Below, piece after piece: positions 1-64,000 of a DNA stretch of 64,000 nt; position 1 is the first letter of the stretch, and each line of letters opens with the position of its first letter. The DNA is taken from assembly GCA_004017535.1 (NCBI GenBank), contig SAJS01000017.1, positions 1-64,000 on the forward strand. Direction: 5' to 3'. Both the position numbers and the translations under genes were made by a program. Origin of the DNA: Mesorhizobium sp. GTDB taxonomy: Bacteria; Pseudomonadota; Alphaproteobacteria; Rhizobiales; Rhizobiaceae. The notes under the pieces were generated by a model. That model was not told the origin of the DNA, did not search any database, and worked only from the letters and a program-made list of their open reading frames with translations.

Positions 1-654
1 ATGACCTATATCGACGAGGTGCATGCGGTGGGCATGTACGGACCGCGCGGCGGCGGCATCACCGAGCGCGAAGGCCTGGCCGACCGCGTCGACATCATCC
101 AGGGCACGCTGGCCAAGGCCTTCGGCACGCTGGGCGGCTACATCACCGGCACAAGTGCTGTGATCGACGCGGTGCGCTCCTACGCGCCGGGCTTCATCTT
201 CACCACCGCGCTGCCGCCGGCGATCGCGGCCGCCACCACCGCCTCTATCCGCCACCTCAAGCGCTCGCAGGCCGAGCGCGACGCGCAGCAGCGCCAGGCG
301 GCCAGGACCAAGCAGGTGCTTGCCGCGGCCGGCCTGCCGGTGATGGAATCGGCCACCCATATCGTGCCGGTGCTGGTCGGCGATCCCGAGCTCTGCAAGA
401 TGGCGAGCGACCGGCTGCTTGGCGTGCACGGCATCTACATCCAGCCGATCAACTATCCGACGGTGCCGCGCGGCACCGAGCGGCTGCGCATCACGCCCAC
501 ACCGTTCCACTCCGACGCGCTGATCGCCGAACTGCAGGACGCGCTGGTCGAGACCTGGGAGGCGCTGGGCATCCCCTATGCCGGCTCCGGCCGCCCCGCC
601 GTCGCCAAGACCGATCGGATCATTCCGCTCTTGGTGAACAAGGCAGGCGGCTGA
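1..654 (+). CDS. hemA: 5-aminolevulinate synthase, 3' part (5' end outside window)
   Basis: This is the C-terminal 217 residues of a PLP-dependent 5-aminolevulinate synthase, which condenses glycine and succinyl-CoA in the first step of haem synthesis in alphaproteobacteria. The [11 protein letters not shown] segment and GTLAKAFG, whose lysine (residue 39 of the visible part) forms the PLP Schiff base, are diagnostic. The ATG at base 1 is an internal methionine: about 185 N-terminal residues expected for a protein of roughly 405 aa lie upstream of the window. The end ([10 protein letters not shown], then a short tail) is intact. hemA is a classic FnrL/FixK target in this group, but its promoter is not visible. 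Confidence 0.95.
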
Positions 655-733
655 AATGCGGGACGTTGAACTTATCCGGAGCAATGCGCCGTTCCCAGCA
701 CGGCAGAACCAAGACAGTCGAAGGATAACGAGG

Positions 734-1162
734 ATGACACACGCAGTTTCACACACTTCGATCACACATGCCGCCGAGCAGGCGCAGCAATGGGTGAACG
801 AGCTTGCCAGGGACCTGGACTGGAACGAGCAAAGCGCGTTTCGCCTGCTGAAAGCGGTCCTGCATACCTTGCGCGACTGGCTTTCGCCGGAGGAAATGGC
901 CGACTTGTCGGCCCAGTTGCCGACGCTGATCAGAGGCATCTATTTCGAAGGATGGAACCCAGCCGAACCGACGTGGGAACGCAAAAAGAGCGACTTCGTC
1001 ATTTGCGTCCGCAACAGCTTTGGCTACGAGCCGGAGATCGATACCGACAAGGCGATCGGAGCGGTGTTCAGGCTTCTCGACCGGCATATTTCCCACGGTG
1101 AGATCGTCCAGGTCCGAAACTCGATGAAGAAGTCACTGCGCCACCTGTGGCCGGAGGAATGA
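734..1162 (+). CDS. DUF2267 domain protein
   Basis: A soluble helical protein of 142 aa that resembles the DUF2267 family: a repeated helix pattern with a WLSPEEMADLSAQLP-type core and a YFEGWNP motif. I chose ATG 734 because an AGGATAACGAGG ribosome site precedes it; an earlier in-frame start at 656 has no such site. Family function is unknown, although members often sit in stress gene clusters. The 3' end overlaps the next gene's Shine-Dalgarno region, so the two are probably co-transcribed. No signal peptide or membrane segment is visible. Confidence 0.75.
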   Translation: MTHAVSHTSITHAAEQAQQWVNELARDLDWNEQSAFRLLKAVLHTLRDWLSPEEMADLSAQLPTLIRGIYFEGWNPAEPTWERKKSDFVICVRNSFGYEPEIDTDKAIGAVFRLLDRHISHGEIVQVRNSMKKSLRHLWPEE

Positions 1163-1164
1163 CT

Positions 1165-1866
1165 ATGTTTCGCGATCGCCAAGAGGCGGGGCAGAAGCTT
1201 GGGGCATCGCTGAACCTGCTTCAGCTGAAGGACCCGATTGTGCTCGCCTTGCCACGAGGCGGCGTCCCTGTGGCCGCCGAGGTGGCCAAGGCCCTCAAGG
1301 CGCCGCTGGACCTGGTGATCGTTCGAAAGGTCGGAGCGCCGGGCAATCCGGAACTGGCCGTGGCCGCCATCGTGGACGGCGAGCCTCCCGACGTCGTTCT
1401 CAACCGGGAAATCGTGGAGGCATACGCCCTCGATGACGGCGCGCTTCGTGTCCTGATCGCGCAGGAGCGCCCCGAACTGGAACGGCGACGGGCGGTATAT
1501 CGTGGGAAAGACCTGCCCCTGTCGGTGACGGGCAAAACGGTGATCCTCGTTGACGACGGGGCTGCGACCGGAACGACGATGAAGGTCGCCGTTCGCGCGT
1601 TGAAGCGACGTTCGCCGCGAAAGATCATCGTCGCGCTTCCCGTGGCACCGGTGGACACCGCGGACGAGCTTGCGCAGGAAGCGGATTTGATCTGTCTCAA
1701 TCAGCCTGCACGTTTTCGGGCGCTGAGCTATTATTACGGCAACTTTCCGCAGCTCTCCGACAACGAGGTTCTGGATATCATGGCCCTCGCCCGCGTAAAT
1801 GCCGACGAAAGAAGGCGCTCCGGCCAGCACACCGCGAAGAGATCGCGGCGCGAGACCGGCAGCTAG
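1165..1866 (+). CDS. phosphoribosyltransferase-fold protein (COG1926 type)
   Basis: A protein of 233 aa with a type I phosphoribosyltransferase fold. The PRPP-binding loop is at about residues 126-139 (VILVDDGAATGTTM), and LALPRGGVPVAAEVA near residue 28 is typical of the predicted-PRTase family often found with Usp and stress genes. The start at 1165 is 7 nt after GGAGG (1153-1157); GTG 1147 and ATG 1159 are in-frame alternatives. The substrate base is unknown. It follows the DUF2267 gene by 2 nt, so translational coupling is likely. The C-terminus is a basic tail rich in Arg and Ser. Confidence 0.85.
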   Translation: MFRDRQEAGQKLGASLNLLQLKDPIVLALPRGGVPVAAEVAKALKAPLDLVIVRKVGAPGNPELAVAAIVDGEPPDVVLNREIVEAYALDDGALRVLIAQERPELERRRAVYRGKDLPLSVTGKTVILVDDGAATGTTMKVAVRALKRRSPRKIIVALPVAPVDTADELAQEADLICLNQPARFRALSYYYGNFPQLSDNEVLDIMALARVNADERRRSGQHTAKRSRRETGS

Positions 1867-1877
1867 GAGTCCCGCCG

Positions 1878-2327
1878 ATGCAGATCCGCGCACTGTCCAC
1901 TCTGGAATGCACCAAACTGCTGACGGCCAATCGCGTCGGCCGGCTGGCCTGTGCAAAGGACGGGCGGCCCTACGTGGTTCCGTTCCAATACGCCCATGCG
2001 GACAACCACCTCTATGCTTTCTCGATGCCGGGCAAGAAGATCGACTGGATGCGCGCCAATCCGCTCGTGTCCGTGCAGGTCGACGTCCCCGGCACGGGTC
2101 ACGGTTGGAAAAGCGTCATCGTCACCGGCCGTTATGAGGAACTTCCCGGTCGGATCGGACACGAGGCGCAGCGTGACCATGCATGGTTCGTGCTGAGCAA
2201 GCACTTCGACTGGTGGGAGCCAGGCGCGCTCAAGCCGGCCGCCGCCTCGGACTTGCAGCATCTGCTCCACGTGTTCTTCCGCGTCTCCATCGCCGAAGTT
2301 TCGGGCCGCGAAGCGTTGGAGAGCTAG
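1878..2327 (+). CDS. pyridoxamine 5'-phosphate oxidase-like flavin-binding protein
   Basis: A protein of 149 aa resembling the PNPOx-like split-barrel family (nitroimidazole-resistance/flavin-nucleotide-binding type): a GRLACAKDGRPYVVPF strand pair, then KIDWMRANPLVSVQVD and SVIVTGRYEEL. Such proteins bind FMN, F420 or haem; the ligand here cannot be read from sequence. It lies 11 nt after the phosphoribosyltransferase gene on the same strand and is probably in the same transcript. No export signal is seen, so it is cytoplasmic. Confidence 0.8.
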   Translation: MQIRALSTLECTKLLTANRVGRLACAKDGRPYVVPFQYAHADNHLYAFSMPGKKIDWMRANPLVSVQVDVPGTGHGWKSVIVTGRYEELPGRIGHEAQRDHAWFVLSKHFDWWEPGALKPAAASDLQHLLHVFFRVSIAEVSGREALES

Positions 2328-2418
2328 TCTTACATGGCGAGGCCATGCGGAAGCCGCGCCAAGCCGACCGTTGGCCGAAGCGGCTGGCAGCGTATGCAGC
2401 CAATCTGAGGTAACCGCC

Positions 2419-3663
2419 ATGGACACGCTCATTGCCCGGCTCGGGGTCGCCTTGGCAATAGGCCTGCTCGTCGGGTTGGAACGCGGCTGGAGAGAACGCG
2501 ATGCGCCCGACCGCAGCCGGACAGCCGGCATTCGCACGTTCGGCATCGCCGGGCTTCTCGGCGGCCTGGTTGCGGCATTGGCCGACGCGCTCAGCGCAAT
2601 TTCGGTGTTGGTTGCAGGCTTCCTTGCCTTCGCTGGCATTTTCGCCTGGTATAAGGCACGCGAAGCCGCGCATGACGAGGATTTCAGTGTCACAACCGTT
2701 ATCGCGGGCCTGGCCGTCTTTACGCTTGGCGCGCTCTGCGTGGCAGGCGACTTTCGCGTTGCCGCCGCGGGAGGCGCAGCACTCGCGGCGCTCCTCGCCA
2801 GCCGCGAAATCCTGCACGGGCTTCTGAAACGCCTGACCTGGATCGAGCTTCGCTCGGCACTGGTCCTGGCGGTGATGACCGCCATAATCCTGCCCCTGCT
2901 GCCGGACCGTCCATTTGACCCATGGGGCGGCTTCAACCCGCGGGAGATCTGGCTCCTGACGGTGCTGATGGCCTCGATTTCCTTCGCTGGTTATGTCGCG
3001 GCGCGCGTCCTCGGAAACGCCCGCGGTTTGATTGTGAGCGCGCTCGCCGGCGCCGTGGTCTCGTCGACCGCCGTCACCCTGTCACTGGCTCGCACGGCCA
3101 ATCGGTCGGACAATTCCTTGTCCTTCGCCGGCGCGGCTTCGCTGGCCGCTATGATCTCGATCTTGCGTGTCTGCCTCGTGGTTTTGATACTGGCGCCGCC
3201 GGTGACCGCCTTCATCGCCATACCCGCGTTCGCAGCCGCGCTAACACTTGGCGTCTACGGAACGATTGCGCTGGCAATTCGCGGCAGCAAGCCGGAGAGC
3301 CCCGGCGCGACGCGCAATCCGTTCGAACTGGTGCCGTTGCTGATCTTTGCGCTGCTGTTCGCGGGCGCCTCGACAGCGAGCGCCGTGTTGGCCTTCCAAT
3401 TCAAAGGACAAGGCCTGCTGGCGAGTTCCGCGATCGCCGGCGCGTTTGATGTCGACGCTTCGGTGCTCAGCGCCATACGGCTGGTCAAGCAGTCGATGCC
3501 GATCGAAACCGTTGGACATGCGGTGCTGACGGCGCTGGTGGCAAACGCAATCGGACGCCTGTTCCTGGCCGTATTCGCGGGCCCGGTGAGATTCTGGTTG
3601 CCCCTGGCCGGCATGACCTTGACCGCCGCTGCCGCGGGCTACTGCGCCATGCTGCTCCGGTAG
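2419..3663 (+). CDS. MgtC/SapB and DUF4010 membrane protein
   Basis: An integral membrane protein of 414 aa. The N-terminal MgtC-like part carries the conserved GLLVGLERGW and AGIRTFG motifs within the first 55 residues. The rest, with many hydrophobic helices and an SALAGAVVSSTAVTLSLAR segment, matches the DUF4010 C-terminal domain usually fused to MgtC in this subfamily. I chose ATG 2419 (TGAGG at 2406-2410) over an upstream in-frame start at 2371. The role of this branch is unknown; Mg2+ or membrane-potential homeostasis is often suggested for MgtC. It is the last gene before the first FNR-type box. Confidence 0.8.
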   Translation: MDTLIARLGVALAIGLLVGLERGWRERDAPDRSRTAGIRTFGIAGLLGGLVAALADALSAISVLVAGFLAFAGIFAWYKAREAAHDEDFSVTTVIAGLAVFTLGALCVAGDFRVAAAGGAALAALLASREILHGLLKRLTWIELRSALVLAVMTAIILPLLPDRPFDPWGGFNPREIWLLTVLMASISFAGYVAARVLGNARGLIVSALAGAVVSSTAVTLSLARTANRSDNSLSFAGAASLAAMISILRVCLVVLILAPPVTAFIAIPAFAAALTLGVYGTIALAIRGSKPESPGATRNPFELVPLLIFALLFAGASTASAVLAFQFKGQGLLASSAIAGAFDVDASVLSAIRLVKQSMPIETVGHAVLTALVANAIGRLFLAVFAGPVRFWLPLAGMTLTAAAAGYCAMLLR

Positions 3664-3704
3664 GGTTGTCGCGGCCATGCCGCTGGCGCTGGGATTATTC
3701 TGAT

Positions 3705-3718
3705 TTGACCCGTATCAA
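3705..3718 (+). promoter_or_regulatory. FNR/FixK-type box upstream of the arc operon
   Basis: TTGACCCGTATCAA matches TTGA-N6-TCAA exactly and lies 59 nt before the antiporter ATG. This placement suits activation of the antiporter-arcABC operon under low oxygen, as Anr does for arcDABC in Pseudomonas. Confidence 0.85.
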
Positions 3719-3777
3719 AGCTGCCGACCCGCTTTCCTGTTGAATGGCCTCCATCATTGCAAAGGTGGGAGGGCCTC

Positions 3778-5247
3778 ATGGCCACAACAGACATCAACGT
3801 CCCTATCCGGGAAAAAATCGCGACCCCGGCTTCGGCGAAGCTCCGGCTGGGGTCGCTGACCGCGCTCGTCATCGGCTCAATGGTCGGCTCGGGCGTCTTC
3901 AGCCTGCCCCAGAACATGGCGGCCGGCGCCGGTCCGCTGGCGATCCTGATCGGTTGGGCCATCACGGCGGTCGGCATGCTTGCGCTGGTGTTTGTCTACC
4001 AGTCGCTGGCGGTGCGCCGTCCCGACCTCGACGCCGGCCCCTACGCCTATGCCAAGGCCGGCTTCGGTCCGTTCGTAGGCTTCAACAGCGCCTGGGGCTA
4101 TTGGATCAGCGCATGGGTCGGCAACGTCTCCTACGCGGTGATCGTTTTCAGCGCGCTGTCCTATTTCTTCCCCGCCTTTGGTGACGGAAACACGTGGCAG
4201 GCGGTGCTCGGCGCATCGATCCTGCTGTGGCTCATCCACGTTCTGATCCTGGCGGGCATTCGTCAGGCGGCCGTCGTCAACACCATCGTGACCGTGGCCA
4301 AGATCGCGCCTGTCGTCCTGTTCGTCGGGGTCGTCGCCGTCGCGTTCAAGCTCAATGTCTGGACACTCGACTTCAGCGGGCTCGGCAACGCCTCGCTCGG
4401 CCCCATCGCCGCCCAGGTCAAGAGCACGATGCTGGTGACACTGTGGGTGTTCATCGGCATCGAAGGCGCCAGCGTTTTCTCCGCCCGGGCGGAGCGCCGC
4501 AAGGACATTGCCACAGCGACTGTGCTCGGCTTCTTCACCTGCCTCGCGCTCTATGCGCTTGTCTCGCTGCTTTCGCTCGGCATTCTGAGCCAGCCCGAAC
4601 TTGCCGCCCTGAAGAACCCGTCGATGGCGGGCGTGCTGGAGGCGGTCGTCGGACCCTGGGGCGCCGTGCTCATCAATCTCGCGCTCGTCATCTCTGTCGT
4701 CGGCGCCTTCCTGAGCTGGACGCTGCTTGCGGCGGAGGTTCCGCATGTCGCCGGAAAGGATGGGACCATGCCGAAGTTCTTCGGCCGGGAAAGCGAGCGC
4801 GGCGTTCCTTCGACGTCGCTACTGATCACCAACCTGCTCGTCCAGGCCTTCCTGGTGATCACGCTCTTTGCCCAGAGCACCTACCAGGCGCTCTTCTACA
4901 TCGCTTCGACCGCGATCCTCGTGCCTTACATTTTCTCCGGGGCCTTCGCCGCGAAACTGGCTTTGACCGGAGAAAGCTACCAAGGCGGCGAAAGGCGCAC
5001 CGGACCGCTCGTCGCCGGCGTGCTGGCAACGATCTATGGGCTGTGGCTCGTCTATGCGGCGGGGCCTGCGTACCTCTTCATGTGCGCGATCCTCTATGCC
5101 CCGGGCATCATCTTCTACGTATGGGCTCGCCGCGAGGGCAACCAGCGTGTCTTCCACCCGGTGGAAGCCATCATCGCCGTCGCGCTCGTCGCGGTCGCGA
5201 TCCTTGCCGTCTACGAGATGTGGACCGGCGCTGTCAGCGCGCTTTGA
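3778..5247 (+). CDS. arcD: APC-family amino acid antiporter, probably arginine/ornithine
   Basis: A polytopic permease of 489 aa of the basic amino acid/polyamine antiporter family. The first helix carries [19 protein letters not shown], with the GSGVF substrate-binding loop, followed by about 11 further helices. It heads an operon with arginine deiminase, ornithine carbamoyltransferase and carbamate kinase, so electroneutral arginine/ornithine exchange is the natural role. Start ATG 3778 follows GGGAGG at about 3767-3772; an earlier in-frame TTG is weaker. The gap to arcA is only 11 nt. Substrate is inferred from context. Confidence 0.85.
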
Positions 5248-5258
5248 GAGGCCATACA

Positions 5259-6473
5259 ATGACAAATCTGGGAGTGCATTCGGAGGTCGGCCGCCTGCGC
5301 GAGGTCATGGTCCACAGGCCGGATCTCAGCCTGCGCAGGCTAACGCCGGATAACTGCAAGGCGCTGCTGTTCGACGACGTGTTGTGGGTAAAGCGGGCGC
5401 GCCAGGAACACGACGTCTTCGTCGACGCATTGCGCGAGCGTGGCGTGGTGGTGCATTCGTTCGGTGAGCTGCTTGCCGAGACAATGGCCATCGGCAAGGC
5501 TCGCGACTGGCTTCTCGACCGCCGGGTGCATGCCGGCGTGGTCGGCCTCGACATGGTCGACGAGATGCGTGGCTGGCTGAACGAAATGTCGGCCGGCCTT
5601 TTGGCAACCTGTCTCGTCGGCGGTATTGCGCGCGCCGAACTGCCGTTCGAGCCCAAAGGCCTGACCGGAAGGACGCTCGCGCCGCAGGACTTCGTGCTGC
5701 CGCCGCTGCCCAACCAGCTGTTCACCCGTGACAGCTCCTGCTGGATCTACCGCTCCGTGTCGGCCAATCCGATGTATTGGCCGGCCAGGCGGCCGGAGGC
5801 GGCCAATGTCGAGGCTGTCTACCGCTTCCATCCAAGGTTCCGCGACAGCGGCATCCCGTTCGTCTCGCCCCAGGCCGGAACGGGCGTCAGCCTCGAAGGC
5901 GGCGACGTCATGCCGGTCGGCGGAGGTGTCGTTCTGGTCGGCATGGGCGAGCGCACCACGCCGCAAGCGGTCGGCGATCTCGCGCGAAGCCTGTTCGCCG
6001 CCGGAGAGGCCACGCGCGTGATCGCGGCTCTGATGCCGCGCGACCGTTCCTTCATGCATCTCGACACCGTCTTCACCTTCTGCGACCGCGACCTCGCGAC
6101 CATGTATCCGCCCGTGGTCGAAAGGCTGCGCACCTTCTCGCTCCGGCCGGGAGACGGCGATGCGGCGGTCGAGGTCAGGGAGGAGAAGGAGCCCTTCATA
6201 TCAGTCGTCGCGGAAGCTCTCGGGCTGAAATCGCTGCGGATCATCGCCACTGGCGGCGACCGTTACGAGGCCGAGCGCGAGCAGTGGGACGACGGCAACA
6301 ACGTCGTCGCCGTCGAGCCGGGCGTCGTCATCGGCTACGACCGCAACGTCTACACCAACACGCTTCTGCGCCGGGCGGGAGTCGAGGTGATCACCGTCGA
6401 GGGTGCCGAGCTTAGCCGCGGGCGCGGCGGCGGCCATTGCATGACCTGTCCCATCGCCCGAGACCCGCTCTGA
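5259..6473 (+). CDS. arcA: arginine deiminase
   Basis: Arginine deiminase, 404 aa, hydrolyses arginine to citrulline and ammonia, the first step of the fermentative arginine deiminase pathway. Visible family marks are [14 protein letters not shown] near the N-terminus, the guanidinium-binding [10 protein letters not shown] region, [12 protein letters not shown] (active-site His and Asp) and the C-terminal GGGHCMTCP with nucleophilic Cys394. Length is normal for the family. ATG 5259 starts 11 nt after the antiporter stop. The protein is intact with all key residues, so activity is expected. Confidence 0.95.
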
Positions 6474-6485
6474 AAGGAACCCCCA

Positions 6486-7487
6486 ATGTCGATCAACCTT
6501 CATGGACGCTCGGTGCTCTCGCTGGACGACCTTTCGGCGGACGAGATCCGCTTCCTGCTGAAGCTGGCCGCCGATCTGAAGGCAGCAAAGCAGGCCGGGC
6601 ACGAGATACCGCGCCTCGTTCGCAAGAACATCGCGCTGATCTTCGAAAAGGACTCGACCCGCACCCGGACGGGATTCGAAGTGGCCGCCTACGACCAGGG
6701 CGCCCACGTCACCTATTTCGGCCCCAGCGGCAGCCATATCGGGCACAAGGAGTCCATGAAGGACACCGCGCGCGTGCTCGGCCGCATGTATGATGCGATC
6801 GAATATCGCGGCTTTGCGCAACATCAGGCAGAGCTGCTTGCCACGCATGCCGGCGTGCCCGTCTACAACGGCCTGACCAATGAAGCGCACCCGACGCAGA
6901 TCCTCGCCGATTTCATGACCATGCGTGAATTCACGCACAAGCATCTGTCCGACATGACGGTCGCCTTCGTCGGCGAGGGTCGGGACAATGTCGCGCTATC
7001 CCTGGCGGTGGGCGCCGCCAAGGTCGGCATCGACATGCGTATCGCTTCACCCAAGCAGCTTTGGCCGGACGACGAGTTCTGCGCCCATGTCAGAACCCTG
7101 GCGGAGCGCAGCGGTGGCCGCTTCAGGCTGGACGAAGACGTGAAGAGCTGCGTCGAAGGCGCCGACTTCATCTACACCGACGTCTGGCTCTCCATGGGTG
7201 AGGACAAGTCGGCCTGGGCCGAGCGTATCCGCCTGCTGACGCCCTATCGGGTGACGAGCGAGGTGATGTCGGCCAGCGGCAATCCGCACGTGAAATTCAT
7301 GCATTGCCTGCCGGCGTTCCACGATGCCGAGACCGAGGTCGGCGCCTCGGTCGCGCGGGAATTCGGCATCGACTGCATGGAGGTTACCGATCAGGTGTTC
7401 GAATCCGGCGCGTCGATCGTGTTCGACCAGGCGGAGAACCGCATGCACACGATCAAGGCGCTGCTCGTCGCCACGATCGGCAATTGA
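6486..7487 (+). CDS. arcB: ornithine carbamoyltransferase, catabolic
   Basis: A protein of 333 aa that phosphorolyses citrulline to ornithine and carbamoyl phosphate in the arginine deiminase pathway. The carbamoyl-phosphate loop STRTR is at residues 57-61, HPTQ at 135-138, the ornithine-binding SMG at 236-238 and HCLP at 273-276. It begins 12 nt after arcA with a GAAAGGAACC ribosome site. Placement between arcA and arcC argues for the catabolic rather than the biosynthetic enzyme. Confidence 0.95.
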
Positions 7488-7488
7488 G

Positions 7489-8415
7489 ATGCTGATTGTT
7501 GCGGCTCTCGGCGGGAACGCGCTGTTGCGGCGCGGCGAGCCCATGACCGCCGAAAATCAGCGCGGCAATGTCAAGCATGCGGCATCCGCCCTGGCGGCGC
7601 TTATCGACCAAGGCCATTCGCTCGTCATCACGCATGGCAACGGCCCCCAGGTCGGCCTGCTGGCGCTCCAGTCGGCGGTCTCGACCGACGGCGCTTTCCC
7701 GCTCGACGTGCTCGGCGCCGAGAGTGCCGGCATGATCGGCTACATGATCGAGCAGGAACTCGGCAACCTCCTCAGGAACAGGTTATTTGCAACCCTGCTG
7801 ACGCAGGTGAAGGTGGACCCGCGCGATCCGGCCTTCGCGCGGCCGACGAAGCCGATAGGCCCGGTATACGATGAAGCAACCGCACGCCGGCTTGCCGCGG
7901 AACGCGGCTGGCAGGTCGCGCCCGACGGGGACAAATGGCGCCGCGTTGTGCCCTCCCCCAGGCCGCTGGAGATCCTGGAGGCTTCCGTGATCTCGTTCCT
8001 CACCGAACGGAAGGTTATCGTCATTTGCACCGGAGGCGGCGGCGTTCCGGTTGTGGAGGGCACCGACGGCGGCCTTTGCGGCGTCGAAGCCGTCATCGAC
8101 AAGGATCTGGCAAGCTCGCTTCTGGCGCGTCAATTGAAGGCCGACATGCTGCTCATGCTGACGGATGTCGATGCGGTTTATGCCGGCTACGGCACGCCGG
8201 AGGCCCGCGCGCTCCGGCACGTTGCCACGACAGAGATATCCGGACGGAATTTTCCAGCCGGATCCATGGGGCCGAAGGTCGGTGCGGCGATCGAGTTCGC
8301 CGAAGCAACGGGCAAGCCTGCCGCGATCGGCAAGCTCGAAGATGCCCTGGCAATCGTCAGGGGCGAGCGCGGCACCTGGTTGGAAGCCCCGGCCAAGGAG
8401 CTGCAAAACAGCTGA
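7489..8415 (+). CDS. arcC: carbamate kinase
   Basis: Carbamate kinase, 308 aa, transfers phosphate from carbamoyl phosphate to ADP, giving the single ATP of the arginine deiminase pathway. The amino acid kinase fold is shown by the N-terminal ALGGNALL, the [11 protein letters not shown] loop, the GGGGVPVV segment, and VIDKDLAS with [13 protein letters not shown] 7489 overlaps the region right after the arcB TGA (7485-7487), so the two are translationally coupled. Length matches the family. Confidence 0.95.
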
Positions 8416-8485
8416 TCGCGGTGTACTTGCGCACCGCGAGTTCGCTATGTTGAACGGGCCCATTATCGGCGTGCCGAAGGGATCA

Positions 8486-9760
8486 ATGAAGCAGCTCGAG
8501 ACCGCGGAGACCACCCGCACCCGCCTTGGAACCATCCCCGCGGGGATTTGGGCGTTGGGCTTCGTGTCTCTGCTGATGGACGTCTCTTCGGAGATGATCC
8601 ACGCCTTGCTGCCAGTCTACCTCGTCACCGTCATGGGAGCGTCGATGGTGACGGTCGGCACCATTGAGGGCATTGCCGAAGCGACGGCCGCCATCACCAA
8701 GGTGTTTTCGGGTGCGCTGTCCGATTGGCTGGGAAAACGCAAGCTGCTGGCGGTCATCGGCTACGGCCTCGCCGCTCTCACCAAGCCGGTGTTCCCGCTG
8801 GCTTCCTCGATTGGCTGGCTTGTGGCGGCGCGATTCGTCGACCGTGTGGGCAAGGGGATTCGCGGCGCCCCGCGCGATGCCCTGGTTGCGGACATCGCCC
8901 CCGCCGACGCGCGCGGCGCGAGTTTCGGGCTTCGCCAGGCACTCGACACGGTTGGCGCGTTTGTCGGGCCGCTGCTGGCGATCGGCCTCATGTGGCTGAC
9001 CGCCAATCAGTTTCGGACCGTGTTCTGGGTCGCGGTTGTTCCAGGCCTTCTGGCGGTCGTGCTGCTGGTCACCGCCGTCCGCGAGCCGGCCCGGCCCACG
9101 GGGCTGCGCGAAGTGCGCGCTCCCTTGAGCCTGCAGGAACTCAAGCGCCTGGGTTCGTCCTTCTGGCTGGTTGTCTGCGTGGCCACCGTGTTCACCCTGG
9201 CCAGGTTCAGCGAAGCGTTTCTCATCCTGCGCGCGCAGGGCATGGGCCTGCCGATCGGGCTCGTCCCGCTGGTGCTGGTGGTCATGAACGTGGTCTACTC
9301 GCTCTCGGCCTATCCGGCCGGCGCGCTATCGGATCGCGTCAATCGCCTGACGATGCTCATTCTCGGCTTCCTGGTCCTGATTGCCTCGGACATCGTGCTG
9401 GCGTTCCCTGGAAATCTTGCAGGCGCAGCGCTCGGCGTGGGCCTGTGGGGCCTGCATCTGGGGCTTACGCAGGGCCTCCTGGCAACGCTCGTCGCCGATA
9501 CGGCCCCGCCGGAACTGCGAGGCACCGCCTTCGGGATGTTCAACCTGTCGACTGGACTTGCGCTGCTGGCCGCCAGCCTGCTGGCGGGCACGCTCTGGGA
9601 TTTTTTCGGACCGGGGATGACCTTCCTGGCGGGCGCGGGCTTCACGGCGCTGGCGCTCTTCGGCCTTGGCCTCGTCCGTTGGCTGGCGCCGACCCTTGGC
9701 CAAGACGCAAAGGCCCCCGCGGCGGTCGTCACGCCGACAATCACCGGTTCCGCAGGCTAA
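8486..9760 (+). CDS. MFS transporter
   Basis: A major facilitator superfamily transporter of 424 aa with about 12 hydrophobic helices. The conserved loop between helices 2 and 3 reads SGALSDWLGKRK, and DRVGKGIRGAPRDALVAD follows, a signature of a subgroup of uncharacterised or metal/drug-resistance MFS proteins. I chose ATG 8486 because GAAGGGA lies just upstream; ATG 8447 is an in-frame alternative. It trails arcC by about 70 nt and may be the last gene of that operon. Its 3' end overlaps the convergent hydrolase by 4 nt. Substrate unknown. Confidence 0.8.
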   Translation: MKQLETAETTRTRLGTIPAGIWALGFVSLLMDVSSEMIHALLPVYLVTVMGASMVTVGTIEGIAEATAAITKVFSGALSDWLGKRKLLAVIGYGLAALTKPVFPLASSIGWLVAARFVDRVGKGIRGAPRDALVADIAPADARGASFGLRQALDTVGAFVGPLLAIGLMWLTANQFRTVFWVAVVPGLLAVVLLVTAVREPARPTGLREVRAPLSLQELKRLGSSFWLVVCVATVFTLARFSEAFLILRAQGMGLPIGLVPLVLVVMNVVYSLSAYPAGALSDRVNRLTMLILGFLVLIASDIVLAFPGNLAGAALGVGLWGLHLGLTQGLLATLVADTAPPELRGTAFGMFNLSTGLALLAASLLAGTLWDFFGPGMTFLAGAGFTALALFGLGLVRWLAPTLGQDAKAPAAVVTPTITGSAG

Positions 9761-10728
9761 TGGTTTGACGGGGTCAGGCCCGCGCCGGCCAGAAAGGTGC
9801 GGATTGCGGTGCGAACCTCCTGCGTCCGCCCGACGAGAAGATGTCCGCCGGTATCGTAGACCACCAGCTTGGCGCGGGGAATCCTGGCCGCCGCGAACTC
9901 GGCTGCCGGCAGCGTGTTGAACAGGTCGTCGCGCGCCGAGACGATCAATGTCGGTGCAGCGATTTCCGCCAGCGGCTGTTCATGCAGCTCCGGAGCGCTG
10001 TCGATATTGATGCCGGAGAAGCGCAGCGACAATGGTTCAACGCCTCTGACGAAGCTCATCACACGGTCCCTTTCGGCTTGGGGCGCGGCCGCTACCAGCG
10101 CCGGCCGAACGCCGAGGAAGCGAATGAGTACCGATGGCGCGATGTTCTCGGCTGCCCACCAGGCGAAATCGCCGCCGGCGTTGACAGCCCAGAACGCAAA
10201 CCTGTTACCCGGATCCACGTCGACCGAGACCGGACTGGTGGGCGAATAAAGGGCCGGGACGACCAGAATGAGAGCGGCGACCTTGTCCGGGTGCCGAAGG
10301 CTCAGCTCGACCGCCGACCGCGCGCCAGCCGAAACGCCGACGACCACCGCCTTGGAAACGTCCAGTTTGGTGAGCAGCGCCGCGAGAGCATCGGCCTGAG
10401 CGGCCGGAGAAGGGTCTTGCGGAACAGGCGTGCGCAGATAGCCGTAGCGCGACGGCGCGATGATACGGAAGCCATCCCCCACAAGACCGGAAGCAAGGGC
10501 AAGGCCTTGATCAAAGCCGCCGCCGGAGCCGTGGATCGAAAGCAGCGGAATGCCCGCGCCGCTGTCGGCGTATTCAACCGGGCCGATGTCGAGCTCGGCG
10601 ACCAGACTGCCTCGGCTGACGGCGTCGCGCAAGCGACCAAGCTCGTTCTTGTAAAGCACGAAAGCCACACCGGCCGCGGTCGCCATGGCGATAAGCATGA
10701 CCAGCAGGAAACCGCCAATTCGACTCAT
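9757..10728 (-). CDS. alpha/beta hydrolase, membrane-anchored
   Basis: An alpha/beta hydrolase of 323 aa. One N-terminal hydrophobic helix (residues 5-25) suggests a signal anchor that places the catalytic domain outside the cytoplasm. The oxyanion region SIHGSGGG, the nucleophile elbow GVSAGARS, the acid-containing VSARDDLF segment and the late DTGGHLL histidine form a complete apparent triad. Substrate unknown. It overlaps the 3' end of the MFS gene by 4 nt on the opposite strand. Confidence 0.8.
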   Translation of the reverse strand: MSRIGGFLLVMLIAMATAAGVAFVLYKNELGRLRDAVSRGSLVAELDIGPVEYADSGAGIPLLSIHGSGGGFDQGLALASGLVGDGFRIIAPSRYGYLRTPVPQDPSPAAQADALAALLTKLDVSKAVVVGVSAGARSAVELSLRHPDKVAALILVVPALYSPTSPVSVDVDPGNRFAFWAVNAGGDFAWWAAENIAPSVLIRFLGVRPALVAAAPQAERDRVMSFVRGVEPLSLRFSGINIDSAPELHEQPLAEIAAPTLIVSARDDLFNTLPAAEFAAARIPRAKLVVYDTGGHLLVGRTQEVRTAIRTFLAGAGLTPSNH

Positions 10729-10814
10729 GCAAGGGCTCCATCAGGGCGCATATTGACCTGCCTCGCTCGCACGCAAGTCCATCTATCCAAACTGACAGCG
10801 CGTTGCGTTGTGGG

Positions 10815-11324
10815 CTAGCCCACGGCCGCTACCCCAATGACGTAGTTCTTTCCGTAGGCTTCGGCGCATTTCGGGCAGGTCGTATAGAAGAAATAGACGT
10901 CGCCCGGTTCCGATTTCCGGTCACGCGCGAGCCGCAGCATCTCTTCGTGCCACTGCCTTGCCTGGCTGAAGGGGCCTTCGAACACTTTCGTTACGAAGTC
11001 GCCACTCAGCGTCGTCATCTCTTCCTCGGGGACAGATTTCGAAACCGAGAAGAGATGTTCGCTGGTCCAGGGCGAGAGATCGCGGCTGAGAACGATGGAC
11101 TGGCCATCGGCCGAAGCGCCGGCATCGTCGATGTGCCGATTAACGCGCGTGAAAACGCTGCCCATGTTCACGGGGACATGCATGACGCTGTGCGTCACCG
11201 CTCTCACGAACGGCTTGTCACGAAAATGCAGCTCCTGATCGTCCCAACCGCCGGGGTTGAACTTCGGGCAGCAACCGGTCGTGTTCACGCTGGTATCGTA
11301 GTGTGGCGTCTCGTTCATTCGCAT
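10815..11324 (-). CDS. conserved cysteine-motif protein of unknown function
   Basis: A cytoplasmic protein of 169 aa with two cysteine motifs: [12 protein letters not shown] near residue 15 and [16 protein letters not shown] near the C-terminus. The CPKC pair could bind metal or act in redox. I recognise the pattern as a widespread conserved family that has been loosely called hydrolase, but no hydrolase motif is visible. ATG 11324 is preceded by a GGAG site; an in-frame upstream start at 11378 is less likely. It is divergent from groEL, with a perfect FNR-type palindrome in the shared intergenic region 86 nt upstream. Confidence 0.6.
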
Positions 11325-11410
11325 CGTCGTCTCCTGAACTGAGAGCCCGATCAGACCAGTTGGCGAGCCGGTCCTCATTGATTCCGGTCAACGCCGCCAG
11401 GAATGCACAA

Positions 11411-11424
11411 TTGACGCGCGTCAA
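11411..11424. promoter_or_regulatory. FNR/FixK-type box between the cysteine-motif gene and groEL
   Basis: TTGACGCGCGTCAA is a perfect 14-bp palindrome, 55 nt before the groEL ATG and 86 nt before the divergent gene. It could serve either or both. Confidence 0.8.
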
Positions 11425-11479
11425 GGCTGGTCGGCGCCAACGCGGCTATGGGAATCGGTCGATAGTCTTGGAGACCACC

Positions 11480-13102
11480 ATGGCCCACAAACAGGTATTG
11501 TTCCGCTCGGCGGCGCGCGAAAAAATCCTGCGCGGCGCGACCCAACTCGCCGACGCCGTGCGGGTGACGCTCGGTCCACGTTCCAAATCGGTTCTGATCG
11601 AGAAAAAATGGGGCGCGCCCATCGTCTGCAACGACGGTGTGACGATCGCCAAGGAATTCGACCTCAAGGATCCGGAGGAAAATCTCGGCGCCCGCATGCT
11701 GAGGCAGGCGGCCGAGAAGACCGGCGACATGGTCGGCGACGGAACGAGCACATCGACCATACTTGCCCACGCGATGTTCGCCGACGGCGTGCGCAACGTG
11801 GTCGCCGGCGCAAGCGCGATCGACATCAAGCGCGGCCTCGACCGCGCGACGAAGCGGGCAATCGAAACGCTCAAGCAGATATCGCGGCCGGTCTCGACCA
11901 GGCGCGAGAAGGAACAGGTGGCGACGATCTCCGCCCACAACGATCCGCTCATCGGCGAACTGATCGGCGAGGCCATGGAGAAGGTCGGTGGCGAAGGCGT
12001 CATCACGGTCGAGGAATCGAAGACCACCGAAACGGTCCTGGACGTGGTCGAAGGCATGCAATTCGACCGGGGCTTCCTCTCCCCCTATTTCGTGACCGAT
12101 ACCGAGAAGATGGAGGCGGTGCTGGAAGACGCGCTCGTGCTCATCGTTGAGAAGAAAATCTCCTCGCTCAACGACCTCATCAAGCTGCTCGAGGCGGTGG
12201 CCAAATCGGGTTCGCCTCTGCTGGTGATCGCGGAGGACGTCGAGGGCGAGGCGCTGGCCACGCTCATCGTCAACCAGATCCGCGGCACCTTCAAGAACTG
12301 CGCCGTGAAGGCGCCAGGCTTCGGCGACCGCCGCAAGGCGATGCTGCAGGACATCGCCGTCCTGACTGGCGGACAGGTCATTTCCGAGGATATCGGCCTC
12401 AAGATCGAGAATGTGACGATGGCTCAGCTGGGGCGCGCCAAGCGCGTGGTTGTCGACAAGGACAACACCACGATCATCGGCGGCAGCGGTGACCAGAAGG
12501 CCATCAAGGGGCGCGTCGAGCAGATCCGGCGAGAGATCAGCGACACGACCAGCGACTATGACCGGGAGAAGCTCCAGGAGCGGCTCGCCAAGCTCGCCGG
12601 CGGCGTGGCCGTCATCAAGGTGGGCGCGCCGACGGAAGCCGAGATGAAGTCCAAGAAGGAAGCGCTCGACGACGCCATCAGCGCTACCAAGGCGGCCGTC
12701 GCGGAGGGCATCGTGCCTGGTGGCGGGCTTGCCCTGTTGCGTTGCATCGGCGCGGTCACCGAGGAAGAAGCACAGTGCGAGGGCGATGAACGCACAGGCG
12801 TCCAGATCCTCAGGCGCGCGCTCGAAACACCTGTGCGCCAGATTGCCGAGAATTCGGCCGTCGACGGCGGCGTGGTCGTCGCCAGGATGATCGAGGGCAA
12901 GGGAAATTTCGGTTTCGACGCCGGCCGCAAGGAATATGTCGACCTGGTCGAAGCCGGCATCATCGACCCGACCAAGGTGGTCCGCATCGCCCTGGAAAAC
13001 GCCGTCTCGGTCGCCAGCGTGCTGCTCCTGACGGAGGCGACCATGACAGAGATACCCGAGCCGGCAAAGGAGCGCGCGCTTGAGCCGGAAATGCCGATGT
13101 AG
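11480..13102 (+). CDS. groEL: GroEL chaperonin paralogue, stand-alone
   Basis: A 60-kDa chaperonin of 540 aa covering the equatorial, intermediate and apical domains. The ATP-binding GDGTST segment sits after [18 protein letters not shown] is in the apical-intermediate region, and the second ATP-site region [11 protein letters not shown] with [11 protein letters not shown] is intact. Two points are unusual: no groES is next to it, and the C-terminus ends in an acidic/proline tail ([15 protein letters not shown]) rather than the usual GGM repeats. The FNR-type box upstream suggests a low-oxygen chaperonin that borrows GroES from elsewhere in the genome. ATG 11480 gives the canonical N-terminus. 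Confidence 0.95.
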
Positions 13103-13238
13103 TCAGCGCGAAGGATGGTGAAAGGCGGAAATAGAGCGCTTCGCCGTTGCCGTCAAACGGGGAACGGCTCTAGCTACAGACGACTCTTCAGGCGTGCCCT
13201 GTATCAGCGCTCTGGCATCGGCTGACCCGGAGGCCCGC

Positions 13239-13988
13239 ATGCAAACCAGCGAGCAAGAGGCGGAAGATTCAGCAGCACAGCCGCCAGTCCCGGTGTTCGT
13301 GGCCCGCGGGTTGAGCAAGGTCTATGGCTCGGGGGACTCGCAAGTGACAGCCCTGAAGAACGTGGATCTCGATATTCGGCAGGGCGAGTTCATCGTTCTT
13401 CTTGGGCCCTCCGGTTCGGGCAAATCGACCCTTCTCAATATCCTTGGTGGACTGGACGCTCCAACATCGGGCTCGGCAAAGTGGCGGGATCACCAACTGA
13501 CGGGAGCTGGCGACGCTGAGCTAACGACATACAGGCGCGAGCATGTCGGCTTCGTCTTCCAGTTCTACAATCTGATACCGAGCCTCAGTGTTGAAGAGAA
13601 CGTGAGGCTTGTCGCGCAGATAGCCAGCGATCCGATGGATCCCAAGGAAGCGCTCGAACTGGTCGGATTGTCACATCGCGCACGTCACTTCCCATCGCAG
13701 TTGTCGGGCGGAGAACAACAGCGCGTAGCCGTGGCTCGCGCGATCGTGAAACGTCCTGATATCTTGCTTTGCGACGAGCCGACCGGCGCGCTCGACGTGG
13801 ATACCGGCCGGTTGGTTCTTGCCGCGATCGCCAAGGTGAACGCGCAGCTCGGCACGACCACTATCGTGATTACTCACAACTCTGCAATCGCCGGAATGGC
13901 CGACCGCGTCTTAAGGTTGAGCGGTGGGCGGATCGTCAAGGAAGAACCGAATCCGAATCGCGTCTCCGCCGAGGACGTGCAGTGGTGA
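13239..13988 (+). CDS. ABC transporter ATP-binding protein, MacB/LolD type
   Basis: An ATPase of 249 aa. Walker [10 protein letters not shown] is at residues 56-64, followed by the Q-loop [10 protein letters not shown], signature LSGGEQQ, Walker [13 protein letters not shown] and the H-loop ITHN. The [18 protein letters not shown] style is that of the LolD/MacB/FtsE group that works with FtsX-like permeases. ATG 13239 follows CCGGAGG; a GTG at 13194 is an in-frame alternative. The stop overlaps the permease start, so they form an operon with the fusion protein after it. Confidence 0.9.
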
Positions 13989-16348
13989 ACGTCCTCGACA
14001 TCAAGGTGGTGCGCGATCTCTGGTCGATGCGGCTTCAGCTTCTCAGCATCGCAATGCTCGTCGCCGCGGGCGTGGCAGTCTTCGTGATGTCGGTGTCGAA
14101 TTACCGGTCGCTTATTGGCGCCATGGAAAGCCACTACCGCAACGAGCGCTTCGCCGACCTCTTTGCCGGCACAACGCGCGCTCCGCTGGTCATCGCTGAC
14201 CGACTGCGTGAGATCGATGGGATCGGGATCGTCGAGCCGCGGGTTGCGAAGCCAGTGCGGATAATACGCGAGGACACGAACCTGCCGATCTCGGGCCGCA
14301 TCATCTCGCTGCCAGCCGATGGGCAGCCTCTGCTCAATCGTCTCCATCTGGTGCAAGGGCGCTGGCCCGATCCGTTGCATCCCGAAGAAGTCATCATCAA
14401 CGCAGCGTATGCCGAGGCACGTGCCGTGCGAATGGGAGAACCCATTGAGGTCGTCCTCAACGGGCGCCTGCAGGATTTTCGCGTCGTCGGCTCCGCCTTG
14501 TCACCCGAGTTCGTCTTTGCCACGCGAAGCGCGGTGCCGCTTCCCGACGATCGCAACTTCGTCGTGCTGTGGGCAGGTGAGGATGCGGTGGCCAGTGCGT
14601 TCGACATGAAAGGCGCGTTCAACGACGTGGCGATGACGATAGCTCCGGGGTCAAGCGTGCGGCATGTGCTGGATGAGTTGGACCGCCTGCTGGCTCCATA
14701 CGGCGGAACGGGAGCCTACGATCGCGGCGATCAGCCCTCGCACCGCTTTCTTGAGGATGAGCTGGCAGAGCAGGAAACCTTGAGCATCTTCATGCCGTCC
14801 GTCTTCTTCGGCATCGCGGCGTTTCTCCTTAACGTCGTCATCGGCAGAATGGTTGAAGCGCAACGCGGTCAGATCGCTTCGCTCAAGGCATTGGGATTCG
14901 CCAACGGCACGATCGCGCTTCATTACTTCAAATTGGTCACGGCCATCGCGCTGCTGGGATCGGCCGTAGGCCTCGTCCTCGGATGCTGGTTCGCCGTTGG
15001 CGTCGTGGGAAGCTATCGCGCCTTCTTCCGATTTCCTTCGCTCGACGCGCGGTTCGAGCCGTGGCTTCTCGTTGCCGCGACGCTGGTCAGTGTCGTCGCC
15101 GCGAACCTTGCGGCTGCGACATCGGTGTATCGAATAGCTGTGCTTCCACCCGCCGAAGCCATGCGACCCGCAACCCCGCCTGCTCTGCAGACCTTCGCCT
15201 GGCTCCAGACGATAGGGAGCCGCGTCATTCCGCTGCAGTATATCATTGCGGCCCGCACAACGCTGGGCAGGCCGATCAGGACGGTGCTGTCGACCATCGG
15301 CATCGCCCTTGCCATTCCACTTATCCTGTTTGGGCTCTACTGGTTCGATGCCATCGACTACATGATCGACGTCAGCTTCAGCCGGGTCGAGCGCGGCGAC
15401 GCCTTTCTCACCTTCACCGAACCTGTTTCCACGGACACACTCCACGAGTTGAAGGCGCTTCCCGGAGTGCTGAATGCTGAACTCCAGAGAGTGGTTCCTG
15501 TGAGATTGCGAGTGGGGTACCGGACCTATCGCACGTCGGCCATTGGCCTGGACCCCGGCTCCGAGCTCAGAGTTCCCAGGGACAAGGCATTGCAGCCAAT
15601 CTCCATTCCGGCAGACGGCATCATGCTGAGCCGGCAGATCGCGAGCCAACTCGATCTCCATGTGGGCGACACTGTGTCGATTGACGTACTTGAAGGCGCC
15701 AGAGCGGTAAGGGAACTCATCGTCCGCAGGATTTCCGACGACATCTTGGGATCGTCGGTGACCATGGACCGCAGTGCGCTCAATCACGTGATGAGGGAAG
15801 GTCCTGTAGCAAATGTCGCGGCTCTCAGGATTGACCCGGCTCAATCCGAACTGGTCTGGTCCAGGATAAAGTCGATGCCAAGGATAGAGGGAAGCTCGGT
15901 AAAGGCTCTGTGGCTGTCACTGTTCAACGACACGATCGGCGGAATGGTGCTGATCGGCGCGCTGATCCTGGCGGGGTTCGGAATGCTGATCGCGATAGGT
16001 GTCGTCTATAACAGCGCACGCATTGCCCTGCAGGAGCGCGCATGGGAACTGGCCGGTCTGCGCATTATCGGACTGACTCGGCGCGAAGTGTCGGCGGTCA
16101 TTGTAAGCGAGCTTGTCGCCGAGCTTGTCGTGGCGATTCCATTGGGACTCCTGATCGGTCGCTACCTGATCGAGCTGATTGCCTCTGCCCGAGCGAGCCA
16201 ATCGTTCCAAATTCCCGCTGTGATCGATCCGAGCAGTTACGTCATAGCCTCGCTCCTGGTGATCGCCGCGGCTTTCGCCAGTTTCATCATGGTCCGGCGA
16301 AGGATCGATACGCTCGATCTGGTAGCCGTCCTGAAGACCCGAGACTGA
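13985..16348 (+). CDS. ABC transporter permease, FtsX/MacB type with two FtsX units
   Basis: A permease of 787 aa. A first helix at about residues 18-36 is followed by a periplasmic domain. Helices near residues 280-410 make one FtsX-like unit, and a second periplasmic domain and FtsX unit end in [11 protein letters not shown]. The duplicated ten-helix layout resembles the long LolC/YbbP-type permeases. The start is GTG at 13985 (or 13982), overlapping the ATPase stop. With the ATPase before and the HlyD-like protein after, it forms a tripartite exporter or envelope-remodelling ABC system. Substrate unknown. Confidence 0.85.
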
Positions 16349-16349
16349 T

Positions 16350-17540
16350 ATGAAGCACCGGCCTGCCTCGATCGTTGGTGGACTGTTGCTGGTGGTGATC
16401 GCGGCGGCCGGCCTCTATTGGCTCCTCATGCCGCAACCGATTCTTGTCGAGACCGCCGACGTCGTGACGACGACATTTCAGGACACGATCGAAGAAGACG
16501 GCCGCACGCGCGTGCGGGATCGCTATACGGTGTCGGCGCCTTTATCGGGTCGCGTCCAGCGGCTGATGTTGAAGGCCGGTGATGTCGTGCACACCGGGCA
16601 AAAACTGGCGATCATCACGGCGCCTGTTTCGCCTTTGCTGGATTCACGAGTGCGGCAGGAGCTCGAGGCGCAGGTCGGCGCAGCCGAGGCTGGCGTCGAA
16701 GAGGCTGAAGCGCTTCACGAGCAGGCCAAGGTCCTCCTGGCTCAAGCCAGCGCCGATCGCGAGCGCACCAGGCAGCTTGCCCAGCGCAATGTGGCGGCCG
16801 TTGCGCAATTGGAAAGAGAGGAGGCGCTGTTTCAGTCCGCGGGCAGGCAGGCGAACGCCGCCGAGCGCCGCTCGCATGCCGCTTCTCATGTCCTGGAACA
16901 GGCCCGAGCAGCATTGCAGTCCGCCAGTAATCCCGATCCAAGCGAAGGCTTCCCGGTTCTGTCGCCCATAGACGGACGCGTTCTCAGGGTCGCGCTGGAA
17001 AGCGAGAGCGTGGTCTCGATGGCGGCCCCCTTGGTCGAACTGGGGGACCCGGGCGACCTCGAAGTCGCGGTGGATGTGTTGACGACCGATGCCGCCCGTA
17101 TAAGTCAGGGCGACAAGGTGACCATCGCGCGATGGGGCGGGCCTTCGGATTTGCAGGGCGTCGTGCGTCGTGTCGAGCCTTCCGGCTTCACCAAGATCTC
17201 TGCGCTCGGCGTGGAAGAACAGCGCGTCTGGGTCGTCATCGACATAGTCTCGCCGCGGCAGACCTGGACCAGTCTCGGAGACGGTTACCGTGTCGAGGCC
17301 AATATCGTGGTCGATCAGATCGACAAGGCAATCGTCGTGCCGATGGGCGCGTTGTTCAGGCGAGGCGATGCCTGGAACGTCTTTGTCGTCGATGGCGGGC
17401 TCGCTCATCTCCGGCAGGTACAAATATCACACCTTTCGGCACGTGTTGCTGCAATAGCTCAGGGCGTACGTCCTGGCGAAACCGTCATCGCCTACCCGCC
17501 CGCTGCCCTTACCGAGGGTAGCAAGGTGAGATTCCAATAA
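16350..17540 (+). CDS. HlyD-type membrane fusion protein
   Basis: A periplasmic adaptor of 396 aa. One N-terminal helix (residues 8-27) anchors it. A biotinyl-lipoyl-like half, VSAPLSGRVQRLMLKAGDVVHTGQ, precedes a long Ala/Glu-rich coiled-coil hairpin (about 95-190). The second half-motif, FPVLSPIDGRVLRVALESE, is followed by beta-barrel domains. It begins one base after the permease stop and completes the ABC exporter. The 3' end is 10 nt from the convergent P-type ATPase. Confidence 0.88.
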   Translation: MKHRPASIVGGLLLVVIAAAGLYWLLMPQPILVETADVVTTTFQDTIEEDGRTRVRDRYTVSAPLSGRVQRLMLKAGDVVHTGQKLAIITAPVSPLLDSRVRQELEAQVGAAEAGVEEAEALHEQAKVLLAQASADRERTRQLAQRNVAAVAQLEREEALFQSAGRQANAAERRSHAASHVLEQARAALQSASNPDPSEGFPVLSPIDGRVLRVALESESVVSMAAPLVELGDPGDLEVAVDVLTTDAARISQGDKVTIARWGGPSDLQGVVRRVEPSGFTKISALGVEEQRVWVVIDIVSPRQTWTSLGDGYRVEANIVVDQIDKAIVVPMGALFRRGDAWNVFVVDGGLAHLRQVQISHLSARVAAIAQGVRPGETVIAYPPAALTEGSKVRFQ

Positions 17541-17550
17541 GAGAGCCTCG

Positions 17551-20130
17551 TCACGCGCTCAGTCGCCCGCTCAGATATTTGAGAAACTCCAGCAAAGCGA
17601 CCAACCCGATTGCGGCCGCCAGAACCGCGGCAAGATCGATCAATCTCGGCGATCCGAACTGGAAGAGGAGGTTCGCGGACGGCCACAGAAGCACCAGGGC
17701 GAGCACGACCGAGTCCAAGGCGATGACGGCAGCGAGGGCGCGATTGGGTCTTGATAGGGCTGAAATCAACGAGGCGCTGAAAGCGCGGTTGACCAGAACC
17801 AGGCCGATGATGCTCACCACCAGGGCGAAGAAAGTCAGGGCTCGAAGCTCATTTTCCGCAATTCCGGAGTTAAGGCCGAGCAGGAAGATCGCTGCGACGA
17901 CCGCCAATGTGAGCAAGCCCTGAGCCAGGCTCCATGCCACCAATGGGCGGGTAAACAGCGCCTCTTCCGGATCGCGCGGCGCCCGCTTCATTATGTCCTC
18001 TTCCTCGCCTTCCGCTTCGAAGACGAGCGAGCAGACCGGGTCGATGACCATCTCCAGAAAGGCGATGTGGATCGGTCCGAACAGAATGGGCAGGCCGAGC
18101 AGCAGGGGCATCAGAGCCAATCCCGCGATCGGCACGTGCACGGCGATGATGAAACGCATCGCCTTTCGCAGATTGTCATAGATGCGCCGGCCAAGCCTGA
18201 TTGTCTTGACGATCGAGCCAAAGTCGTCGTCGAGGAGGACGATGGAAGAGGCTTCGCGCGCAACGTCCGTGCCGCGCCCACCCATGGCGACGCCGATATC
18301 GGCAGCCTTCAGCGAGGGCGCATCATTGATCCCGTCGCCGGTCATAGCGACAACGTCGCCGTTCGCCTTCAGGGCATTCACGATCGCCAGCTTCTGGTCA
18401 GGCATGATCCGCGCGAAGACGGTCGTCGTCTTCACCGCTTGGGAAAGGCTCGCCGGCCCTAGTGCCCTCAGCTCTTCGCCGGTGGTGACGTCCCCGACAT
18501 CCAACCCGGCCTCGCGCGCTATGGCTTTCGCCGTGGCGGGATAGTCGCCGGTGACCATAAGCACGCGAATACCCGCCGACCGGCAAGAGGCAACAGCGTC
18601 CTGAACCCCCGGCCGCAGCGGATCAGCCAACCCGAACAGGCCCACGAATTCGAAAGCAAAGCCAGTTTGCTCGTCGGCCAATCCGCTCTCGGCATGGCTC
18701 GCGCGCGCCACCCCCAGGACCCTTAGCCCCTCGGCCGCCATGGCATCGGCGTCTTTCCGGATCGAGACGGCCTGATCCGCGCCCAGGCGGCAAAGCTTCA
18801 GGATCGCCTCCGGCGAGCCTTTGGCGGCGACGAGGCAATCGCCATCGCCCGCGCTTGTCCGCCAGACATTCGACATCGCCAGCAGTTCCGGTCGGAGTCC
18901 GTAAGAGCGAATGAGCCGCCGGCCGCTCGCGCCCGGACGCCCCGGCAGTCTTTCAGCCGCCAGCTCGTAAAACGCCTTTTCCATTGGATCAAAAGGAACC
19001 TCGGCGCTTGCAAGCACGCCAAGCTCGACCAGTTCGCGGAATGCCTCGGGAACGACATCCGAGGTCTTCAGAAGCGAGAAGACGCCGCCTGGCGTTCTCA
19101 GCTCCGCAACGGCCATTTGGTTCCGGGTCAGCGTTCCGGTCTTGTCGGTGCAGAGCACGGTCGCGGACCCAAGCGTTTCGATTGCCGCGGCTCGACGGGT
19201 CAGCACCCGCACCTGGGATATGCGCCAGGCGCCCATTGCCATGAAGATCGTCAGCACCATCGGAAACTCTTCCGGCAGCATCGACATGCCGAGGGCAATG
19301 CCCGCCAATATCCCATCAAGCCATCCGCCTCGCAGCAAGCCATAGAGCAGCATCGCCAGCGCGCTGACGACAGCGCCGGCCAAGGCAAACAGTCTTACAA
19401 GATGCCTTGTCTGCTTTTGCAGACGAGGCGCCTCGCTCTCCAGACTGCTCAGCGCCTGCCCGATCGCCCCGATTTCCGTTCGTGCTCCGGTCGCCACCAC
19501 CTCACCGATGCCCGAGCCGCGAACGACGAGCGATCCTGAAAATACAGCCGGAACGTCATCGCCGCCCGGTCGATGTTTCCCTGCCCGATCTGCCGGCGTG
19601 GCGGCTGCTTTCCTCACCGGAACGGATTCGCCGGTGAGCAAGGATTCATCGACCTGAAGATCACGACCCTGGACCAGCAGCAGATCGGCGGGGACACGAT
19701 CTCCCTCGACAAGCAAGACGATGTCGCCGCGCACCACATCGCGGCCGGCAATCCGCCGGCGTTGGCCGTCGCGCACGACCAGGGCGCGAGGGCTTGTGAG
19801 ATCGCGGAGCGCTTCCAGAACCCGCTCCGTGCGCGCCTCCTGGATAATGGTTATCGCAATCGACAAAGTGGCGAAGCACAGCAGGATCAACGCCTCCTGC
19901 AGATCGCCAAGCAGGAGATAGACCGCGCCGCCACCAAGCAGGAGCGCAAGCATCGGCTCGCGCATGACCTCGACGGCAATTCTCAAGGGTGTGCGACGCC
20001 CGGATCTGGGCAGCTCGTTCGGCCCCTCCGCCAGCAGTCTGGCTTGCGCTTCAGCCTCGCTCAGGCCGCAAGGGGGCGAGGCGCCCGGTCGACTCTCGAT
20101 GGCTTGATGCCCGGTTACGGCCCTCGGCAT
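17551..20130 (-). CDS. cation-transporting P-type ATPase
   Basis: A P-type ATPase of 859 aa. The actuator motif TGES is at residues 166-169, the phosphorylation motif DKTGT starts at Asp329, and the hinge TGDGINDAPSLKAADIGVAMG is intact. The helix-4 motif reads PEEFP rather than the PEGLP of typical P2A Ca2+ pumps, and helix 6 has IDPVCSLVFEAE; this is a P2-like subgroup whose ion I cannot assign. The N-terminal cation-ATPase domain (LSEAEAQARLLAEGPNELP) is present. It lies downstream of two uspA genes on the same strand. Confidence 0.88.
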   Translation of the reverse strand: MPRAVTGHQAIESRPGASPPCGLSEAEAQARLLAEGPNELPRSGRRTPLRIAVEVMREPMLALLLGGGAVYLLLGDLQEALILLCFATLSIAITIIQEARTERVLEALRDLTSPRALVVRDGQRRRIAGRDVVRGDIVLLVEGDRVPADLLLVQGRDLQVDESLLTGESVPVRKAAATPADRAGKHRPGGDDVPAVFSGSLVVRGSGIGEVVATGARTEIGAIGQALSSLESEAPRLQKQTRHLVRLFALAGAVVSALAMLLYGLLRGGWLDGILAGIALGMSMLPEEFPMVLTIFMAMGAWRISQVRVLTRRAAAIETLGSATVLCTDKTGTLTRNQMAVAELRTPGGVFSLLKTSDVVPEAFRELVELGVLASAEVPFDPMEKAFYELAAERLPGRPGASGRRLIRSYGLRPELLAMSNVWRTSAGDGDCLVAAKGSPEAILKLCRLGADQAVSIRKDADAMAAEGLRVLGVARASHAESGLADEQTGFAFEFVGLFGLADPLRPGVQDAVASCRSAGIRVLMVTGDYPATAKAIAREAGLDVGDVTTGEELRALGPASLSQAVKTTTVFARIMPDQKLAIVNALKANGDVVAMTGDGINDAPSLKAADIGVAMGGRGTDVAREASSIVLLDDDFGSIVKTIRLGRRIYDNLRKAMRFIIAVHVPIAGLALMPLLLGLPILFGPIHIAFLEMVIDPVCSLVFEAEGEEEDIMKRAPRDPEEALFTRPLVAWSLAQGLLTLAVVAAIFLLGLNSGIAENELRALTFFALVVSIIGLVLVNRAFSASLISALSRPNRALAAVIALDSVVLALVLLWPSANLLFQFGSPRLIDLAAVLAAAIGLVALLEFLKYLSGRLSA

Positions 20131-20169
20131 TCGCTCAGGTCCAGATGTTCGAGGGTGGATCTGCCTGGC

Positions 20170-20203
20170 GCGCGTCGCGCCGCAGCCGATTCAGGCGACG
20201 CGC
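20170..20203 (-). terminator. hairpin downstream of uspA (20270-21106)
   Basis: GCGCGTCGC (20170-20178) pairs with GCGACGCGC (20195-20203) across a 16-nt loop in the gap between the uspA stop and the ATPase start. There is no T-run, so it may attenuate rather than end transcription. Confidence 0.35.
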
Positions 20204-20269
20204 CGAAAGTGTCAGTCTTGCCGCATGCCGTTCCCCCAAACCAGTCGAATGCCTTCCGGGCGGCTTGCA

Positions 20270-21106
20270 TCAATGCGACATCAAGACCGGCAGACGCAGA
20301 TTCGACAAAATCCCCTCCGTTGCCCCGCCAAGCACAAAGTCCCTCAGGCGGGAGTGACCCCAGCCGCCCATGACCAGCAGGTTGCCGCCGACTTTAAGCG
20401 CATGCTCCTGCAGAGCGACGCCAATTTCACTGTCGCCGGTTTGAATGGACTGGGCCTTCGCACGCAGCCCGCGCGCCGCAAGTCCATGAGCAAGGCGTTC
20501 AGCAATATCCTTGCCCGGCAGCACCTTCTCATCGGTCACGCTCACGATCGATATAGCCGATGCCCGTTCCAGGAACGGCTTCGCGTCGGCCACCGCCCTT
20601 GCAGCCACGCGGCTGCCGTCCCAGGCGATCACCACGTTATCGAGCGCACCGACATCTTCGTCACCCGGGAGGATCAAGGCCGGCCGGCCGGAGCTGAAGA
20701 CGACCTCCTCCGCGGTCATGCGGATGGACTCGGTATCCCTCGCCCATCCCACCATGCAGAGGTCGAAATAGCGACCCTCCCGGGCGGCGGCTTCCCCTAT
20801 AAACGCCGGCTGCGCTTTCAACTCCTGAGTGGTCAGGGTAACTTTGCACCGCGCGGCTTCGGCCGCGACATTCTCCAGCAGGGCCCTGCCGCGATTCCTG
20901 CTGGCCGCCTCGACCTCACGGATCTTCGCAGGGAGGTCGAGCAGGAAGCTGGACAGCGCGTTGGAAACGTCCGGAATATCGACATTGATGACCGCCGCAT
21001 CCAGCGTGGCGCCAAGCTGCTTGGCCACGGCCACCGCATTCGACGCGATCTTCGGGCCCGGCGGGTCCGGATAAGTCGGTAGGAACAGGGATGCCAGCAT
21101 CTGCAT
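20270..21106 (-). CDS. universal stress protein, tandem Usp domains
   Basis: A protein of 278 aa made of two Usp-like halves. The second half holds an ATP-binding-type signature near the end, MGGWGHSRLRDFVLGG, followed by a strand ending LPVLMSH; the first half is more divergent. It is cytoplasmic. It lies 55 nt downstream of another uspA on the same strand, so both probably share the FNR-type promoter at 22042. Its partner process is not known; tandem Usps of this type are common in low-oxygen regulons of proteobacteria and mycobacteria. Confidence 0.88.
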   Translation of the reverse strand: MQMLASLFLPTYPDPPGPKIASNAVAVAKQLGATLDAAVINVDIPDVSNALSSFLLDLPAKIREVEAASRNRGRALLENVAAEAARCKVTLTTQELKAQPAFIGEAAAREGRYFDLCMVGWARDTESIRMTAEEVVFSSGRPALILPGDEDVGALDNVVIAWDGSRVAARAVADAKPFLERASAISIVSVTDEKVLPGKDIAERLAHGLAARGLRAKAQSIQTGDSEIGVALQEHALKVGGNLLVMGGWGHSRLRDFVLGGATEGILSNLRLPVLMSH

Positions 21107-21161
21107 AGCTTGTCTCCTTGGATCTTATGCCCGCCTGGCGGACATGGAATGCGGTGACTAC

Positions 21162-21989
21162 TCAGTTCGACAGCAGCCTGTGGAACGAGCCCGATCCGAG
21201 CAGGGATCGCGTCGCGCCCCCGAACGCCCATTCGCGGAACCGGCTATGGCCATAACCACCGGCCACAATGAGATCGGCCCCGATTCGATCAGCCCCAGCG
21301 ATAATCGAGTCGCCCACCGAGCTTCCCTGGCTTTCCAGCAGTTGGGACCGGGCTTTCACGCCATGCCTCATCAGGAAGCGCACCACGTCCGCCGCGCCAT
21401 TCCGAGCGACGAGCGTTCCTTCCTCGGCCGCATTGAAAACGGTTACTTCCTTGGCGTTGCGCAGGAAAGGCATCGCGTCGACCACGGCCCGCCGCGCTTC
21501 GCGGCAATCCTTCCAGGCGACCATGATCCTCTCGCCCTTGAAGGAGGCGAGATCGTCGGCCGCAAACAGAACCGGCCTGCCCGCGGAAAGCACCAATGCC
21601 CCCGGATCCACGGTCCTTCGGAAATCACCGGCGGCAGCCGCGGCCGGCGCTCCGGTGATCACCAGATCGGCCGCCCGCGCGTGCAGCGCCACGGCGCGCG
21701 TAGGGTCGTCGAGTTCCGCACGCCAGGATGCGCGCTCGTTGTCACCGGCGACGGCGAGGAACTCCTCCTTGAGCTTGCTGATCCGGTCCTCGATCTCGAG
21801 CGTCCGGTGACGCAACACCTCGGCCACGGCCGGAGAAGACTCGCTCGGCGACACCAATGCGGAGGGCTCGGCAGCCGCCACCGCGATAAGATCCGCCTCA
21901 AACTGCCTTGCGACCTGCCGCGCGAAAATCAGGCGCGGCGTTGCCGGGGCGTCGATATCGAGCTGGACCAATATCGTCGTGTAGATCAT
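21162..21989 (-). CDS. universal stress protein, tandem Usp domains
   Basis: A protein of 275 aa with two Usp domains. The N-terminal MIYTTILVQLDID strand opens the first; the C-terminal GGYGHSRFREWAFGGATRSLL is the nucleotide-binding signature of the second. The FRRTVDPGALVLSAGRPVLF linker and MVAWKDCREARRAV segment closely resemble the separate Usp at 26205-27032, so the two look like paralogues. The FNR-type box at 22042-22055 lies 52 nt upstream. Confidence 0.9.
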   Translation of the reverse strand: MIYTTILVQLDIDAPATPRLIFARQVARQFEADLIAVAAAEPSALVSPSESSPAVAEVLRHRTLEIEDRISKLKEEFLAVAGDNERASWRAELDDPTRAVALHARAADLVITGAPAAAAAGDFRRTVDPGALVLSAGRPVLFAADDLASFKGERIMVAWKDCREARRAVVDAMPFLRNAKEVTVFNAAEEGTLVARNGAADVVRFLMRHGVKARSQLLESQGSSVGDSIIAGADRIGADLIVAGGYGHSRFREWAFGGATRSLLGSGSFHRLLSN

Positions 21990-22041
21990 ATCCGGGCTCC
22001 ATTAGAGGCGGGTAGATCAGCACGGCCGAACGCGTCCCGCT

Positions 22042-22055
22042 TTGATGTGCATCAA
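22042..22055 (-). promoter_or_regulatory. FNR/FixK-type box upstream of uspA
   Basis: TTGATGTGCATCAA, a perfect TTGAT-N4-ATCAA palindrome, lies 52 nt before the uspA start at 21989 in the gap after the DUF3775 gene. Confidence 0.85.
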
Positions 22056-22062
22056 CTTCGGT

Positions 22063-22488
22063 TCAGTCGGGACAGGACAGGCCGAGCGCGTCGAGTCCGG
22101 CCGCAAGGTGATCGCCCAACAGCGGGTTGCCGCAAAGATAGTCGGCCGTGTGCCTGTTGTGGGCGTAGGCGGCCTGCTGGCGAACCTCGTCCCAATCGGC
22201 CGCCTTGCCGTCATCCCTGCCGAGCCATGTCAACGCCACGAGGTCGATCTGCTCGTCGACGGAGAGATCCGAGATCAGCGACCCGAGCTCTTCGCGCACC
22301 GGGTCATCATCGTGGTCCTGAAGCACCGCGACTTCGCCGTCGTCCGTGGGATTGGAGCCCGCATCCGGCTCGGTGACGGCAACCTTGACGTCGAATCCAT
22401 GCGCCTTGGCGATTATCAAACAGACCTTGCCGGCGGAGATCGCCAGCTCAGGAGCCTCGGTGTCCTCACTACCGATTCCACGTTTCAT
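22063..22488 (-). CDS. DUF3775 family protein
   Basis: A small acidic cytoplasmic protein of 141 aa. It matches the DUF3775 pattern: LAISAGKVCLIIAKAHGFDVK at the start, then ISDLSVDEQIDLVALTWLGR and a C-terminal NPLLGDHLAAGLDALGLSC. Function unknown. It sits between the cytochrome c gene and the uspA promoter on the minus strand and may be the end of the PHA-cytochrome transcript. Confidence 0.75.
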   Translation of the reverse strand: MKRGIGSEDTEAPELAISAGKVCLIIAKAHGFDVKVAVTEPDAGSNPTDDGEVAVLQDHDDDPVREELGSLISDLSVDEQIDLVALTWLGRDDGKAADWDEVRQQAAYAHNRHTADYLCGNPLLGDHLAAGLDALGLSCPD

Positions 22489-22535
22489 CCGATACCTCCT
22501 CTTGCGCCGTCAGCGCTCTCCTCCGCGGATCCCCG

Positions 22536-22862
22536 TCATCGGCCGAGGCTCCCGATATAGGCGATGATCGCCTCGATCTGATCCGGAGATGCCGCAAACT
22601 CGGGCATGTCCGGATGGCCCGTGGAGATTCCCTCGGCCAAGGCTTCCTGCAGGTCCTCGATGGGATAGCGGCGGTGCAATAGGCGAAAAGGCGGGGCATC
22701 GGGATGGGTGCTTTCGCCAGTCTGGCCGACTGCGTGGCATCGCGCGCAGTTTGTTTCGACCAGCCTTTTGCCATAGGCGACCTGCAGATTATCGCCCGCC
22801 CAAGCCGGCGATGCGAAGGCGATTGCAAACGGCAGAACCTTGAGCGCTGTACGACGTTTCAT
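22536..22862 (-). CDS. monohaem class I cytochrome c
   Basis: A periplasmic cytochrome of 108 aa. A signal peptide covers about residues 1-22 (MKRRTALKVLPF... ending AWA). The haem-binding CARCH is at residues 39-43 and the likely axial Met86 lies in HPDMPEF. The C-terminal IEAIIAYIGSLGR helix is typical. I chose ATG 22862; an in-frame ATG at 22910 would add a poor N-terminus before the signal. It may carry electrons to a high-affinity oxidase or another periplasmic partner. It lies between phaC and the DUF3775 gene. Confidence 0.88.
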   Translation of the reverse strand: MKRRTALKVLPFAIAFASPAWAGDNLQVAYGKRLVETNCARCHAVGQTGESTHPDAPPFRLLHRRYPIEDLQEALAEGISTGHPDMPEFAASPDQIEAIIAYIGSLGR

Positions 22863-22925
22863 GGCTGCTGAATAGGCCTTGAGCGGCCGCCGCGCCTTGA
22901 CCTCGCTCAAACGGCTGGAACGCAG

Positions 22926-24800
22926 CTACCGCTCGAGGACATACGTGCCGGGCGCTGCGCAAACCGTCTTCAAGGCGCCCAAGGCATCGCCCCGGTCGGC
23001 CGCGACCTCACGGCTGGAATGACCGGCCAGCCATTCGACCCAGCCCGGCCACCAGGAGCCATATGTCACGGCCGCCTCTTTTGCCCACTCGTCCGGACCG
23101 GGACGAATGGCGGCATGGCGGCAACTGAGCCTTTTATAGGAACGGTTCAGGTGTCCGGGCTCCGACACGATACCCGCATTGTGCCCGCCGGTGGTCAGGA
23201 CGAAGTCGATGTCGGTGTCCAGGAGATAGGTCAGCTTGAATACCGAACGCCACGGCGCGACGTGGTCCGTCTCGGTGCCGACCGCAAACACCGGGGCTCG
23301 AATGTCTTCAAGATGAACAGGCCTTCCCTCGACGCGAAAGCGTCCCTCGACAAGATCGTTGTCCAGATAGAGCTGCCGCAAATATTCCGATTGCATGCGA
23401 AACGGCATACGGGTTGAATCGGCATTCCAGGCCGTGAGGTCGGTCATCGGAGCGCGCTCGCCGAGCAAATATTCGCGCACCATGCGTGACCAGATCAGAT
23501 CCTGCGAGCGAAGCATCTGGAAAGCGCCAGCCATGCGGCGCTGGTCGAGGGTGCCTTCCACCCACATCACGTCCTCGAGCAGCGTGATCTGGCTCTCGTC
23601 GATGAACAGGCCGAGCTCGCCCGGTTCTTCGAAATCCACCTGCGCCGCGAAAAGCGACAGGCTGGCTAGGCGGTGGTCGCCGTCACGGGCCATTGCCGAC
23701 GCCGCTATCGACAGCAGCGTCCCGCCAAGGCAGTAGCCCACCCCATGAATCCGGCTGCTTCCCGTCGCTGCCTCGACCGCGTCCATGGCCGCCATCGCGC
23801 CGAGCCGGCGATAGTCGTCCAGCGAGACTCCGGCCTGATCGCTGCCCGGATTGCGCCAGGAGATGCAGAAGACCGTATAGCCGCTCTGGACAAGATAGCG
23901 GACCAGCGAGTTCTCCGGTGAAAGATCGAGGATGTAGTATTTCATGATCCAGGCAGGGACGATGAGGATCGGCTCCTCCTTCACGGTCTCCGTCATCGGC
24001 GCATAACGGATCAGCTCGATCAGTTCATTGCGGAAGATCACCTCGCCCGGTGTTGCGGCGACCTCAATGCCCGGCCGGAAGTTTTCCACGCCAGCCGGCG
24101 GCTTGCCGTCGGCCAGACGCAGCAGGTCGTCGACCAGATTGTTGGCGCCGTTGACGAAATTGGCGCCATTTTTCCGCAAGGTCCTATCGATGACCTCCGG
24201 GTTGAGCGCCGGGAAATTGGAAGGAGAGACGATATCCAGGATCTGCCGGCTGTAGAACTCGACGAGTCGCTCATGCCTTCTGGTAACGCCTGGAAGTCCG
24301 CTGGTCGCGTTGTGCCACCATTGCTGGGAAAGCAGAAAAGCTTGCTGCGCGGCATTGAAGGGGAATGACTGCCACGCCTGATGCTGGAACCTTCTGTCTT
24401 GCGGCAGGGGCGTGATGGTTGCCGTGGCGGTCCCCATTCCAAGCCAGCAGCGAAAAAGAAAATCATTCAACCTCACGAGCTTCTCGACCGCCTTGGTGGA
24501 GACCTCCGCCTGCTTGCCCGGTGATGTGGACAAGTGCAGCAGCCAGTCCTGCCAAGCCTGCAGGAGGCTGATCGGCGAAATGCCCGCGGTGAAGGCCGCC
24601 ACCAGAGCATGCGAGAGCCTGTCGACGTCGCGATAGACGCTTGCGCTTCCTTCGTCCGGCAATAGCGGCGCCGGGGTTGCGGCCACCAGCTCGGTGCCCT
24701 TGGAGCCCCGCGATGTCCCCGCATCTTCCGCCATGTCATGACTGCTCCAGGCGGAGGACCGATCGGCGGCTGGCATCCTGCTTTTCCCTGACGGCGACAT
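22926..24800 (-). CDS. phaC: class I polyhydroxyalkanoate synthase
   Basis: A PHA polymerase of 624 aa that builds poly-3-hydroxybutyrate from hydroxyacyl-CoA at granules. An N-terminal PhaC_N domain (about 100-270) precedes an alpha/beta-hydrolase domain with lipase-box-like GYCLGG. The nucleophile is Cys357, with Asp512 (GTETDHVAPW) and His540 (TTGGHNAGIV) completing the triad. It lies just downstream of a phasin-like gene on the same strand. An internal start at Met23 (24734) is possible. The promoter is probably the FNR-type box at 25435, which would link carbon storage to oxygen limitation. Confidence 0.93.
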   Translation of the reverse strand: MSPSGKSRMPAADRSSAWSSHDMAEDAGTSRGSKGTELVAATPAPLLPDEGSASVYRDVDRLSHALVAAFTAGISPISLLQAWQDWLLHLSTSPGKQAEVSTKAVEKLVRLNDFLFRCWLGMGTATATITPLPQDRRFQHQAWQSFPFNAAQQAFLLSQQWWHNATSGLPGVTRRHERLVEFYSRQILDIVSPSNFPALNPEVIDRTLRKNGANFVNGANNLVDDLLRLADGKPPAGVENFRPGIEVAATPGEVIFRNELIELIRYAPMTETVKEEPILIVPAWIMKYYILDLSPENSLVRYLVQSGYTVFCISWRNPGSDQAGVSLDDYRRLGAMAAMDAVEAATGSSRIHGVGYCLGGTLLSIAASAMARDGDHRLASLSLFAAQVDFEEPGELGLFIDESQITLLEDVMWVEGTLDQRRMAGAFQMLRSQDLIWSRMVREYLLGERAPMTDLTAWNADSTRMPFRMQSEYLRQLYLDNDLVEGRFRVEGRPVHLEDIRAPVFAVGTETDHVAPWRSVFKLTYLLDTDIDFVLTTGGHNAGIVSEPGHLNRSYKRLSCRHAAIRPGPDEWAKEAAVTYGSWWPGWVEWLAGHSSREVAADRGDALGALKTVCAAPGTYVLER

Positions 24801-24801
24801 T

Positions 24802-25185
24802 TCACGCGGGAAGCGTTGCCGCGGCCATGTCGTTCATTGCTGTTTCCGCCTCCTTGCGGACTTGACCGGCCGTCTCCGAAGCCAGCTTGGCGCCGATGGA
24901 AGCGAATTTGCCGGCCTCTTTCGCATAGTCGGATGTGGCGTTCTGGAGGAAGTTCACAAACACGTCGAACGCATCGACGAATTCGTCACCGCCGGTCAGT
25001 TTCTCCACGAGCTTCAGGTCATCCTCGAACCGCCGCTTGAGGAAGGATACGCCTTCAATCTGGTAGCGCAGCAGCGCGCGGACCGAATGCGCCTGCATCG
25101 CGGCGGTCGCCCGCATGAATTTCTGGCCGGTTTGAGCGAAAGGGAGCAGCTCGGGCGCCCGAAACTCTTCTGGATTCCACATCAT
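24802..25185 (-). CDS. phasin-like granule protein
   Basis: A protein of 127 aa, mostly amphipathic helix, with PF...QTGQKFMRATAAMQAHSVRALLRYQIEG near the start and an Ala/Lys-rich C-terminus (AKEAGKFASIGAKLASETAGQV), the phasin pattern. Phasins coat PHA granules. ATG 25185 follows GGGAAAG on the minus strand; the in-frame start at 25254 is unlikely. The gap to phaC is 1 nt, which supports a shared granule role. Confidence 0.8.
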   Translation of the reverse strand: MMWNPEEFRAPELLPFAQTGQKFMRATAAMQAHSVRALLRYQIEGVSFLKRRFEDDLKLVEKLTGGDEFVDAFDVFVNFLQNATSDYAKEAGKFASIGAKLASETAGQVRKEAETAMNDMAAATLPA

Positions 25186-25210
25186 GGTGTCTTTCCCTTC
25201 GCTTCTCGCT

Positions 25211-25378
25211 TCAATTTCCTGATTTTGGCTGATGCGGCCGTGAGCGGCGTCCAAAGCCGTGGCTTGCGGGCAAGCCTTTGCTTCGCCGGAACGACGCCCG
25301 CTCGAAATAGATCGCGGTTCCGGCGATGAAGCCGAGGCAGAGTACGGCGCCCCAGAGCAGGAAATCTTCAGTGACCAT
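25211..25378 (-). CDS. small single-helix membrane protein, unknown
   Basis: A 55-aa protein with one hydrophobic segment (about residues 7-23, LLWGAVLCLGFIAGTAIYF) and a basic, Arg-rich C-terminal tail. ATG 25378 is the first gene after the FNR-type box at 25435, so it may head the phasin-phaC transcript. I do not recognise a family. Its position in a packed operon and the membrane segment argue that it is real. Confidence 0.55.
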   Translation of the reverse strand: MVTEDFLLWGAVLCLGFIAGTAIYFERASFRRSKGLPASHGFGRRSRPHQPKSGN

Positions 25379-25434
25379 CAACGAGCCCCTTTGGCCGTCC
25401 TGCCCAAACATCGCAGGTGCCGCGCAAGCTGGCA

Positions 25435-25448
25435 TTGATCATGATCAA
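25435..25448 (-). promoter_or_regulatory. FNR/FixK-type box for the PHA operon
   Basis: TTGATCATGATCAA, a perfect palindrome, lies 56 nt before the start at 25378. It is one of two boxes in this divergent intergenic region; this one is placed for the minus-strand small membrane protein, phasin, phaC and cytochrome genes. Confidence 0.85.
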
Positions 25449-25468
25449 TCCGGCCCGGCATGCCGGCT

Positions 25469-25482
25469 TTGACCCTGATCAA
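25469..25482 (+). promoter_or_regulatory. FNR/FixK-type box for the flavin reductase gene
   Basis: TTGACCCTGATCAA lies 81 nt before the ATG at 25564 and 20 nt from the neighbouring box, so each direction of this divergent promoter appears to have its own site. Confidence 0.85.
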
Positions 25483-25563
25483 GGCGAGTGACGGCAATGC
25501 CCGCGACAAGTCCGGGACAACAAGCCCACAAGCCCACCCGCAGACGCAAAGCGAGGGACGGAT

Positions 25564-26097
25564 ATGAAGGAATTGCCGCTTGCCGATGTCTACCGGCTGA
25601 TTGAGCCCGGTCCGGTCGTCCTCCTTTCGACGCGGTCCAGGCAGGGCCGCTCGAACATCATGACGATGTCCTGGCACACGATGGTGGACGTCGCGCCGCC
25701 AACGATCGCCTGCGTGGTGTCAAGCAATGACCTCTCATTCTTCGCCTTGCGTCAAACCAGGGAATGCGTGATCGCGATCCCTGCCGTCGGCCTTGCGGAG
25801 AAGGTCGTGAAGGTCGGCAATTGCTCCGGAAGGGATACGGACAAGTTCGCGACCGCATGGTTCACGCCGCTTCCCGCCGAACAGGTGTCGGCGCCGCTGG
25901 TGGCCGAGTGTTTCGCCAACCTCGAGTGCCGCGTGGTCGATACGCGCCTGGTCAACAGATACAATCTCTTCCTGCTGGAAGTCGTAAAGGCGTGGATCGA
26001 TCCGCAGCAGCCGACGCCAAAGACCATCCATCACATCGGGCATGGCACCTTCGTGGTCGATGGCGAGGTAATCCATTTCGAGTCCCGGATGCCTTGA
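25564..26097 (+). CDS. flavin reductase-like protein (FMN-binding split barrel)
   Basis: A protein of 177 aa of the flavin reductase/DIM6-NTAB family. Conserved pieces are VVLLSTRSRQGRSNIMTMSWHTMVDVAPP, which lines the FMN site, VIAIPAVGLAEKVVKVGNCSG, and CFANLECRVVDTRLVNRYNLFLLEV. It could reduce flavin with NAD(P)H or be an FMN enzyme of another kind; sequence alone does not say. It is alone between two FNR-type promoters. Confidence 0.85.
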   Translation: MKELPLADVYRLIEPGPVVLLSTRSRQGRSNIMTMSWHTMVDVAPPTIACVVSSNDLSFFALRQTRECVIAIPAVGLAEKVVKVGNCSGRDTDKFATAWFTPLPAEQVSAPLVAECFANLECRVVDTRLVNRYNLFLLEVVKAWIDPQQPTPKTIHHIGHGTFVVDGEVIHFESRMP

Positions 26098-26125
26098 AAG
26101 TCGGGCGCGCGGCTTAGAAACGACT

Positions 26126-26139
26126 TTGATCCACATCAA
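26126..26139 (+). promoter_or_regulatory. FNR/FixK-type box upstream of uspA (first of two)
   Basis: TTGATCCACATCAA lies 65 nt before the uspA ATG at 26205, a placement usual for an activating site. Confidence 0.85.
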
Positions 26140-26174
26140 GGCGCGCAGGCTCTTGCGACATAGGGTTTGGTTCT

Positions 26175-26188
26175 TTGAGATGGATCAA
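26175..26188 (+). promoter_or_regulatory. second FNR/FixK-type box close to the uspA start
   Basis: TTGAGATGGATCAA fits TTGA-N6-TCAA and ends only 16 nt before the ATG at 26205, where a bound regulator could block transcription or translation start. Centre-to-centre spacing to the first box is 49 bp. Confidence 0.6.
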
Positions 26189-26204
26189 ATCGAAAGCGCG
26201 TACG

Positions 26205-27032
26205 ATGAGCTACAAATCAATTCTCCTGAACCTCAACATCGACGGTCCGATCGAACCGATCACACGGATCGGCGTGAACCTCGCCAAGCGCTATGACGCC
26301 CGTTTGATAGGGTTATGCGCCGCGGATGCGCCGTTGCCGGTGACGATGGCGCCTGAGGGCGCGGCGATCGCCGCAGATATCTGGGAGCAGTCGCGGGATG
26401 AGATCCGACGCCGCCTGACCAGCCTGAACGGCGAGTTCGACGGCCTGGTGGCCGGAGCGGTCAAGACGGACTGGCATGGCGATATCGAAAATCCGAATCA
26501 CGCCGTGGCCCGGAGAGCCCGCATGGCCGACATCGTCGTCACCAGCGCTTCCCAGGGCGCGTCGACGGGCGACCCCTACCGCACGGTCGATCCAGGATCG
26601 CTGGTGCTGCGCGCGGGCCGGCCGGTCCTGGTCGCGGCTCAGGGCGCGATGGATTTGCCGGCTCGCAGGATCGTGGTGTCCTGGAAGGACACGCGCGAGG
26701 CCAGGCGGGCGGTGGCGGACGCTGTGCCGCTCATGGCCATGGCCGAGGAAGTCACCATAGTCGCGGTCGATCGCAATCCGGACGACTGGACCAGGGACAG
26801 CGTCAAGGATGTGGCGGGCTTCCTGGCCGGTCACGGCATCAAGGCGCGCACCGAGATCATCAAGACGGCCGATGATGAAGGCAATCGCCTCGTCGATTTC
26901 TTCGCCTCGATGAATGCCGAGTTGATTGTGTCGGGCGCCTATGGGCATAGCCGGCTGAGGGAGTGGGTGTTCGGCGGCGTTACCCGCTCCTTGCTCGACG
27001 AGGTGTGGCTCAATCGGCTGATGTCGAACTGA
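26205..27032 (+). CDS. universal stress protein, tandem Usp domains
   Basis: A protein of 275 aa, paralogous to the Usp at 21162-21989: the same length and the same TVDPGSLVLRAGRPVLVA linker, VSWKDTREARRAV segment and terminal SGAYGHSRLREWVFGGVTRSLL signature. I chose ATG 26205 (MSYKSILLNLNIDG); an in-frame start ten codons earlier lies across the second FNR-type box. Cytoplasmic. Two boxes upstream make it the most heavily marked promoter of the island. Confidence 0.9.
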   Translation: MSYKSILLNLNIDGPIEPITRIGVNLAKRYDARLIGLCAADAPLPVTMAPEGAAIAADIWEQSRDEIRRRLTSLNGEFDGLVAGAVKTDWHGDIENPNHAVARRARMADIVVTSASQGASTGDPYRTVDPGSLVLRAGRPVLVAAQGAMDLPARRIVVSWKDTREARRAVADAVPLMAMAEEVTIVAVDRNPDDWTRDSVKDVAGFLAGHGIKARTEIIKTADDEGNRLVDFFASMNAELIVSGAYGHSRLREWVFGGVTRSLLDEVWLNRLMSN

Positions 27033-27129
27033 CGCCGTTGCCTAAGGGCACACCTGCATGAAGACGGCCGCAGGATAACAGCATGGTGATCGCGGCGCGG
27101 TCACCATAGCCATGCTCTTCACCCGCGAA

Positions 27130-27160
27130 AAGGTGCCAGTGCCGGGCGCACTGACACCTT
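27130..27160 (-). terminator. strong hairpin terminator between convergent genes
   Basis: AAGGTGCCAGTGC and GCACTGACACCTT form a 13-bp stem with one mismatch and a 5-nt loop. Read on the minus strand it is followed by TTTTCGCG, as for a rho-independent terminator of the BON gene; it may also stop the uspA transcript. Confidence 0.7.
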
Positions 27161-27201
27161 GATCTCGACGAGCGGCAGGCGCTTTCCGCCCCGCCCGGTT
27201 G

Positions 27202-27852
27202 TCAACCGATGGTGATCCGGTCTTCGACCGTCTTCACGCCCGCGGCCGACCAGGCGGCGCGCTCGGCCGCCCGGCGTTCCGACCAGGCATGCACCCGGCC
27301 TTCCAGCCTGACGGCGCCGTTGCCGAGAACGTTGACCTTGATCTCCTGCGCCTCGAGCTCCGCATTGCGCTTCAGCGCGTTCTCGATACGCTGCTTGATG
27401 TCATGGGTCGACGGACGCGGCTTGATCTCGATCTGGTTGGTCACGCCAATGACGCCGGCGAGGTGACGCACGGCATCTTCCGCCGCGCTCTTCTGATATT
27501 GCCATTCGACCTTGCCGGTGAGCTTGATCCAACCGCTCTGCACGCTGATCTGAACCGCGCCGCCTGGAATGGAGGTGTGCCAGGCGATCGTGTTGACGGC
27601 GCGCTTGGCGATCTCGTCATCTGCGGTCTTGTGGGTGCCGAAGGGACGCACTTCTATCTCCTGGGCGATGGCTTTCACGCCCTTGACGTTCCGCACGACG
27701 TCTTCGACCTTGACCTTCTGAGCATAGGTCGGGACATGGCCAGTCAGCGTCACGATGCCATCGTCCACCGCCACGCCGATATCGGCGGCATCGATGCTGG
27801 GCTCGAAGTCCAGCTCATCGATGATGTCCTGCTTCAGGATGCTGTCACTCAT
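27202..27852 (-). CDS. triple BON-domain protein
   Basis: A protein of 216 aa made of three BON repeats (about residues 1-70, 75-145, 146-216), each with the VxGxV...A...V..V.GV pattern, for example GIVTLTGHVPTYAQKVKVEDVVRNVKGVK. No signal peptide is visible, unlike OsmY, so it may be cytoplasmic. BON domains bind membranes or other proteins. ATG 27852 follows GAGGTGG. The promoter holds an FNR-type box 70 nt upstream. Confidence 0.85.
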   Translation of the reverse strand: MSDSILKQDIIDELDFEPSIDAADIGVAVDDGIVTLTGHVPTYAQKVKVEDVVRNVKGVKAIAQEIEVRPFGTHKTADDEIAKRAVNTIAWHTSIPGGAVQISVQSGWIKLTGKVEWQYQKSAAEDAVRHLAGVIGVTNQIEIKPRPSTHDIKQRIENALKRNAELEAQEIKVNVLGNGAVRLEGRVHAWSERRAAERAAWSAAGVKTVEDRITIG

Positions 27853-27922
27853 TTTCCACCTCACTGTTTTCGGGAGCTACTTCATGCAATGTCCAAGTAT
27901 GGCCCGTGCGCGCGCGGTGACG

Positions 27923-27936
27923 TTGATTGCCGTCAA
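27923..27936 (-). promoter_or_regulatory. FNR/FixK-type box upstream of the BON gene
   Basis: TTGATTGCCGTCAA fits TTGA-N6-TCAA, 70 nt before the BON start at 27852, in the gap after the ftsH 3' end. Confidence 0.8.
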
Positions 27937-27995
27937 ATGCCGGGCGAATGCACAATGGATCCTGCCACGCAGCGATTGCCTGTCACGCCCGTACC

Positions 27996-29822
27996 CTAGG
28001 CGACCTTCCTCGCCGGGGCAGGAACCGAGGCCGCCCGACGCAGCGGCGGGAAATCGTCGGGCGTGATCGTCTCACGCTCGAGCAACAGGCTGGCCCCAGC
28101 CTTGAGTTCTCCAATCCGGGATCTGAGCAGTTCCTGCGCCGTGGCGAAGGCCTCGTCCAGCATCTGGCGGACGGCAACGTCGACCTCCCGCGCGGTGGCC
28201 TCCGAATAGTCGCGCTGGCGCAGCGACCCGTCTCCCAGCCATTGCTGCTTTTGTTCCTCGAGCACGGCCTGCCCCACGGCGGAACTCATGCCGAAGCGCG
28301 TAACGCTCTGGCGTGCGACGTCCGTCGCCTTGGCAAGATCGTCGGCTGCACCGGTCGAGACTTCGCCATAGACGATGTCCTCCGCTGCCCTGCCGGCCAG
28401 CAGCGCGACCATACGCTCCTTCAGTTCGCCTTCGGTGATCAGGAAGCGATCGTCGGTCGGACGCTGCATGGTGTAGCCGAGCGCGCCGATCGAGCGCGGG
28501 ATGATCGATACCTTGTGCACGGGATCAGTCCTGAGAAGCGCGGCCGCGGCAAGCGCATGCCCCATCTCGTGATAGGCGACCCTCTCGCGCTCCGCCGGAT
28601 TGAGCAGCCTGCTCTTGCGTTCGGAACCGGCTACGATGCGTTCCACCGCATTGGTGAAATCATCCATGGTCACCTTGTCGGCATTGCGCCGGGTGGCGAA
28701 GATCGCGGCTTCATTGACGAGATTGGCGAGGTCGGCGCCCGTGAACCCGGGCGTGATGGCCGCCACTTCACCGATGTCCACGCCCGGCGCCACCGCGACG
28801 CCGCGGACATGGACCTTGAGAATGGCCTCGCGTCCCTTCCGGTCGGGCCTGTCGATTACCACCTGGCGATCGAAGCGACCGGCGCGGGTAAGCGCCGGAT
28901 CGAGGATCTCCGGCCGATTGGTGGCGGCCAGAAGCACAATGCCGACGCGAGGATCGAACCCGTCCAGCTCCGACAGAAGTTGGTTGAGCGTTTGCTCCTT
29001 CTCATCCGCGCCGCCATAACCCGCGAAGGGGCTGCGCGCTCGCCCGAGCGCGTCCAGCTCGTCGATGAAGATGATGCATGGCGCGGCCTGTCTTGCCTGC
29101 TCGAAGAGGTCACGAACGCGCGCCGCGCCCACGCCGACGAACATCTCGACGAACTCGGAGCCGGAGATCGAGAAGAAAGGCACGCCCGCCTCGCCGGCCA
29201 CCGCGCGCGCCATCAGCGTCTTGCCGGTCCCCGGCGGGCCGACCAGGAGAATGCCCTTGGGGATGCGAGCGCCAAGACGCCCATATTTGTCCTTGTCCTT
29301 CAGGAAGGAGACGATCTCCTGCAGCTCGAGCTTTGCCTCGTCGACACCGGCGACATCGCCGAAGGTCACGCCCGTCTGCCTCTCCACATAGACCTTGGCC
29401 TTGGACTTGCCGATGTTGATCAGGCCGCCCATTCCTTGTCGTTCGGCGAAGCCGCGGAAAAGGAACATCCAGAGCCCGAAGAAAAGCAAGGCGGGCAGTA
29501 TCCACGAAAGGATAGTGGTGATCCAGTTGCTGTCGGTGCCGCCCGACACCTTCACGCCGGCCTTCTCGAAGGCTTCGGCCGCGGCCGGATCGACGCGCGC
29601 GGCGACGAAAAGGCTTTTGCCGTCCTGCGGCTGCTTGAACTGACCCTGGATGGTTGTTTCAGTCAGCGTGACGGAGGCGATCTTGCCTTCCCCAAGCAGC
29701 CGCATGACGTCACTGTAGGAGAGCTGCGCGACGTCACGCCAGCCGAGCCACAGCTGGAACATGCCCATCAAGACCAGCGCGAGGATGAAGTAACCGATAT
29801 TGAAACCCTGCTTCTTGTCCAT
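27996..29822 (-). CDS. ftsH: FtsH-type ATP-dependent zinc metalloprotease (paralogue)
   Basis: A membrane AAA protease of 608 aa. Two helices (about 8-27 and 101-122) flank a short periplasmic domain. Walker A GPPGTGKT is at 195-202, Walker [12 protein letters not shown] near 250, then the second region of homology, and the zinc site HEMGH at 418-422. It degrades membrane and regulatory proteins. The C-terminus ([14 protein letters not shown]) is shorter than that of housekeeping FtsH, and the context lacks tilS, so this looks like an accessory copy for stress. The nearest FNR-type box (30014) is 191 nt upstream and better placed for the other strand. Confidence 0.93.
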
Positions 29823-30013
29823 AAACGTCTCCGCGGAAATCTTGCTCTCCTGGGGCAGTCACCGGGCACGCCGATTAGGCGGACCGGTTCGCCTCTCGTG
29901 AGCGGCAAAAGCGAGGCACCGGAAAGCTGCTTCGATGCGTCCTCCACACGCCTGTGGAACCCTCGCAGGGCCGAAACTTCAGCGCAGCCTATCCGCGTAG
30001 CGCCCTCCAGACT

Positions 30014-30027
30014 TTGAGCGAGATCAA
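30014..30027. promoter_or_regulatory. FNR/FixK-type box between ftsH and the ABC remnant
   Basis: TTGAGCGAGATCAA fits TTGA-N6-TCAA. It is 52 nt before the ABC-ATPase remnant at 30080 and 191 nt before ftsH, so it more likely drives the plus-strand remnant and NRAMP gene. Confidence 0.75.
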
Positions 30028-30079
30028 GGAGTGCCCGCTCCGCAGTGCCTACAAGACGCGCGCTGTTGCCGGGTGACCT

Positions 30080-30346
30080 ATGGACGCTTCTCCGCCACCG
30101 AAATCCGATCTGCTGATTGAAACCAAGCGGCTGTCGAGATCCTTCGCGGGCCGCGTGGTCTTGGACCAGGTCGACCTTCGGGTCCGCGCCGGGGAAATCT
30201 ACGGCCTGATCGGGCCGAATGGCGCGGGTAAATCAACGCTGATCAAAATGCTGACGATGCTGCTGCCGCCAACCAGCGGCGACGCCTTCATCACTGCGCT
30301 TGCAGTGCGCATCCATCCGTGCTGTAGCCTCCCCCCCCCGCTGTGA
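30080..30346 (+). pseudogene. truncated ABC transporter ATPase (N-terminal remnant)
   Basis: An 88-aa reading frame that begins as a normal ABC ATPase: IETKRLSRSFAGRVVLDQVDLRV, then Walker A GPNGAGKST and MLTMLLPPTSGDAFI. Homology ends after about 80 residues at IHP, followed by CCSLPPPL over a run of ten cytosines (near 30331-30340) and a stop. The Q-loop, signature, Walker B and H-loop are absent, so it cannot be a working ATPase. The deletion probably took the rest of the gene and any permease, leaving the promoter to serve the NRAMP gene 16 nt downstream. Confidence 0.8.
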
Positions 30347-30362
30347 CTGACCGCACAGGGCC

Positions 30363-31670
30363 ATGAACATCGTCGAGAAGAACGTCAACAAAGCCTCCGT
30401 TTCCTCACGATCACGGGATTTGATCGGGCGCCTGAAAGAACATCCTCTCGCTCGCGTTGGTCCAGGTCTGATCACCGGCGTGGCCGATGACGACCCGAGC
30501 GGGATCGCAACCTATTCGCAGGCCGGCGCGCAATTCGGCCTCAACATGCTTTGGACGATGCCGCTTTGCTTTCCGCTCATGGCGGCGGTCCAGTCGATGT
30601 GCGGACGCATCGGGCGCGTTACGGGCAAGGGGCTTGCCGCAAACATAAAGGCGTTTTTCCCGCCGATCGTGCTCAAATTCGTCATCGTCTTGCTCCTGAT
30701 TGCGAACACACTGAACATCGCCGCCGACATAGCGGCCATGGGCGAGGTCGCGGAACTTGTCACCGGCATGAACAGGCATCTGGCCACGCTATTCTTCACC
30801 TTCGGCACGTTGGTCCTGCAGGTGCTTGTTCCATACCATCGCTATGTGAATTTCCTCAAATGGCTGACGCTTTCGCTGCTCGCCTATGCCGCCGTGCTGT
30901 TCACGGTCCACGTGCCGTGGAGCGAGGTGGCGCTTCGCACCGCATGGCCCAAGCTCGCGCTCAATTCCGACACCGCCACAATGGCGGTGGCAATCTTCGG
31001 CACGACGATCAGTCCCTATCTCTTCTTCTGGCAGGCCTCCGAGGAGGTCGAGGAGATGAAGGGCGCTCCTCCCCTGATCGAGGATGCCGCCAGATCGGGA
31101 ACGGAACTGCGGCGGTTGCGCTGGGACACCTGGAGCGGCATGTTTTATTCGGACGTGACGTCCTACTTCATCATCCTGGCGACCGCGGTAACGCTGCATG
31201 TTGCCGGTGTCACGAACATCGAAACCGCGGCGCAGGCCGCCAGCGCGCTGCAGCCGCTGGCAGGCGATTTCGCCTTCGCGCTTTTTGCGACCGGCATACT
31301 GGGCGTCGGATTGATCGGCGTGCCCGTCCTGGCAGGCTCGGCGGCATACGCGCTGGCGGAGGCCATGGGATGGCAGGAGGGCCTCGAGCTCAAAGCCAGC
31401 GATGCCCGCGGCTTTTACGGCGTCATCGCCGTCAGCATCCTGGCCGCGCTGGTCATCCAGTATCTTCCCATCAGCCCGATGAAGGCGCTGTTCTGGAGCG
31501 CTGTCATAAACGGCGTTGTCGCGGTACCGCTCATGGTGGTGGTCATATTGCTGGCTTCAAGCCACACCGTGATGGGACCTTTCACATCCGGCCGGGCGAT
31601 CGTCATTCTCGGTTGGATAGCAACGGCAGTCATGGTCGGAGCGTCGATCATGATGTTACTGCCCGGCTAA
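30363..31670 (+). CDS. NRAMP-family divalent metal transporter, variant motifs
   Basis: A membrane protein of 435 aa with about 11 helices and the NRAMP fold. Helix 1 carries GVADDDPSGIATYSQAGAQFG where typical Mn/Fe NRAMPs have DPGN, and helix 6 carries TTISPYLFFWQASEEVEE where they have MPHN. Loss of both the Asn and the Met ligands suggests a different ion, as in the NRAMP-related Mg transporters; the ion is not assignable from sequence. It sits 16 nt after the ABC remnant and is probably driven by the FNR-type box at 30014. Confidence 0.85.
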   Translation: MNIVEKNVNKASVSSRSRDLIGRLKEHPLARVGPGLITGVADDDPSGIATYSQAGAQFGLNMLWTMPLCFPLMAAVQSMCGRIGRVTGKGLAANIKAFFPPIVLKFVIVLLLIANTLNIAADIAAMGEVAELVTGMNRHLATLFFTFGTLVLQVLVPYHRYVNFLKWLTLSLLAYAAVLFTVHVPWSEVALRTAWPKLALNSDTATMAVAIFGTTISPYLFFWQASEEVEEMKGAPPLIEDAARSGTELRRLRWDTWSGMFYSDVTSYFIILATAVTLHVAGVTNIETAAQAASALQPLAGDFAFALFATGILGVGLIGVPVLAGSAAYALAEAMGWQEGLELKASDARGFYGVIAVSILAALVIQYLPISPMKALFWSAVINGVVAVPLMVVVILLASSHTVMGPFTSGRAIVILGWIATAVMVGASIMMLLPG

Positions 31671-31783
31671 CGCATGCCGCCGGGAAGCGCGGAGCGGTTC
31701 TAGGACGACCACATATGTCAAAACATAGACAGCGCGTCGGCTGAATTCGTTTCAGGCGGCGTCTGCGGGACGCCGAGGCGTCC

Positions 31784-31797
31784 TTGATCCAGATCAA
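31784..31797 (+). promoter_or_regulatory. FNR/FixK-type box upstream of chaB
   Basis: TTGATCCAGATCAA lies 76 nt before the ChaB start at 31874. Confidence 0.85.
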
Positions 31798-31873
31798 AGT
31801 GCTCAGTCCGCCAGCCCCTATTGTCAAACGGAAGTAGCCAAATCCATTTGGTCCGAATTCTGGAGGTGCAACC

Positions 31874-32083
31874 GTGCCATATGCATCGATCGAGGACCTG
31901 CCCCCGCCAATCCGCGAATATCTCCCCTTGCATGCAAGACAGATTTACCGGTCCGCGTTCAACAACGCCTGGGATGAATATGTCGACCGCGGCGAGAAGC
32001 GCGAGGAAATCGCCCACCGGGTCGCATGGGCCGCGGTGAAGCATCGCTACCGCAAGCAAGGGGATGCGTGGGTGCCGCTGTAA
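31874..32083 (+). CDS. chaB: ChaB-family small protein
   Basis: A 69-aa protein that matches ChaB across its length: LPPPIREYLPLHARQIYRSAFNNAWDEY, REEIAHRVAWAAVKHRYRK and a terminal Trp-Val-Pro-Leu. ChaB was named as a regulator of the ChaA cation antiporter, but no chaA is nearby, and many ChaB proteins occur alone in stress clusters. It lies downstream of its own FNR-type box and is followed by a second boxed small gene. Confidence 0.88.
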   Translation: MPYASIEDLPPPIREYLPLHARQIYRSAFNNAWDEYVDRGEKREEIAHRVAWAAVKHRYRKQGDAWVPL

Positions 32084-32102
32084 GCGATTCTTTTTCGATG
32101 CA

Positions 32103-32116
32103 TTGACCGAAATCAA
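32103..32116 (+). promoter_or_regulatory. FNR/FixK-type box upstream of a 71-aa gene
   Basis: TTGACCGAAATCAA lies 61 nt before ATG 32178 and starts 20 nt after the chaB stop. Confidence 0.8.
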
Positions 32117-32177
32117 ATTTTTCGCATCGAAATCCTTCATACGTGGCGCAATCACCTACTTAAGGTACCGCCGCTCA

Positions 32178-32393
32178 ATGAGAAATGCCGTCGCGAGGCT
32201 TGTCGACACCTGCAACGCTGAGAGAAGCAAGGGATCGGACTTTCCAACCATCTGGAGAGATGTGCTGAAGGCGCATCCCTGCGTGCTCGGACAGCCGGTG
32301 CAAGACAGCGGCGAGGACGGCCCCCTGTTGAGGATTCCCTTGATCACCGGCCAGTTCCTCGTGTTCCTGGGTTCGAATTTTTCTCTCTGGTGA
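32178..32393 (+). CDS. small protein of unknown function
   Basis: A 71-aa protein with a charged N-terminal half (MRNAVARLVDTCNAERSKG) and a hydrophobic C-terminal half (LLRIPLITGQFLVFLGSNF) that could be one buried strand pair or a weak membrane segment. I do not recognise a family. ATG 32178 is chosen because the FNR-type box ends 61 nt upstream; the longer reading frame from 32064 would start inside chaB. Confidence 0.5.
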   Translation: MRNAVARLVDTCNAERSKGSDFPTIWRDVLKAHPCVLGQPVQDSGEDGPLLRIPLITGQFLVFLGSNFSLW

Positions 32394-32442
32394 GTTCCCC
32401 GCCGCGGGCGGACCTGGACGGTTTGGCCGCATCCTGTGCAAC

Positions 32443-32456
32443 TTGACGAGGATCAA
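32443..32456 (+). promoter_or_regulatory. FNR/FixK-type box upstream of a 206-aa gene
   Basis: TTGACGAGGATCAA lies 56 nt before ATG 32513. Confidence 0.85.
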
Positions 32457-32512
32457 GGTCGTTGCGTCGCCGACCTGTCTTGATGCCGTCAGCAATCAGT
32501 TGGAGACGCCAA

Positions 32513-33133
32513 ATGGTCGGCATTACCTTGAGCCCCGAGCAGATCCGAACCGCTCCGCCGGCGGTCCGGCAATGGCTGGAACATGAGATCGCGCATTCGC
32601 TGGGACTGGGTCCGTCAGCGGAACCAGCTCCGCCTGACGCGCCGCATCTAGTTGCCTGCAGTCCACAGGAAGCAGCGGCGATCTATGCCTCGATCCGCAG
32701 CATGCTCCCCGTCGTCGCCGTTTTCTTCGAGCTTGGCCGCGAGGGGACCATGATCGGTGATCAGGGCCTTGTCGCCTTCCGACTTTCCGACATGCTTCGC
32801 GACACGCGCCTGCCAGATGCGCGGCATCTCGCCACTTGCCTGGACGTGATCGACCGGGCCTTCCGCTTGGCGCGCCGCGACGATCACGCCGTGCTTTCGA
32901 TCCTCGACGCCGGAGGCTACTGCATCGTCGCCGAGGCGACCCGGCGAAGCGTGCTCGCCGTGTGGTCGCAGGAAATGACGGTGCAGCAATTCCCGGACGG
33001 CGCGGCGCCTGAGGGCGCCGAGATTTCGCCGGCCGAACCCTTCTCGACTTCCGGCACGCTGCCGCCTCAATCCATTCACATGGGTCAGTCTCTCGCCGAG
33101 CAGGCTACACAGCCGAACGGCCGACGAAACTAG
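32513..33133 (+). CDS. conserved protein of unknown function
   Basis: A soluble protein of 206 aa. It opens with ITLSPEQIRTAPPAVRQWLEHEIAHSLGL, a helical motif I associate with uncharacterised rhizobial proteins. A mixed central domain follows (SMLPVVAVFFELGREGTMI) and then a disordered Pro/Ser-rich tail of about 45 residues. No catalytic motif is evident. ATG 32513 follows TTGGAGACG and sits 56 nt after an FNR-type box, so it is probably a low-oxygen-induced protein. Confidence 0.6.
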   Translation: MVGITLSPEQIRTAPPAVRQWLEHEIAHSLGLGPSAEPAPPDAPHLVACSPQEAAAIYASIRSMLPVVAVFFELGREGTMIGDQGLVAFRLSDMLRDTRLPDARHLATCLDVIDRAFRLARRDDHAVLSILDAGGYCIVAEATRRSVLAVWSQEMTVQQFPDGAAPEGAEISPAEPFSTSGTLPPQSIHMGQSLAEQATQPNGRRN

Positions 33134-33174
33134 AGGGCGACCGCTTTAGGAGGCGCGCGACCGAAAGCAGGAAT

Positions 33175-33897
33175 TCAACCCGGTCGCGAGACGCGGTCGA
33201 TGGCCCGAATGCGTCGGTCGCCGGTCAGTCGGCCGTCGACCAGATCGATGATGCGATCGCATTGGGCCGCGAGCTCGTGGTTATGGGTGACGACCAGGAA
33301 AGTCGTGCCCCGTTGAAGGTTGAAGCGGCGCATCAACTCGAACACACCCTGGGCAGAAGCCGTGTCCAGGTTTCCGGTCGGCTCGTCCGCCAGAACCAGG
33401 AGCGGATTCATGGCCAACGCACGCGCTATCGCCACTCGCTGCTGCTGGCCGCCAGACATGTTCATTGCGCGGGTATCGCGCCACTTGCCGAGGCCGACCT
33501 GATCCAGCAGTTCATCGGCGTGCCTTTCCATCGGAGCGTCCGGCCGGCCGTGATCGACGAGCATCGGCATGATGACATTCTCGCGGGCCGTGAAGGCCGA
33601 GATGAGGTGATGATACTGGAACACGAAGCCAATCGAGTGTCCGCGCAGCCTCGTCAGCGCTGCTTCCGCCAGCAACGTCGTATCCTCACCAGCGATGAAC
33701 AAATGTCCTGACGTCGGGCGGTCGAGCAGACCAACAATGTTGAGAAGCGTGCTCTTGCCGCAACCCGACGGCCCCATCAGGGCTACGAATTCACCCGCCT
33801 TCAATACCAGGTCGATGCCATGCAACACCTCGGTTTCGACCGGGGTGCCGACATTATAGGACTTGCGGATTCCATCCAGGACGAGAAGGTCAGCCAC
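33175..33897 (-). CDS. ABC transporter ATP-binding protein, MacB/LolD type
   Basis: An ATPase of 240 aa. Walker [10 protein letters not shown] is at about residues 42-50, then Q-loop [10 protein letters not shown], signature MSGGQQQ, Walker [13 protein letters not shown] and H-loop VTHNH. The start is GTG 33897, whose frame overlaps the permease stop by 8 nt; the longer upstream frame is the permease sequence in another frame. It is the third gene of a minus-strand operon with the HlyD-like protein and the permease. Confidence 0.88.
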
Positions 33898-35116
33898 GGA
33901 TCGCCTCCACGGGGTCAAGCCTGGCGGCGCGAAGGGCCGGAACCATTCCCGCAAGCACTCCGGTGATCGTGGCCAGCAGCGCCGAGAACAGGAAGAGGCT
34001 GGGTTCGACAACCAGCGGGAAGAGCTCGGCCCCGTTGGCCTGGCGCGCGAGGCGATACCATGCGAACAGCGCGATGCCGCCCATGAAGCTTCCGAGAAGG
34101 GACCCAAGGAAGCCCAGGACGCCGCCCTGGATAAGGAAAATCCGCAAGATCTTGCCACGCGAACTACCCATGGCTCGCAGGATGCCGATGTCCTTGGAGC
34201 GCTGAAGCACGGAAACGATCAGGACCGCCGCTATGCCAAACGCCACCGAAAGCCCTACGAAGGAGCGAATGAGCAGGCTGGAGAGGGTCTGCGCCCAGAT
34301 GGCCGTAAAGAACTGGGCATTGGTCACAATCCAACTTTCAGCTTTCACCGGTAGGACCGCGCCGATATCCTGGGCGACAGTCTCGGCCGCGTAGACATCG
34401 ACGACCGTGAGGTCGATTTCTGTGACGCCGCCGATCAGATTCAGCAGGCTCTGTGCCGTCCGCAGCTGGACATAGGTATTGCGCTCGTTAGCCCCCCTGT
34501 TGCCGAGGTCGAAAATGCCCCGGATGGTGAGGATGCGGCTTCCTCCGGGCCCGGTCGTGATGTTGAGCTTGTCGCCAACCGTCGCGCCAAGATCATTGGC
34601 GAGGTCGATGCCGACGAGAATGTCGTCCGTCCCGAGGCTGGGTTCGCCCGCAATTATGTAGTCCGGCATGCGGACGATGCGGAAATAGTCGTCAGGCTCC
34701 ATGCCCAGAATGCCGATGCTGCGGCTGGCGTCGCCGCGAACGGCGAGTGCCGAACCCGATACGGAAGGCGTTGCGACGACGATATCGGATCGACCCCGCA
34801 TGCTTGAGAGGATCGTCTGCCACTGGTCGAGCGACAGTATCCGCTGCGTGGGGTGCTGCACTATGGCGGCCTCGACCACCCCGTCATGCCGCCGCAGCGG
34901 ACGCGCGACCTCGTCCGGAGGCTTGAGCTGGATTTGCGGCTGCGACGTGAGGACCCGGTTGGTGAAGTTCGTCTGGACACTGGTAAGCATCGCCGACATG
35001 AAAACGATCACGCCCACACCGATGGCTATGCCGCCCAGGATGAACCCCGTCTGCATTCGCCCTTCGCTCAGGAAGCGCAGGGCGGCGATCCAGGCAAATG
35101 TCAGCCAGCGTCTCAC
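33890..35116 (-). CDS. ABC transporter permease, FtsX/DevC type
   Basis: A permease of 408 aa with the four-helix MacB/DevC layout: one helix at about 22-42, a large periplasmic domain (to about 275), then three helices ending in [16 protein letters not shown], the conserved C-terminal FtsX motif. It overlaps the fusion protein gene by 4 nt and the ATPase gene by 8 nt. It differs from the 13985 permease in having only one FtsX unit. Confidence 0.88.
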
Positions 35117-36396
35117 GAATTCACCGGACGGATGCGTTGGCCGGCCCTCACGCCTGCCGCGACAGGCACGACGAGGTCACCCTGCGCCAAGCCACCCAGG
35201 ATCTCGGCCTGATCGGCCGCGCGTAGACCCAACTGAACCGCCTGCTCGCGGACACGGCCATCCCGATACACCAGGACCCAAGGCGTCGCGGAAGTGGATT
35301 CGTGGATGACACGAGCAGGAACGATCAAGGTCGACGGCCTGCGGGCGACAGCGATGTCGACGGAGGTCGTCATGTCCTGGCGCAGATAGGCCGGCGGGTC
35401 AGAGACAGTGAGCTTCACCTCGACCGATGCGCGGGTAATGTCCACGGAGGGATTGATATAGGTCAGCCTGGCATCGAAACGCTTGTCCGGGTAGGCATCG
35501 GCGGAGGCCCGCGCGGACTGGCCCAATTCAAGCAGGCCGAGGTTCTTCTCGTCGATCTGCAACACCAGCTCCGTGTCGCCGCTTGGTGCAAGAACGAGCA
35601 GCGTCGTCCCTGGCTGGACTACGGCTCCACGCTCGACGTTGCGCGTGATGAGTACTCCATCGCGAGGGGATCTTATCGTTGCGTAGTCAAGACGAGCCTT
35701 GGCGGTGGCGAGGTTGGCTTCGGCCTGGTTGAGCGCGGTCTCCGCCATGACATAGTCGCTTCCGCCGGGCCGCGACGTGTAAACCTGCAATTCGGCCGTG
35801 CGAACCTGCGATTGCGCGACATCGAAGTTCTTGGTGGCTTCGTCCAGGGTTTGCTTGGTGCCGAAACCGGACCTGAACAGATCCTCGGCGCGCTGGTAGG
35901 CGGCCCGAGCGTCGACAAGACTAGCTTCAGCCTGTTTCTGCGCCTGCTCGGCCGCCGGCAGCGTGAGTTCCCGCATCTGACGGACTCGCGCCTCGGCTTC
36001 CGCCACCGCGCCTTCTGCGGCAACCACCGCCGCATTCAGTTCGCTAGGCTCGAGCACGACAAGAGGTTGACCCTGTTTGACGCTCTGGCCCTCGCTGACC
36101 AGGACATCCCGGACAGTGCCGGTGATCTGACTTGCAATGTTCACGCGGTATGGGGACTCCACATGGCCGCTGGCGACCACCGTTTTCACGAGGTCGCCGC
36201 GCACCACCGGATAAACAACCACCGCGGGGCCGACGAGCCAGCGAGCAAGGAGCCATACCGCTAGGGCGACCGCGACCAACAGCGCGGGGATAAGCCATTT
36301 GTTGGCGGATACAAATGCTAGGAAAGCCCGCCTTGAGGATCCTAAGGTACCGGGGTTGAACTGCGTGTTTGTCTGCAGCATCTGCATCTCGTCCAA
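35113..36396 (-). CDS. HlyD/MacA-type membrane fusion protein
   Basis: A periplasmic adaptor of 427 aa: one helix near residues 33-52, a lipoyl half-motif ITGTVRDVLVSEGQSVKQGQPL, a long coiled-coil hairpin (about 110-215), the second half-motif TIRSPRDGVLITRNVERGAVVQPG, and beta-barrel and MP-proximal domains. It is the first gene of the operon and is followed directly by the permease. A degenerate FNR-like box (36437-36450) is 40 nt upstream. Confidence 0.88.
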   Translation of the reverse strand: MDEMQMLQTNTQFNPGTLGSSRRAFLAFVSANKWLIPALLVAVALAVWLLARWLVGPAVVVYPVVRGDLVKTVVASGHVESPYRVNIASQITGTVRDVLVSEGQSVKQGQPLVVLEPSELNAAVVAAEGAVAEAEARVRQMRELTLPAAEQAQKQAEASLVDARAAYQRAEDLFRSGFGTKQTLDEATKNFDVAQSQVRTAELQVYTSRPGGSDYVMAETALNQAEANLATAKARLDYATIRSPRDGVLITRNVERGAVVQPGTTLLVLAPSGDTELVLQIDEKNLGLLELGQSARASADAYPDKRFDARLTYINPSVDITRASVEVKLTVSDPPAYLRQDMTTSVDIAVARRPSTLIVPARVIHESTSATPWVLVYRDGRVREQAVQLGLRAADQAEILGGLAQGDLVVPVAAGVRAGQRIRPVNS

Positions 36397-36436
36397 ATAT
36401 TTCGTGGAATGCTAGGCCAGAGTCGCGTCGGGCGTT

Positions 36437-36450
36437 TTGCGTCAGATCAA
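36437..36450. promoter_or_regulatory. degenerate FNR-like box
   Basis: TTGCGTCAGATCAA has one mismatch (TTGC for TTGA) to TTGA-N6-TCAA and lies 40 nt before the HlyD start at 36396 and 157 nt before the cupredoxin start. Confidence 0.35.
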
Positions 36451-36607
36451 TTGCTTGGATCTGCTCCAACCGAGTGCCAGCGGCCAGAGCGCCGCGAGAT
36501 CGTTCAGCGGGTTGTCAGGCTGGGGTTGCTAGACAGCGCTCGCGACCAATCATCTTTCCAGTCAGTCCGCCTTTGTGGTCGCCGGACGGCGGACAGGAGC
36601 ACATTCG

Positions 36608-37084
36608 ATGCAGTTTCTGAGAATTGGACTTGCGTTGGCCACTCTGGCCGTTGCGGCGCCGGCGTTCGCGGATGCCACGGTCAACGTGAAATTGGGGGAC
36701 AAGAACGGCGACATGAACGCCGACGCCAAGATGGGGATGGGCATGCCGGCGAATATGAGCATGGCGATGATGAAGATTCTGATCGACAAGAAGGTGGTGC
36801 CGGCCGGCAAGGTGACCTTCGATGTGACCAATACCTCCAAGGCCACTGTCCATGAAATGATCGTCGTGCCAGTGGCGGACCCAAAAAAGACAACGCTTCC
36901 CTATATTTCGAACGAGAACCGTGTCGACGAGGATGCGGCCGGCCATCTGGGCGAGGTCTCGGAACTCGATCCAGGCAAGTCGGGTTCGCTGACGCTCGAC
37001 CTCAAGCCCGGCTTCTACGCGGTCTTCTGCAACATCCCCGATCACTTCATGAACGGCATGTGGGCCACCATCAAGGTTCAGTAA
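36608..37084 (+). CDS. periplasmic cupredoxin with Met-rich segment
   Basis: A protein of 158 aa with a signal peptide (about 1-21, ending AFA). The cupredoxin fold carries a plausible type 1 copper site: His82 (HEMIVV), Cys141, His146 and Met151 in CNIPDHFMNGM. A Met-rich stretch (Met36, 42, 44, 46, 50, 52, 54, 55) before the fold could bind Cu(I). Start ATG 36608 follows AGGAG; an upstream in-frame start at 36575 precedes the signal. It may carry or store copper for a periplasmic or oxidase partner. Confidence 0.85.
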   Translation: MQFLRIGLALATLAVAAPAFADATVNVKLGDKNGDMNADAKMGMGMPANMSMAMMKILIDKKVVPAGKVTFDVTNTSKATVHEMIVVPVADPKKTTLPYISNENRVDEDAAGHLGEVSELDPGKSGSLTLDLKPGFYAVFCNIPDHFMNGMWATIKVQ

Positions 37085-37092
37085 GACAACAG

Positions 37093-37125
37093 CGAGCACG
37101 CCCGGCGACGACCGCGGCGTGCTCG
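37093..37125. terminator. hairpin between convergent cupredoxin and host-attachment genes
   Basis: CGAGCACGCC pairs perfectly with GGCGTGCTCG (10 bp) over a 13-nt loop, 9 nt after the cupredoxin stop. No T-run follows. Confidence 0.5.
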
Positions 37126-37174
37126 GCCAGCCAATGTGGTTGTGCCAATCAAGGCGAACCGAGTGTCGATCGGC

Positions 37175-37579
37175 TCAGGCGGTTTCTATGGCGCTTTTGA
37201 TCGACATCACCGAATGCTTGACGAAGTCCTTGGCGATCTCGCCGACGAGTTTGGCGCTCAATGACGGCTGATAATGCCTCCGCATCTCACCAAGCGTGCG
37301 CGGATCGGCGATCACCAGTATATGCTCGCAGGCTTTCTCGCCGGCCTTATGATTAAGATAGCTCGCGATCGATGCGGCAAAGTCGTCCTCGCCCAACCGG
37401 GACTCGTCCGGGTTGGCGGTTGAACTGCGATGCCGCCCGCCGGACCCAGCGTGGGCCACTTCAAGGACCGAGTCCTCGACTTCGATCAGGTCGAGATGAG
37501 GCTCGTGCCCCTTATTGTGAAACAGTCGCAGGCTCTCGCCATCCGTAACCGCGACGAGAGTGCCGTTATTCAGGATCAT
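37175..37579 (-). CDS. host attachment-family protein (AtsE type)
   Basis: A protein of 134 aa of the family annotated as required for attachment to host cells (Pfam PF10116 by memory): N-terminal MILNNGTLVAVTDGESLRLFHNKG, a central linker, then HILVIADPRTLGEMRRHYQP, AKLVGEIAKDFVKHS. Despite the name it is a small cytoplasmic protein of uncertain function. ATG 37579 is 7 nt after GGAG. The FNR-type box at 37677 is 97 nt upstream. Confidence 0.8.
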   Translation of the reverse strand: MILNNGTLVAVTDGESLRLFHNKGHEPHLDLIEVEDSVLEVAHAGSGGRHRSSTANPDESRLGEDDFAASIASYLNHKAGEKACEHILVIADPRTLGEMRRHYQPSLSAKLVGEIAKDFVKHSVMSIKSAIETA

Positions 37580-37676
37580 GTGTTTCTCCAAGGTCGGATC
37601 AGCCGACCTCTCCGGCGCCGTCCGATCATTTCACTGCTGTTGCAAGGCAGGTAAGCCCGGATCGCCTCGCATCGCT

Positions 37677-37690
37677 TTGACCTTGATCAA
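37677..37690 (-). promoter_or_regulatory. FNR/FixK-type box upstream of the host-attachment gene
   Basis: TTGACCTTGATCAA lies 97 nt before ATG 37579, in the gap after the ArsR-family gene stop. Confidence 0.8.
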
Positions 37691-37717
37691 AGCCAGCCAA
37701 GGCGATGCAGTGACGGG

Positions 37718-38014
37718 CTAAGTCGGGCAGAAGGCGGAATGCAACGCCTCGATGACAGTCAGCACCTCCGGGCGGGTTATCCGGTAGTGAACCGTCGTCC
37801 CTTCGCGGCGGGCCTCGACCAGCCCGTCGGCCCTCAGTCGCATCAGCTGCTGAGACATCGGCACCTGATCGATGTCCAGGAGTTCCCTCAGCTCAGCCAC
37901 GGAGCGCTCCTCATTGCCGAGTGCGCATAGCACCAGCAATCGCTGCGGGTGCGACAGGCTCCGAAGCAATTCCGCCGCCTTGTCCGAGGCCGGGATCATA
38001 TCTTCTACATTCAT
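37718..38014 (-). CDS. SqrR/BigR-type ArsR repressor, persulfide sensor
   Basis: A winged-helix repressor of 98 aa. The helix-turn-helix spans about residues 37-62 (SVAELRELLDIDQVPMSQQLMRL). Two cysteines, Cys30 (LVLCALGN) and Cys96 (SAFCPT), are 66 residues apart, the same spacing as Cys42-Cys108 of BigR and Cys41-Cys107 of SqrR, which form a tetrasulfide bridge on exposure to persulfide. It is divergent from sulfide:quinone oxidoreductase, its expected target. I chose ATG 38014; an in-frame start at 38059 is possible. Confidence 0.85.
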   Translation of the reverse strand: MNVEDMIPASDKAAELLRSLSHPQRLLVLCALGNEERSVAELRELLDIDQVPMSQQLMRLRADGLVEARREGTTVHYRITRPEVLTVIEALHSAFCPT

Positions 38015-38024
38015 ACTCTTGAAT
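38009..38024. promoter_or_regulatory. ATTC-N8-GAAT, candidate SqrR operator
   Basis: ATTC (38009-38012), eight bases, then GAAT (38021-38024), the form I recall for SqrR operators. It overlaps the repressor's own start region, suggesting autoregulation; a further GAAT (38036-38039) makes the AT-rich region look like a larger repressor/promoter zone. Confidence 0.55.
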
Positions 38025-38109
38025 TTATAATCTTTGAATGTTAGATGCAAGCTCGCCATCCGGGCTCCCTCGAAGCCATATCTTACAACCGCGCCGGCCC
38101 GTTTGGAAA

Positions 38110-38123
38110 TTGAGCCTGATCAA
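38110..38123 (+). promoter_or_regulatory. FNR/FixK-type box upstream of sqr
   Basis: TTGAGCCTGATCAA fits TTGA-N6-TCAA and lies 61 nt before ATG 38185, so sqr may need low oxygen as well as relief from SqrR. Confidence 0.8.
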
Positions 38124-38184
38124 CGCAGAGCGCGGGCTCTCCAGCGCAGGATGCTGCGAAAGATCAACTAGCGGGAGGATCATC

Positions 38185-39477
38185 ATGTCACACATCGTCG
38201 TCCTTGGAGCAGGTCTCGGCGGCACCATCATGGCATACGAAATGCGCGACAAGCTGCGCGGGGAAGACCAATTGACCGTCGTCACGCTCGGCACGTCCTA
38301 TTCCTTCGTACCCTCCAATCCCTGGGTGGCCGTCGGGTGGCGGGAGCGCGACGACGTCACCGTCGATCTGGCGGATACCTTCAAGCGGCGCGGCATCGCT
38401 CTGCGCCCTGAAGGCGCGAAGAAGGTGCATCCGAAGGAAAACCGGATCGAGCTCAACGACGGCTCGTTCGTCGACTACGACTATCTGGTCATCGCGACCG
38501 GCCCCGACCTTGCCTTCGATGAGGTGCCGGGGCTCGGACCCTCGGGTCACACACAGTCGATCTGCCATATCGATCATGCCTTGGCGGCCAAGGGCAAATT
38601 CGACGAGCTGGTCAGAAAGCCCGGGCCGATCGTCGTCGGCGCGGTTCAAGGCGCCTCGTGCTACGGGCCCGCCTATGAATTCGCCTTCATCCTCGACACG
38701 GCGCTGCGCAAGGCCAGGGTGCGCGACCAGGTGCCGATGACCTTCGTGACGCCCGAGCCCTATATCGGCCATCTTGGCCTGGACGGCGTCGGCGACACCA
38801 AGGGTCTGCTCGAGAGCGCCATGCGCGAGCGGCACATCAAGTGGATCACCAATGCCAAGGTGACTTCGGTCGATGCCGGTACGATGCATGTCGAGGAAGT
38901 CAACGAGGATGGAACGACCAAGGCCAGGCACGATCTGCCTTTCGCCTTCTCCATGCTGCTGCCAGCCTTCCGAGGCGTTCCGGCGGTGACGGGCATCGAG
39001 GGGCTTGTCAATCCACGCGGCTTCGTGACCATCGACAAATACCAGCGCAACCAGGCCCATGCGAACATCTTTGCGATCGGCGTCTGCGTCGCCATACCGC
39101 CGGTCGGCAAGACACCGCTGCCGGTCGGCGTCCCGAAGACCGGCTTCATGATCGAATCCATGGTGACGGCCACGGCCGAGAACATCGCGGCATTGCTGCG
39201 CGGCAAGGAGCCCAAGGCGGTGGCCACGTGGAACGCGGTGTGCCTCGCCGACTTCGGTGACGAAGGCATCGCCTTCGTGGCGCAGCCGCAGATCCCCCCG
39301 CGCAACGTCAACTGGTCCTCGCAGGGCAAGTGGGTCCATGCGGCCAAGGTCGGCTTCGAAAAGTACTTCCTTCATAAGGTCCGGCAGGGAAAGAGCGAGA
39401 CCTTCTACGAGGGGCTGGCGCTCGACATGCTCGGCATCAAGAAACTCAAGGCAATCCATATCGAGCCGGCGGAATAG
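38185..39477 (+). CDS. sqr: sulfide:quinone oxidoreductase
   Basis: A flavoprotein of 430 aa that oxidises sulfide and passes electrons to quinone at the inner membrane. The N-terminal VVLGAGLGGTIMAYEM is the FAD dinucleotide fold. Cysteines fall at residues 127, 159 and 353 (plus Cys301), matching the catalytic C127/C159/C353 set I recall for the Rhodobacter capsulatus enzyme. ATG 38185 follows GGGAGG. It is divergent from the SqrR-type repressor and followed by DUF2892. Confidence 0.9.
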   Translation: MSHIVVLGAGLGGTIMAYEMRDKLRGEDQLTVVTLGTSYSFVPSNPWVAVGWRERDDVTVDLADTFKRRGIALRPEGAKKVHPKENRIELNDGSFVDYDYLVIATGPDLAFDEVPGLGPSGHTQSICHIDHALAAKGKFDELVRKPGPIVVGAVQGASCYGPAYEFAFILDTALRKARVRDQVPMTFVTPEPYIGHLGLDGVGDTKGLLESAMRERHIKWITNAKVTSVDAGTMHVEEVNEDGTTKARHDLPFAFSMLLPAFRGVPAVTGIEGLVNPRGFVTIDKYQRNQAHANIFAIGVCVAIPPVGKTPLPVGVPKTGFMIESMVTATAENIAALLRGKEPKAVATWNAVCLADFGDEGIAFVAQPQIPPRNVNWSSQGKWVHAAKVGFEKYFLHKVRQGKSETFYEGLALDMLGIKKLKAIHIEPAE

Positions 39478-39505
39478 CGAAGGCTCGCATCTCAGGAGAC
39501 GTGAA

Positions 39506-39709
39506 ATGACCATCGACAAGGCCGTGCTGATGTTTGCGGGGTTCGTCGTGCTGATCTCATTGGCGCTCGGCATCTATTATTCGCCCTACTGGTTCCTGCT
39601 GACCGCATTCGCCGGACTGAACATGGTCCAGGCCTCGATCACCGGTTTCTGCCCGGCGGCGATCGTGTTCAAAAAGCTCGGCTGCAAAGCTGGCATCGCG
39701 TTCAAGTAG
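39506..39709 (+). CDS. DUF2892 membrane protein
   Basis: A 67-aa protein with two transmembrane segments and the family's conserved NMVQASITGFCPAAIVFKKLGCK core. DUF2892 is often fused to or next to rhodanese (YgaP) and sulfur genes, which suits its place 28 nt after sqr. Function is unknown; transport of a sulfur species has been suggested for the family. ATG 39506 follows AGGAGACGTGAA. Confidence 0.85.
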   Translation: MTIDKAVLMFAGFVVLISLALGIYYSPYWFLLTAFAGLNMVQASITGFCPAAIVFKKLGCKAGIAFK

Positions 39710-39742
39710 CGGACGGCATTTCGGGGCCACCACCATCACCAA

Positions 39743-39766
39743 CGGGAGGCGCGGACGCGCCTCCCG
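39743..39766 (+). terminator. strong GC hairpin after the sulfide genes
   Basis: CGGGAGGCGCG and CGCGCCTCCCG form an 11-bp perfect stem with a 2-nt centre (in practice a 4-nt loop), 33 nt after DUF2892. It separates the sulfide operon from the RND genes; no T-run follows. Confidence 0.6.
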
Positions 39767-39794
39767 GACCAGTTCAACGACCGGAAACAGCGCA

Positions 39795-40802
39795 ATGCGG
39801 ACCAAGATATCGGCCCTCGCCACCATTCTGCTGATCGGCACCGCGGGTGCGGTATCGAATGCGAAGACTGCGGAATTCACGGTGAAGGCCACTACCGTGA
39901 CCGAAATGAAGGCCGTCTACGGACAGGTCGAAAGCCGAACCGTGGTGCCGGCGCGGGCTCGCATATCGGGAACCATCAGCGAGGTCCGCGTCTCCGAGGG
40001 CCAAGAGGTGCATCAGGGTGATCTGATCGCAACCGTGGTCGACGACAAGCTCGCGCTCCAGCTTCGCGCCGCTGATGCCAAGATTGCGGCACTGAACTCG
40101 CAACTCGACAACGCCCGCGTCGACATGCAGCGCGCGCAGGATCTGCTGACCAAGGGTGTGGCCGCGCAGAGCCGGGTGGACGCCGCGCGGCTGCAACTCG
40201 ACGTCACGACAAACCAGCTCGCGGCGGCAGTCGCGGACAAGGCCGTCATCGAACAGAGCGCCACGGAAGGACAGACGCTGGCGCCGGCCACCGGGCGGGT
40301 GCTCACCGTGCCGGTTACCGCCGGCTCGGTGATCATGGCCGGCGAACCGGTCGCACGCGTGGCTTCCGGCCAGTACTATCTTCGCCTGTCGCTGCCGGAA
40401 CGCCATGCCGCCGAGATTGCGGAAGGCGCAGCCGTCGACATCGGCGAGCGCGGCACCGGGTCGAATGACGGCTTCGTCAAGGCTCGCGAGGGGCGCATCG
40501 CGAAGGTCTACCCGGAGATCGACAGCGGCCGCGTCATCGCCGACGTCGAGGTGGCCGATATCGGCACCTATTTCGTCAACGAGCGCACGCTGGTGTCGAT
40601 TCCGGTCGGCAAGCGCGCCATGCTCGGGGTCCCGCCCCAGGCGGTGCGCACGATCCATGGGATAGATTATGTCACGGTCGAGACGGCGAACGGGCCGCTC
40701 GACGTTGCGGTGGTGCTCGGCGAGCGGTTCGACGACGCCGGCCAGGCGCGCATCGAGGTGCTGACGGGCCTCGCCGAAGGCGACAAGGTCGTCCTGCCAT
40801 GA
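39795..40802 (+). CDS. RND efflux membrane fusion protein
   Basis: A periplasmic adaptor of 335 aa. A signal peptide-like N-terminus (about 1-24) is followed by a lipoyl motif ISGTISEVRVSEGQEVHQGDL, a short coiled-coil hairpin and the second motif APATGRVLTVPVTAGSVI. It overlaps the RND pump start by 4 nt. The C-terminal GERFDDAGQARIEVLTGLAEGDKVVLP is the usual MP-proximal end. Confidence 0.9.
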   Translation: MRTKISALATILLIGTAGAVSNAKTAEFTVKATTVTEMKAVYGQVESRTVVPARARISGTISEVRVSEGQEVHQGDLIATVVDDKLALQLRAADAKIAALNSQLDNARVDMQRAQDLLTKGVAAQSRVDAARLQLDVTTNQLAAAVADKAVIEQSATEGQTLAPATGRVLTVPVTAGSVIMAGEPVARVASGQYYLRLSLPERHAAEIAEGAAVDIGERGTGSNDGFVKAREGRIAKVYPEIDSGRVIADVEVADIGTYFVNERTLVSIPVGKRAMLGVPPQAVRTIHGIDYVTVETANGPLDVAVVLGERFDDAGQARIEVLTGLAEGDKVVLP

Positions 40803-43800
40803 AGCTCGGCATTGCCGGCGGGCTCACCCGCTCCTTCATCGGCTCGCCGCTGACGCCGCTCTTCCTGCTGGCCGCGCTCGCCCTTGGCCTGGTGGCGCTG
40901 GTGACGCTGCCGCGCGAGGAGGAGCCGCAGATCTCCGTACCGATGGTGGACATCCACGTCCAAGCCAACGGGCTCAAGGCGGAGGACGCGGTCAAGCTCG
41001 TTACCGAGCCGCTGGAGACAATCGTCAAGAGCATCGACGGCGTCGAGCACGTCTATTCGCAAACCGTGGACGACGGCGCGCTGGTGACGGCCCGCTTCAA
41101 GGTGGGCACCAGCTCGGACGCCGCCGTGCTGCGCGTGCATGACAAGGTGCGCGCCAACATGGACCGCATCCCGGTGGGCATTCCGGAACCGCTGATCGTC
41201 GGGCGCGGCATCGACGACGTCGCCATCGTGGTGGTGACGATGACGCCGACGCCGGAGGCCGCCGGCCGCTATTCCGCGGCCGAGCTGACCAGGTTGGCGC
41301 GCGAGCTGCAGGTCGAGGTGGCGAAGCTCCCCGACATCGGACTGACCTACATCGTCGGCGAGCAGCCGGAGGAAATCCAGGTAGACCCCGATCCGGAGAG
41401 ACTCTCGCTCTATGGAATCACGCTGCAGCAGCTGACCGCCAAGATTTCCGGCGCCAACCGCTCCTTCCAGCTCGGCACGGTGCGCGAGCAGGGCAAGCAG
41501 CAGGTGCTAGTCGCCGGCCAGACGCTGCAGGGGCTTTCCGACATCGGCAATCTGCTGCTGACCGCCCGCGACGGGCGGCCGGTCTATGTGCGGGATGTGG
41601 CCAGCATCGTGCTGGCGACGTCGCCGGCCGAAAATCGAGTGACGAACATCACCAAGACCGGCGACGGCCTGGAGCGCGCGCCGGCCGTCTCGCTTGCCGT
41701 CGCCAAGCGGCCCGGCACCAACGCCGTCGTCATCGCCGACACCATCGTCAAGCGCCTTGAGCAGGCGCGCGGACAGATCTTCCCCAAGGACGTCTCGATG
41801 ACAGTCACTCGCGACTATGGCGAGACGGCGAACGAGAAGGCGAACGAACTTCTCTTCCACCTCGGCTTGGCGACGATCTCGATCGTCGTACTGGTCGCGA
41901 TCGCCATCGGCTGGCGCGAGGCGCTGGTGGTGGCGGTCGTCATCCCGACGACGATCCTGCTCACGCTCTTTGCCTCCCGCATCATGGGCTATACGCTGAA
42001 CCGCGTGAGCCTGTTCGCGCTTATCTTCTCGATCGGCATCCTGGTCGACGACGCCATCGTCGTCATCGAGAACATCGCCCGCCACTGGGCCATGGAGGAC
42101 GGACGCTCGCGCAGCGCGGCCGCGGTCGACGCCGTCGCGGAGGTCGGCAATCCAACCATCGTCGCCACGCTGACCGTCGTCGCCGCCCTTCTGCCGATGC
42201 TTTTCGTGTCGGGCATGATGGGGCCGTATATGAGCCCGATCCCGGCCAATGCCTCGGCGGCGATGCTGTTCTCCTTCTTCGTCGCCGTGATGCTGACGCC
42301 CTGGCTGATGATGAAGCTTGGCCGCCGGCACGCGGCGGCCGGGGGACAGACCGGCCATGGCGGCGGACATATAGGGGCGCTCGGCCGCGCTTATGTCGCG
42401 GTCGCTCGGCCGATCCTGAAGTCACGCCTGCGCGCCTGGATGTTCCTGCTCGTCGTCGGCGTAGCCACACTGTCTTCCATGGCGCTGATCTACACCAGGC
42501 ATGTGACGGTGAAGCTGCTTCCCTTCGACAACAAGACCGAGCTGCAGGTGGTCGTGGACCTGCCCAAGGGCTCATCCGTCGAAGACACGAACCGGCTGCT
42601 GCAGGCAGCGGTCGACCGCCTGGCCGGCGTGCCGGAGATCGTTTCGTTCCAGACCTATGCCGGCACCGCCGCCCCCTTCAACTTCAACGGGCTGGTGCGC
42701 CACTACTATCTGCGGTCCGGCCCCGAGCAGGGCGACGTCACCGTCAACCTGGTGCCGAAGGGCGAGCGTAGCCGAGCCAGCCACGCCATCGCGCTTGATT
42801 TGCGCGAACGCCTGAAGGGAATGGCTATGCCGGCGGGCACCGTCATCAAGGTGGTCGAGCCGCCGCCCGGCCCTCCGGTGCTGGGCACGCTGCTGGCCGA
42901 AATCTACGGGCCGGACGCCGAGACCCGCCGCGCCGTCGCGGCGAAGGTGCGCGAGACCTTCTCTAGCGTGCCGTTCATCGTCGACGTCGACGACAGTTTC
43001 CACAATCAGCCGCAAAGGCAAAGGCTGTCGATCGACCAGGACAATCTCGAATATTACAAGGTCGAGCAGTCGGACGTTTACGACACGCTGGGCTATCTCT
43101 TCGGCGGCACCACCGTCGGCTACTCGCACCGTGGCGGCGGGCGCTATCCGATCCCGATCCGCATCGCCCTGTCGAAGGGCGACGGCGTCGTCGACCAGCG
43201 CGCGCTGGCGACGCCAGTGCCGGCCAACGCCTTGCCCGGCGCCCGCGACGTGGTCGAGCTCGGCGACGTGGTGCGCCTGGGGAGCGAACCCGCCTCATAC
43301 CCGATCTTTCGCCACAACGGCCGCCCCGCCGAGATGGTGACGGCGGAACTCGCCGGCGCTTTCGAGGCGCCCGTCTACGGCATGCTCGCCGTGAACGACG
43401 CCATCGCCAAGGCGGATTGGGGGACGCTGCCTAAGCCGACGATCGCGCTGCATGGCCAGCCGGACGACGAATCGAAGCCGACGCTGCTGTGGGACGGCGA
43501 GTGGGAGGTGACCTGGGTGACGTTCCGCGATATGGGCGCCGCCTTCATGGTCGCGATCCTCGGCATCTACATCCTGGTCGTCGCGCAGTTCGGTTCCTTC
43601 CGGCTGCCGCTGGTGATCCTGACCCCGATCCCGCTGACGCTGATCGGCATCATGCTCGGCCATTGGGCTTTCGCCGCGCCCTTCACAGCCACTTCGATGA
43701 TCGGCTTCATCGCGCTGGCCGGCATCATCGTGCGCAACTCGATCCTGCTGGTCGATTTCATCCGCCACTCCGGCGGCACCGGGCGGCCGCTGGCCGACAT

Positions 43801-44047
43801 CCTGCTCGAGGCCGGCGCGATCCGTTTCAAGCCGATCCTGCTCACCGCGCTCGCGGCTATGATCGGCGCGGCGGTGATCCTGACCGACCCCATTTTCCAG
43901 GGGCTGGCCATCTCGTTGCTGTTCGGGCTTGCTTCCTCGACGCTGCTGACGGTGCTGGTCATCCCGGCGATCTACGTGGCGTTGCGCGGCGGGCCGGCCG
44001 CCGACGCCAAGCGGATCGAATTCGTCGAAGCACCGCCCGCGGCGTAG
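40799..44047 (+). CDS. RND efflux pump, AcrB/HAE1-like
   Basis: An inner-membrane pump of 1082 aa with the RND plan: helix 1 near residues 20-40, two large periplasmic loops and 11 further helices. IALIFSIGILVDDAIVVIENIARHW (helix 4) carries the proton-relay Asp pair. Loop sequences are of the HAE1-like group rather than CusA or the Nol group. ATG 40799 overlaps the fusion protein stop. Substrate is unknown; closeness to sqr hints at sulfur compounds, but the hairpin at 39743 separates the units. Confidence 0.9.
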   Translation: MKLGIAGGLTRSFIGSPLTPLFLLAALALGLVALVTLPREEEPQISVPMVDIHVQANGLKAEDAVKLVTEPLETIVKSIDGVEHVYSQTVDDGALVTARFKVGTSSDAAVLRVHDKVRANMDRIPVGIPEPLIVGRGIDDVAIVVVTMTPTPEAAGRYSAAELTRLARELQVEVAKLPDIGLTYIVGEQPEEIQVDPDPERLSLYGITLQQLTAKISGANRSFQLGTVREQGKQQVLVAGQTLQGLSDIGNLLLTARDGRPVYVRDVASIVLATSPAENRVTNITKTGDGLERAPAVSLAVAKRPGTNAVVIADTIVKRLEQARGQIFPKDVSMTVTRDYGETANEKANELLFHLGLATISIVVLVAIAIGWREALVVAVVIPTTILLTLFASRIMGYTLNRVSLFALIFSIGILVDDAIVVIENIARHWAMEDGRSRSAAAVDAVAEVGNPTIVATLTVVAALLPMLFVSGMMGPYMSPIPANASAAMLFSFFVAVMLTPWLMMKLGRRHAAAGGQTGHGGGHIGALGRAYVAVARPILKSRLRAWMFLLVVGVATLSSMALIYTRHVTVKLLPFDNKTELQVVVDLPKGSSVEDTNRLLQAAVDRLAGVPEIVSFQTYAGTAAPFNFNGLVRHYYLRSGPEQGDVTVNLVPKGERSRASHAIALDLRERLKGMAMPAGTVIKVVEPPPGPPVLGTLLAEIYGPDAETRRAVAAKVRETFSSVPFIVDVDDSFHNQPQRQRLSIDQDNLEYYKVEQSDVYDTLGYLFGGTTVGYSHRGGGRYPIPIRIALSKGDGVVDQRALATPVPANALPGARDVVELGDVVRLGSEPASYPIFRHNGRPAEMVTAELAGAFEAPVYGMLAVNDAIAKADWGTLPKPTIALHGQPDDESKPTLLWDGEWEVTWVTFRDMGAAFMVAILGIYILVVAQFGSFRLPLVILTPIPLTLIGIMLGHWAFAAPFTATSMIGFIALAGIIVRNSILLVDFIRHSGGTGRPLADILLEAGAIRFKPILLTALAAMIGAAVILTDPIFQGLAISLLFGLASSTLLTVLVIPAIYVALRGGPAADAKRIEFVEAPPAA

Positions 44048-44132
44048 ATCGCGCCGGAGGGATCAAAGGCGGCGAAAGTCAGATGATGCCGGACGGCGGC
44101 GCTGTCGAACCTTGACCCGCCGCGGCAGGGTC

Positions 44133-46961
44133 CTATTCGAACGAGTAGGTAAATCCTTCCGCCGACGCACCCACGATGACTTTCCCCATCTTCTTGCCCT
44201 CGAGCGAGCGGTTGAGTACGCCGCGGCTGAGTTCCGGCAGCAGCGTGTTGGTCAGGATGGCGTCGATCATGCGCCCGCCGGATTCGATCTCCGTGCAGCG
44301 CGCCTTGACCAGATCCATCACGCCGTCGCCGATCACCAGCTCGGCGTCGTTGGTGGCCTTGAGGCGGCGCGCGATCTTGCCGAACTGGTGCCGGGCGATC
44401 GCCTCGATCATCGCATCCGACAGCGGATAATAGGGAATGGTGACGACGCGGCCGAGGAAAGCGGCCGGGAACACCTTCAGCAGCGGCGGGCGCAAGGCGG
44501 TGTCGAGATCGTCGATGCCGGTGCGCACTGTGCCGTTCCTGGTGCGGTCCATGATGACATCGGAACCGACATTCGAGGTCAGCAGGATCAGCGTGTTCTT
44601 GAAATCGATGCGACGGCCCTCGCTGTCGTCCATCATGCCCTTGTCGAAGACCTGGAAGAAGATCTCATGCACGTCCGGATGCGCTTTCTCGACCTCGTCG
44701 AGCAGGATCACCGAATACGGTTTCCTGCGCACCGCCTCGGTCAGGATGCCGCCCTTGCCGTAGCCGACATAGCCGGGCGGCGCGCCCTTGAGCGTCGAGA
44801 CCGTGTGGGCCTCCTGGAATTCCGACATGTTGATCGAGATGAGGTTCTGCTCGCCGCCATAGAGCGTCTCGGCCAGCGCCAGCGCGGTCTCGGTCTTGCC
44901 AACCCCGGAGGGGCCGCAGAGCAGGAACACGCCGACTGGTTTTTCCGGCGCGCCGAGGCCGGCGCGGCTGGTCTGCACGCGCCTGGCTATCATTTCCATG
45001 GCATGGTCCTGACCGACCACGCGTTCGGACAGGGTGGTGGCGAGCCTGAGCGCTTTCTCGGTCTGGCTGGAGAGCATACGTCCGGTCGGAATTCCGGTCC
45101 AATCCTGCACCACGGCCGCGACTGCATTGCGGTCCACCGAGGGCAGGATCAGCGGCGTCTCGCCCTGCGCGGCCGCAAGTTCCGCCATCAACTCGCGCAG
45201 CCGCGCGAGAGCAGCGGCGGCTTCATCCGCCGGCTCGGCGGAAACTGTTTCGGCCTTTGCGGCCTTTGCCCCTTTGGCCTTCGAGGCCTTGGCCTTCTTG
45301 GGCTCGGCAGCCCTGCCGTCGCCAGTCTTTCTCTCGGGAGCCTTTTGCTCGGACGCCTTTGCCCCGCCCTCCGCAGTCTCGGTCCCGCCAGTCTCCTCAG
45401 CCGGCTCCTCGTCGAGCGGCACCCCCTCGCCGCGCAGTTTCGCACGCAGGTCGAGGATCTCGGCCACCAAAGCCTTCTCCCGATCCCACCGCGCCTGGGC
45501 GGCGGCTAAAGCAGTCTCGGTTTCCGCGAGCCCGGCATCGACACGGGCCTGCCGGTCGGCCACGTCGATGCCGATCGCCGCCTCGCGGCCGATGATGCCG
45601 CTCTCGACTTCCAGCGCCTGGCGACGGCGCAGCATATCCTCAACTTCGGCGGGCGTCGCATGCTGCGAGACCGCGACGCGGGCGCAGGCAGTATCGAGCA
45701 GGCTGACTGCCTTGTCGGGCAGTTGCCTGGCCGGGATGTAGCGATGCGAAAGCGAGACAGCCGCCTCGATCGCCTCGTCCAGGATCTGCACCTTGTGGTG
45801 CTGCTCCAGCACGCCGGCGACGCCGCGCAGCATCAGCACGGCCACGGCTTCCGACGGCTCGTCGATCTTGACCACCTGGAAGCGACGGGTCAGCGCCGGA
45901 TCCTTCTCGATGTGCTGCTTGTATTCGGCCCAGGTCGTAGCGGCGATGGTGCGCAGCTCGCCCCGCGCCAGCGCCGGCTTCAGCAGATTGGCGGCATCGC
46001 CGGTTCCGGCGGCCCCGCCGGCGCCGATCAGCGTGTGCGCCTCGTCGATGAACAGGATGATCGGCGTCTCCGAGGCCTGGACCTCGTCGATAACCGCCTT
46101 CAGCCGCTTCTCGAACTCGCCCTTGACGCTGGCGCCGGCCTGCATCAACCCAACATCGAGCATGCGCACGGAAACATTCTGAAGCGTCGGCGGCACGTCG
46201 CCCTGGGCGATGCGCAGGGCAAATCCCTCGACCACCGCCGTCTTGCCGACGCCCGCCTCGCCGGTCAGGATCGGGTTGTTTTGCCGGCGTCGCATCAGGA
46301 TATCGACGATCTGTCTTATTTCGGGATCGCGGCCGACGACCGGATCGATCTTGCCGTCCCGGGCGCGCTGGGTGAGGTCGGTGGCGTATTTGGCGAGCGC
46401 GGATTCCCCGCCCGGGCCGCGCTTGACCGGCGTCTCCGCGGCGGCCGCGACGGGCGGTGAGCCGGCTTCGAGCGAGCCTTCCGTGACATCGGCGAAGCGG
46501 GAAATGACGCCATCGGCGTCGATCTTGTCGAACTCGGCGCTGATCTTGGAGACCAGCCCTTCCAACGCCGGCGTCTTCAGGCAGGCGAGCAGGATATGGG
46601 CGCTGCGCACCTCCTCTACCCCGAACTCCAGCGTCGCCAGGTTCCAGCCCTCCTGGATGGCGTGGAAGATATGGTCGGAGAATTCCTCCACCGACGTGGC
46701 TCCATAGGGCAACTTGTCGATGGCGCGGGTCATGTCGGCCGTCAGCCGGCTGACATCCAATCCGGCATCGGCGACGATCATTTGCACATCCGAGCGCTCA
46801 GACAGCACCAGCTGCTGGATGAAATGGGCGAGCTCGACATAGGGATTGCCGCGCAGCTTGGCCGTGTCGGCCGCGGCCTTGAAGGCGCGCACCCCCGTGG
46901 CGTTGAGCTTGGCGACCAGTTCCTTACGCTTGAAGCTCTGCGATGACCGGCGCTGTTCCAT
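44133..46961 (-). CDS. tssH: T6SS ClpV ATPase TssH, with low-complexity insertion
   Basis: ClpV, 942 aa, recycles contracted TssB/TssC sheaths. An N-terminal ClpN domain (about 1-155) precedes AAA1 (Walker A GEAGVGKT near 234-241, Walker [10 protein letters not shown]) and AAA2 (Walker A GPSGVGKT near 683-690). Unusually, residues 515-582 (about 45216-45420) are an Ala/Lys/Glu/Pro-rich low-complexity insert in the coiled-coil M domain. ATG 46961 (MEQRRSSQ) is chosen over an in-frame upstream start at 46991. It is divergent from tssA. Confidence 0.93.
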
Positions 46962-47291
46962 CGAACCTGCTCCCGCAACCTGCCGACCCATACCCTGCCA
47001 TATAAGCGGCTGCTTGACAAAGCCGTGCGGCGGATAGGGCCCTTGAATCTATCCGGGCGGCACCGCCCGGTTACACAAGCCTTGCAAACTCGTGGCAACA
47101 AACATGGATTGCCGTCCGGACTATGCGAGCCATTTCACATACCGGGTCCGACAATCGCGCAATGGGTTTCGCCGAGAAAGCGGCTGCGTTTAGCTTCCGT
47201 TAGTTTTTGCGCAGGTGCTCAATTGTCGTCGCGTGAGGCCAGTGATAACGTTACGTCACATGGGTCTCAGGGCCGCTGGCTGGGGGTTGGT
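46962..47291. promoter_or_regulatory. divergent T6SS promoter region with a dyad
   Basis: This 330-nt gap between tssH and tssA holds no gene I can support. Near tssA, GTGATAACGTTACGTCAC (47242-47259) has an 8-bp palindromic core TAACGTTA and lies 32 nt before the GTG start, a possible operator or promoter. No FNR-type box is present. Confidence 0.45.
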
Positions 47292-48467
47292 GTGATTGAT
47301 CTCGCACTCTGGCTGAATCCTCTGAACGGTGCGAATCCGTCGGGAGAGGACTTGCGCAACGACCCGGCTTTTCATGAGCTGGAGCGCCTGACCGAGCCTC
47401 AGGTCAAAGTCGTTCATGACGGCAACAGCAAGCCCACTTCGCAATCCAGTCCGGTCGACTGGACGGCCGTGCTGGAAAAAGCCGAGGAATTGCGCCCGCG
47501 CGGCCGGGATCTGCGCCTGCTGGTCATCGTTGCGCGGGCCCTGGCCAACGAGGAAGGGCTGGCCGGCCTTGCCCAGGGCCTGACGCTCATCGCCAGGACC
47601 TTCGAACAGTACTGGGACACGATGCACCCTGCGCTGCGAACAGGCACGCCGCGTGAGGCCGCCTTGCGCCGCATCAATGCGCTCCTCGATCTGCAAAACG
47701 GCCAGGAAGGCCTGCTGGCGAACCTCAGGCAGGCGGTATTCTTCTCGCCGCGCGCGATCGGGCCGATCAGTGGCCGGGACCTGGAACAGGCGGCGCTCGA
47801 TGAACGCGTCATGCTCCAGGAGGCAGCCTCCGGCCTCGGGACCGCCGAAAAGGCGGCGCTGACGAGCGCCCACAACCAGCTGTTGAACCGTGTGCGCACA
47901 GGATGCGCGGCGCAGGTCGATCAAGCGGCGGACGCGATGGCGTCGCTGATGGCCGACGCGCGTGCCACGATCGCCGCTCTCGAGGCGGTGGATGTCGCGC
48001 TCAACGCCCGCATCGAAGGCAATGGCGCAACCATCCCGGAATTGAAGAAGTTCCTGCAGCGTTTGCTGACGACGCTGGAGCGGAATTCCAGCGCCGGCAC
48101 GCAAGTTGCGAATGGCGCCGCGAAAGCCTCCCCACAGCCGGCGCAGCCGGCATCGACGCCCGCCCGAAACGGTCATGGAGCCGAGCCGATGGCAAGTGTG
48201 GCAAGCCCAGTGGAAGCGAGCGCCGGCCTGCCGGACCGGATCAACTCGCGCGACGAAGTCGTCAAATGCCTGGACCTCGTCGTCGCCTTCTACGACCGCA
48301 CCGAGCCGTCCAGCCCCATCCCGCATCTCGCCCGGCGGGTGCGCCGGATGGTGCACATGGATTTCGTGGAACTGATGGAAGATCTCGCCCCGTCGGGGCT
48401 GAAGGAATTCCGGCTGCTTGCCGGTGTCCCGGATCCCAAGAAGCCGGCCCAGAAGGATGAAAGGTAA
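47292..48467 (+). CDS. tssA: T6SS baseplate/cap protein TssA
   Basis: A protein of 391 aa with an ImpA-type N-terminal domain (LALWLNPLNGANPSGEDLRNDPAFHEL, residues 3-29), an all-helical middle, a disordered Ala/Pro-rich linker (about 270-315), then a C-terminal DREEVVKCLDLV-like region. Start is GTG 47292, after GGGGG; no ATG in frame gives this N-terminus. TssA docks sheath and baseplate. It is the first gene of the plus-strand T6SS operon, 5 nt before tssB. Confidence 0.88.
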   Translation: MIDLALWLNPLNGANPSGEDLRNDPAFHELERLTEPQVKVVHDGNSKPTSQSSPVDWTAVLEKAEELRPRGRDLRLLVIVARALANEEGLAGLAQGLTLIARTFEQYWDTMHPALRTGTPREAALRRINALLDLQNGQEGLLANLRQAVFFSPRAIGPISGRDLEQAALDERVMLQEAASGLGTAEKAALTSAHNQLLNRVRTGCAAQVDQAADAMASLMADARATIAALEAVDVALNARIEGNGATIPELKKFLQRLLTTLERNSSAGTQVANGAAKASPQPAQPASTPARNGHGAEPMASVASPVEASAGLPDRINSRDEVVKCLDLVVAFYDRTEPSSPIPHLARRVRRMVHMDFVELMEDLAPSGLKEFRLLAGVPDPKKPAQKDER

Positions 48468-48472
48468 CAAGC

Positions 48473-49009
48473 ATGCCAGCAGAGAGCAAAGCGAAGGTCA
48501 TCGAAAGAAACCGCGCGCCGCGCGTGCAGATCGCCTACGACGTCGAAACCTACGGCAGCCCGACAACGATCGAACTGCCGTTCGTCATGGCCGTGATGGC
48601 CGACCTTGCCGGCGCTTCACAGACCAAGGAAGCGTCGAAATCGGTCCTCGACCGCAACTTCGTCGAAACCGACGCCAACCGCTTCCCGAAATTCATGGAA
48701 GCGATGGGGCCGCGCGTGAAGGCGCGGGTGAAGAACACCTTGCCGCAGGCCGAGGGCCAGGAGCGGGACGAAGAGCTCGCCATCGACCTCACCTTCTCCA
48801 AGATGGGCGACTTCGCGCCGGACAAGATCGCCGAGCAGGTCCCGCAGCTGGCCGAGATCCTGAAGATGCGCCGTCAGCTCGAGGAGCTGCTGGGCTTCAT
48901 GGACGGCCGCGTCGACGCCGAAAAGCGCATCGCGCAGCTTCTGAACAACGAGCCGCTGCTGAGCAAGATCGCCAGCCAGGCGATGGATGACGGCAAGGGC
49001 GAGGAGTAA
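48473..49009 (+). CDS. tssB: T6SS contractile sheath small subunit TssB
   Basis: A protein of 178 aa with the TssB fold: PRVQIAYDVETYGSPTTIELPFVMAVMADLAG, then LDRNFVETDANRFPKFMEAMGPRV, and a C-terminal MRRQLEELLGFMDGR coil that pairs with TssC. It starts 5 nt after tssA and precedes tssC by 3 nt. Length is typical. Confidence 0.95.
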   Translation: MPAESKAKVIERNRAPRVQIAYDVETYGSPTTIELPFVMAVMADLAGASQTKEASKSVLDRNFVETDANRFPKFMEAMGPRVKARVKNTLPQAEGQERDEELAIDLTFSKMGDFAPDKIAEQVPQLAEILKMRRQLEELLGFMDGRVDAEKRIAQLLNNEPLLSKIASQAMDDGKGEE

Positions 49010-49012
49010 GTC

Positions 49013-50518
49013 ATGGCCGAACAGCAAAAGACCGCAGCCGCCACCGCCGAGGCGGAAGCCATCGATCTCGGCGAATTCAGCGGACTCCTTGAAAAGGATT
49101 TCAAGGTCAAGAAGGACGACAGCGAGAAGCTGCAGCAGTTGGTGCGCAACCTGGCGCTGGCGGCGCAATCGCGCTCCGAGACGACGACCATCTCGTCCAA
49201 TGCGATCAAGTCGATCAAGTCGCTGATCGCCGGCATCGACAAGATGCTGACGACGCAGGTCAACGAGATCCTGCATGCGCCGGAAGTGCGCGAGATGGAA
49301 GGCACGTGGCGCGGCCTCTGGTACCTGATCAACAACACCGAGACGGATACCAAGCTGAAGATCCGGGTGATGAACATCTCCAAGGAGCAGCTGGCCGACA
49401 CGCTGGAAGACTATGAAGGCCAGATGTGGGACCAGAGCCCGATCTTCAAGAAGGTCTACACAGACGAGTATTCGATGCTGGGCGGCGAACCGATCGGCTG
49501 CATCATCGGCGCCTATGAATTCTCCAACCACCCGCGTGACGTGGGCCTGTTGCGCAACATTTCGGGCGTCTGCGCCTCGGCCCATACGCCGTTCATCGCG
49601 GCCGCCTCGCCGCGGCTGTTCCGCATGGACAGCTGGCAGGAACTGCCGAACCCGCAGGACCTGCAGATGATCGTGAACAACCCAGCCTATGCCTCATGGC
49701 AGTCGCTGCGCGAGAGCGAGGACGCCCGCTATATCGGGCTCACCATGCCGCGCGTGCTGGCGCGCCTGCCCTATGGTTCGGAAACCGTTCCGGTGAAGGG
49801 CTTCACCTTCGAGGAGGAGGTGGGCGGCGACCACAACAAATATGTCTGGATGAACGCCGCCTTCCCGATGGGCGTCAACATCAACCGCAGCCACAAGCTC
49901 TATGGCTGGGGCACGCAGATCCGCGGCGTCGAGAACGGCGGCACGGTTATCAACCTGCCGGTGCACGCCTTTCCGACCGACGACGGCTCGATCGCGATGA
50001 AATGCCCGACCGAGGTCGCCATCGACGACCGGCGCGAGGCGGAATTGGCCAAGCTCGGCCTGATGCCGATCCTGCACCGCAAGAACACCGATCTTGCGGC
50101 CTTCATCGGCGCGCATTCGCTGCAGGACGACGAGACGCGCGCCGGGCGCCTGGTCGATCCGGACGCGCAGTCGAACGAGCGGCTTTCCGCCAACCTGCCC
50201 TACCTGTTCCCGGTCTCGCGCTTCGCGCACTACCTGAAGGCGATCGCGCGCGACAAGATCGGCTCGTTCAAGGAACGCACCGATATGGAGATCTGGTTGA
50301 CCGAATGGATCAACCGGTACGTGCTGGCCAACCCTGCCTTCGCCGACGACAAGGCGCGCGCCAAGCGTCCGCTTGCCGCGGCCGAGGTGCAGGTCGACAG
50401 CGTCGAAGGCCGGCCCGGTTACTACAATGCCCGTTTCTATCTGCGTCCGCACTACCAGCTGGAAGGCATCAACGCCTCGCTCCGGCTGGTGTCGGAACTG
50501 CCGTCGGTGAAGGGCTGA
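49013..50518 (+). CDS. tssC: T6SS contractile sheath large subunit TssC
   Basis: A protein of 501 aa that matches TssC throughout: EGTWRGLWYLINNTETDTKLKIRV, IGAYEFSNHPRDVGLLRNIS, ARLPYGSETVPVKGF, and a C-terminal RFYLRPHYQLEGINASLRLVSELP. With TssB it forms the contracting sheath and is unfolded by ClpV after firing. It is preceded by a clear ribosome site. Confidence 0.97.
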   Translation: MAEQQKTAAATAEAEAIDLGEFSGLLEKDFKVKKDDSEKLQQLVRNLALAAQSRSETTTISSNAIKSIKSLIAGIDKMLTTQVNEILHAPEVREMEGTWRGLWYLINNTETDTKLKIRVMNISKEQLADTLEDYEGQMWDQSPIFKKVYTDEYSMLGGEPIGCIIGAYEFSNHPRDVGLLRNISGVCASAHTPFIAAASPRLFRMDSWQELPNPQDLQMIVNNPAYASWQSLRESEDARYIGLTMPRVLARLPYGSETVPVKGFTFEEEVGGDHNKYVWMNAAFPMGVNINRSHKLYGWGTQIRGVENGGTVINLPVHAFPTDDGSIAMKCPTEVAIDDRREAELAKLGLMPILHRKNTDLAAFIGAHSLQDDETRAGRLVDPDAQSNERLSANLPYLFPVSRFAHYLKAIARDKIGSFKERTDMEIWLTEWINRYVLANPAFADDKARAKRPLAAAEVQVDSVEGRPGYYNARFYLRPHYQLEGINASLRLVSELPSVKG

Positions 50519-50564
50519 ACTCGTTAAGCAAAGTCATCTTGTTTCGTAGCGGTGGAGAAAGACA

Positions 50565-51041
50565 ATGCCAGACAGAACCGATGCGCCTTCGATGAAGATC
50601 GACGGCTTCCTGAAAGTGCCGGACATCAAGGGCCCGAGCAAACGCGACGGCCATGAAGACGAGATCGAGATCCACGGTGTCGACTACAAGATGATCGCGC
50701 CCTACGACCCGAACTCGCTGTCGCGGCGCGGCCGCGTATCGATGGGAATGATCAAATTCTTCAAGCACTACGACAAGTCGTCGCCCTATCTGAAGAAGGC
50801 GCTGTTCGAGAACAAGGCGCTCGACGAGGTTGTGTTCTCGGCACGCCGCACCATCGACGGCGAGACCAGCGACTATCTGGTCGTGACGCTCACCGACGCC
50901 TCGATCATGGAATACGATATGCGGCAGGCGCACGACGAACCAGACCTGATCGAGGAAGAGGTCAGCTTCGCCTACAAGAAGATCAAGTTCGTCTACGACA
51001 AGGACGACGAGATCGAAATGGACGTCTATGTCGGCAAGTGA
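50565..51041 (+). CDS. hcp: T6SS tube protein Hcp
   Basis: A protein of 158 aa of the Hcp/TssD family, which stacks as rings into the inner tube and can carry effectors: MKIDGFLKVPDIKGPSKRDGHEDEIEIHGV, then MGMIKFFKHYDKSSPYLKKALFENKAL and FVYDKDDEIEMDVYVGK. A GGTGGAGAAAG ribosome site precedes ATG 50565; the 46-nt gap from tssC is the longest in the operon and could hold an internal promoter. Confidence 0.96.
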   Translation: MPDRTDAPSMKIDGFLKVPDIKGPSKRDGHEDEIEIHGVDYKMIAPYDPNSLSRRGRVSMGMIKFFKHYDKSSPYLKKALFENKALDEVVFSARRTIDGETSDYLVVTLTDASIMEYDMRQAHDEPDLIEEEVSFAYKKIKFVYDKDDEIEMDVYVGK

Positions 51042-51780
51042 GGCCAAGCGGCCCGGCGGGAAGGCGCAGCTTGCCGGCAGCTCGCGGGCAAAGCGCGAGG
51101 CGGTCCAGCCCTCCCTCTGGGACCGCCTCGTCAACGATCTGCCCGGGCTGACGTCCGAGATCGACGGGCTGCGCCGTCTGCTGGAAGAAGAACTCGGCGC
51201 CGAGCGCGTCGAGGCTCTTCTTGCCGGCAGCGCCCGGGCCATCGATGCCGACCCCGAGCTTACGGCCGAGCAGAAACGGCGACTGCACAGGCTGATCTTC
51301 CAGACCGAGCATCGCGCCGAAATCGAAAGCCGCGGCGTGGTGGTGTCGGCGCGCGTGCTGCGCGAAGCCGTCCGGCGCGACATCGAGGCGCTGTTCAACA
51401 CCGAGCGCTTCGAATCCGTGCCGATGCTGTCCGACGCCGAGCACGAACAGCCTTTGGACGAGTTGCCTCCGCTCGCCGATTTTCCGGAAGTCCGCCGCAG
51501 CGTCGTCAATTACGGCGTGCCGTCCTTCTCCGGCCGCTCCTCGCGGGATTTCGACCGCGATACCCTGGCGCGCGAGATCCGCGCGGTGCTCGCCACCTTC
51601 GAGCCGCGTCTCAAGGAAAGCGCCACGACCGTGAACGTCACGCTCGGCGACAAAAGCGTCGGCCTCAAGATCGAGATCGACGCCGTGCTGATCATGACGC
51701 CGACGCCGGAACGCATGCGGCTGCGCACCACGATCAATCTCGACAACGGCCTGGCGCGAACCGAATTCCGGGAGACCTGA
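51028..51780 (+). CDS. tssE: T6SS baseplate protein TssE, with internal insertion
   Basis: A gp25-like baseplate protein of 250 aa; the family is usually near 150. The N-terminal SLWDRLVND (29-37) and LREAVRRDIEALFNTERFESV (111-131), EVRRSVVNYGVPSFSG and the C-terminal beta region are conserved, but residues about 41-105 form an extra helical, acidic segment between them. ATG 51028 overlaps the hcp 3' end by 14 nt. It is followed by tssF after 1 nt. Confidence 0.9.
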   Translation: MSASEAKRPGGKAQLAGSSRAKREAVQPSLWDRLVNDLPGLTSEIDGLRRLLEEELGAERVEALLAGSARAIDADPELTAEQKRRLHRLIFQTEHRAEIESRGVVVSARVLREAVRRDIEALFNTERFESVPMLSDAEHEQPLDELPPLADFPEVRRSVVNYGVPSFSGRSSRDFDRDTLAREIRAVLATFEPRLKESATTVNVTLGDKSVGLKIEIDAVLIMTPTPERMRLRTTINLDNGLARTEFRET

Positions 51781-51781
51781 G

Positions 51782-53656
51782 ATGGATCGGGTCTTCGTGG
51801 AGTATTACGAAGAGGAACTGACCCACATCCGGGCGCTTGCCGCGGAATTCGCCGACATGCATCCTGCGGTCGCCCGCAACCTGTCCCTCGACACCGTCCC
51901 CTGCCCCGATCCCTATGTCGAAAGGCTGCTCGACGGCGTGGCCTTTCTGGCGGCGCGCACGCGGCTCAAGGTCGACGCGGAGCGCTCGCGCTTCTCGCGC
52001 GCCGTGCTCGACGTGCTCTATCCGGACCTGGTGACGCCGGCGCCGGCGACGGCAATGGCCGTGCTGAAGCCTGGACAGCAGGTGCAGTCGATGATCGCCG
52101 GCCACGCCGTGGCGCGGGGCACGAGGCTGGTCTCAGGCCTGCATCCGGGGCTGTCGACGCGCTCGACCTTCACCACCGCGCAAGAGGTCACGCTGTGGCC
52201 GATCGCGATCGCCTCGGTCAGCTACTTCCAGGACCGCAGCGCCCTTGCCGCCGCCGGCATCATGCCGGTCGACGGCGTGCGCGGCGAGGCGGCATTCCGC
52301 ATCACGCTGGCGCGGACCGGAAAGGGCAAGCTCAGCGAGTTGTCGCTCGACCGCCTCGACCTCTATTTCGCCGGGCGCGCCAAGGCGCCGCTCATCTTCG
52401 ACGCGATCTTCGGCGCCTGCTCGGCCGTCGGCGCGCGGGCGGAAGGCAAGATCAACCCACTCACCGCCTTGCCCGAGCCCGAGATGATCGGGATCCACGA
52501 CGACGAAGCACTGATGCCGCGCACCCGCCCGACTTTCGAGGGATACCGGCTGCTGCGCGAATATTTCATGATCCCCGAGCGCTTCCACTATGTGCGGGTC
52601 GCCGGCCTGCAGCCGGTGATCCGCAAATGCGACGGGGCGATAGAGATCATCTTCGTGTTCCGGCGGCCGGTGCCGGAGCTCGCCGATGTGACGGCCGCCG
52701 ATTTCGAGCTGTTCGCGACGCCGATCATCAATCTCTTCGAACGCGAGTGCAACGTCATCGAGATCGACCCGCGCCGGACGCGTCAGGTGCTGCATGCCGA
52801 CCGTACCAGGGCGCGCGACTTCGAGATCTTCCGCGTCACCCGGGTGGAAGACGCCGACGCCGAAGGCAGCGAAGCGGTCATTCCCGAATTGTTCAGCCTG
52901 GGACAGAACCGCGGCAGCGGCTGGGTCTACTCGACCGAGCGGCGCCCGCGCCGGGCGACGGAGGACGAGCGGCGCGACGGCCTGACCCGCACCTCCTATA
53001 CAGGCGACGATGTCTTCATCGCGGTCTCGCGCCCGGCGGGGAGCCCGGCGAACCGGCCGCTCAAGCGGCTCGACGTGATGGCGCTCTGCACCAATCGCGA
53101 CCTGCCGATCCTGGATGACACGCCGACGCTGACACTGGAGACCGCCGATCCGGTGGAAGCGGTGCGGCTGCTCGGCGCGCTGCGGCCGCCGCAGCCGGCG
53201 ATCCCGGCAGCACTGCCGGCCGGCGCCGAAGGCGAATCCCGGGCCGACAATCTCGCCTGGCGGCTGGTGGCGCAGCTCTCGCTCAACTTCCTCAGCCTGG
53301 CCAAGGAAGGCCGCGGCGTCGACCCGCTGCACGCGCTGCTCGACCTTTACGCCGATCGCGGCGATCCGAGCCTTGCCCGCAACGTGCATTCGATCACCCG
53401 CATCGACTCGCGACCGGTGATCGAGCGGCTCCAGATCGACGGGCCGATGTGTTTCGGGCGCGGCACGGAAGTGACGCTGCATGTCGACCAGTCGGTGCTG
53501 GCGGGTCAGAGCACGCTGCTGCTTTCGGCCCTGCTTGCGCGGCTGTTCGCCCGCCATGCGGGGATAAATGGTTTCGTGCGGACCCGCACGCGGTTGCTGC
53601 AGAAGCAGGAGGATGTGCCATGGCCGATGACGCCCGGCAATCGCTACCTGATCTAG
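51782..53656 (+). CDS. tssF: T6SS baseplate protein TssF
   Basis: A protein of 624 aa matching TssF (VCA0110/ImpG): EYYEEELTHIRALAAEFADMHPAVARNL, then GVAFLAARTRLKVDAERSRF and a long mostly beta C-terminal domain. It forms wedges with TssG, TssE and TssK in the baseplate. The 3' end overlaps tssG by 37 nt, which implies translational coupling. Confidence 0.95.
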   Translation: MDRVFVEYYEEELTHIRALAAEFADMHPAVARNLSLDTVPCPDPYVERLLDGVAFLAARTRLKVDAERSRFSRAVLDVLYPDLVTPAPATAMAVLKPGQQVQSMIAGHAVARGTRLVSGLHPGLSTRSTFTTAQEVTLWPIAIASVSYFQDRSALAAAGIMPVDGVRGEAAFRITLARTGKGKLSELSLDRLDLYFAGRAKAPLIFDAIFGACSAVGARAEGKINPLTALPEPEMIGIHDDEALMPRTRPTFEGYRLLREYFMIPERFHYVRVAGLQPVIRKCDGAIEIIFVFRRPVPELADVTAADFELFATPIINLFERECNVIEIDPRRTRQVLHADRTRARDFEIFRVTRVEDADAEGSEAVIPELFSLGQNRGSGWVYSTERRPRRATEDERRDGLTRTSYTGDDVFIAVSRPAGSPANRPLKRLDVMALCTNRDLPILDDTPTLTLETADPVEAVRLLGALRPPQPAIPAALPAGAEGESRADNLAWRLVAQLSLNFLSLAKEGRGVDPLHALLDLYADRGDPSLARNVHSITRIDSRPVIERLQIDGPMCFGRGTEVTLHVDQSVLAGQSTLLLSALLARLFARHAGINGFVRTRTRLLQKQEDVPWPMTPGNRYLI

Positions 53657-54684
53657 CGCAATCGGCCCCAACCGAAGCGGAGCCGCTGTCGGAGGGGTAC
53701 GATTTCTTCGAGCTGCTGCGCCGGCTGGAGCAGCGGCGCGGCCTGTTCGGCCATTCCGGAACCGCGGAGCGCGAGCCGGCAAGGCTCGGCCAGCATGTGC
53801 GCCTGAGCTTCTCGGCCAGGGACGTGGTCAAATTCCAGGATACGGGCGAAAAGGCTCCGGCGCGGGTGACCGTTGCCAATCTCGGCCTGCTCGGGCCGGA
53901 AGGGCCGATGCCGCTGCATCTGACGCGCTGGGTGCTCGACCGGCTGTCGCAACGCTGGTTCACCGGAGCCGACGCCGAGCAGACCAGCGACACGACCTTC
54001 GTCGACTTCGTCAACATCCTGCAGCACCGCATGATCGCGCTCTACTACCGCGCCTGGGCGGACGCGCATCCGGCGGTGCAGGTGGAACGTTCGGTCGGCG
54101 GGCGTGTGCGCGCCATGCTGGAAGCCATGGCCGGCATCGGCCTTCCCGGCACGCAGGACCCCGAGCTCGACACGGTGCGGCTGCTTCAGGCCGGATCGCT
54201 GGCCAACCAGGTCGACGGCGCCGAGCGGCTGACGCTGTTCCTCGCCACCGCCTTCATGGTGCCCGTTCAGATCAAGGAATTCGTCGCCGCCTGGATCAGC
54301 ATTCCGAAGGCGCTGCAGAGTCAAGTCGGCAAGGTCTATGCGGCGCTGGGGCGCGGGGCCACGATCGGCCCGCGCGTCTTCAGCCGGCAGAGCCGCGTCG
54401 AATTGCGCATCGGTCCGCTCAGCCTCGACGACTTCAAGTCGTTCCTGCCTGGAGAACGGAGGCTTGCCCTGTTCAAGAAGGCGGTGCGCGACATGATCGG
54501 CGAAGCCCTTGATGTCGACCTCAGGATCGTGCTGGCGCGTGACGCCGTGCCGGCGCCGAAGATGGGAACGATCCAGCTCGGCCGAACCTCCTGGCTCTCA
54601 CGCCCAGCCGAGAAGGGCGACGCCGACGATCTCAGGCTGCGCACCATCGTCGGCTGGCGGCCGGACATGGCGGAGGCAGCCTGA
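53620..54684 (+). CDS. tssG: T6SS baseplate protein TssG
   Basis: A protein of 354 aa (TssG/ImpH): YDFFELLRRLEQ, NLGLLGPEGPMPLHLTRWVLDRL, LQHRMIALYYRAWADAHP, then FLPGERRLALFKKAVRDMIGEALDV. Start ATG 53620 follows AGGAGG within the tssF 3' end; the longer frame from 53449 is antisense-like tssF sequence in another frame. It ends at the ATGA overlap with fha. Confidence 0.93.
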   Translation: MADDARQSLPDLAQSAPTEAEPLSEGYDFFELLRRLEQRRGLFGHSGTAEREPARLGQHVRLSFSARDVVKFQDTGEKAPARVTVANLGLLGPEGPMPLHLTRWVLDRLSQRWFTGADAEQTSDTTFVDFVNILQHRMIALYYRAWADAHPAVQVERSVGGRVRAMLEAMAGIGLPGTQDPELDTVRLLQAGSLANQVDGAERLTLFLATAFMVPVQIKEFVAAWISIPKALQSQVGKVYAALGRGATIGPRVFSRQSRVELRIGPLSLDDFKSFLPGERRLALFKKAVRDMIGEALDVDLRIVLARDAVPAPKMGTIQLGRTSWLSRPAEKGDADDLRLRTIVGWRPDMAEAA

Positions 54685-56138
54685 TGAGCCTGCTTCTGAC
54701 CCTGGAACAAGGCCCGCGCTCGCAACTGGTCAGGCAGACCCGGCTGGACGAAGGCGAGTTGGTGATCGGCCGCAGCGCCGATGCCGGCTGGCAGATCGAC
54801 GACCCGGACATGTTCGTCTCGCGCGCCCATTGCAAGATCAGCGGCGGCCGCGACGGCTACTTCGTCACCGACACGTCGAGCAGCGGATTGTTCATAGACG
54901 ATTCCGACAGCCCGCTCGGAACCGGCAGGTCGACCCGCTTGCAAAGCGGCATGCGGCTGCGCATGGGCGACTACGTACTCCATGTCGAGATCCAGTCGGG
55001 CGCCGGCCACACCTCGATCGGCCAGGCGCCGATCGCCAACGCTGCGCCGGCATGGCCGTCGCCACAGGCGCGGACGCCTGCCAGCATCGGCGGCGACGAC
55101 TTCTTCTCGGCCAAGGCCGAGGAGGAACCGCAGCTGCCGCGCCCGGCCGGGCTGCCCGATCCGTTCGAGCAGCCTGTGCCCGGAGCTTACGATCGCGCTT
55201 CGAACCAGCGCAGTTCGCCGGCCTTCGACGACCCGTTCAGCCTCGATCCGGTGGCGACGCCGGCCTCGAACGACGAGCCCGCCACCGGCCGAGTGGACCC
55301 GTTCGGCTTTGGCGACATGCCCGCGCGCAACGACATGCCCGAGCCCGCGCCCAAGGCCGCCGGCTTCGACGATTTCAGCTTCGGGCCAGCTGCGACGCCT
55401 GCTTCCGTCACCACCGCCGATGCAACCGGTCGCGATGGGCGAGCCGCCGAGAAGTTGAAGGCGGCCCGCCCATGGGAAATACCGGCGAATGCGCCCGATC
55501 CGCCCGCCCCGCCACCTCGCGCTGCTCCCCCGCCGCGGCCGTCGCGTGCAGCGCAGCCTGCGCCGAGCGACATGGCACTGCGCGCCGCATTCCTGCGCGG
55601 TATGGGCGTCGAGGAGGCCGACTTTCCCGGGCGCGATCCGCTCGCCGAGATGGAGAAGTTCGGGCGCGAATACAGGCTGATGCTCGACGGCCTGATGCAG
55701 CTCCTGCGCAAGCGCGCCGAGGAGAAGGGGAGCGCGCGCGTCGCACAGACGGTGGTCGGTTCTTCGGAAGTCAACCCGCTCAAATTCCTGCCGACGGTCG
55801 AGGATGTCATCGTCACCATCATCGCTGAGCGCAGCCCCGGCTTTCTCTCCGGCGAGGCGGCGATCAGCGATGCTGTCAAGGATCTCGCGCATCATCACGT
55901 GCGCGCCTGGCGCGGCGTGCAAGCGGCGCTGCGGCGCATGATCGACCGTTTCGATCCGGCCGCGATCGAAGAAGAGCTCAAGTCCAATTCCGCGATCGGC
56001 AATCTGCTCGCCGGCGGGCGCAACGCCAAGCTGTGGGAGCTCTACCAGAAACGCCATCGCGACATCGCCCAGAGCGCGGAATCGAGCTTCCTGGGCGAGA
56101 TCGGCGCAGACTTCAGGGATGCATACGAAGAGGAGTAG
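54684..56138 (+). CDS. tagH: T6SS FHA-domain protein (Fha/TagH)
   Basis: A protein of 484 aa. An N-terminal FHA domain (about 20-95: LVIGRSADAGWQIDDPDMFVSRAHCKI) precedes a Pro/Ala-rich linker of about 190 residues and a conserved TagH/VasC C-terminal domain (EVNPLKFLPTVEDVIVTI, VQAALRRMIDRFDPAAIEEEL). Fha proteins respond to PpkA phosphorylation, but no ppkA or pppA is in the window. ATG overlaps the tssG stop. Confidence 0.9.
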   Translation: MSLLLTLEQGPRSQLVRQTRLDEGELVIGRSADAGWQIDDPDMFVSRAHCKISGGRDGYFVTDTSSSGLFIDDSDSPLGTGRSTRLQSGMRLRMGDYVLHVEIQSGAGHTSIGQAPIANAAPAWPSPQARTPASIGGDDFFSAKAEEEPQLPRPAGLPDPFEQPVPGAYDRASNQRSSPAFDDPFSLDPVATPASNDEPATGRVDPFGFGDMPARNDMPEPAPKAAGFDDFSFGPAATPASVTTADATGRDGRAAEKLKAARPWEIPANAPDPPAPPPRAAPPPRPSRAAQPAPSDMALRAAFLRGMGVEEADFPGRDPLAEMEKFGREYRLMLDGLMQLLRKRAEEKGSARVAQTVVGSSEVNPLKFLPTVEDVIVTIIAERSPGFLSGEAAISDAVKDLAHHHVRAWRGVQAALRRMIDRFDPAAIEEELKSNSAIGNLLAGGRNAKLWELYQKRHRDIAQSAESSFLGEIGADFRDAYEEE

Positions 56139-56142
56139 GGAC

Positions 56143-56595
56143 ATGATCGACAGACGCGAATTCATCGTTGCCATCGGCGCGACGGGGCTGCTTGCGGCTT
56201 GCCAGAGCGGCCCGCCGAAACCATCGGTGATCTCGGTCAACGTGACCGGCGGCGCCGGCATGAATCCGGGACCCGGGGGCGGCGATCGGCCGGTGACGGT
56301 TCTGGTGATGCGGCTTGCCAGCACCGGCAAGTTCAACTCGGCCGATTATTTCGCGCTGCAGGGCGACGCGGGCTCGGCGCTCGGCGCCGACCTGATCGGT
56401 TCGGATGCGATCTCGGTCGCGCCCGGCAAGACGGCGGCCAAGACCATCACGGTCGAGCCGAACGCGACGGCGCTCGGCTTCGTCGCGCTGATCCGCGAAC
56501 CCGGCGGACGCAACTGGCGCACGACCAAGTCGGTTTCGCCGGGGTCGAAATTCACCATCAATGTCAGCCTCGGCAAAGGCGGCATATCCGCTTAG
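56143..56595 (+). CDS. tssJ: T6SS outer-membrane lipoprotein TssJ
   Basis: A lipoprotein of 150 aa: signal MIDRREFIVAIGATGLLAAC with the lipobox LLAAC, lipidated Cys at residue 20. The TssJ beta-sandwich is visible in SVISVNVTGGAGMNPGPGG, RPVTVLVMRLASTGKF and the ending TINVSLGKGGISA. It anchors TssM to the outer membrane. ATG 56143 follows AGGAG; the in-frame start at 56119 precedes the signal and is unlikely. Confidence 0.93.
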   Translation: MIDRREFIVAIGATGLLAACQSGPPKPSVISVNVTGGAGMNPGPGGGDRPVTVLVMRLASTGKFNSADYFALQGDAGSALGADLIGSDAISVAPGKTAAKTITVEPNATALGFVALIREPGGRNWRTTKSVSPGSKFTINVSLGKGGISA

Positions 56596-56630
56596 CGACG
56601 CGTCAACAGGGCAGTGCAGAGAGTGGCAGC

Positions 56631-57965
56631 ATGAGCGACGCAAACAGGGTGCTGTGGTCCGAGGGGCTCTTCTTGAGGACCCAGCATTTCCAGCAGCAGG
56701 ACCGGTTCTTCGAGGGGATGGTGCGCGGCGCCTTGCAGGCGGGCCAGCTCCATACGTTCGGCTTCCAGCAGCTGACGCTCGACCAGTCGCTGCTCGACGC
56801 CGGCCAGGTGTCGATCGTGTCCGCCCGGGGCATCTTCCCGGACGGCACGCCCTTCTCCATCCCGGAACTGATGGATGCGCCGAAGCCGCTGCCGGTCACG
56901 GCCGACACCGGCGCCGGGCCGGTGCTGGTGGCGCTGCCGCTGGAGCCGCCCGGCGGCGTCGGCTTCGATCCGGCGCATGCCCAATCGACCGGCGCGCGCT
57001 ACCACGGCAAGATCGTCCCGGTGCGTGACGCCGTGCAGGGCGGCGCCGATCCGGAAGAAATCGAGATCGCCCGGCCGCAAGCGGTGCTGCTGGCGCCCGG
57101 CAAATCGGTCGGCGGCTATACCGCCTTGCCGATCGCCGATATCACGGGCGTGCGCGCCGATGGCGGCGTCTCGCTCGACCAGTCCTTCCTGCCGCCGACG
57201 CTGATCACCGGCGCCGTCCACTGGTACCGGCAATTGCTGCAGGAGGTCGTCACCGGCCTCGACCAGATCGCCGAAGCGCATGGCAAGATGGTGATGGGCG
57301 GGGCCGGGCGCAGCGTCGAGGACCTTTTGATGCTGCACCTCGCCAACGCCGCGCGGCCGCGGCTGGCGCATATGCTGGCGCAGGACGTCTTCCATCCGGC
57401 CGAGCTCTATCTCGAACTTGCCGGCCTCGCCGGCGAGATGGCCACCTACGGCTCCAGCTCGAGGCGGCTTGGCGAATTGCCGGCCTATGACCACATCGCG
57501 CCCGGCCCCGCCTATATGGCGCTGGCCGACGCCTTGCGTTCGCTGATCCTCAGCCTGCGCTACATCGAGCCGAAATCGCGCGCGCTGCCCGTCATGCGGC
57601 ACGCCACCAATGTCTGGAAGGTGCGGATCGACAACCCGAAGCTGCTGGTCGCCAGCCGCATCGTCATCCGCGTCGGCTCCGAGCTGTCGGAAGACGCGCT
57701 GCGCAAGATCTTCGTCAACCAGGCGACGGTCGGCTCGGCCGACCAGTTCGAGGGCCTGTGGAAATCGCGCCTGCCCGGCATTCCGCTGAAGCCGCTGCAT
57801 TCGCAGCCGCGCGAGATCCCCTATGACGGCGACCGCCTGTGCCTGGAGCTCGACCAGAAGAGCGAGCACTGGGCCTCGCTGCTCGACGCTCCAGGCTTCG
57901 TCATCGGCGTTTCCGGCGTGCTGCCGAGCGAGCCGCAGGTCGACTGCTATTCGGTGAACAGGTGA
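56631..57965 (+). CDS. tssK: T6SS baseplate protein TssK
   Basis: A protein of 444 aa matching TssK: NRVLWSEGLFLRTQHFQQQDRFFE at the start, LMLHLANAARPRLAHML in the middle, and a beta-rich C-terminal domain that docks the membrane complex (KSRLPGIPLKPLHSQPREIP). ATG 56631 follows GAGTGGC. It begins 35 nt after tssJ and ends 4 nt before tssL. Confidence 0.95.
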   Translation: MSDANRVLWSEGLFLRTQHFQQQDRFFEGMVRGALQAGQLHTFGFQQLTLDQSLLDAGQVSIVSARGIFPDGTPFSIPELMDAPKPLPVTADTGAGPVLVALPLEPPGGVGFDPAHAQSTGARYHGKIVPVRDAVQGGADPEEIEIARPQAVLLAPGKSVGGYTALPIADITGVRADGGVSLDQSFLPPTLITGAVHWYRQLLQEVVTGLDQIAEAHGKMVMGGAGRSVEDLLMLHLANAARPRLAHMLAQDVFHPAELYLELAGLAGEMATYGSSSRRLGELPAYDHIAPGPAYMALADALRSLILSLRYIEPKSRALPVMRHATNVWKVRIDNPKLLVASRIVIRVGSELSEDALRKIFVNQATVGSADQFEGLWKSRLPGIPLKPLHSQPREIPYDGDRLCLELDQKSEHWASLLDAPGFVIGVSGVLPSEPQVDCYSVNR

Positions 57966-57969
57966 GGCC

Positions 57970-59298
57970 ATGAGCCGGGATGATCCCTTCGGACTGTCGG
58001 AGGATCGCGAGCGCACACGCATCCGGCTGACCGGCGCGGCGCCCCGGCCGATGGCGCCGCTGGCGCCGGGCGCGCCGGTCAAGCGGGCGCGCGCCCATCC
58101 CAACACGCTCATCAACATCTTCGCGCCGCTGCTCGAATTCGCGCCCGAGCTCGAAAGCGCGCTGGCGCCGGAGAACCCGGAAGTGATGCGCACGCGCCTG
58201 CTCGACGAGCTGGTGCGGGCCCGCGACGCCGCTGTTGCCTCGGGCTCCTCGCTGGAGCGCGCAGACCAGGCGGCCTGGGCGGTGGCGGCGCTGCTCGATG
58301 ATCTCGCGCTCAACACGCCCTGGGGCGGCGCCAGCGCCTGGCCGCGCCAGCCGCTTGTGGTGATGCTGCGCGGCGACGTTGATGCCGGCACGCAGTTCTT
58401 CACCCGGCTCGACGAGTTGGAGCGGCATCCAAACCGTGACCGCGAGATGCTGGAGCTGCAATATTACTGCCTGGCGCTGGGCTTCCGCGGCAAGTACCGG
58501 GTGCCTGGACGGGCCGGCGACCGTTCGCTCAATGCGGTGCGCGTTGCGGCGGCACGGTTCCTGCGCAATGCGGATGCCGAGGATTCGCCGCTGTCGCCGA
58601 ACTGGAAAGGCGTGATCGCCTCCGACGAGCCGCAGCGCTTCATCGTGCCGATCTGGGTGATGGCGCTTGCCGCGATTGTCGCCGCCGCCGCCGCCTATGT
58701 CGGCCTGTCGATGGGTTTGAGCAGCCAGGCAGTCGAGCTTTCCGCGCTGGTGCGCACGCTGCCGCCGGCCTCGCGCGGCGACATCACCCGCGCCGCGCCC
58801 AAGCAGGATGCCCCTGAACCCGAAGCGCCACAGCCGGTCGATTTCGCGCTGCTGCCCGAGTTCAAGGCCGCGGCGCCGGATGACCTCAAGGGCGCGCTCA
58901 GCGGCACTGAGAGCGTCTCGCTGGCGAAGCTCATCATCCAGTCCTCCAATCCCGAGCTGTTCCAGTCGTCGCGGCCGACGCTGACCGAGGGTTACGAGCC
59001 GCTGATCGCGTCGATCGCCAAGGTGATCCTCGACAACAAGGAGCTGATCGGAAAGATCACCGTCGTCGGCCATACCGACAATGTGCGCCTGCAAAAGTCG
59101 AACCCGCTGGCCAGCAACCAGCGCCTGTCGGAAGCGCGCGCCGAGACCATAGCCAAGCTTCTGGTGCAGGCCGGCGTGCCGCCGGAGAGCATCTCATCCG
59201 AAGGCCGCGCCGAAACAGATCCGGTGGCCGACAATTCCACTCGGGAAGGCCGCGCGCTCAACCGGCGCGTCGAGGTCCTGGTCGAGAAGAGGCTCTGA
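57970..59298 (+). CDS. tssL: T6SS membrane protein TssL fused to an OmpA domain
   Basis: A protein of 442 aa. A cytoplasmic DotU domain (about 45-190: NIFAPLLEFAPELES, AWAVAALLDDLALNTPWGG) is followed by one helix (about 218-240) and a periplasmic OmpA/MotB-like domain (about 320-440) with GHTDNVRLQKSNPLASNQRLSEAR and RALNRRVEVLVEKRL. The OmpA part probably anchors the complex to peptidoglycan. It ends 1 nt before tssM. Confidence 0.95.
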   Translation: MSRDDPFGLSEDRERTRIRLTGAAPRPMAPLAPGAPVKRARAHPNTLINIFAPLLEFAPELESALAPENPEVMRTRLLDELVRARDAAVASGSSLERADQAAWAVAALLDDLALNTPWGGASAWPRQPLVVMLRGDVDAGTQFFTRLDELERHPNRDREMLELQYYCLALGFRGKYRVPGRAGDRSLNAVRVAAARFLRNADAEDSPLSPNWKGVIASDEPQRFIVPIWVMALAAIVAAAAAYVGLSMGLSSQAVELSALVRTLPPASRGDITRAAPKQDAPEPEAPQPVDFALLPEFKAAAPDDLKGALSGTESVSLAKLIIQSSNPELFQSSRPTLTEGYEPLIASIAKVILDNKELIGKITVVGHTDNVRLQKSNPLASNQRLSEARAETIAKLLVQAGVPPESISSEGRAETDPVADNSTREGRALNRRVEVLVEKRL

Positions 59299-59299
59299 G

Positions 59300-62200
59300 A
59301 TGTTCATCCTGCGCTTCCTCTGGGCCGTCATCACCTCGCGTTTCCTGTGGACGCTGATCGGCATCGCGCTGCTTTCGCTGCTGATCTGGGTGTTCGGGCC
59401 GATCGTGCAGGTCGGCCCCTACGCGCCGTTCGAGTCCGACAATGTGCGCATCGCCATCATTGCCGGGCTGATCATCCTGTGGCTGATCTGGCTGATCATC
59501 GCGCAGCGCCGCGCGATCCGCGCCAACCGCATGTTCGTCGCCGAGATCGCGGCGCCTGTCCAGGAAAAGCAGCTCACGCCCGGCGAGGAGAGCGTCGCGG
59601 CTGTCGGCGCCAAGTTCGGCGAGGTGATGGCCGAGCTGAAGCGGCGCAAGCTCGGCGGCCGGAAATTCCTGCGCGAGATGCCCTGGTATGTGATCGTCGG
59701 TCCGCCGGCCACCGGCAAGACCACGGCCTTGCGCCAGTCGGGACTCAATTTCCCGATCGACCTGACCGACGACCTGCAGGGCGTCGGCGGCACGCGCAAT
59801 TGCGACTGGTTCTTCTCCGAGAACGCGGTGCTGATCGACACCGCCGGCCGCTACGTCCAGCAGGAAAGCCAGCCGGATGTCGACGCGGCGGAGTGGCTTG
59901 GCTTCCTCGACCTGTTGAAGAAGCACCGGGGCCGCCGTGCGCTCAACGGCGTCATCATCGCACTGTCGATCGACGTGCTGTCGGAGGGCGACGAGGCGAT
60001 CAAGGCGCATGGCCGAAAGATCCGCCGCCGGCTGGCGGAGCTCAACGATCGGCTGGAGATCCGCCTGCCCGTCTACCTGATGCTGACCAAGGCCGACCTG
60101 ATCAAAGGTTTCGAAGCCTTCTTCGGCGGCCTGTCGACGACGGCGCGCGAGCAGGTGTGGGGAACCACTTTCCCGCTCGATGCCCGCGTCAACGCCGGCA
60201 TGATCCAGACGGAACTTGCCAGGCTGGCCTCCGAGCTGGAGCGGCGGCTGGTGCCACGGCTGGAAGACGAGGACAAGCTTGGCCAGCGCGCCGAGATCTT
60301 CCGTTTCCCGGCGCAGCTCGCCAGCCTCTCCGAGCCGATCCAGGTGCTGGTCGAGGCGATGTTCGGCGAGAGCCGCTATGAGGAAGCCGCCTGGCTGCGC
60401 GGCCTCTATCTGACCTCGGCGACACAGGAAGGCGCGCCGATCGACCGGCTGACCGCGGCACTGTCGTCATCCTTCGGGCTGCCGCCGCGCCGCGCCATGC
60501 CGGCGGCGCGTGTCGAGAAGCGCAGCTTCTTCCTGCGCAATCTGCTCACCGAAGTGATCTTCAAGGAAGCCGGCCTCGGCACGTTCGATCCGCTGGCGCA
60601 GCGTCGCCGCGCCTGGATCTGGCGCGGAGCGGCAGCGGCCTGCGCGCTCGCGGCACTGTTGGCCGCCGGATTGTTCGCCTGGTCCTATCTCGACAACCGC
60701 AATGCGATCACCGAACAGGCCGGCCAGTTCGAGGCGCTGCAGCAGCCTCTGACCGACGTCGCCGCCATGCCGGCCGCGGTCGAGCAGCCGACCATGGACG
60801 GTGCGTTGGCGGCGATGGACGCGGTGGCGGCGGCCCGCACGGCGCCACCGGACGCGGTCCACAATTTGCTCGGCCCGACCGCCTCTGCGGAACTGGTACG
60901 CGCGCAGACCGACACTTACGACCATGCGCTGCGCAACGTGCTGGAGCCGCATATGGTCGCGCTGCTCGAAGCCACGATGTGGCGGCAGATCCGCGATCCG
61001 GATTTCATGCTCGGCGCGCTGAAGACCTACCGGATGATGACCGGCCTGTCGCAGATGGACACCGATTTCGTGCAGAACTGGTGGGTGAACAGCCTGCCGC
61101 AATTCGCGCCCGCGCCGCCCTTCCCCACCGCGGATGCCGAGGAGCACCAGCTTGCCGCGATCCGCCGCATGGCGGTCGACGACAGCTACATAGCGCCGGA
61201 CAAGGAACTGGTCGCCGAGGCGCTGAAGACGGTGTGCACGATCTCGCTGCCGGAGCGCGCCTACAAGCAGCTTCTGGCCGACCCGGAAGTGGCGGCGGTC
61301 AAGGAATGGGTGCCGGCCAATTTCGCCGGACCGAACGGGGCCAAGGTGTTCGCGCGCCGCTCCGACAAGACGCTGCGCGTCGGCGTGCCGGGCCCCTATA
61401 CCTATGCCGGCTTCCATGACGCAATTCTCGACCGCGTCGAGGACGTAGCCGGCCAGGCAGCGCTCGACCGCGCCGTGTTTGCCGGCGGCTGTTCGGAGAA
61501 TTCGGAGACATCGGTGTCGGCGCTCTCCGAGGACATCCTGAAGCTTTATTACGACGACTATATCGCGCAGTGGGATTCCTTCCTGCGCGACATGCGGCTC
61601 GCGCCACTGACGGACCTCAACGTCGCCAGCGAGAACCTCAAGGACCTGTCCAGCGCCGACTCCGCATTGAAGCGCCTGTTGACGGCCGTGGTGCAGGAAA
61701 CGGACCTGACCCGCTCCGACGACGCAGCGGCCAACGACAAGAACGCCGCCAACACTGGCTCGAAGCTTTTGAGCAAGCTCGGCAAATTGGGCAAGGTGGT
61801 GAAGACGGGAGCGAAACTGCTGCCGCGCGCGGGCTCGGCCGATCAGGTCGACATGACCGGCAGCCTGGTGGCCGAGCATTTCAAGCCGCTCAAGGGCACG
61901 ATCGCGCAGGTCGACGGCCAGCCGCCGGCGCTCGACGCCGCCGTGGTGGCGCTGACGGCGCTGTCCAACGTGCTGCAGACCGTGACCGCCAACCCCGATC
62001 CGCAGGATGCCATCAAGAAGCAGGGCGGGCTGGCCGAACTGACGGGCGCGGTCGCAAGGCAGGCGCAGATCCTGCCCTCGCCGATCAACGACTGGCTGGG
62101 CGGCATTGCCGGCGACACAAGTGGCCTGTCGCAGAAGGCCGTCACCAACGAGCTCAACGCCATTTGGCGGGCGGACATCCTGCCCTTCTGCCAGGCGGCG

Positions 62201-62836
62201 CTCAACAACCGCTATCCGTTCAGCCCGGAGAGCGCGGTCGACGTCAACGTGCGCGACTTCCAGCGCCTGTTCGGGCCGACCGGCCTGATCGACGCCTTCA
62301 CCAACGACCATCTCATCAACTATGTCGACACCGCCAGCGAGCCGTGGAAATGGCGCGCCGACTTCGGCCTCGACCCGGCGGCGCTGGCAGCCTTCGAGCA
62401 GGCGCGTCATATCCGCGACGACCTGTTCCCCGGCGGCACCGGGCCGGTGATGAATTTCACGCTGGAGCCGAAGGATCTGTCGCCCAACGTGGCGCGGGTG
62501 ACGCTCAACCTCGATGGCCAGAATCTCGTCTACTACAACAACGCGACGAGGCCGCAGCCGATGACATGGCCAGGCAAGGACGGCACCGGCGTGATCTCGC
62601 TCGCCTTCCAGCCGGTCGACGGCTCGCCCGAAGTGATGCTCAACGAGACCGGCAGCTGGGCGTGGCTCAGAATGCTGCGCGGCGGCCGCTTCAACGCGAC
62701 CAAGCTCACCGACGTCTACAGCCTGCGGCTCGGCACCAAGGGGATGTGGGCCGATTTCGAACTCAAGGCGGCCAGCGTCGAGAACCCGTACACGCTAGAG
62801 ATGTTCAAGAAGTTCACATGTCCGCCGCAGATCTGA
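59300..62836 (+). CDS. tssM: T6SS membrane core protein TssM
   Basis: A protein of 1178 aa (IcmF/VasK). Two N-terminal helices (about 10-28 and 50-72) frame a cytoplasmic domain with Walker A GPPATGKTT (about 135-143) and an AAA-like region; a third helix lies near 440-460. The long periplasmic domain contacts TssJ at its C-terminal end. An intact Walker A suggests NTP binding. The 3' end overlaps tagF by 19 nt. Confidence 0.95.
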   Translation: MFILRFLWAVITSRFLWTLIGIALLSLLIWVFGPIVQVGPYAPFESDNVRIAIIAGLIILWLIWLIIAQRRAIRANRMFVAEIAAPVQEKQLTPGEESVAAVGAKFGEVMAELKRRKLGGRKFLREMPWYVIVGPPATGKTTALRQSGLNFPIDLTDDLQGVGGTRNCDWFFSENAVLIDTAGRYVQQESQPDVDAAEWLGFLDLLKKHRGRRALNGVIIALSIDVLSEGDEAIKAHGRKIRRRLAELNDRLEIRLPVYLMLTKADLIKGFEAFFGGLSTTAREQVWGTTFPLDARVNAGMIQTELARLASELERRLVPRLEDEDKLGQRAEIFRFPAQLASLSEPIQVLVEAMFGESRYEEAAWLRGLYLTSATQEGAPIDRLTAALSSSFGLPPRRAMPAARVEKRSFFLRNLLTEVIFKEAGLGTFDPLAQRRRAWIWRGAAAACALAALLAAGLFAWSYLDNRNAITEQAGQFEALQQPLTDVAAMPAAVEQPTMDGALAAMDAVAAARTAPPDAVHNLLGPTASAELVRAQTDTYDHALRNVLEPHMVALLEATMWRQIRDPDFMLGALKTYRMMTGLSQMDTDFVQNWWVNSLPQFAPAPPFPTADAEEHQLAAIRRMAVDDSYIAPDKELVAEALKTVCTISLPERAYKQLLADPEVAAVKEWVPANFAGPNGAKVFARRSDKTLRVGVPGPYTYAGFHDAILDRVEDVAGQAALDRAVFAGGCSENSETSVSALSEDILKLYYDDYIAQWDSFLRDMRLAPLTDLNVASENLKDLSSADSALKRLLTAVVQETDLTRSDDAAANDKNAANTGSKLLSKLGKLGKVVKTGAKLLPRAGSADQVDMTGSLVAEHFKPLKGTIAQVDGQPPALDAAVVALTALSNVLQTVTANPDPQDAIKKQGGLAELTGAVARQAQILPSPINDWLGGIAGDTSGLSQKAVTNELNAIWRADILPFCQAALNNRYPFSPESAVDVNVRDFQRLFGPTGLIDAFTNDHLINYVDTASEPWKWRADFGLDPAALAAFEQARHIRDDLFPGGTGPVMNFTLEPKDLSPNVARVTLNLDGQNLVYYNNATRPQPMTWPGKDGTGVISLAFQPVDGSPEVMLNETGSWAWLRMLRGGRFNATKLTDVYSLRLGTKGMWADFELKAASVENPYTLEMFKKFTCPPQI

Positions 62837-63360
62837 TCCTGCCCGGCTTCTACGGCAAGATGCCCGCCGCCGGCGATTTCGTTACGCGGCGGCTGCCGGG
62901 CGATTTCGTGCGCGTGTGGGACCGCTGGCTGGCGCAACACATCGTGCCGCTGCTCGGGGTGGAGACCTGGCCGACAGGCACGGCGCTGCGTTTCCTCAGC
63001 GGCCCTGCTTCATTCGGTTGCGCGGCCGGCCTGGTGCTGCAAAGCGCCGACAGGGTGGGTCGGCAATTTCCATTGAGCGTCGTCGCCAGGCTCCCCGAGG
63101 CGCCACTCAAGCTGGCTTATGCCGACGCTTGGTTTGAAAGCATCGAAAATGCGGCGCTGGCCGCGCAACGCGGAGAGCTGACGCCCGACGAACTCGACTC
63201 GGCGCTGGCCGCCCTGCCCATTCCGCTTGTCGATGGCGAACTCGATGTAATCGACGATCTCGTGATGTGGACGGCGCATACGGATATTTTCGACGTCGAT
63301 GCGCAGAGGCCGCAGCCGACGCTCGGGCAGATCTTCGCCGCGAGTTGGGAGACCAGCTGA
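62818..63360 (+). CDS. tagF: T6SS accessory protein TagF
   Basis: A protein of 180 aa with the DUF2094/TagF pattern: LILPGFYGKMPAAGDFVTRRLPGDFVRVWDRWL, FLSGPASFGCAAGLVLQSADRVGRQFPLSVVAR, and a C-terminal DIFDVDAQRPQPTLGQIFAASW. In Pseudomonas TagF represses T6SS firing after translation. ATG 62818 lies inside the tssM 3' end; its stop overlaps the next ATG by one base (TGATG). Confidence 0.92.
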   Translation: MSAADLILPGFYGKMPAAGDFVTRRLPGDFVRVWDRWLAQHIVPLLGVETWPTGTALRFLSGPASFGCAAGLVLQSADRVGRQFPLSVVARLPEAPLKLAYADAWFESIENAALAAQRGELTPDELDSALAALPIPLVDGELDVIDDLVMWTAHTDIFDVDAQRPQPTLGQIFAASWETS

Positions 63361-64000
63361 TGTTCGTCAGCCAGAACACCACCCCGTTTCTCGCTGAGAC
63401 TTTTCCCTACCAGGACAAGCATTGCGTGAAGTTCTGCGTCGCGGTCGTGCGCGCGACATACGATGTCGATGAGCAAGGCAACTGCACGCCCAGCAAAGCG
63501 CAGTCGCCTTTCGTGTACGCCGATACGCATTACGGCGATCCGGAATCCACCTCCATCCGCGTCGAGACCGACTTCGCTCCCGTCAAGCCCACATGCGAGG
63601 TCCTGCTCGATGCGGTGGCGATGGCGCCGCCTGGACAACAGGCCGAATCGGTCGAAGTGCGCCTGGTCGGCCCGGGATTGGACAAGCGGGCGGTGGTTAC
63701 CGGCCAGAGGCGCTGGTTCAGGGGCGGGCTTGGCATCCAGGCTTCCCGGCCGACACCCTTCGTTTCGATGCCCCTGGCATGGCACCTCACCTTCGGCGGC
63801 ACTGATCGAACGGATCCAGACCCGGCAACGCATCGCAGCGACGCGGTCAACCCGATCGGCAGCGGCTATCTTGCCGGCCAGGGCAATATTGACGGCACAC
63901 CTTTGCCGTGCGTCGAGCACCCCCAGTCGCGGATGCGCATCTGGAACGACCGGCCGCGCCCGATCGGCTTCGGCCCGGTGCCGCGCTTTGCCAAGGACCG
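63360..64000 (+). CDS. DUF2169 T6SS accessory protein, 5' part (runs off window)
   Basis: A reading frame open from ATG 63360 to the right edge (213 codons, no stop). It carries DUF2169-like sequence: FPYQDKHCVKFCVAVVRATYDV, the central TPFVSMPLAWHLTFGGTDRTDPD region and RPRPIGFGPVPRFAKDR. DUF2169 proteins are adaptors encoded next to VgrG, PAAR or toxins and help load effectors. Its start overlaps the tagF stop, so it belongs to the operon. Confidence 0.85.
   Translation, partial: MFVSQNTTPFLAETFPYQDKHCVKFCVAVVRATYDVDEQGNCTPSKAQSPFVYADTHYGDPESTSIRVETDFAPVKPTCEVLLDAVAMAPPGQQAESVEVRLVGPGLDKRAVVTGQRRWFRGGLGIQASRPTPFVSMPLAWHLTFGGTDRTDPDPATHRSDAVNPIGSGYLAGQGNIDGTPLPCVEHPQSRMRIWNDRPRPIGFGPVPRFAKD

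Follow-up and report, generated by a model that had tools for sequence, protein, structure and literature searches.

Among the closest described systems is the low-oxygen-induced lxa locus of Burkholderia, described as a 50-gene cluster encoding six universal stress proteins (Usps), a BON protein and an alpha-crystallin (PMC6127331, PMC9733578). Its authors likened it to DosR of Mycobacterium tuberculosis, which, as summarised in their article (PMC6127331), combines Usps with a logic of low-oxygen persistence. The likeness between DosR and the 64-kb stretch of Mesorhizobium DNA analysed here (the window) is one of how they work only, the sites in the window being of the Crp-Fnr type. DosR belongs to another regulator class (NarL-type) and has its own 20-bp site.

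In rhizobia, the FixK2-type box is TTGAT-N4-ATCAA, with activating sites at -32 to -34 from the TSS (PMC7888657), and a matching rhizobial box form is TTGANCNNGATCAANG (PMC4999443). The box in the window is the same as that given for FixLJ-FixK2/FnrN in Bradyrhizobium diazoefficiens and Rhizobium leguminosarum. The Usps blr2761 and bll6069 and the host attachment protein bll5315 are listed as direct FixK2 targets; the Usps bll2590 and bll4644 carry no direct-target mark in that source (PMC6515984). Predicted targets in some Rhizobiales include phbC, and groESL is given as a NifA target (PMC4999443); the terms 'universal stress', 'arginine deiminase' and 'groEL' are absent from the main text of that article. 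The passages of the FixK2/FnrN literature drawn on here describe no packing together of so many separate units.

Like the lxa locus, the window holds a large cluster with several Usps and a BON protein beside stress and metabolic genes, which would be transcribed separately. We found 18 perfect TTGA-N6-TCAA palindromes (boxes) in the window, all within positions 1-38123; there are none from 38123 to the window end or in the next 40 kb of the contig (loci L011 and L012). The 14 boxes listed in the first-pass annotation are all present where it placed them, and the list was an undercount, lacking those at 1687, 11378, 15831 and 22897. Its estimate of fewer than one chance box per 64 kb agrees with 100 dinucleotide shuffles of the window, which gave a mean of 0.35 and a maximum of 2. 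The whole genome has 107 boxes, against 21 (3.1/Mb) for a reversed-motif control. Three clusters stand out, at 472/Mb (the window island), 206/Mb and 338/Mb, with 69 boxes in the 6.75 Mb outside them (10.2/Mb), so that the genome-wide scan proposed earlier found no density elsewhere equal to that of the island. When 107 boxes were placed uniformly 20,000 times, the highest count in 40 kb was 9. The enrichment in the window is confirmed as genuine, and it is larger than first counted.

The features are listed below by position and strand (a dot where none is assigned), with distances of -10-like hexamers from the box and the fractions of orthologs that have a box.

1..654 (+): hemA, C-terminal 217 codons, cut by the contig start; Pfam Aminotran_1_2
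1687..1700 (.): box TTGATCTGTCTCAA, in a phosphoribosyltransferase gene and 177 nt upstream of a PNPOx-type gene
3705..3718 (+): box of the arc operon; -10-like TTGAAT at 21 nt
3778..8415 (+): arginine deiminase operon of amino-acid permease, arcA, arcB and arcC; Pfam AA_permease_2, ADI, OTCace, AA_kinase
10815..11318 (-): PF20603 'bacterial hydrolase' protein; Pfam
11378..11391 (-): box 59 nt before the leftward PF20603 gene; -10-like TCTGAT at 22 nt; orthologs 2/2
11411..11424 (+): box 55 nt before groEL
11480..13102 (+): GroEL-type chaperonin; Pfam Cpn60_TCP1
15831..15844 (.): box in an FtsX-type gene; -10-like TAAAGT at 22 nt on the + strand
20270..21989 (-): two Usp-like genes; Pfam Usp, the upstream gene just below cut-off
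22042..22055 (-): box 52 nt before the first of the two Usp genes; orthologs 18/19, paralogs included
22063..22828 (-): DUF3775 gene and 119-aa gene, the latter without Pfam match
22897..22910 (-): box 68 nt before the 119-aa gene; -10-like TATTCA at 22 nt; orthologs 4/4, one at 280 nt
22926..25116 (-): phaC (PHA synthase) and phasin-like gene; Pfam PhaC_N; phasin start uncertain, up to 25254
25435..25448 (-): box between phasin and flavin reductase genes, leftward
25469..25482 (+): box 81 nt before flavin reductase; orthologs 4/6
25564..26097 (+): flavin reductase-like protein; Pfam
26126..26139 (+): distal box of third Usp gene; -10-like TAGGGT at 21 nt; orthologs 18/19, paralogs included
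26175..26188 (+): proximal box, 16 nt before third Usp gene
26205..27032 (+): third Usp-like gene; Pfam
27202..27852 (-): protein with three BON domains; Pfam
27923..27936 (-): box 70 nt before the BON gene
27996..29822 (-): FtsH-like AAA protease (M41); Pfam
30014..30027 (-): box upstream of ftsH (191 nt) and nramp (335 nt); a -10-like hexamer 22 nt away on either side; orthologs of ftsH 4/7, of nramp 2/7
30363..31670 (+): Nramp-type metal transporter; Pfam
31784..31797 (+): box 76 nt before ChaB gene; -10-like TATTGT at 21 nt
31874..32083 (+): ChaB-family protein, 69 aa; Pfam ChaB 3.6e-21
32103..32116 (+): box 61 nt before 71-aa gene, whose start was picked with the box known
32178..32393 (+): 71-aa protein without Pfam match
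32443..32456 (+): box 56 nt before 206-aa gene
32513..33133 (+): 206-aa protein without Pfam match
37175..37579 (-): baeRF12 / Host_attach family protein; Pfam
37677..37690 (-): box 97 nt before baeRF12 gene; orthologs 3/6
37718..38059 (-): ArsR-type regulator; Pfam
38110..38123 (.): box between the divergent arsR (50 nt) and oxidoreductase (61 nt) genes
38185..39709 (+): pyridine nucleotide-disulphide oxidoreductase and YgaP-like membrane protein; Pfam

Pfam agrees with the genes first named for the window (arginine fermentation, GroEL, Usps, PHA, BON, metal transporter); for the 'sulfide oxidase' it gave a general oxidoreductase match. A Phasin_2 match on 24802-25254 fell just below the Pfam cut-off. 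The hemA fragment, whose product we take to be 5-aminolevulinate synthase, is the same as the complete copy on contig C11 at 635 of 654 nt.

Sixteen of the 18 boxes are intergenic by our modelled genes, which leave 9.96% of positions 1-39709 as intergenic (binomial p 1.2e-14); 1687 and 15831 are the two within genes. Most boxes had been said to lie 50-100 nt 5' of a start codon, and 13 of the 16 do so, at 50-97 nt from starts that are models made in this analysis; the other three stand at 115 nt (25435), 16 nt (26175) and 191 nt (30014). For the three small genes that follow 31784, 32103 and 32443, starts were picked with the boxes already known, and an alternative longer ORF, 32064-32393, would take in box 32103. 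The proximal box at 26175 is in a possible repressing position.

A TANNNT hexamer lies 21-22 nt downstream in 8/74 oriented boxes of this genome and in 62/406 of those in relatives, against at most 1 and at most 6, respectively, at any other single offset from 6 to 45. Scored with a -10 matrix that we assume to be suitable, the 16 gene-facing orientations in the window were best at 21-22 nt (best of 55 offsets, z 3.3) and the 13 other orientations, as a group, were not, 7 of the 36 orientations being omitted. As a set, the gene-facing boxes thus appear spaced as for an activator centred near -41.5. A clear spacing is not seen for every single box: 25469, 32103 and 32443 have poor -10-like hexamers, and the highest-scoring hexamer at 20-23 nt of any window box, TAAAGT, belongs to the within-gene box 15831. 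That box is kept in a relative assembled as a single contig (G004), but the codons there are kept too; a promoter within the FtsX-type gene is possible.

Upstream boxes were found, in related loci that are non-independent samples, for orthologs of the BON gene (26/29), groEL (6/6), the arcD-like permease gene (4/4), the 206-aa gene (5/5, measured on a longer reading from 32462), the phasin gene (7/8, within 350 nt) and, paralogs included, usp2 (18/19), usp3 (18/19) and usp1 (14/18). Gene order is altered in relatives, yet boxes remain beside many genes. Several island genes have no box of their own, and orthologs with a box were few or none for ABC1_ATP (0/8), FtsX1 (0/2), ABC2_ATP (2/8), FtsX2 (0/4), P-type ATPase (1/7), DUF2267 (1/5), nramp (2/7), phaC (0/3), DUF3775 (0/8), arsR (0/2) and cupredoxin (0/1); phaC and DUF3775 may be downstream members of a transcription unit. 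Box 38110, for which no oxidoreductase orthologs were counted, has identical 14 bases in G004 at 4943277. Box 1687 is absent at the aligned place of G004, PNPOx orthologs have a box in 0/6 cases, and it is probably due to chance.

The genome gave 29 Crp/Fnr family matches, of which 12 were read, the other 17 all being weaker. Four of the 12 carry an ETVSR helix: a FixK-like protein (C11:891889) and three FnrN-like proteins that also have CX2CX7C (C11:879315, C10:36863, C44:375257). Our reading of E-xx-SR as the mark of FixK/FnrN-type recognition is an assumption. In the second cluster, boxes stand 83 nt before fixN, 71 nt before fixG, 87 nt before hemA and, on C11, 58 nt before the fnrN-like gene. 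The early assignment to the FNR/FixK/Anr type agrees with these boxes, the half-site, the -10 spacing, the conservation and the ETVSR regulators. FixK, FnrN and their NO-responsive relatives are not distinguishable by site alone. No FixK/FnrN-type regulator is listed within the window, as the first-pass annotation said, but the cluster adjoining it in G004 carries such regulators.

We suggest that the window very probably belongs to a low-oxygen archipelago of the lxa kind, made up of many independent transcription units driven by FixK/FnrN. In brief, Crp-Fnr activators of the FixK/FnrN type would use the boxes as operators ('anaeroboxes'). When oxygen drops, FixLJ-type sensors would induce FixK and the iron-sulfur FnrN proteins would turn active; a dimer on TTGA-N6-TCAA near -41.5 would then recruit RNA polymerase. 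Fifteen boxes may serve up to 16 separate promoters, with arginine fermentation, GroEL chaperonin, Usps, PHA storage, the BON protein, FtsH and small proteins as predicted outputs. The window and another part, with fixNOQP, fixG and fixLJ-like, fixK-like and fnrN-like genes, would form one archipelago, which may serve low-oxygen survival and may be linked to dormancy.

The contig begins within hemA, which is duplicated in this genome, and the window therefore contains only part of the region; the duplicated hemA probably broke the assembly. Of the 94 boxes in G004, 39 fall within 4845848-4964063, and 35 of those are at places where sequence of this genome aligns. A single region there takes in what corresponds to the window and to the fixNOQP/FixLJ/FixK cluster, together with the equivalents of parts of the third cluster. 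The fix cluster is followed in line by hemA and the window counterpart, and the window presumably adjoins the fix cluster in this genome too. The single island of the first-pass annotation would be a dense box set within something larger. True recombination between the two hemA copies could instead have split the archipelago and left the window apart from the fix cluster here: in the assembly, contig C11 runs from the housekeeping side of hemA into the fix cluster, and identical loose ends would result from a reciprocal exchange. We regard this as unlikely, given the order in G004 and the fact that contigs C8 and C30 each begin at hemA, which is what a collapsed repeat should produce; it concerns adjacency only, not regulation.

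The boxes might also serve another Crp-Fnr regulator, such as a NO sensor of the Dnr/NnrR group, and respond to NO or nitrite more than to oxygen. Half-sites of the FixK/FnrN and Dnr/NnrR groups overlap, the neighbouring cluster encodes NnrS together with a multicopper oxidase, possibly a nitrite reductase, and only 4 of the 11 Crp-type HTH matches above 55 bits are FixK/FnrN-like. Against this, ETVSR is confined to the FixK/FnrN-like proteins among the 12 read, the box is common to fixN, fixG, hemA and the fnrN-like gene, and FixLJ-like pairs occur in both clusters other than the window; a NO response seems very improbable. Slightly less probable still is that the clustering reflects inheritance only, the region having been acquired with its promoters and some boxes being functionless relics. 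A BON relative does occur in 31 of 146 genus genomes (own included; at least 62% identity in 27) and in 167 plasmid records (92 typed conjugative, 155 below 60% identity), but box and -10 spacing are jointly kept among relatives whose BON proteins are 57-95% identical, and boxes accompany their genes despite the altered order. A chance or composition effect is hardly credible: two of the 18 boxes lie within genes, so a few may be chance, but for the whole set it is refuted by the shuffles, the reversed-motif control, the genome density and the conservation.

Comparable box-bearing loci lie on plasmids. A Paraburkholderia plasmid locus encoding Usps, BON, Hsp20, Nramp and fnr, used for the lxa gene comparison as a proxy for B. 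cenocepacia BCAM0275-0323, has 9 boxes in 41 kb (control 0). Only its Nramp (73%), BON (38%) and Usps (32-35%) match window proteins (E 1e-8, half coverage); at those thresholds the arc, GroEL and PhaC queries gave no match in this stretch. A region of the S. fredii conjugative plasmid pSF45436d (L104) has 21 boxes in 40.6 kb (control 0), with matches to the DUF2267, PNPOx, P-type ATPase, DUF3775, BON (69%) and FtsH (77%) proteins and, by annotation, also ChaB, Crp/Fnr, host attachment, Hsp20 and Usp. Unlike the window, it is on a conjugative plasmid with many other genes; the arc, GroEL, PHA and Nramp queries had no match in this stretch. Only 1 box was found in the 41 kb of a plasmid locus of Indioceanicola that carries FtsH. 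The reversed motif was found 0 times in every locus of this box-count set. We tentatively speculate, at somewhat less than even chances, that the region is a travelling low-oxygen survival kit of box-plus-gene cassettes, moving and reshuffling singly between alpha- and betaproteobacterial chromosomes and conjugative plasmids, and kept together because the cluster is passed on whole, often along with a Crp/Fnr regulator of its own.

Low-oxygen regions of this sort are already known from other bacteria, and the window would be one more. It points to as many as 16 promoters that probably belong to one oxygen-responsive programme in a legume-symbiont genus, and would place in that programme uncharacterised conserved genes: the 119-aa gene with DUF3775, ChaB, BON and the 71-aa and 206-aa genes. 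The findings indicate that this programme occupies a compact accessory region, one that has relatives both among other rhizobia and among Burkholderia-type bacteria, which makes why separately controlled, co-regulated genes stay together a directly testable question.

The perfect TTGA-N6-TCAA palindrome, a box of the FNR/FixK/Anr type, occurs 107 times in the genome of Mesorhizobium sp. (6.86 Mb in 73 contigs, with the window taking up positions 1 to 64,000 of contig C8), compared with 21 matches to the reversed motif. The window holds 18 boxes: all 14 reported in the first-pass annotation were found, and that count was too low by four. The earlier estimate of fewer than one by chance agrees with dinucleotide shuffles of the window, which gave 0.35. 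Three clusters, at C8:1-38 kb (18 boxes), C11:854-903 kb (10) and C73:219-249 kb (10), account for 38 of the 107. The density contrast proposed between the island, which is the box-rich first 38 kb or so of the window, and the rest of the genome was borne out by the genome-wide motif scan, as the remaining 69 boxes are scattered at 10.2/Mb outside the three clusters. According to our own gene models 16 of the 18 window boxes are intergenic, though only 10% of the stretch is. The box pairs 25435/25469 and 11378/11411 are 33-34 nt apart and lie between divergent genes, each box being closest to one gene. Past the island, at window 47292-63360, there is a run of genes that opens with one encoding an ImpA_N domain, known from type VI secretion; no boxes occur in this run.

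Pfam searches gave the following gene content for the island:

Arginine deiminase operon; GroEL; three Usp-like proteins; DUF3775 protein
PhaC; phasin-like protein; flavin reductase; BON protein; FtsH; Nramp
baeRF12/Host_attach protein; ArsR; disulphide-type oxidoreductase with a YgaP-like partner
Two FtsX/HlyD transport operons; P-type ATPase; cupredoxin
39795-44047, HlyD/AcrB-type efflux pair at the right end of the island, without a box of its own

Box 31784 is located upstream of a ChaB gene (69 aa), box 32103 upstream of a gene for a 71-aa protein and box 32443 upstream of one for a 206-aa protein. The 71-aa and 206-aa products have no Pfam match, and their conservation suggests that these reading frames may encode proteins. 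We considered that the three boxes drive small RNAs and dropped the idea, as each sits 56-76 nt before a small open reading frame; no Rfam family matched the window at its gathering threshold. The minus-strand reading frames 31718-32155 and 32175-32495 overlap others and were rejected as genes. ARAGORN calls a tRNA-Gly at window 8967-9059, inside an MFS gene, which is probably spurious. Part of ftsH (window 27996-29822) has approximately 72-73% DNA identity to FtsH genes on Klebsiella plasmids, which we take to belong to heat/stress-tolerance loci.

The boxes are conserved in relatives. We compared 29 loci fetched by means of the BON protein, from Mesorhizobium, Rhizobium, Neorhizobium, Nitratireductor and unclassified Alphaproteobacteria; the best named matches of the protein were to a Mesorhizobium MAG (95%) and to M. 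erdmanii (91%), which puts the genome in or near Mesorhizobium. A box is found at most 130 nt upstream of the BON gene in 26 of the 29, and none of the compared loci listed has the reversed motif. Orthologs were counted when the match covered at least half of the query and the start was more than 350 nt from the locus end. With paralogs counted in, an upstream box is present for usp2 and usp3 in 18 of 19 orthologs each and for usp1 in 14 of 18. The same was found for all orthologs of groEL (6/6), the arcD-like gene (4/4), the 206-aa gene (5/5), a 119-aa gene (4/4) and a PF20603 gene (2/2), and for many or some of phasin (7/8), flavin reductase (4/6), ftsH (4/7), baeRF12 (3/6) and nramp (2/7). 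Operon-internal genes such as arcA, arcB and arcC have an upstream box in 0 of 6 orthologs, and few or no orthologs have one for the transport operons, P-type ATPase, PNPOx, phaC, DUF3775 and arsR. For the MFS gene, the oxidoreductase and others, zero orthologs were counted. In the eight loci whose gene maps were compared, boxes remain before the same genes despite varying gene order.

The position of the boxes relative to putative promoters was assessed by looking for -10-like hexamers at every distance downstream, on both strands, scored with an assumed matrix. At 21-22 nt, TANNNT follows 8 of the genome's own 74 oriented boxes and 62 of the 406 from relatives; of the remaining offsets in the range 6 to 45, none taken singly exceeds 1 and 6, respectively. 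For the 16 gene-facing orientations in the window, the mean -10 score is highest at 21-22 nt, the best of 55 offsets, and there is no peak there for 13 other window orientations. The scores cover 29 of the 36 orientations; the seven excluded are the inner-facing sides within the two divergent pairs, either side of box 26175 and the plus side of box 30014. This spacing would be the place of the -10 element for an activator centred at about -41.5, and serves as a stand-in for mapped transcription starts. Two findings run counter to this pattern. Boxes 25469, 32103 and 32443 have poor -10-like hexamers. The highest-scoring single hexamer at 20-23 nt in the window belongs to box 15831, within an FtsX-type gene, where it is possibly part of an internal promoter; box 15831-15844 is retained in G004, a single-contig relative.

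Two boxes, at a distance of 49 nt from each other, precede the third Usp gene. Because the proximal box of R. leguminosarum fnrN represses while the distal one activates, according to PMC7888657, the proximal box of this Usp gene may act in feedback.

The Crp-type HTH family has 29 matches in the genome, 14 of them over the cut-off. We read 12 of the proteins, and four of these have the ETVSR recognition helix, which reads TTGA. The candidate regulators and sensors are:

C11:891889, FixK-like protein, ETVSR, without the N-terminal cysteine cluster
C11:879315, FnrN-like protein, ETVSR and CX2CX7C
C10:36863, FnrN-like protein, ETVSR and CX2CX7C
C44:375257, FnrN-like protein, ETVSR and CX2CX7C
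C11:855820-858001, FixLJ-like pair
C73:245656-247777, another FixLJ-like pair, whose sensor is of the membrane type, near the tRNA-Arg with which the contig almost ends

The cluster on C11 encodes FixO, FixP and FixG, a COX1 protein where FixN would be expected and a metal ATPase at the place of FixI, in addition to phosphoketolase, acetate kinase and NnrS. Boxes lie 83 nt upstream of fixN, 71 nt upstream of fixG, 87 nt upstream of hemA and 58 nt upstream of the fnrN-like gene. These are textbook targets and serve as a positive control for the motif.

The window begins within hemA; the 654 nt present are 97% identical to the C11 copy. The starts of contigs C8 and C30 are both at hemA, and C11 passes through it (852835-854112). 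The relative G004 has a single contig of 6.69 Mb with 94 boxes and two close hemA genes. The surroundings of its housekeeping hemA match the left part of C11, and the other flank corresponds to the start of C30. In G004 the C11 cluster's counterpart is followed by hemA, by the first 33 kb or so of the window, by pieces of C73 and then by window positions 33 to 44 kb. The region 4845848-4964063 of G004 holds 39 of its 94 boxes, 35 of them where sequence of our genome aligns, and no reversed motif. A collapsed repeat, or a mis-join between two copies, is the probable state of hemA in our assembly. The simplest reading of these alignments is that two near-identical copies were collapsed, in which case the fix cluster on C11 would continue into the window. 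Real recombination between the hemA copies is possible. We rejected the idea that C73 runs straight into the window, as it ends shortly past the tRNA-Arg and not in hemA.

A BON relative was found in just 31 of 146 genomes of the genus, a count that includes our own, and in 27 of them the identity is at least 62%; the island region therefore looks accessory. In 36 genus genomes the box density is 13.6/Mb in the seven with the BON gene and 10.4/Mb in the 29 without. The latter still exceed the reversed-motif control, so most of the regulon is independent of the island. BON relatives also occur in 167 plasmid records, 92 of them typed conjugative, with 155 of the 167 at below 60% identity. A 40.6-kb stretch of the S. 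fredii conjugative plasmid pSF45436d carries 21 boxes, a higher density than in the window, along with part of the window's gene kit. A Paraburkholderia plasmid has a locus similar to lxa, the low-oxygen-activated locus of Burkholderia cenocepacia; it includes fnr and shows 9 boxes over 41 kb. Stretches of R. etli p42d and of an Indioceanicola plasmid with a related FtsH have 5 boxes in 40.6 kb and 1 box in 41 kb, respectively. The NifH family has a strong match on another contig, C13; no ties between the island and nif genes were found in the present data.

Sequence tests for FixK/FnrN target promoters were positive for the island, which resembles the lxa locus in the way it works, judging from later papers on that locus. 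FixK2 of Bradyrhizobium controls two Usps and a host-attachment protein, according to PMC6515984, and PMC4999443 predicts phbC as a target in Rhizobiales. Given the likeness to lxa and these precedents, the kind is already known. Open-access searches for FixK with universal stress protein and arginine deiminase in rhizobia gave no match, and those for lxa as a low-oxygen-activated locus together with rhizobia matched a single paper, on Burkholderia; such work may be in print elsewhere. What is new here is this member, its size and its packing, and a role of the island in dormancy is a fair hypothesis.
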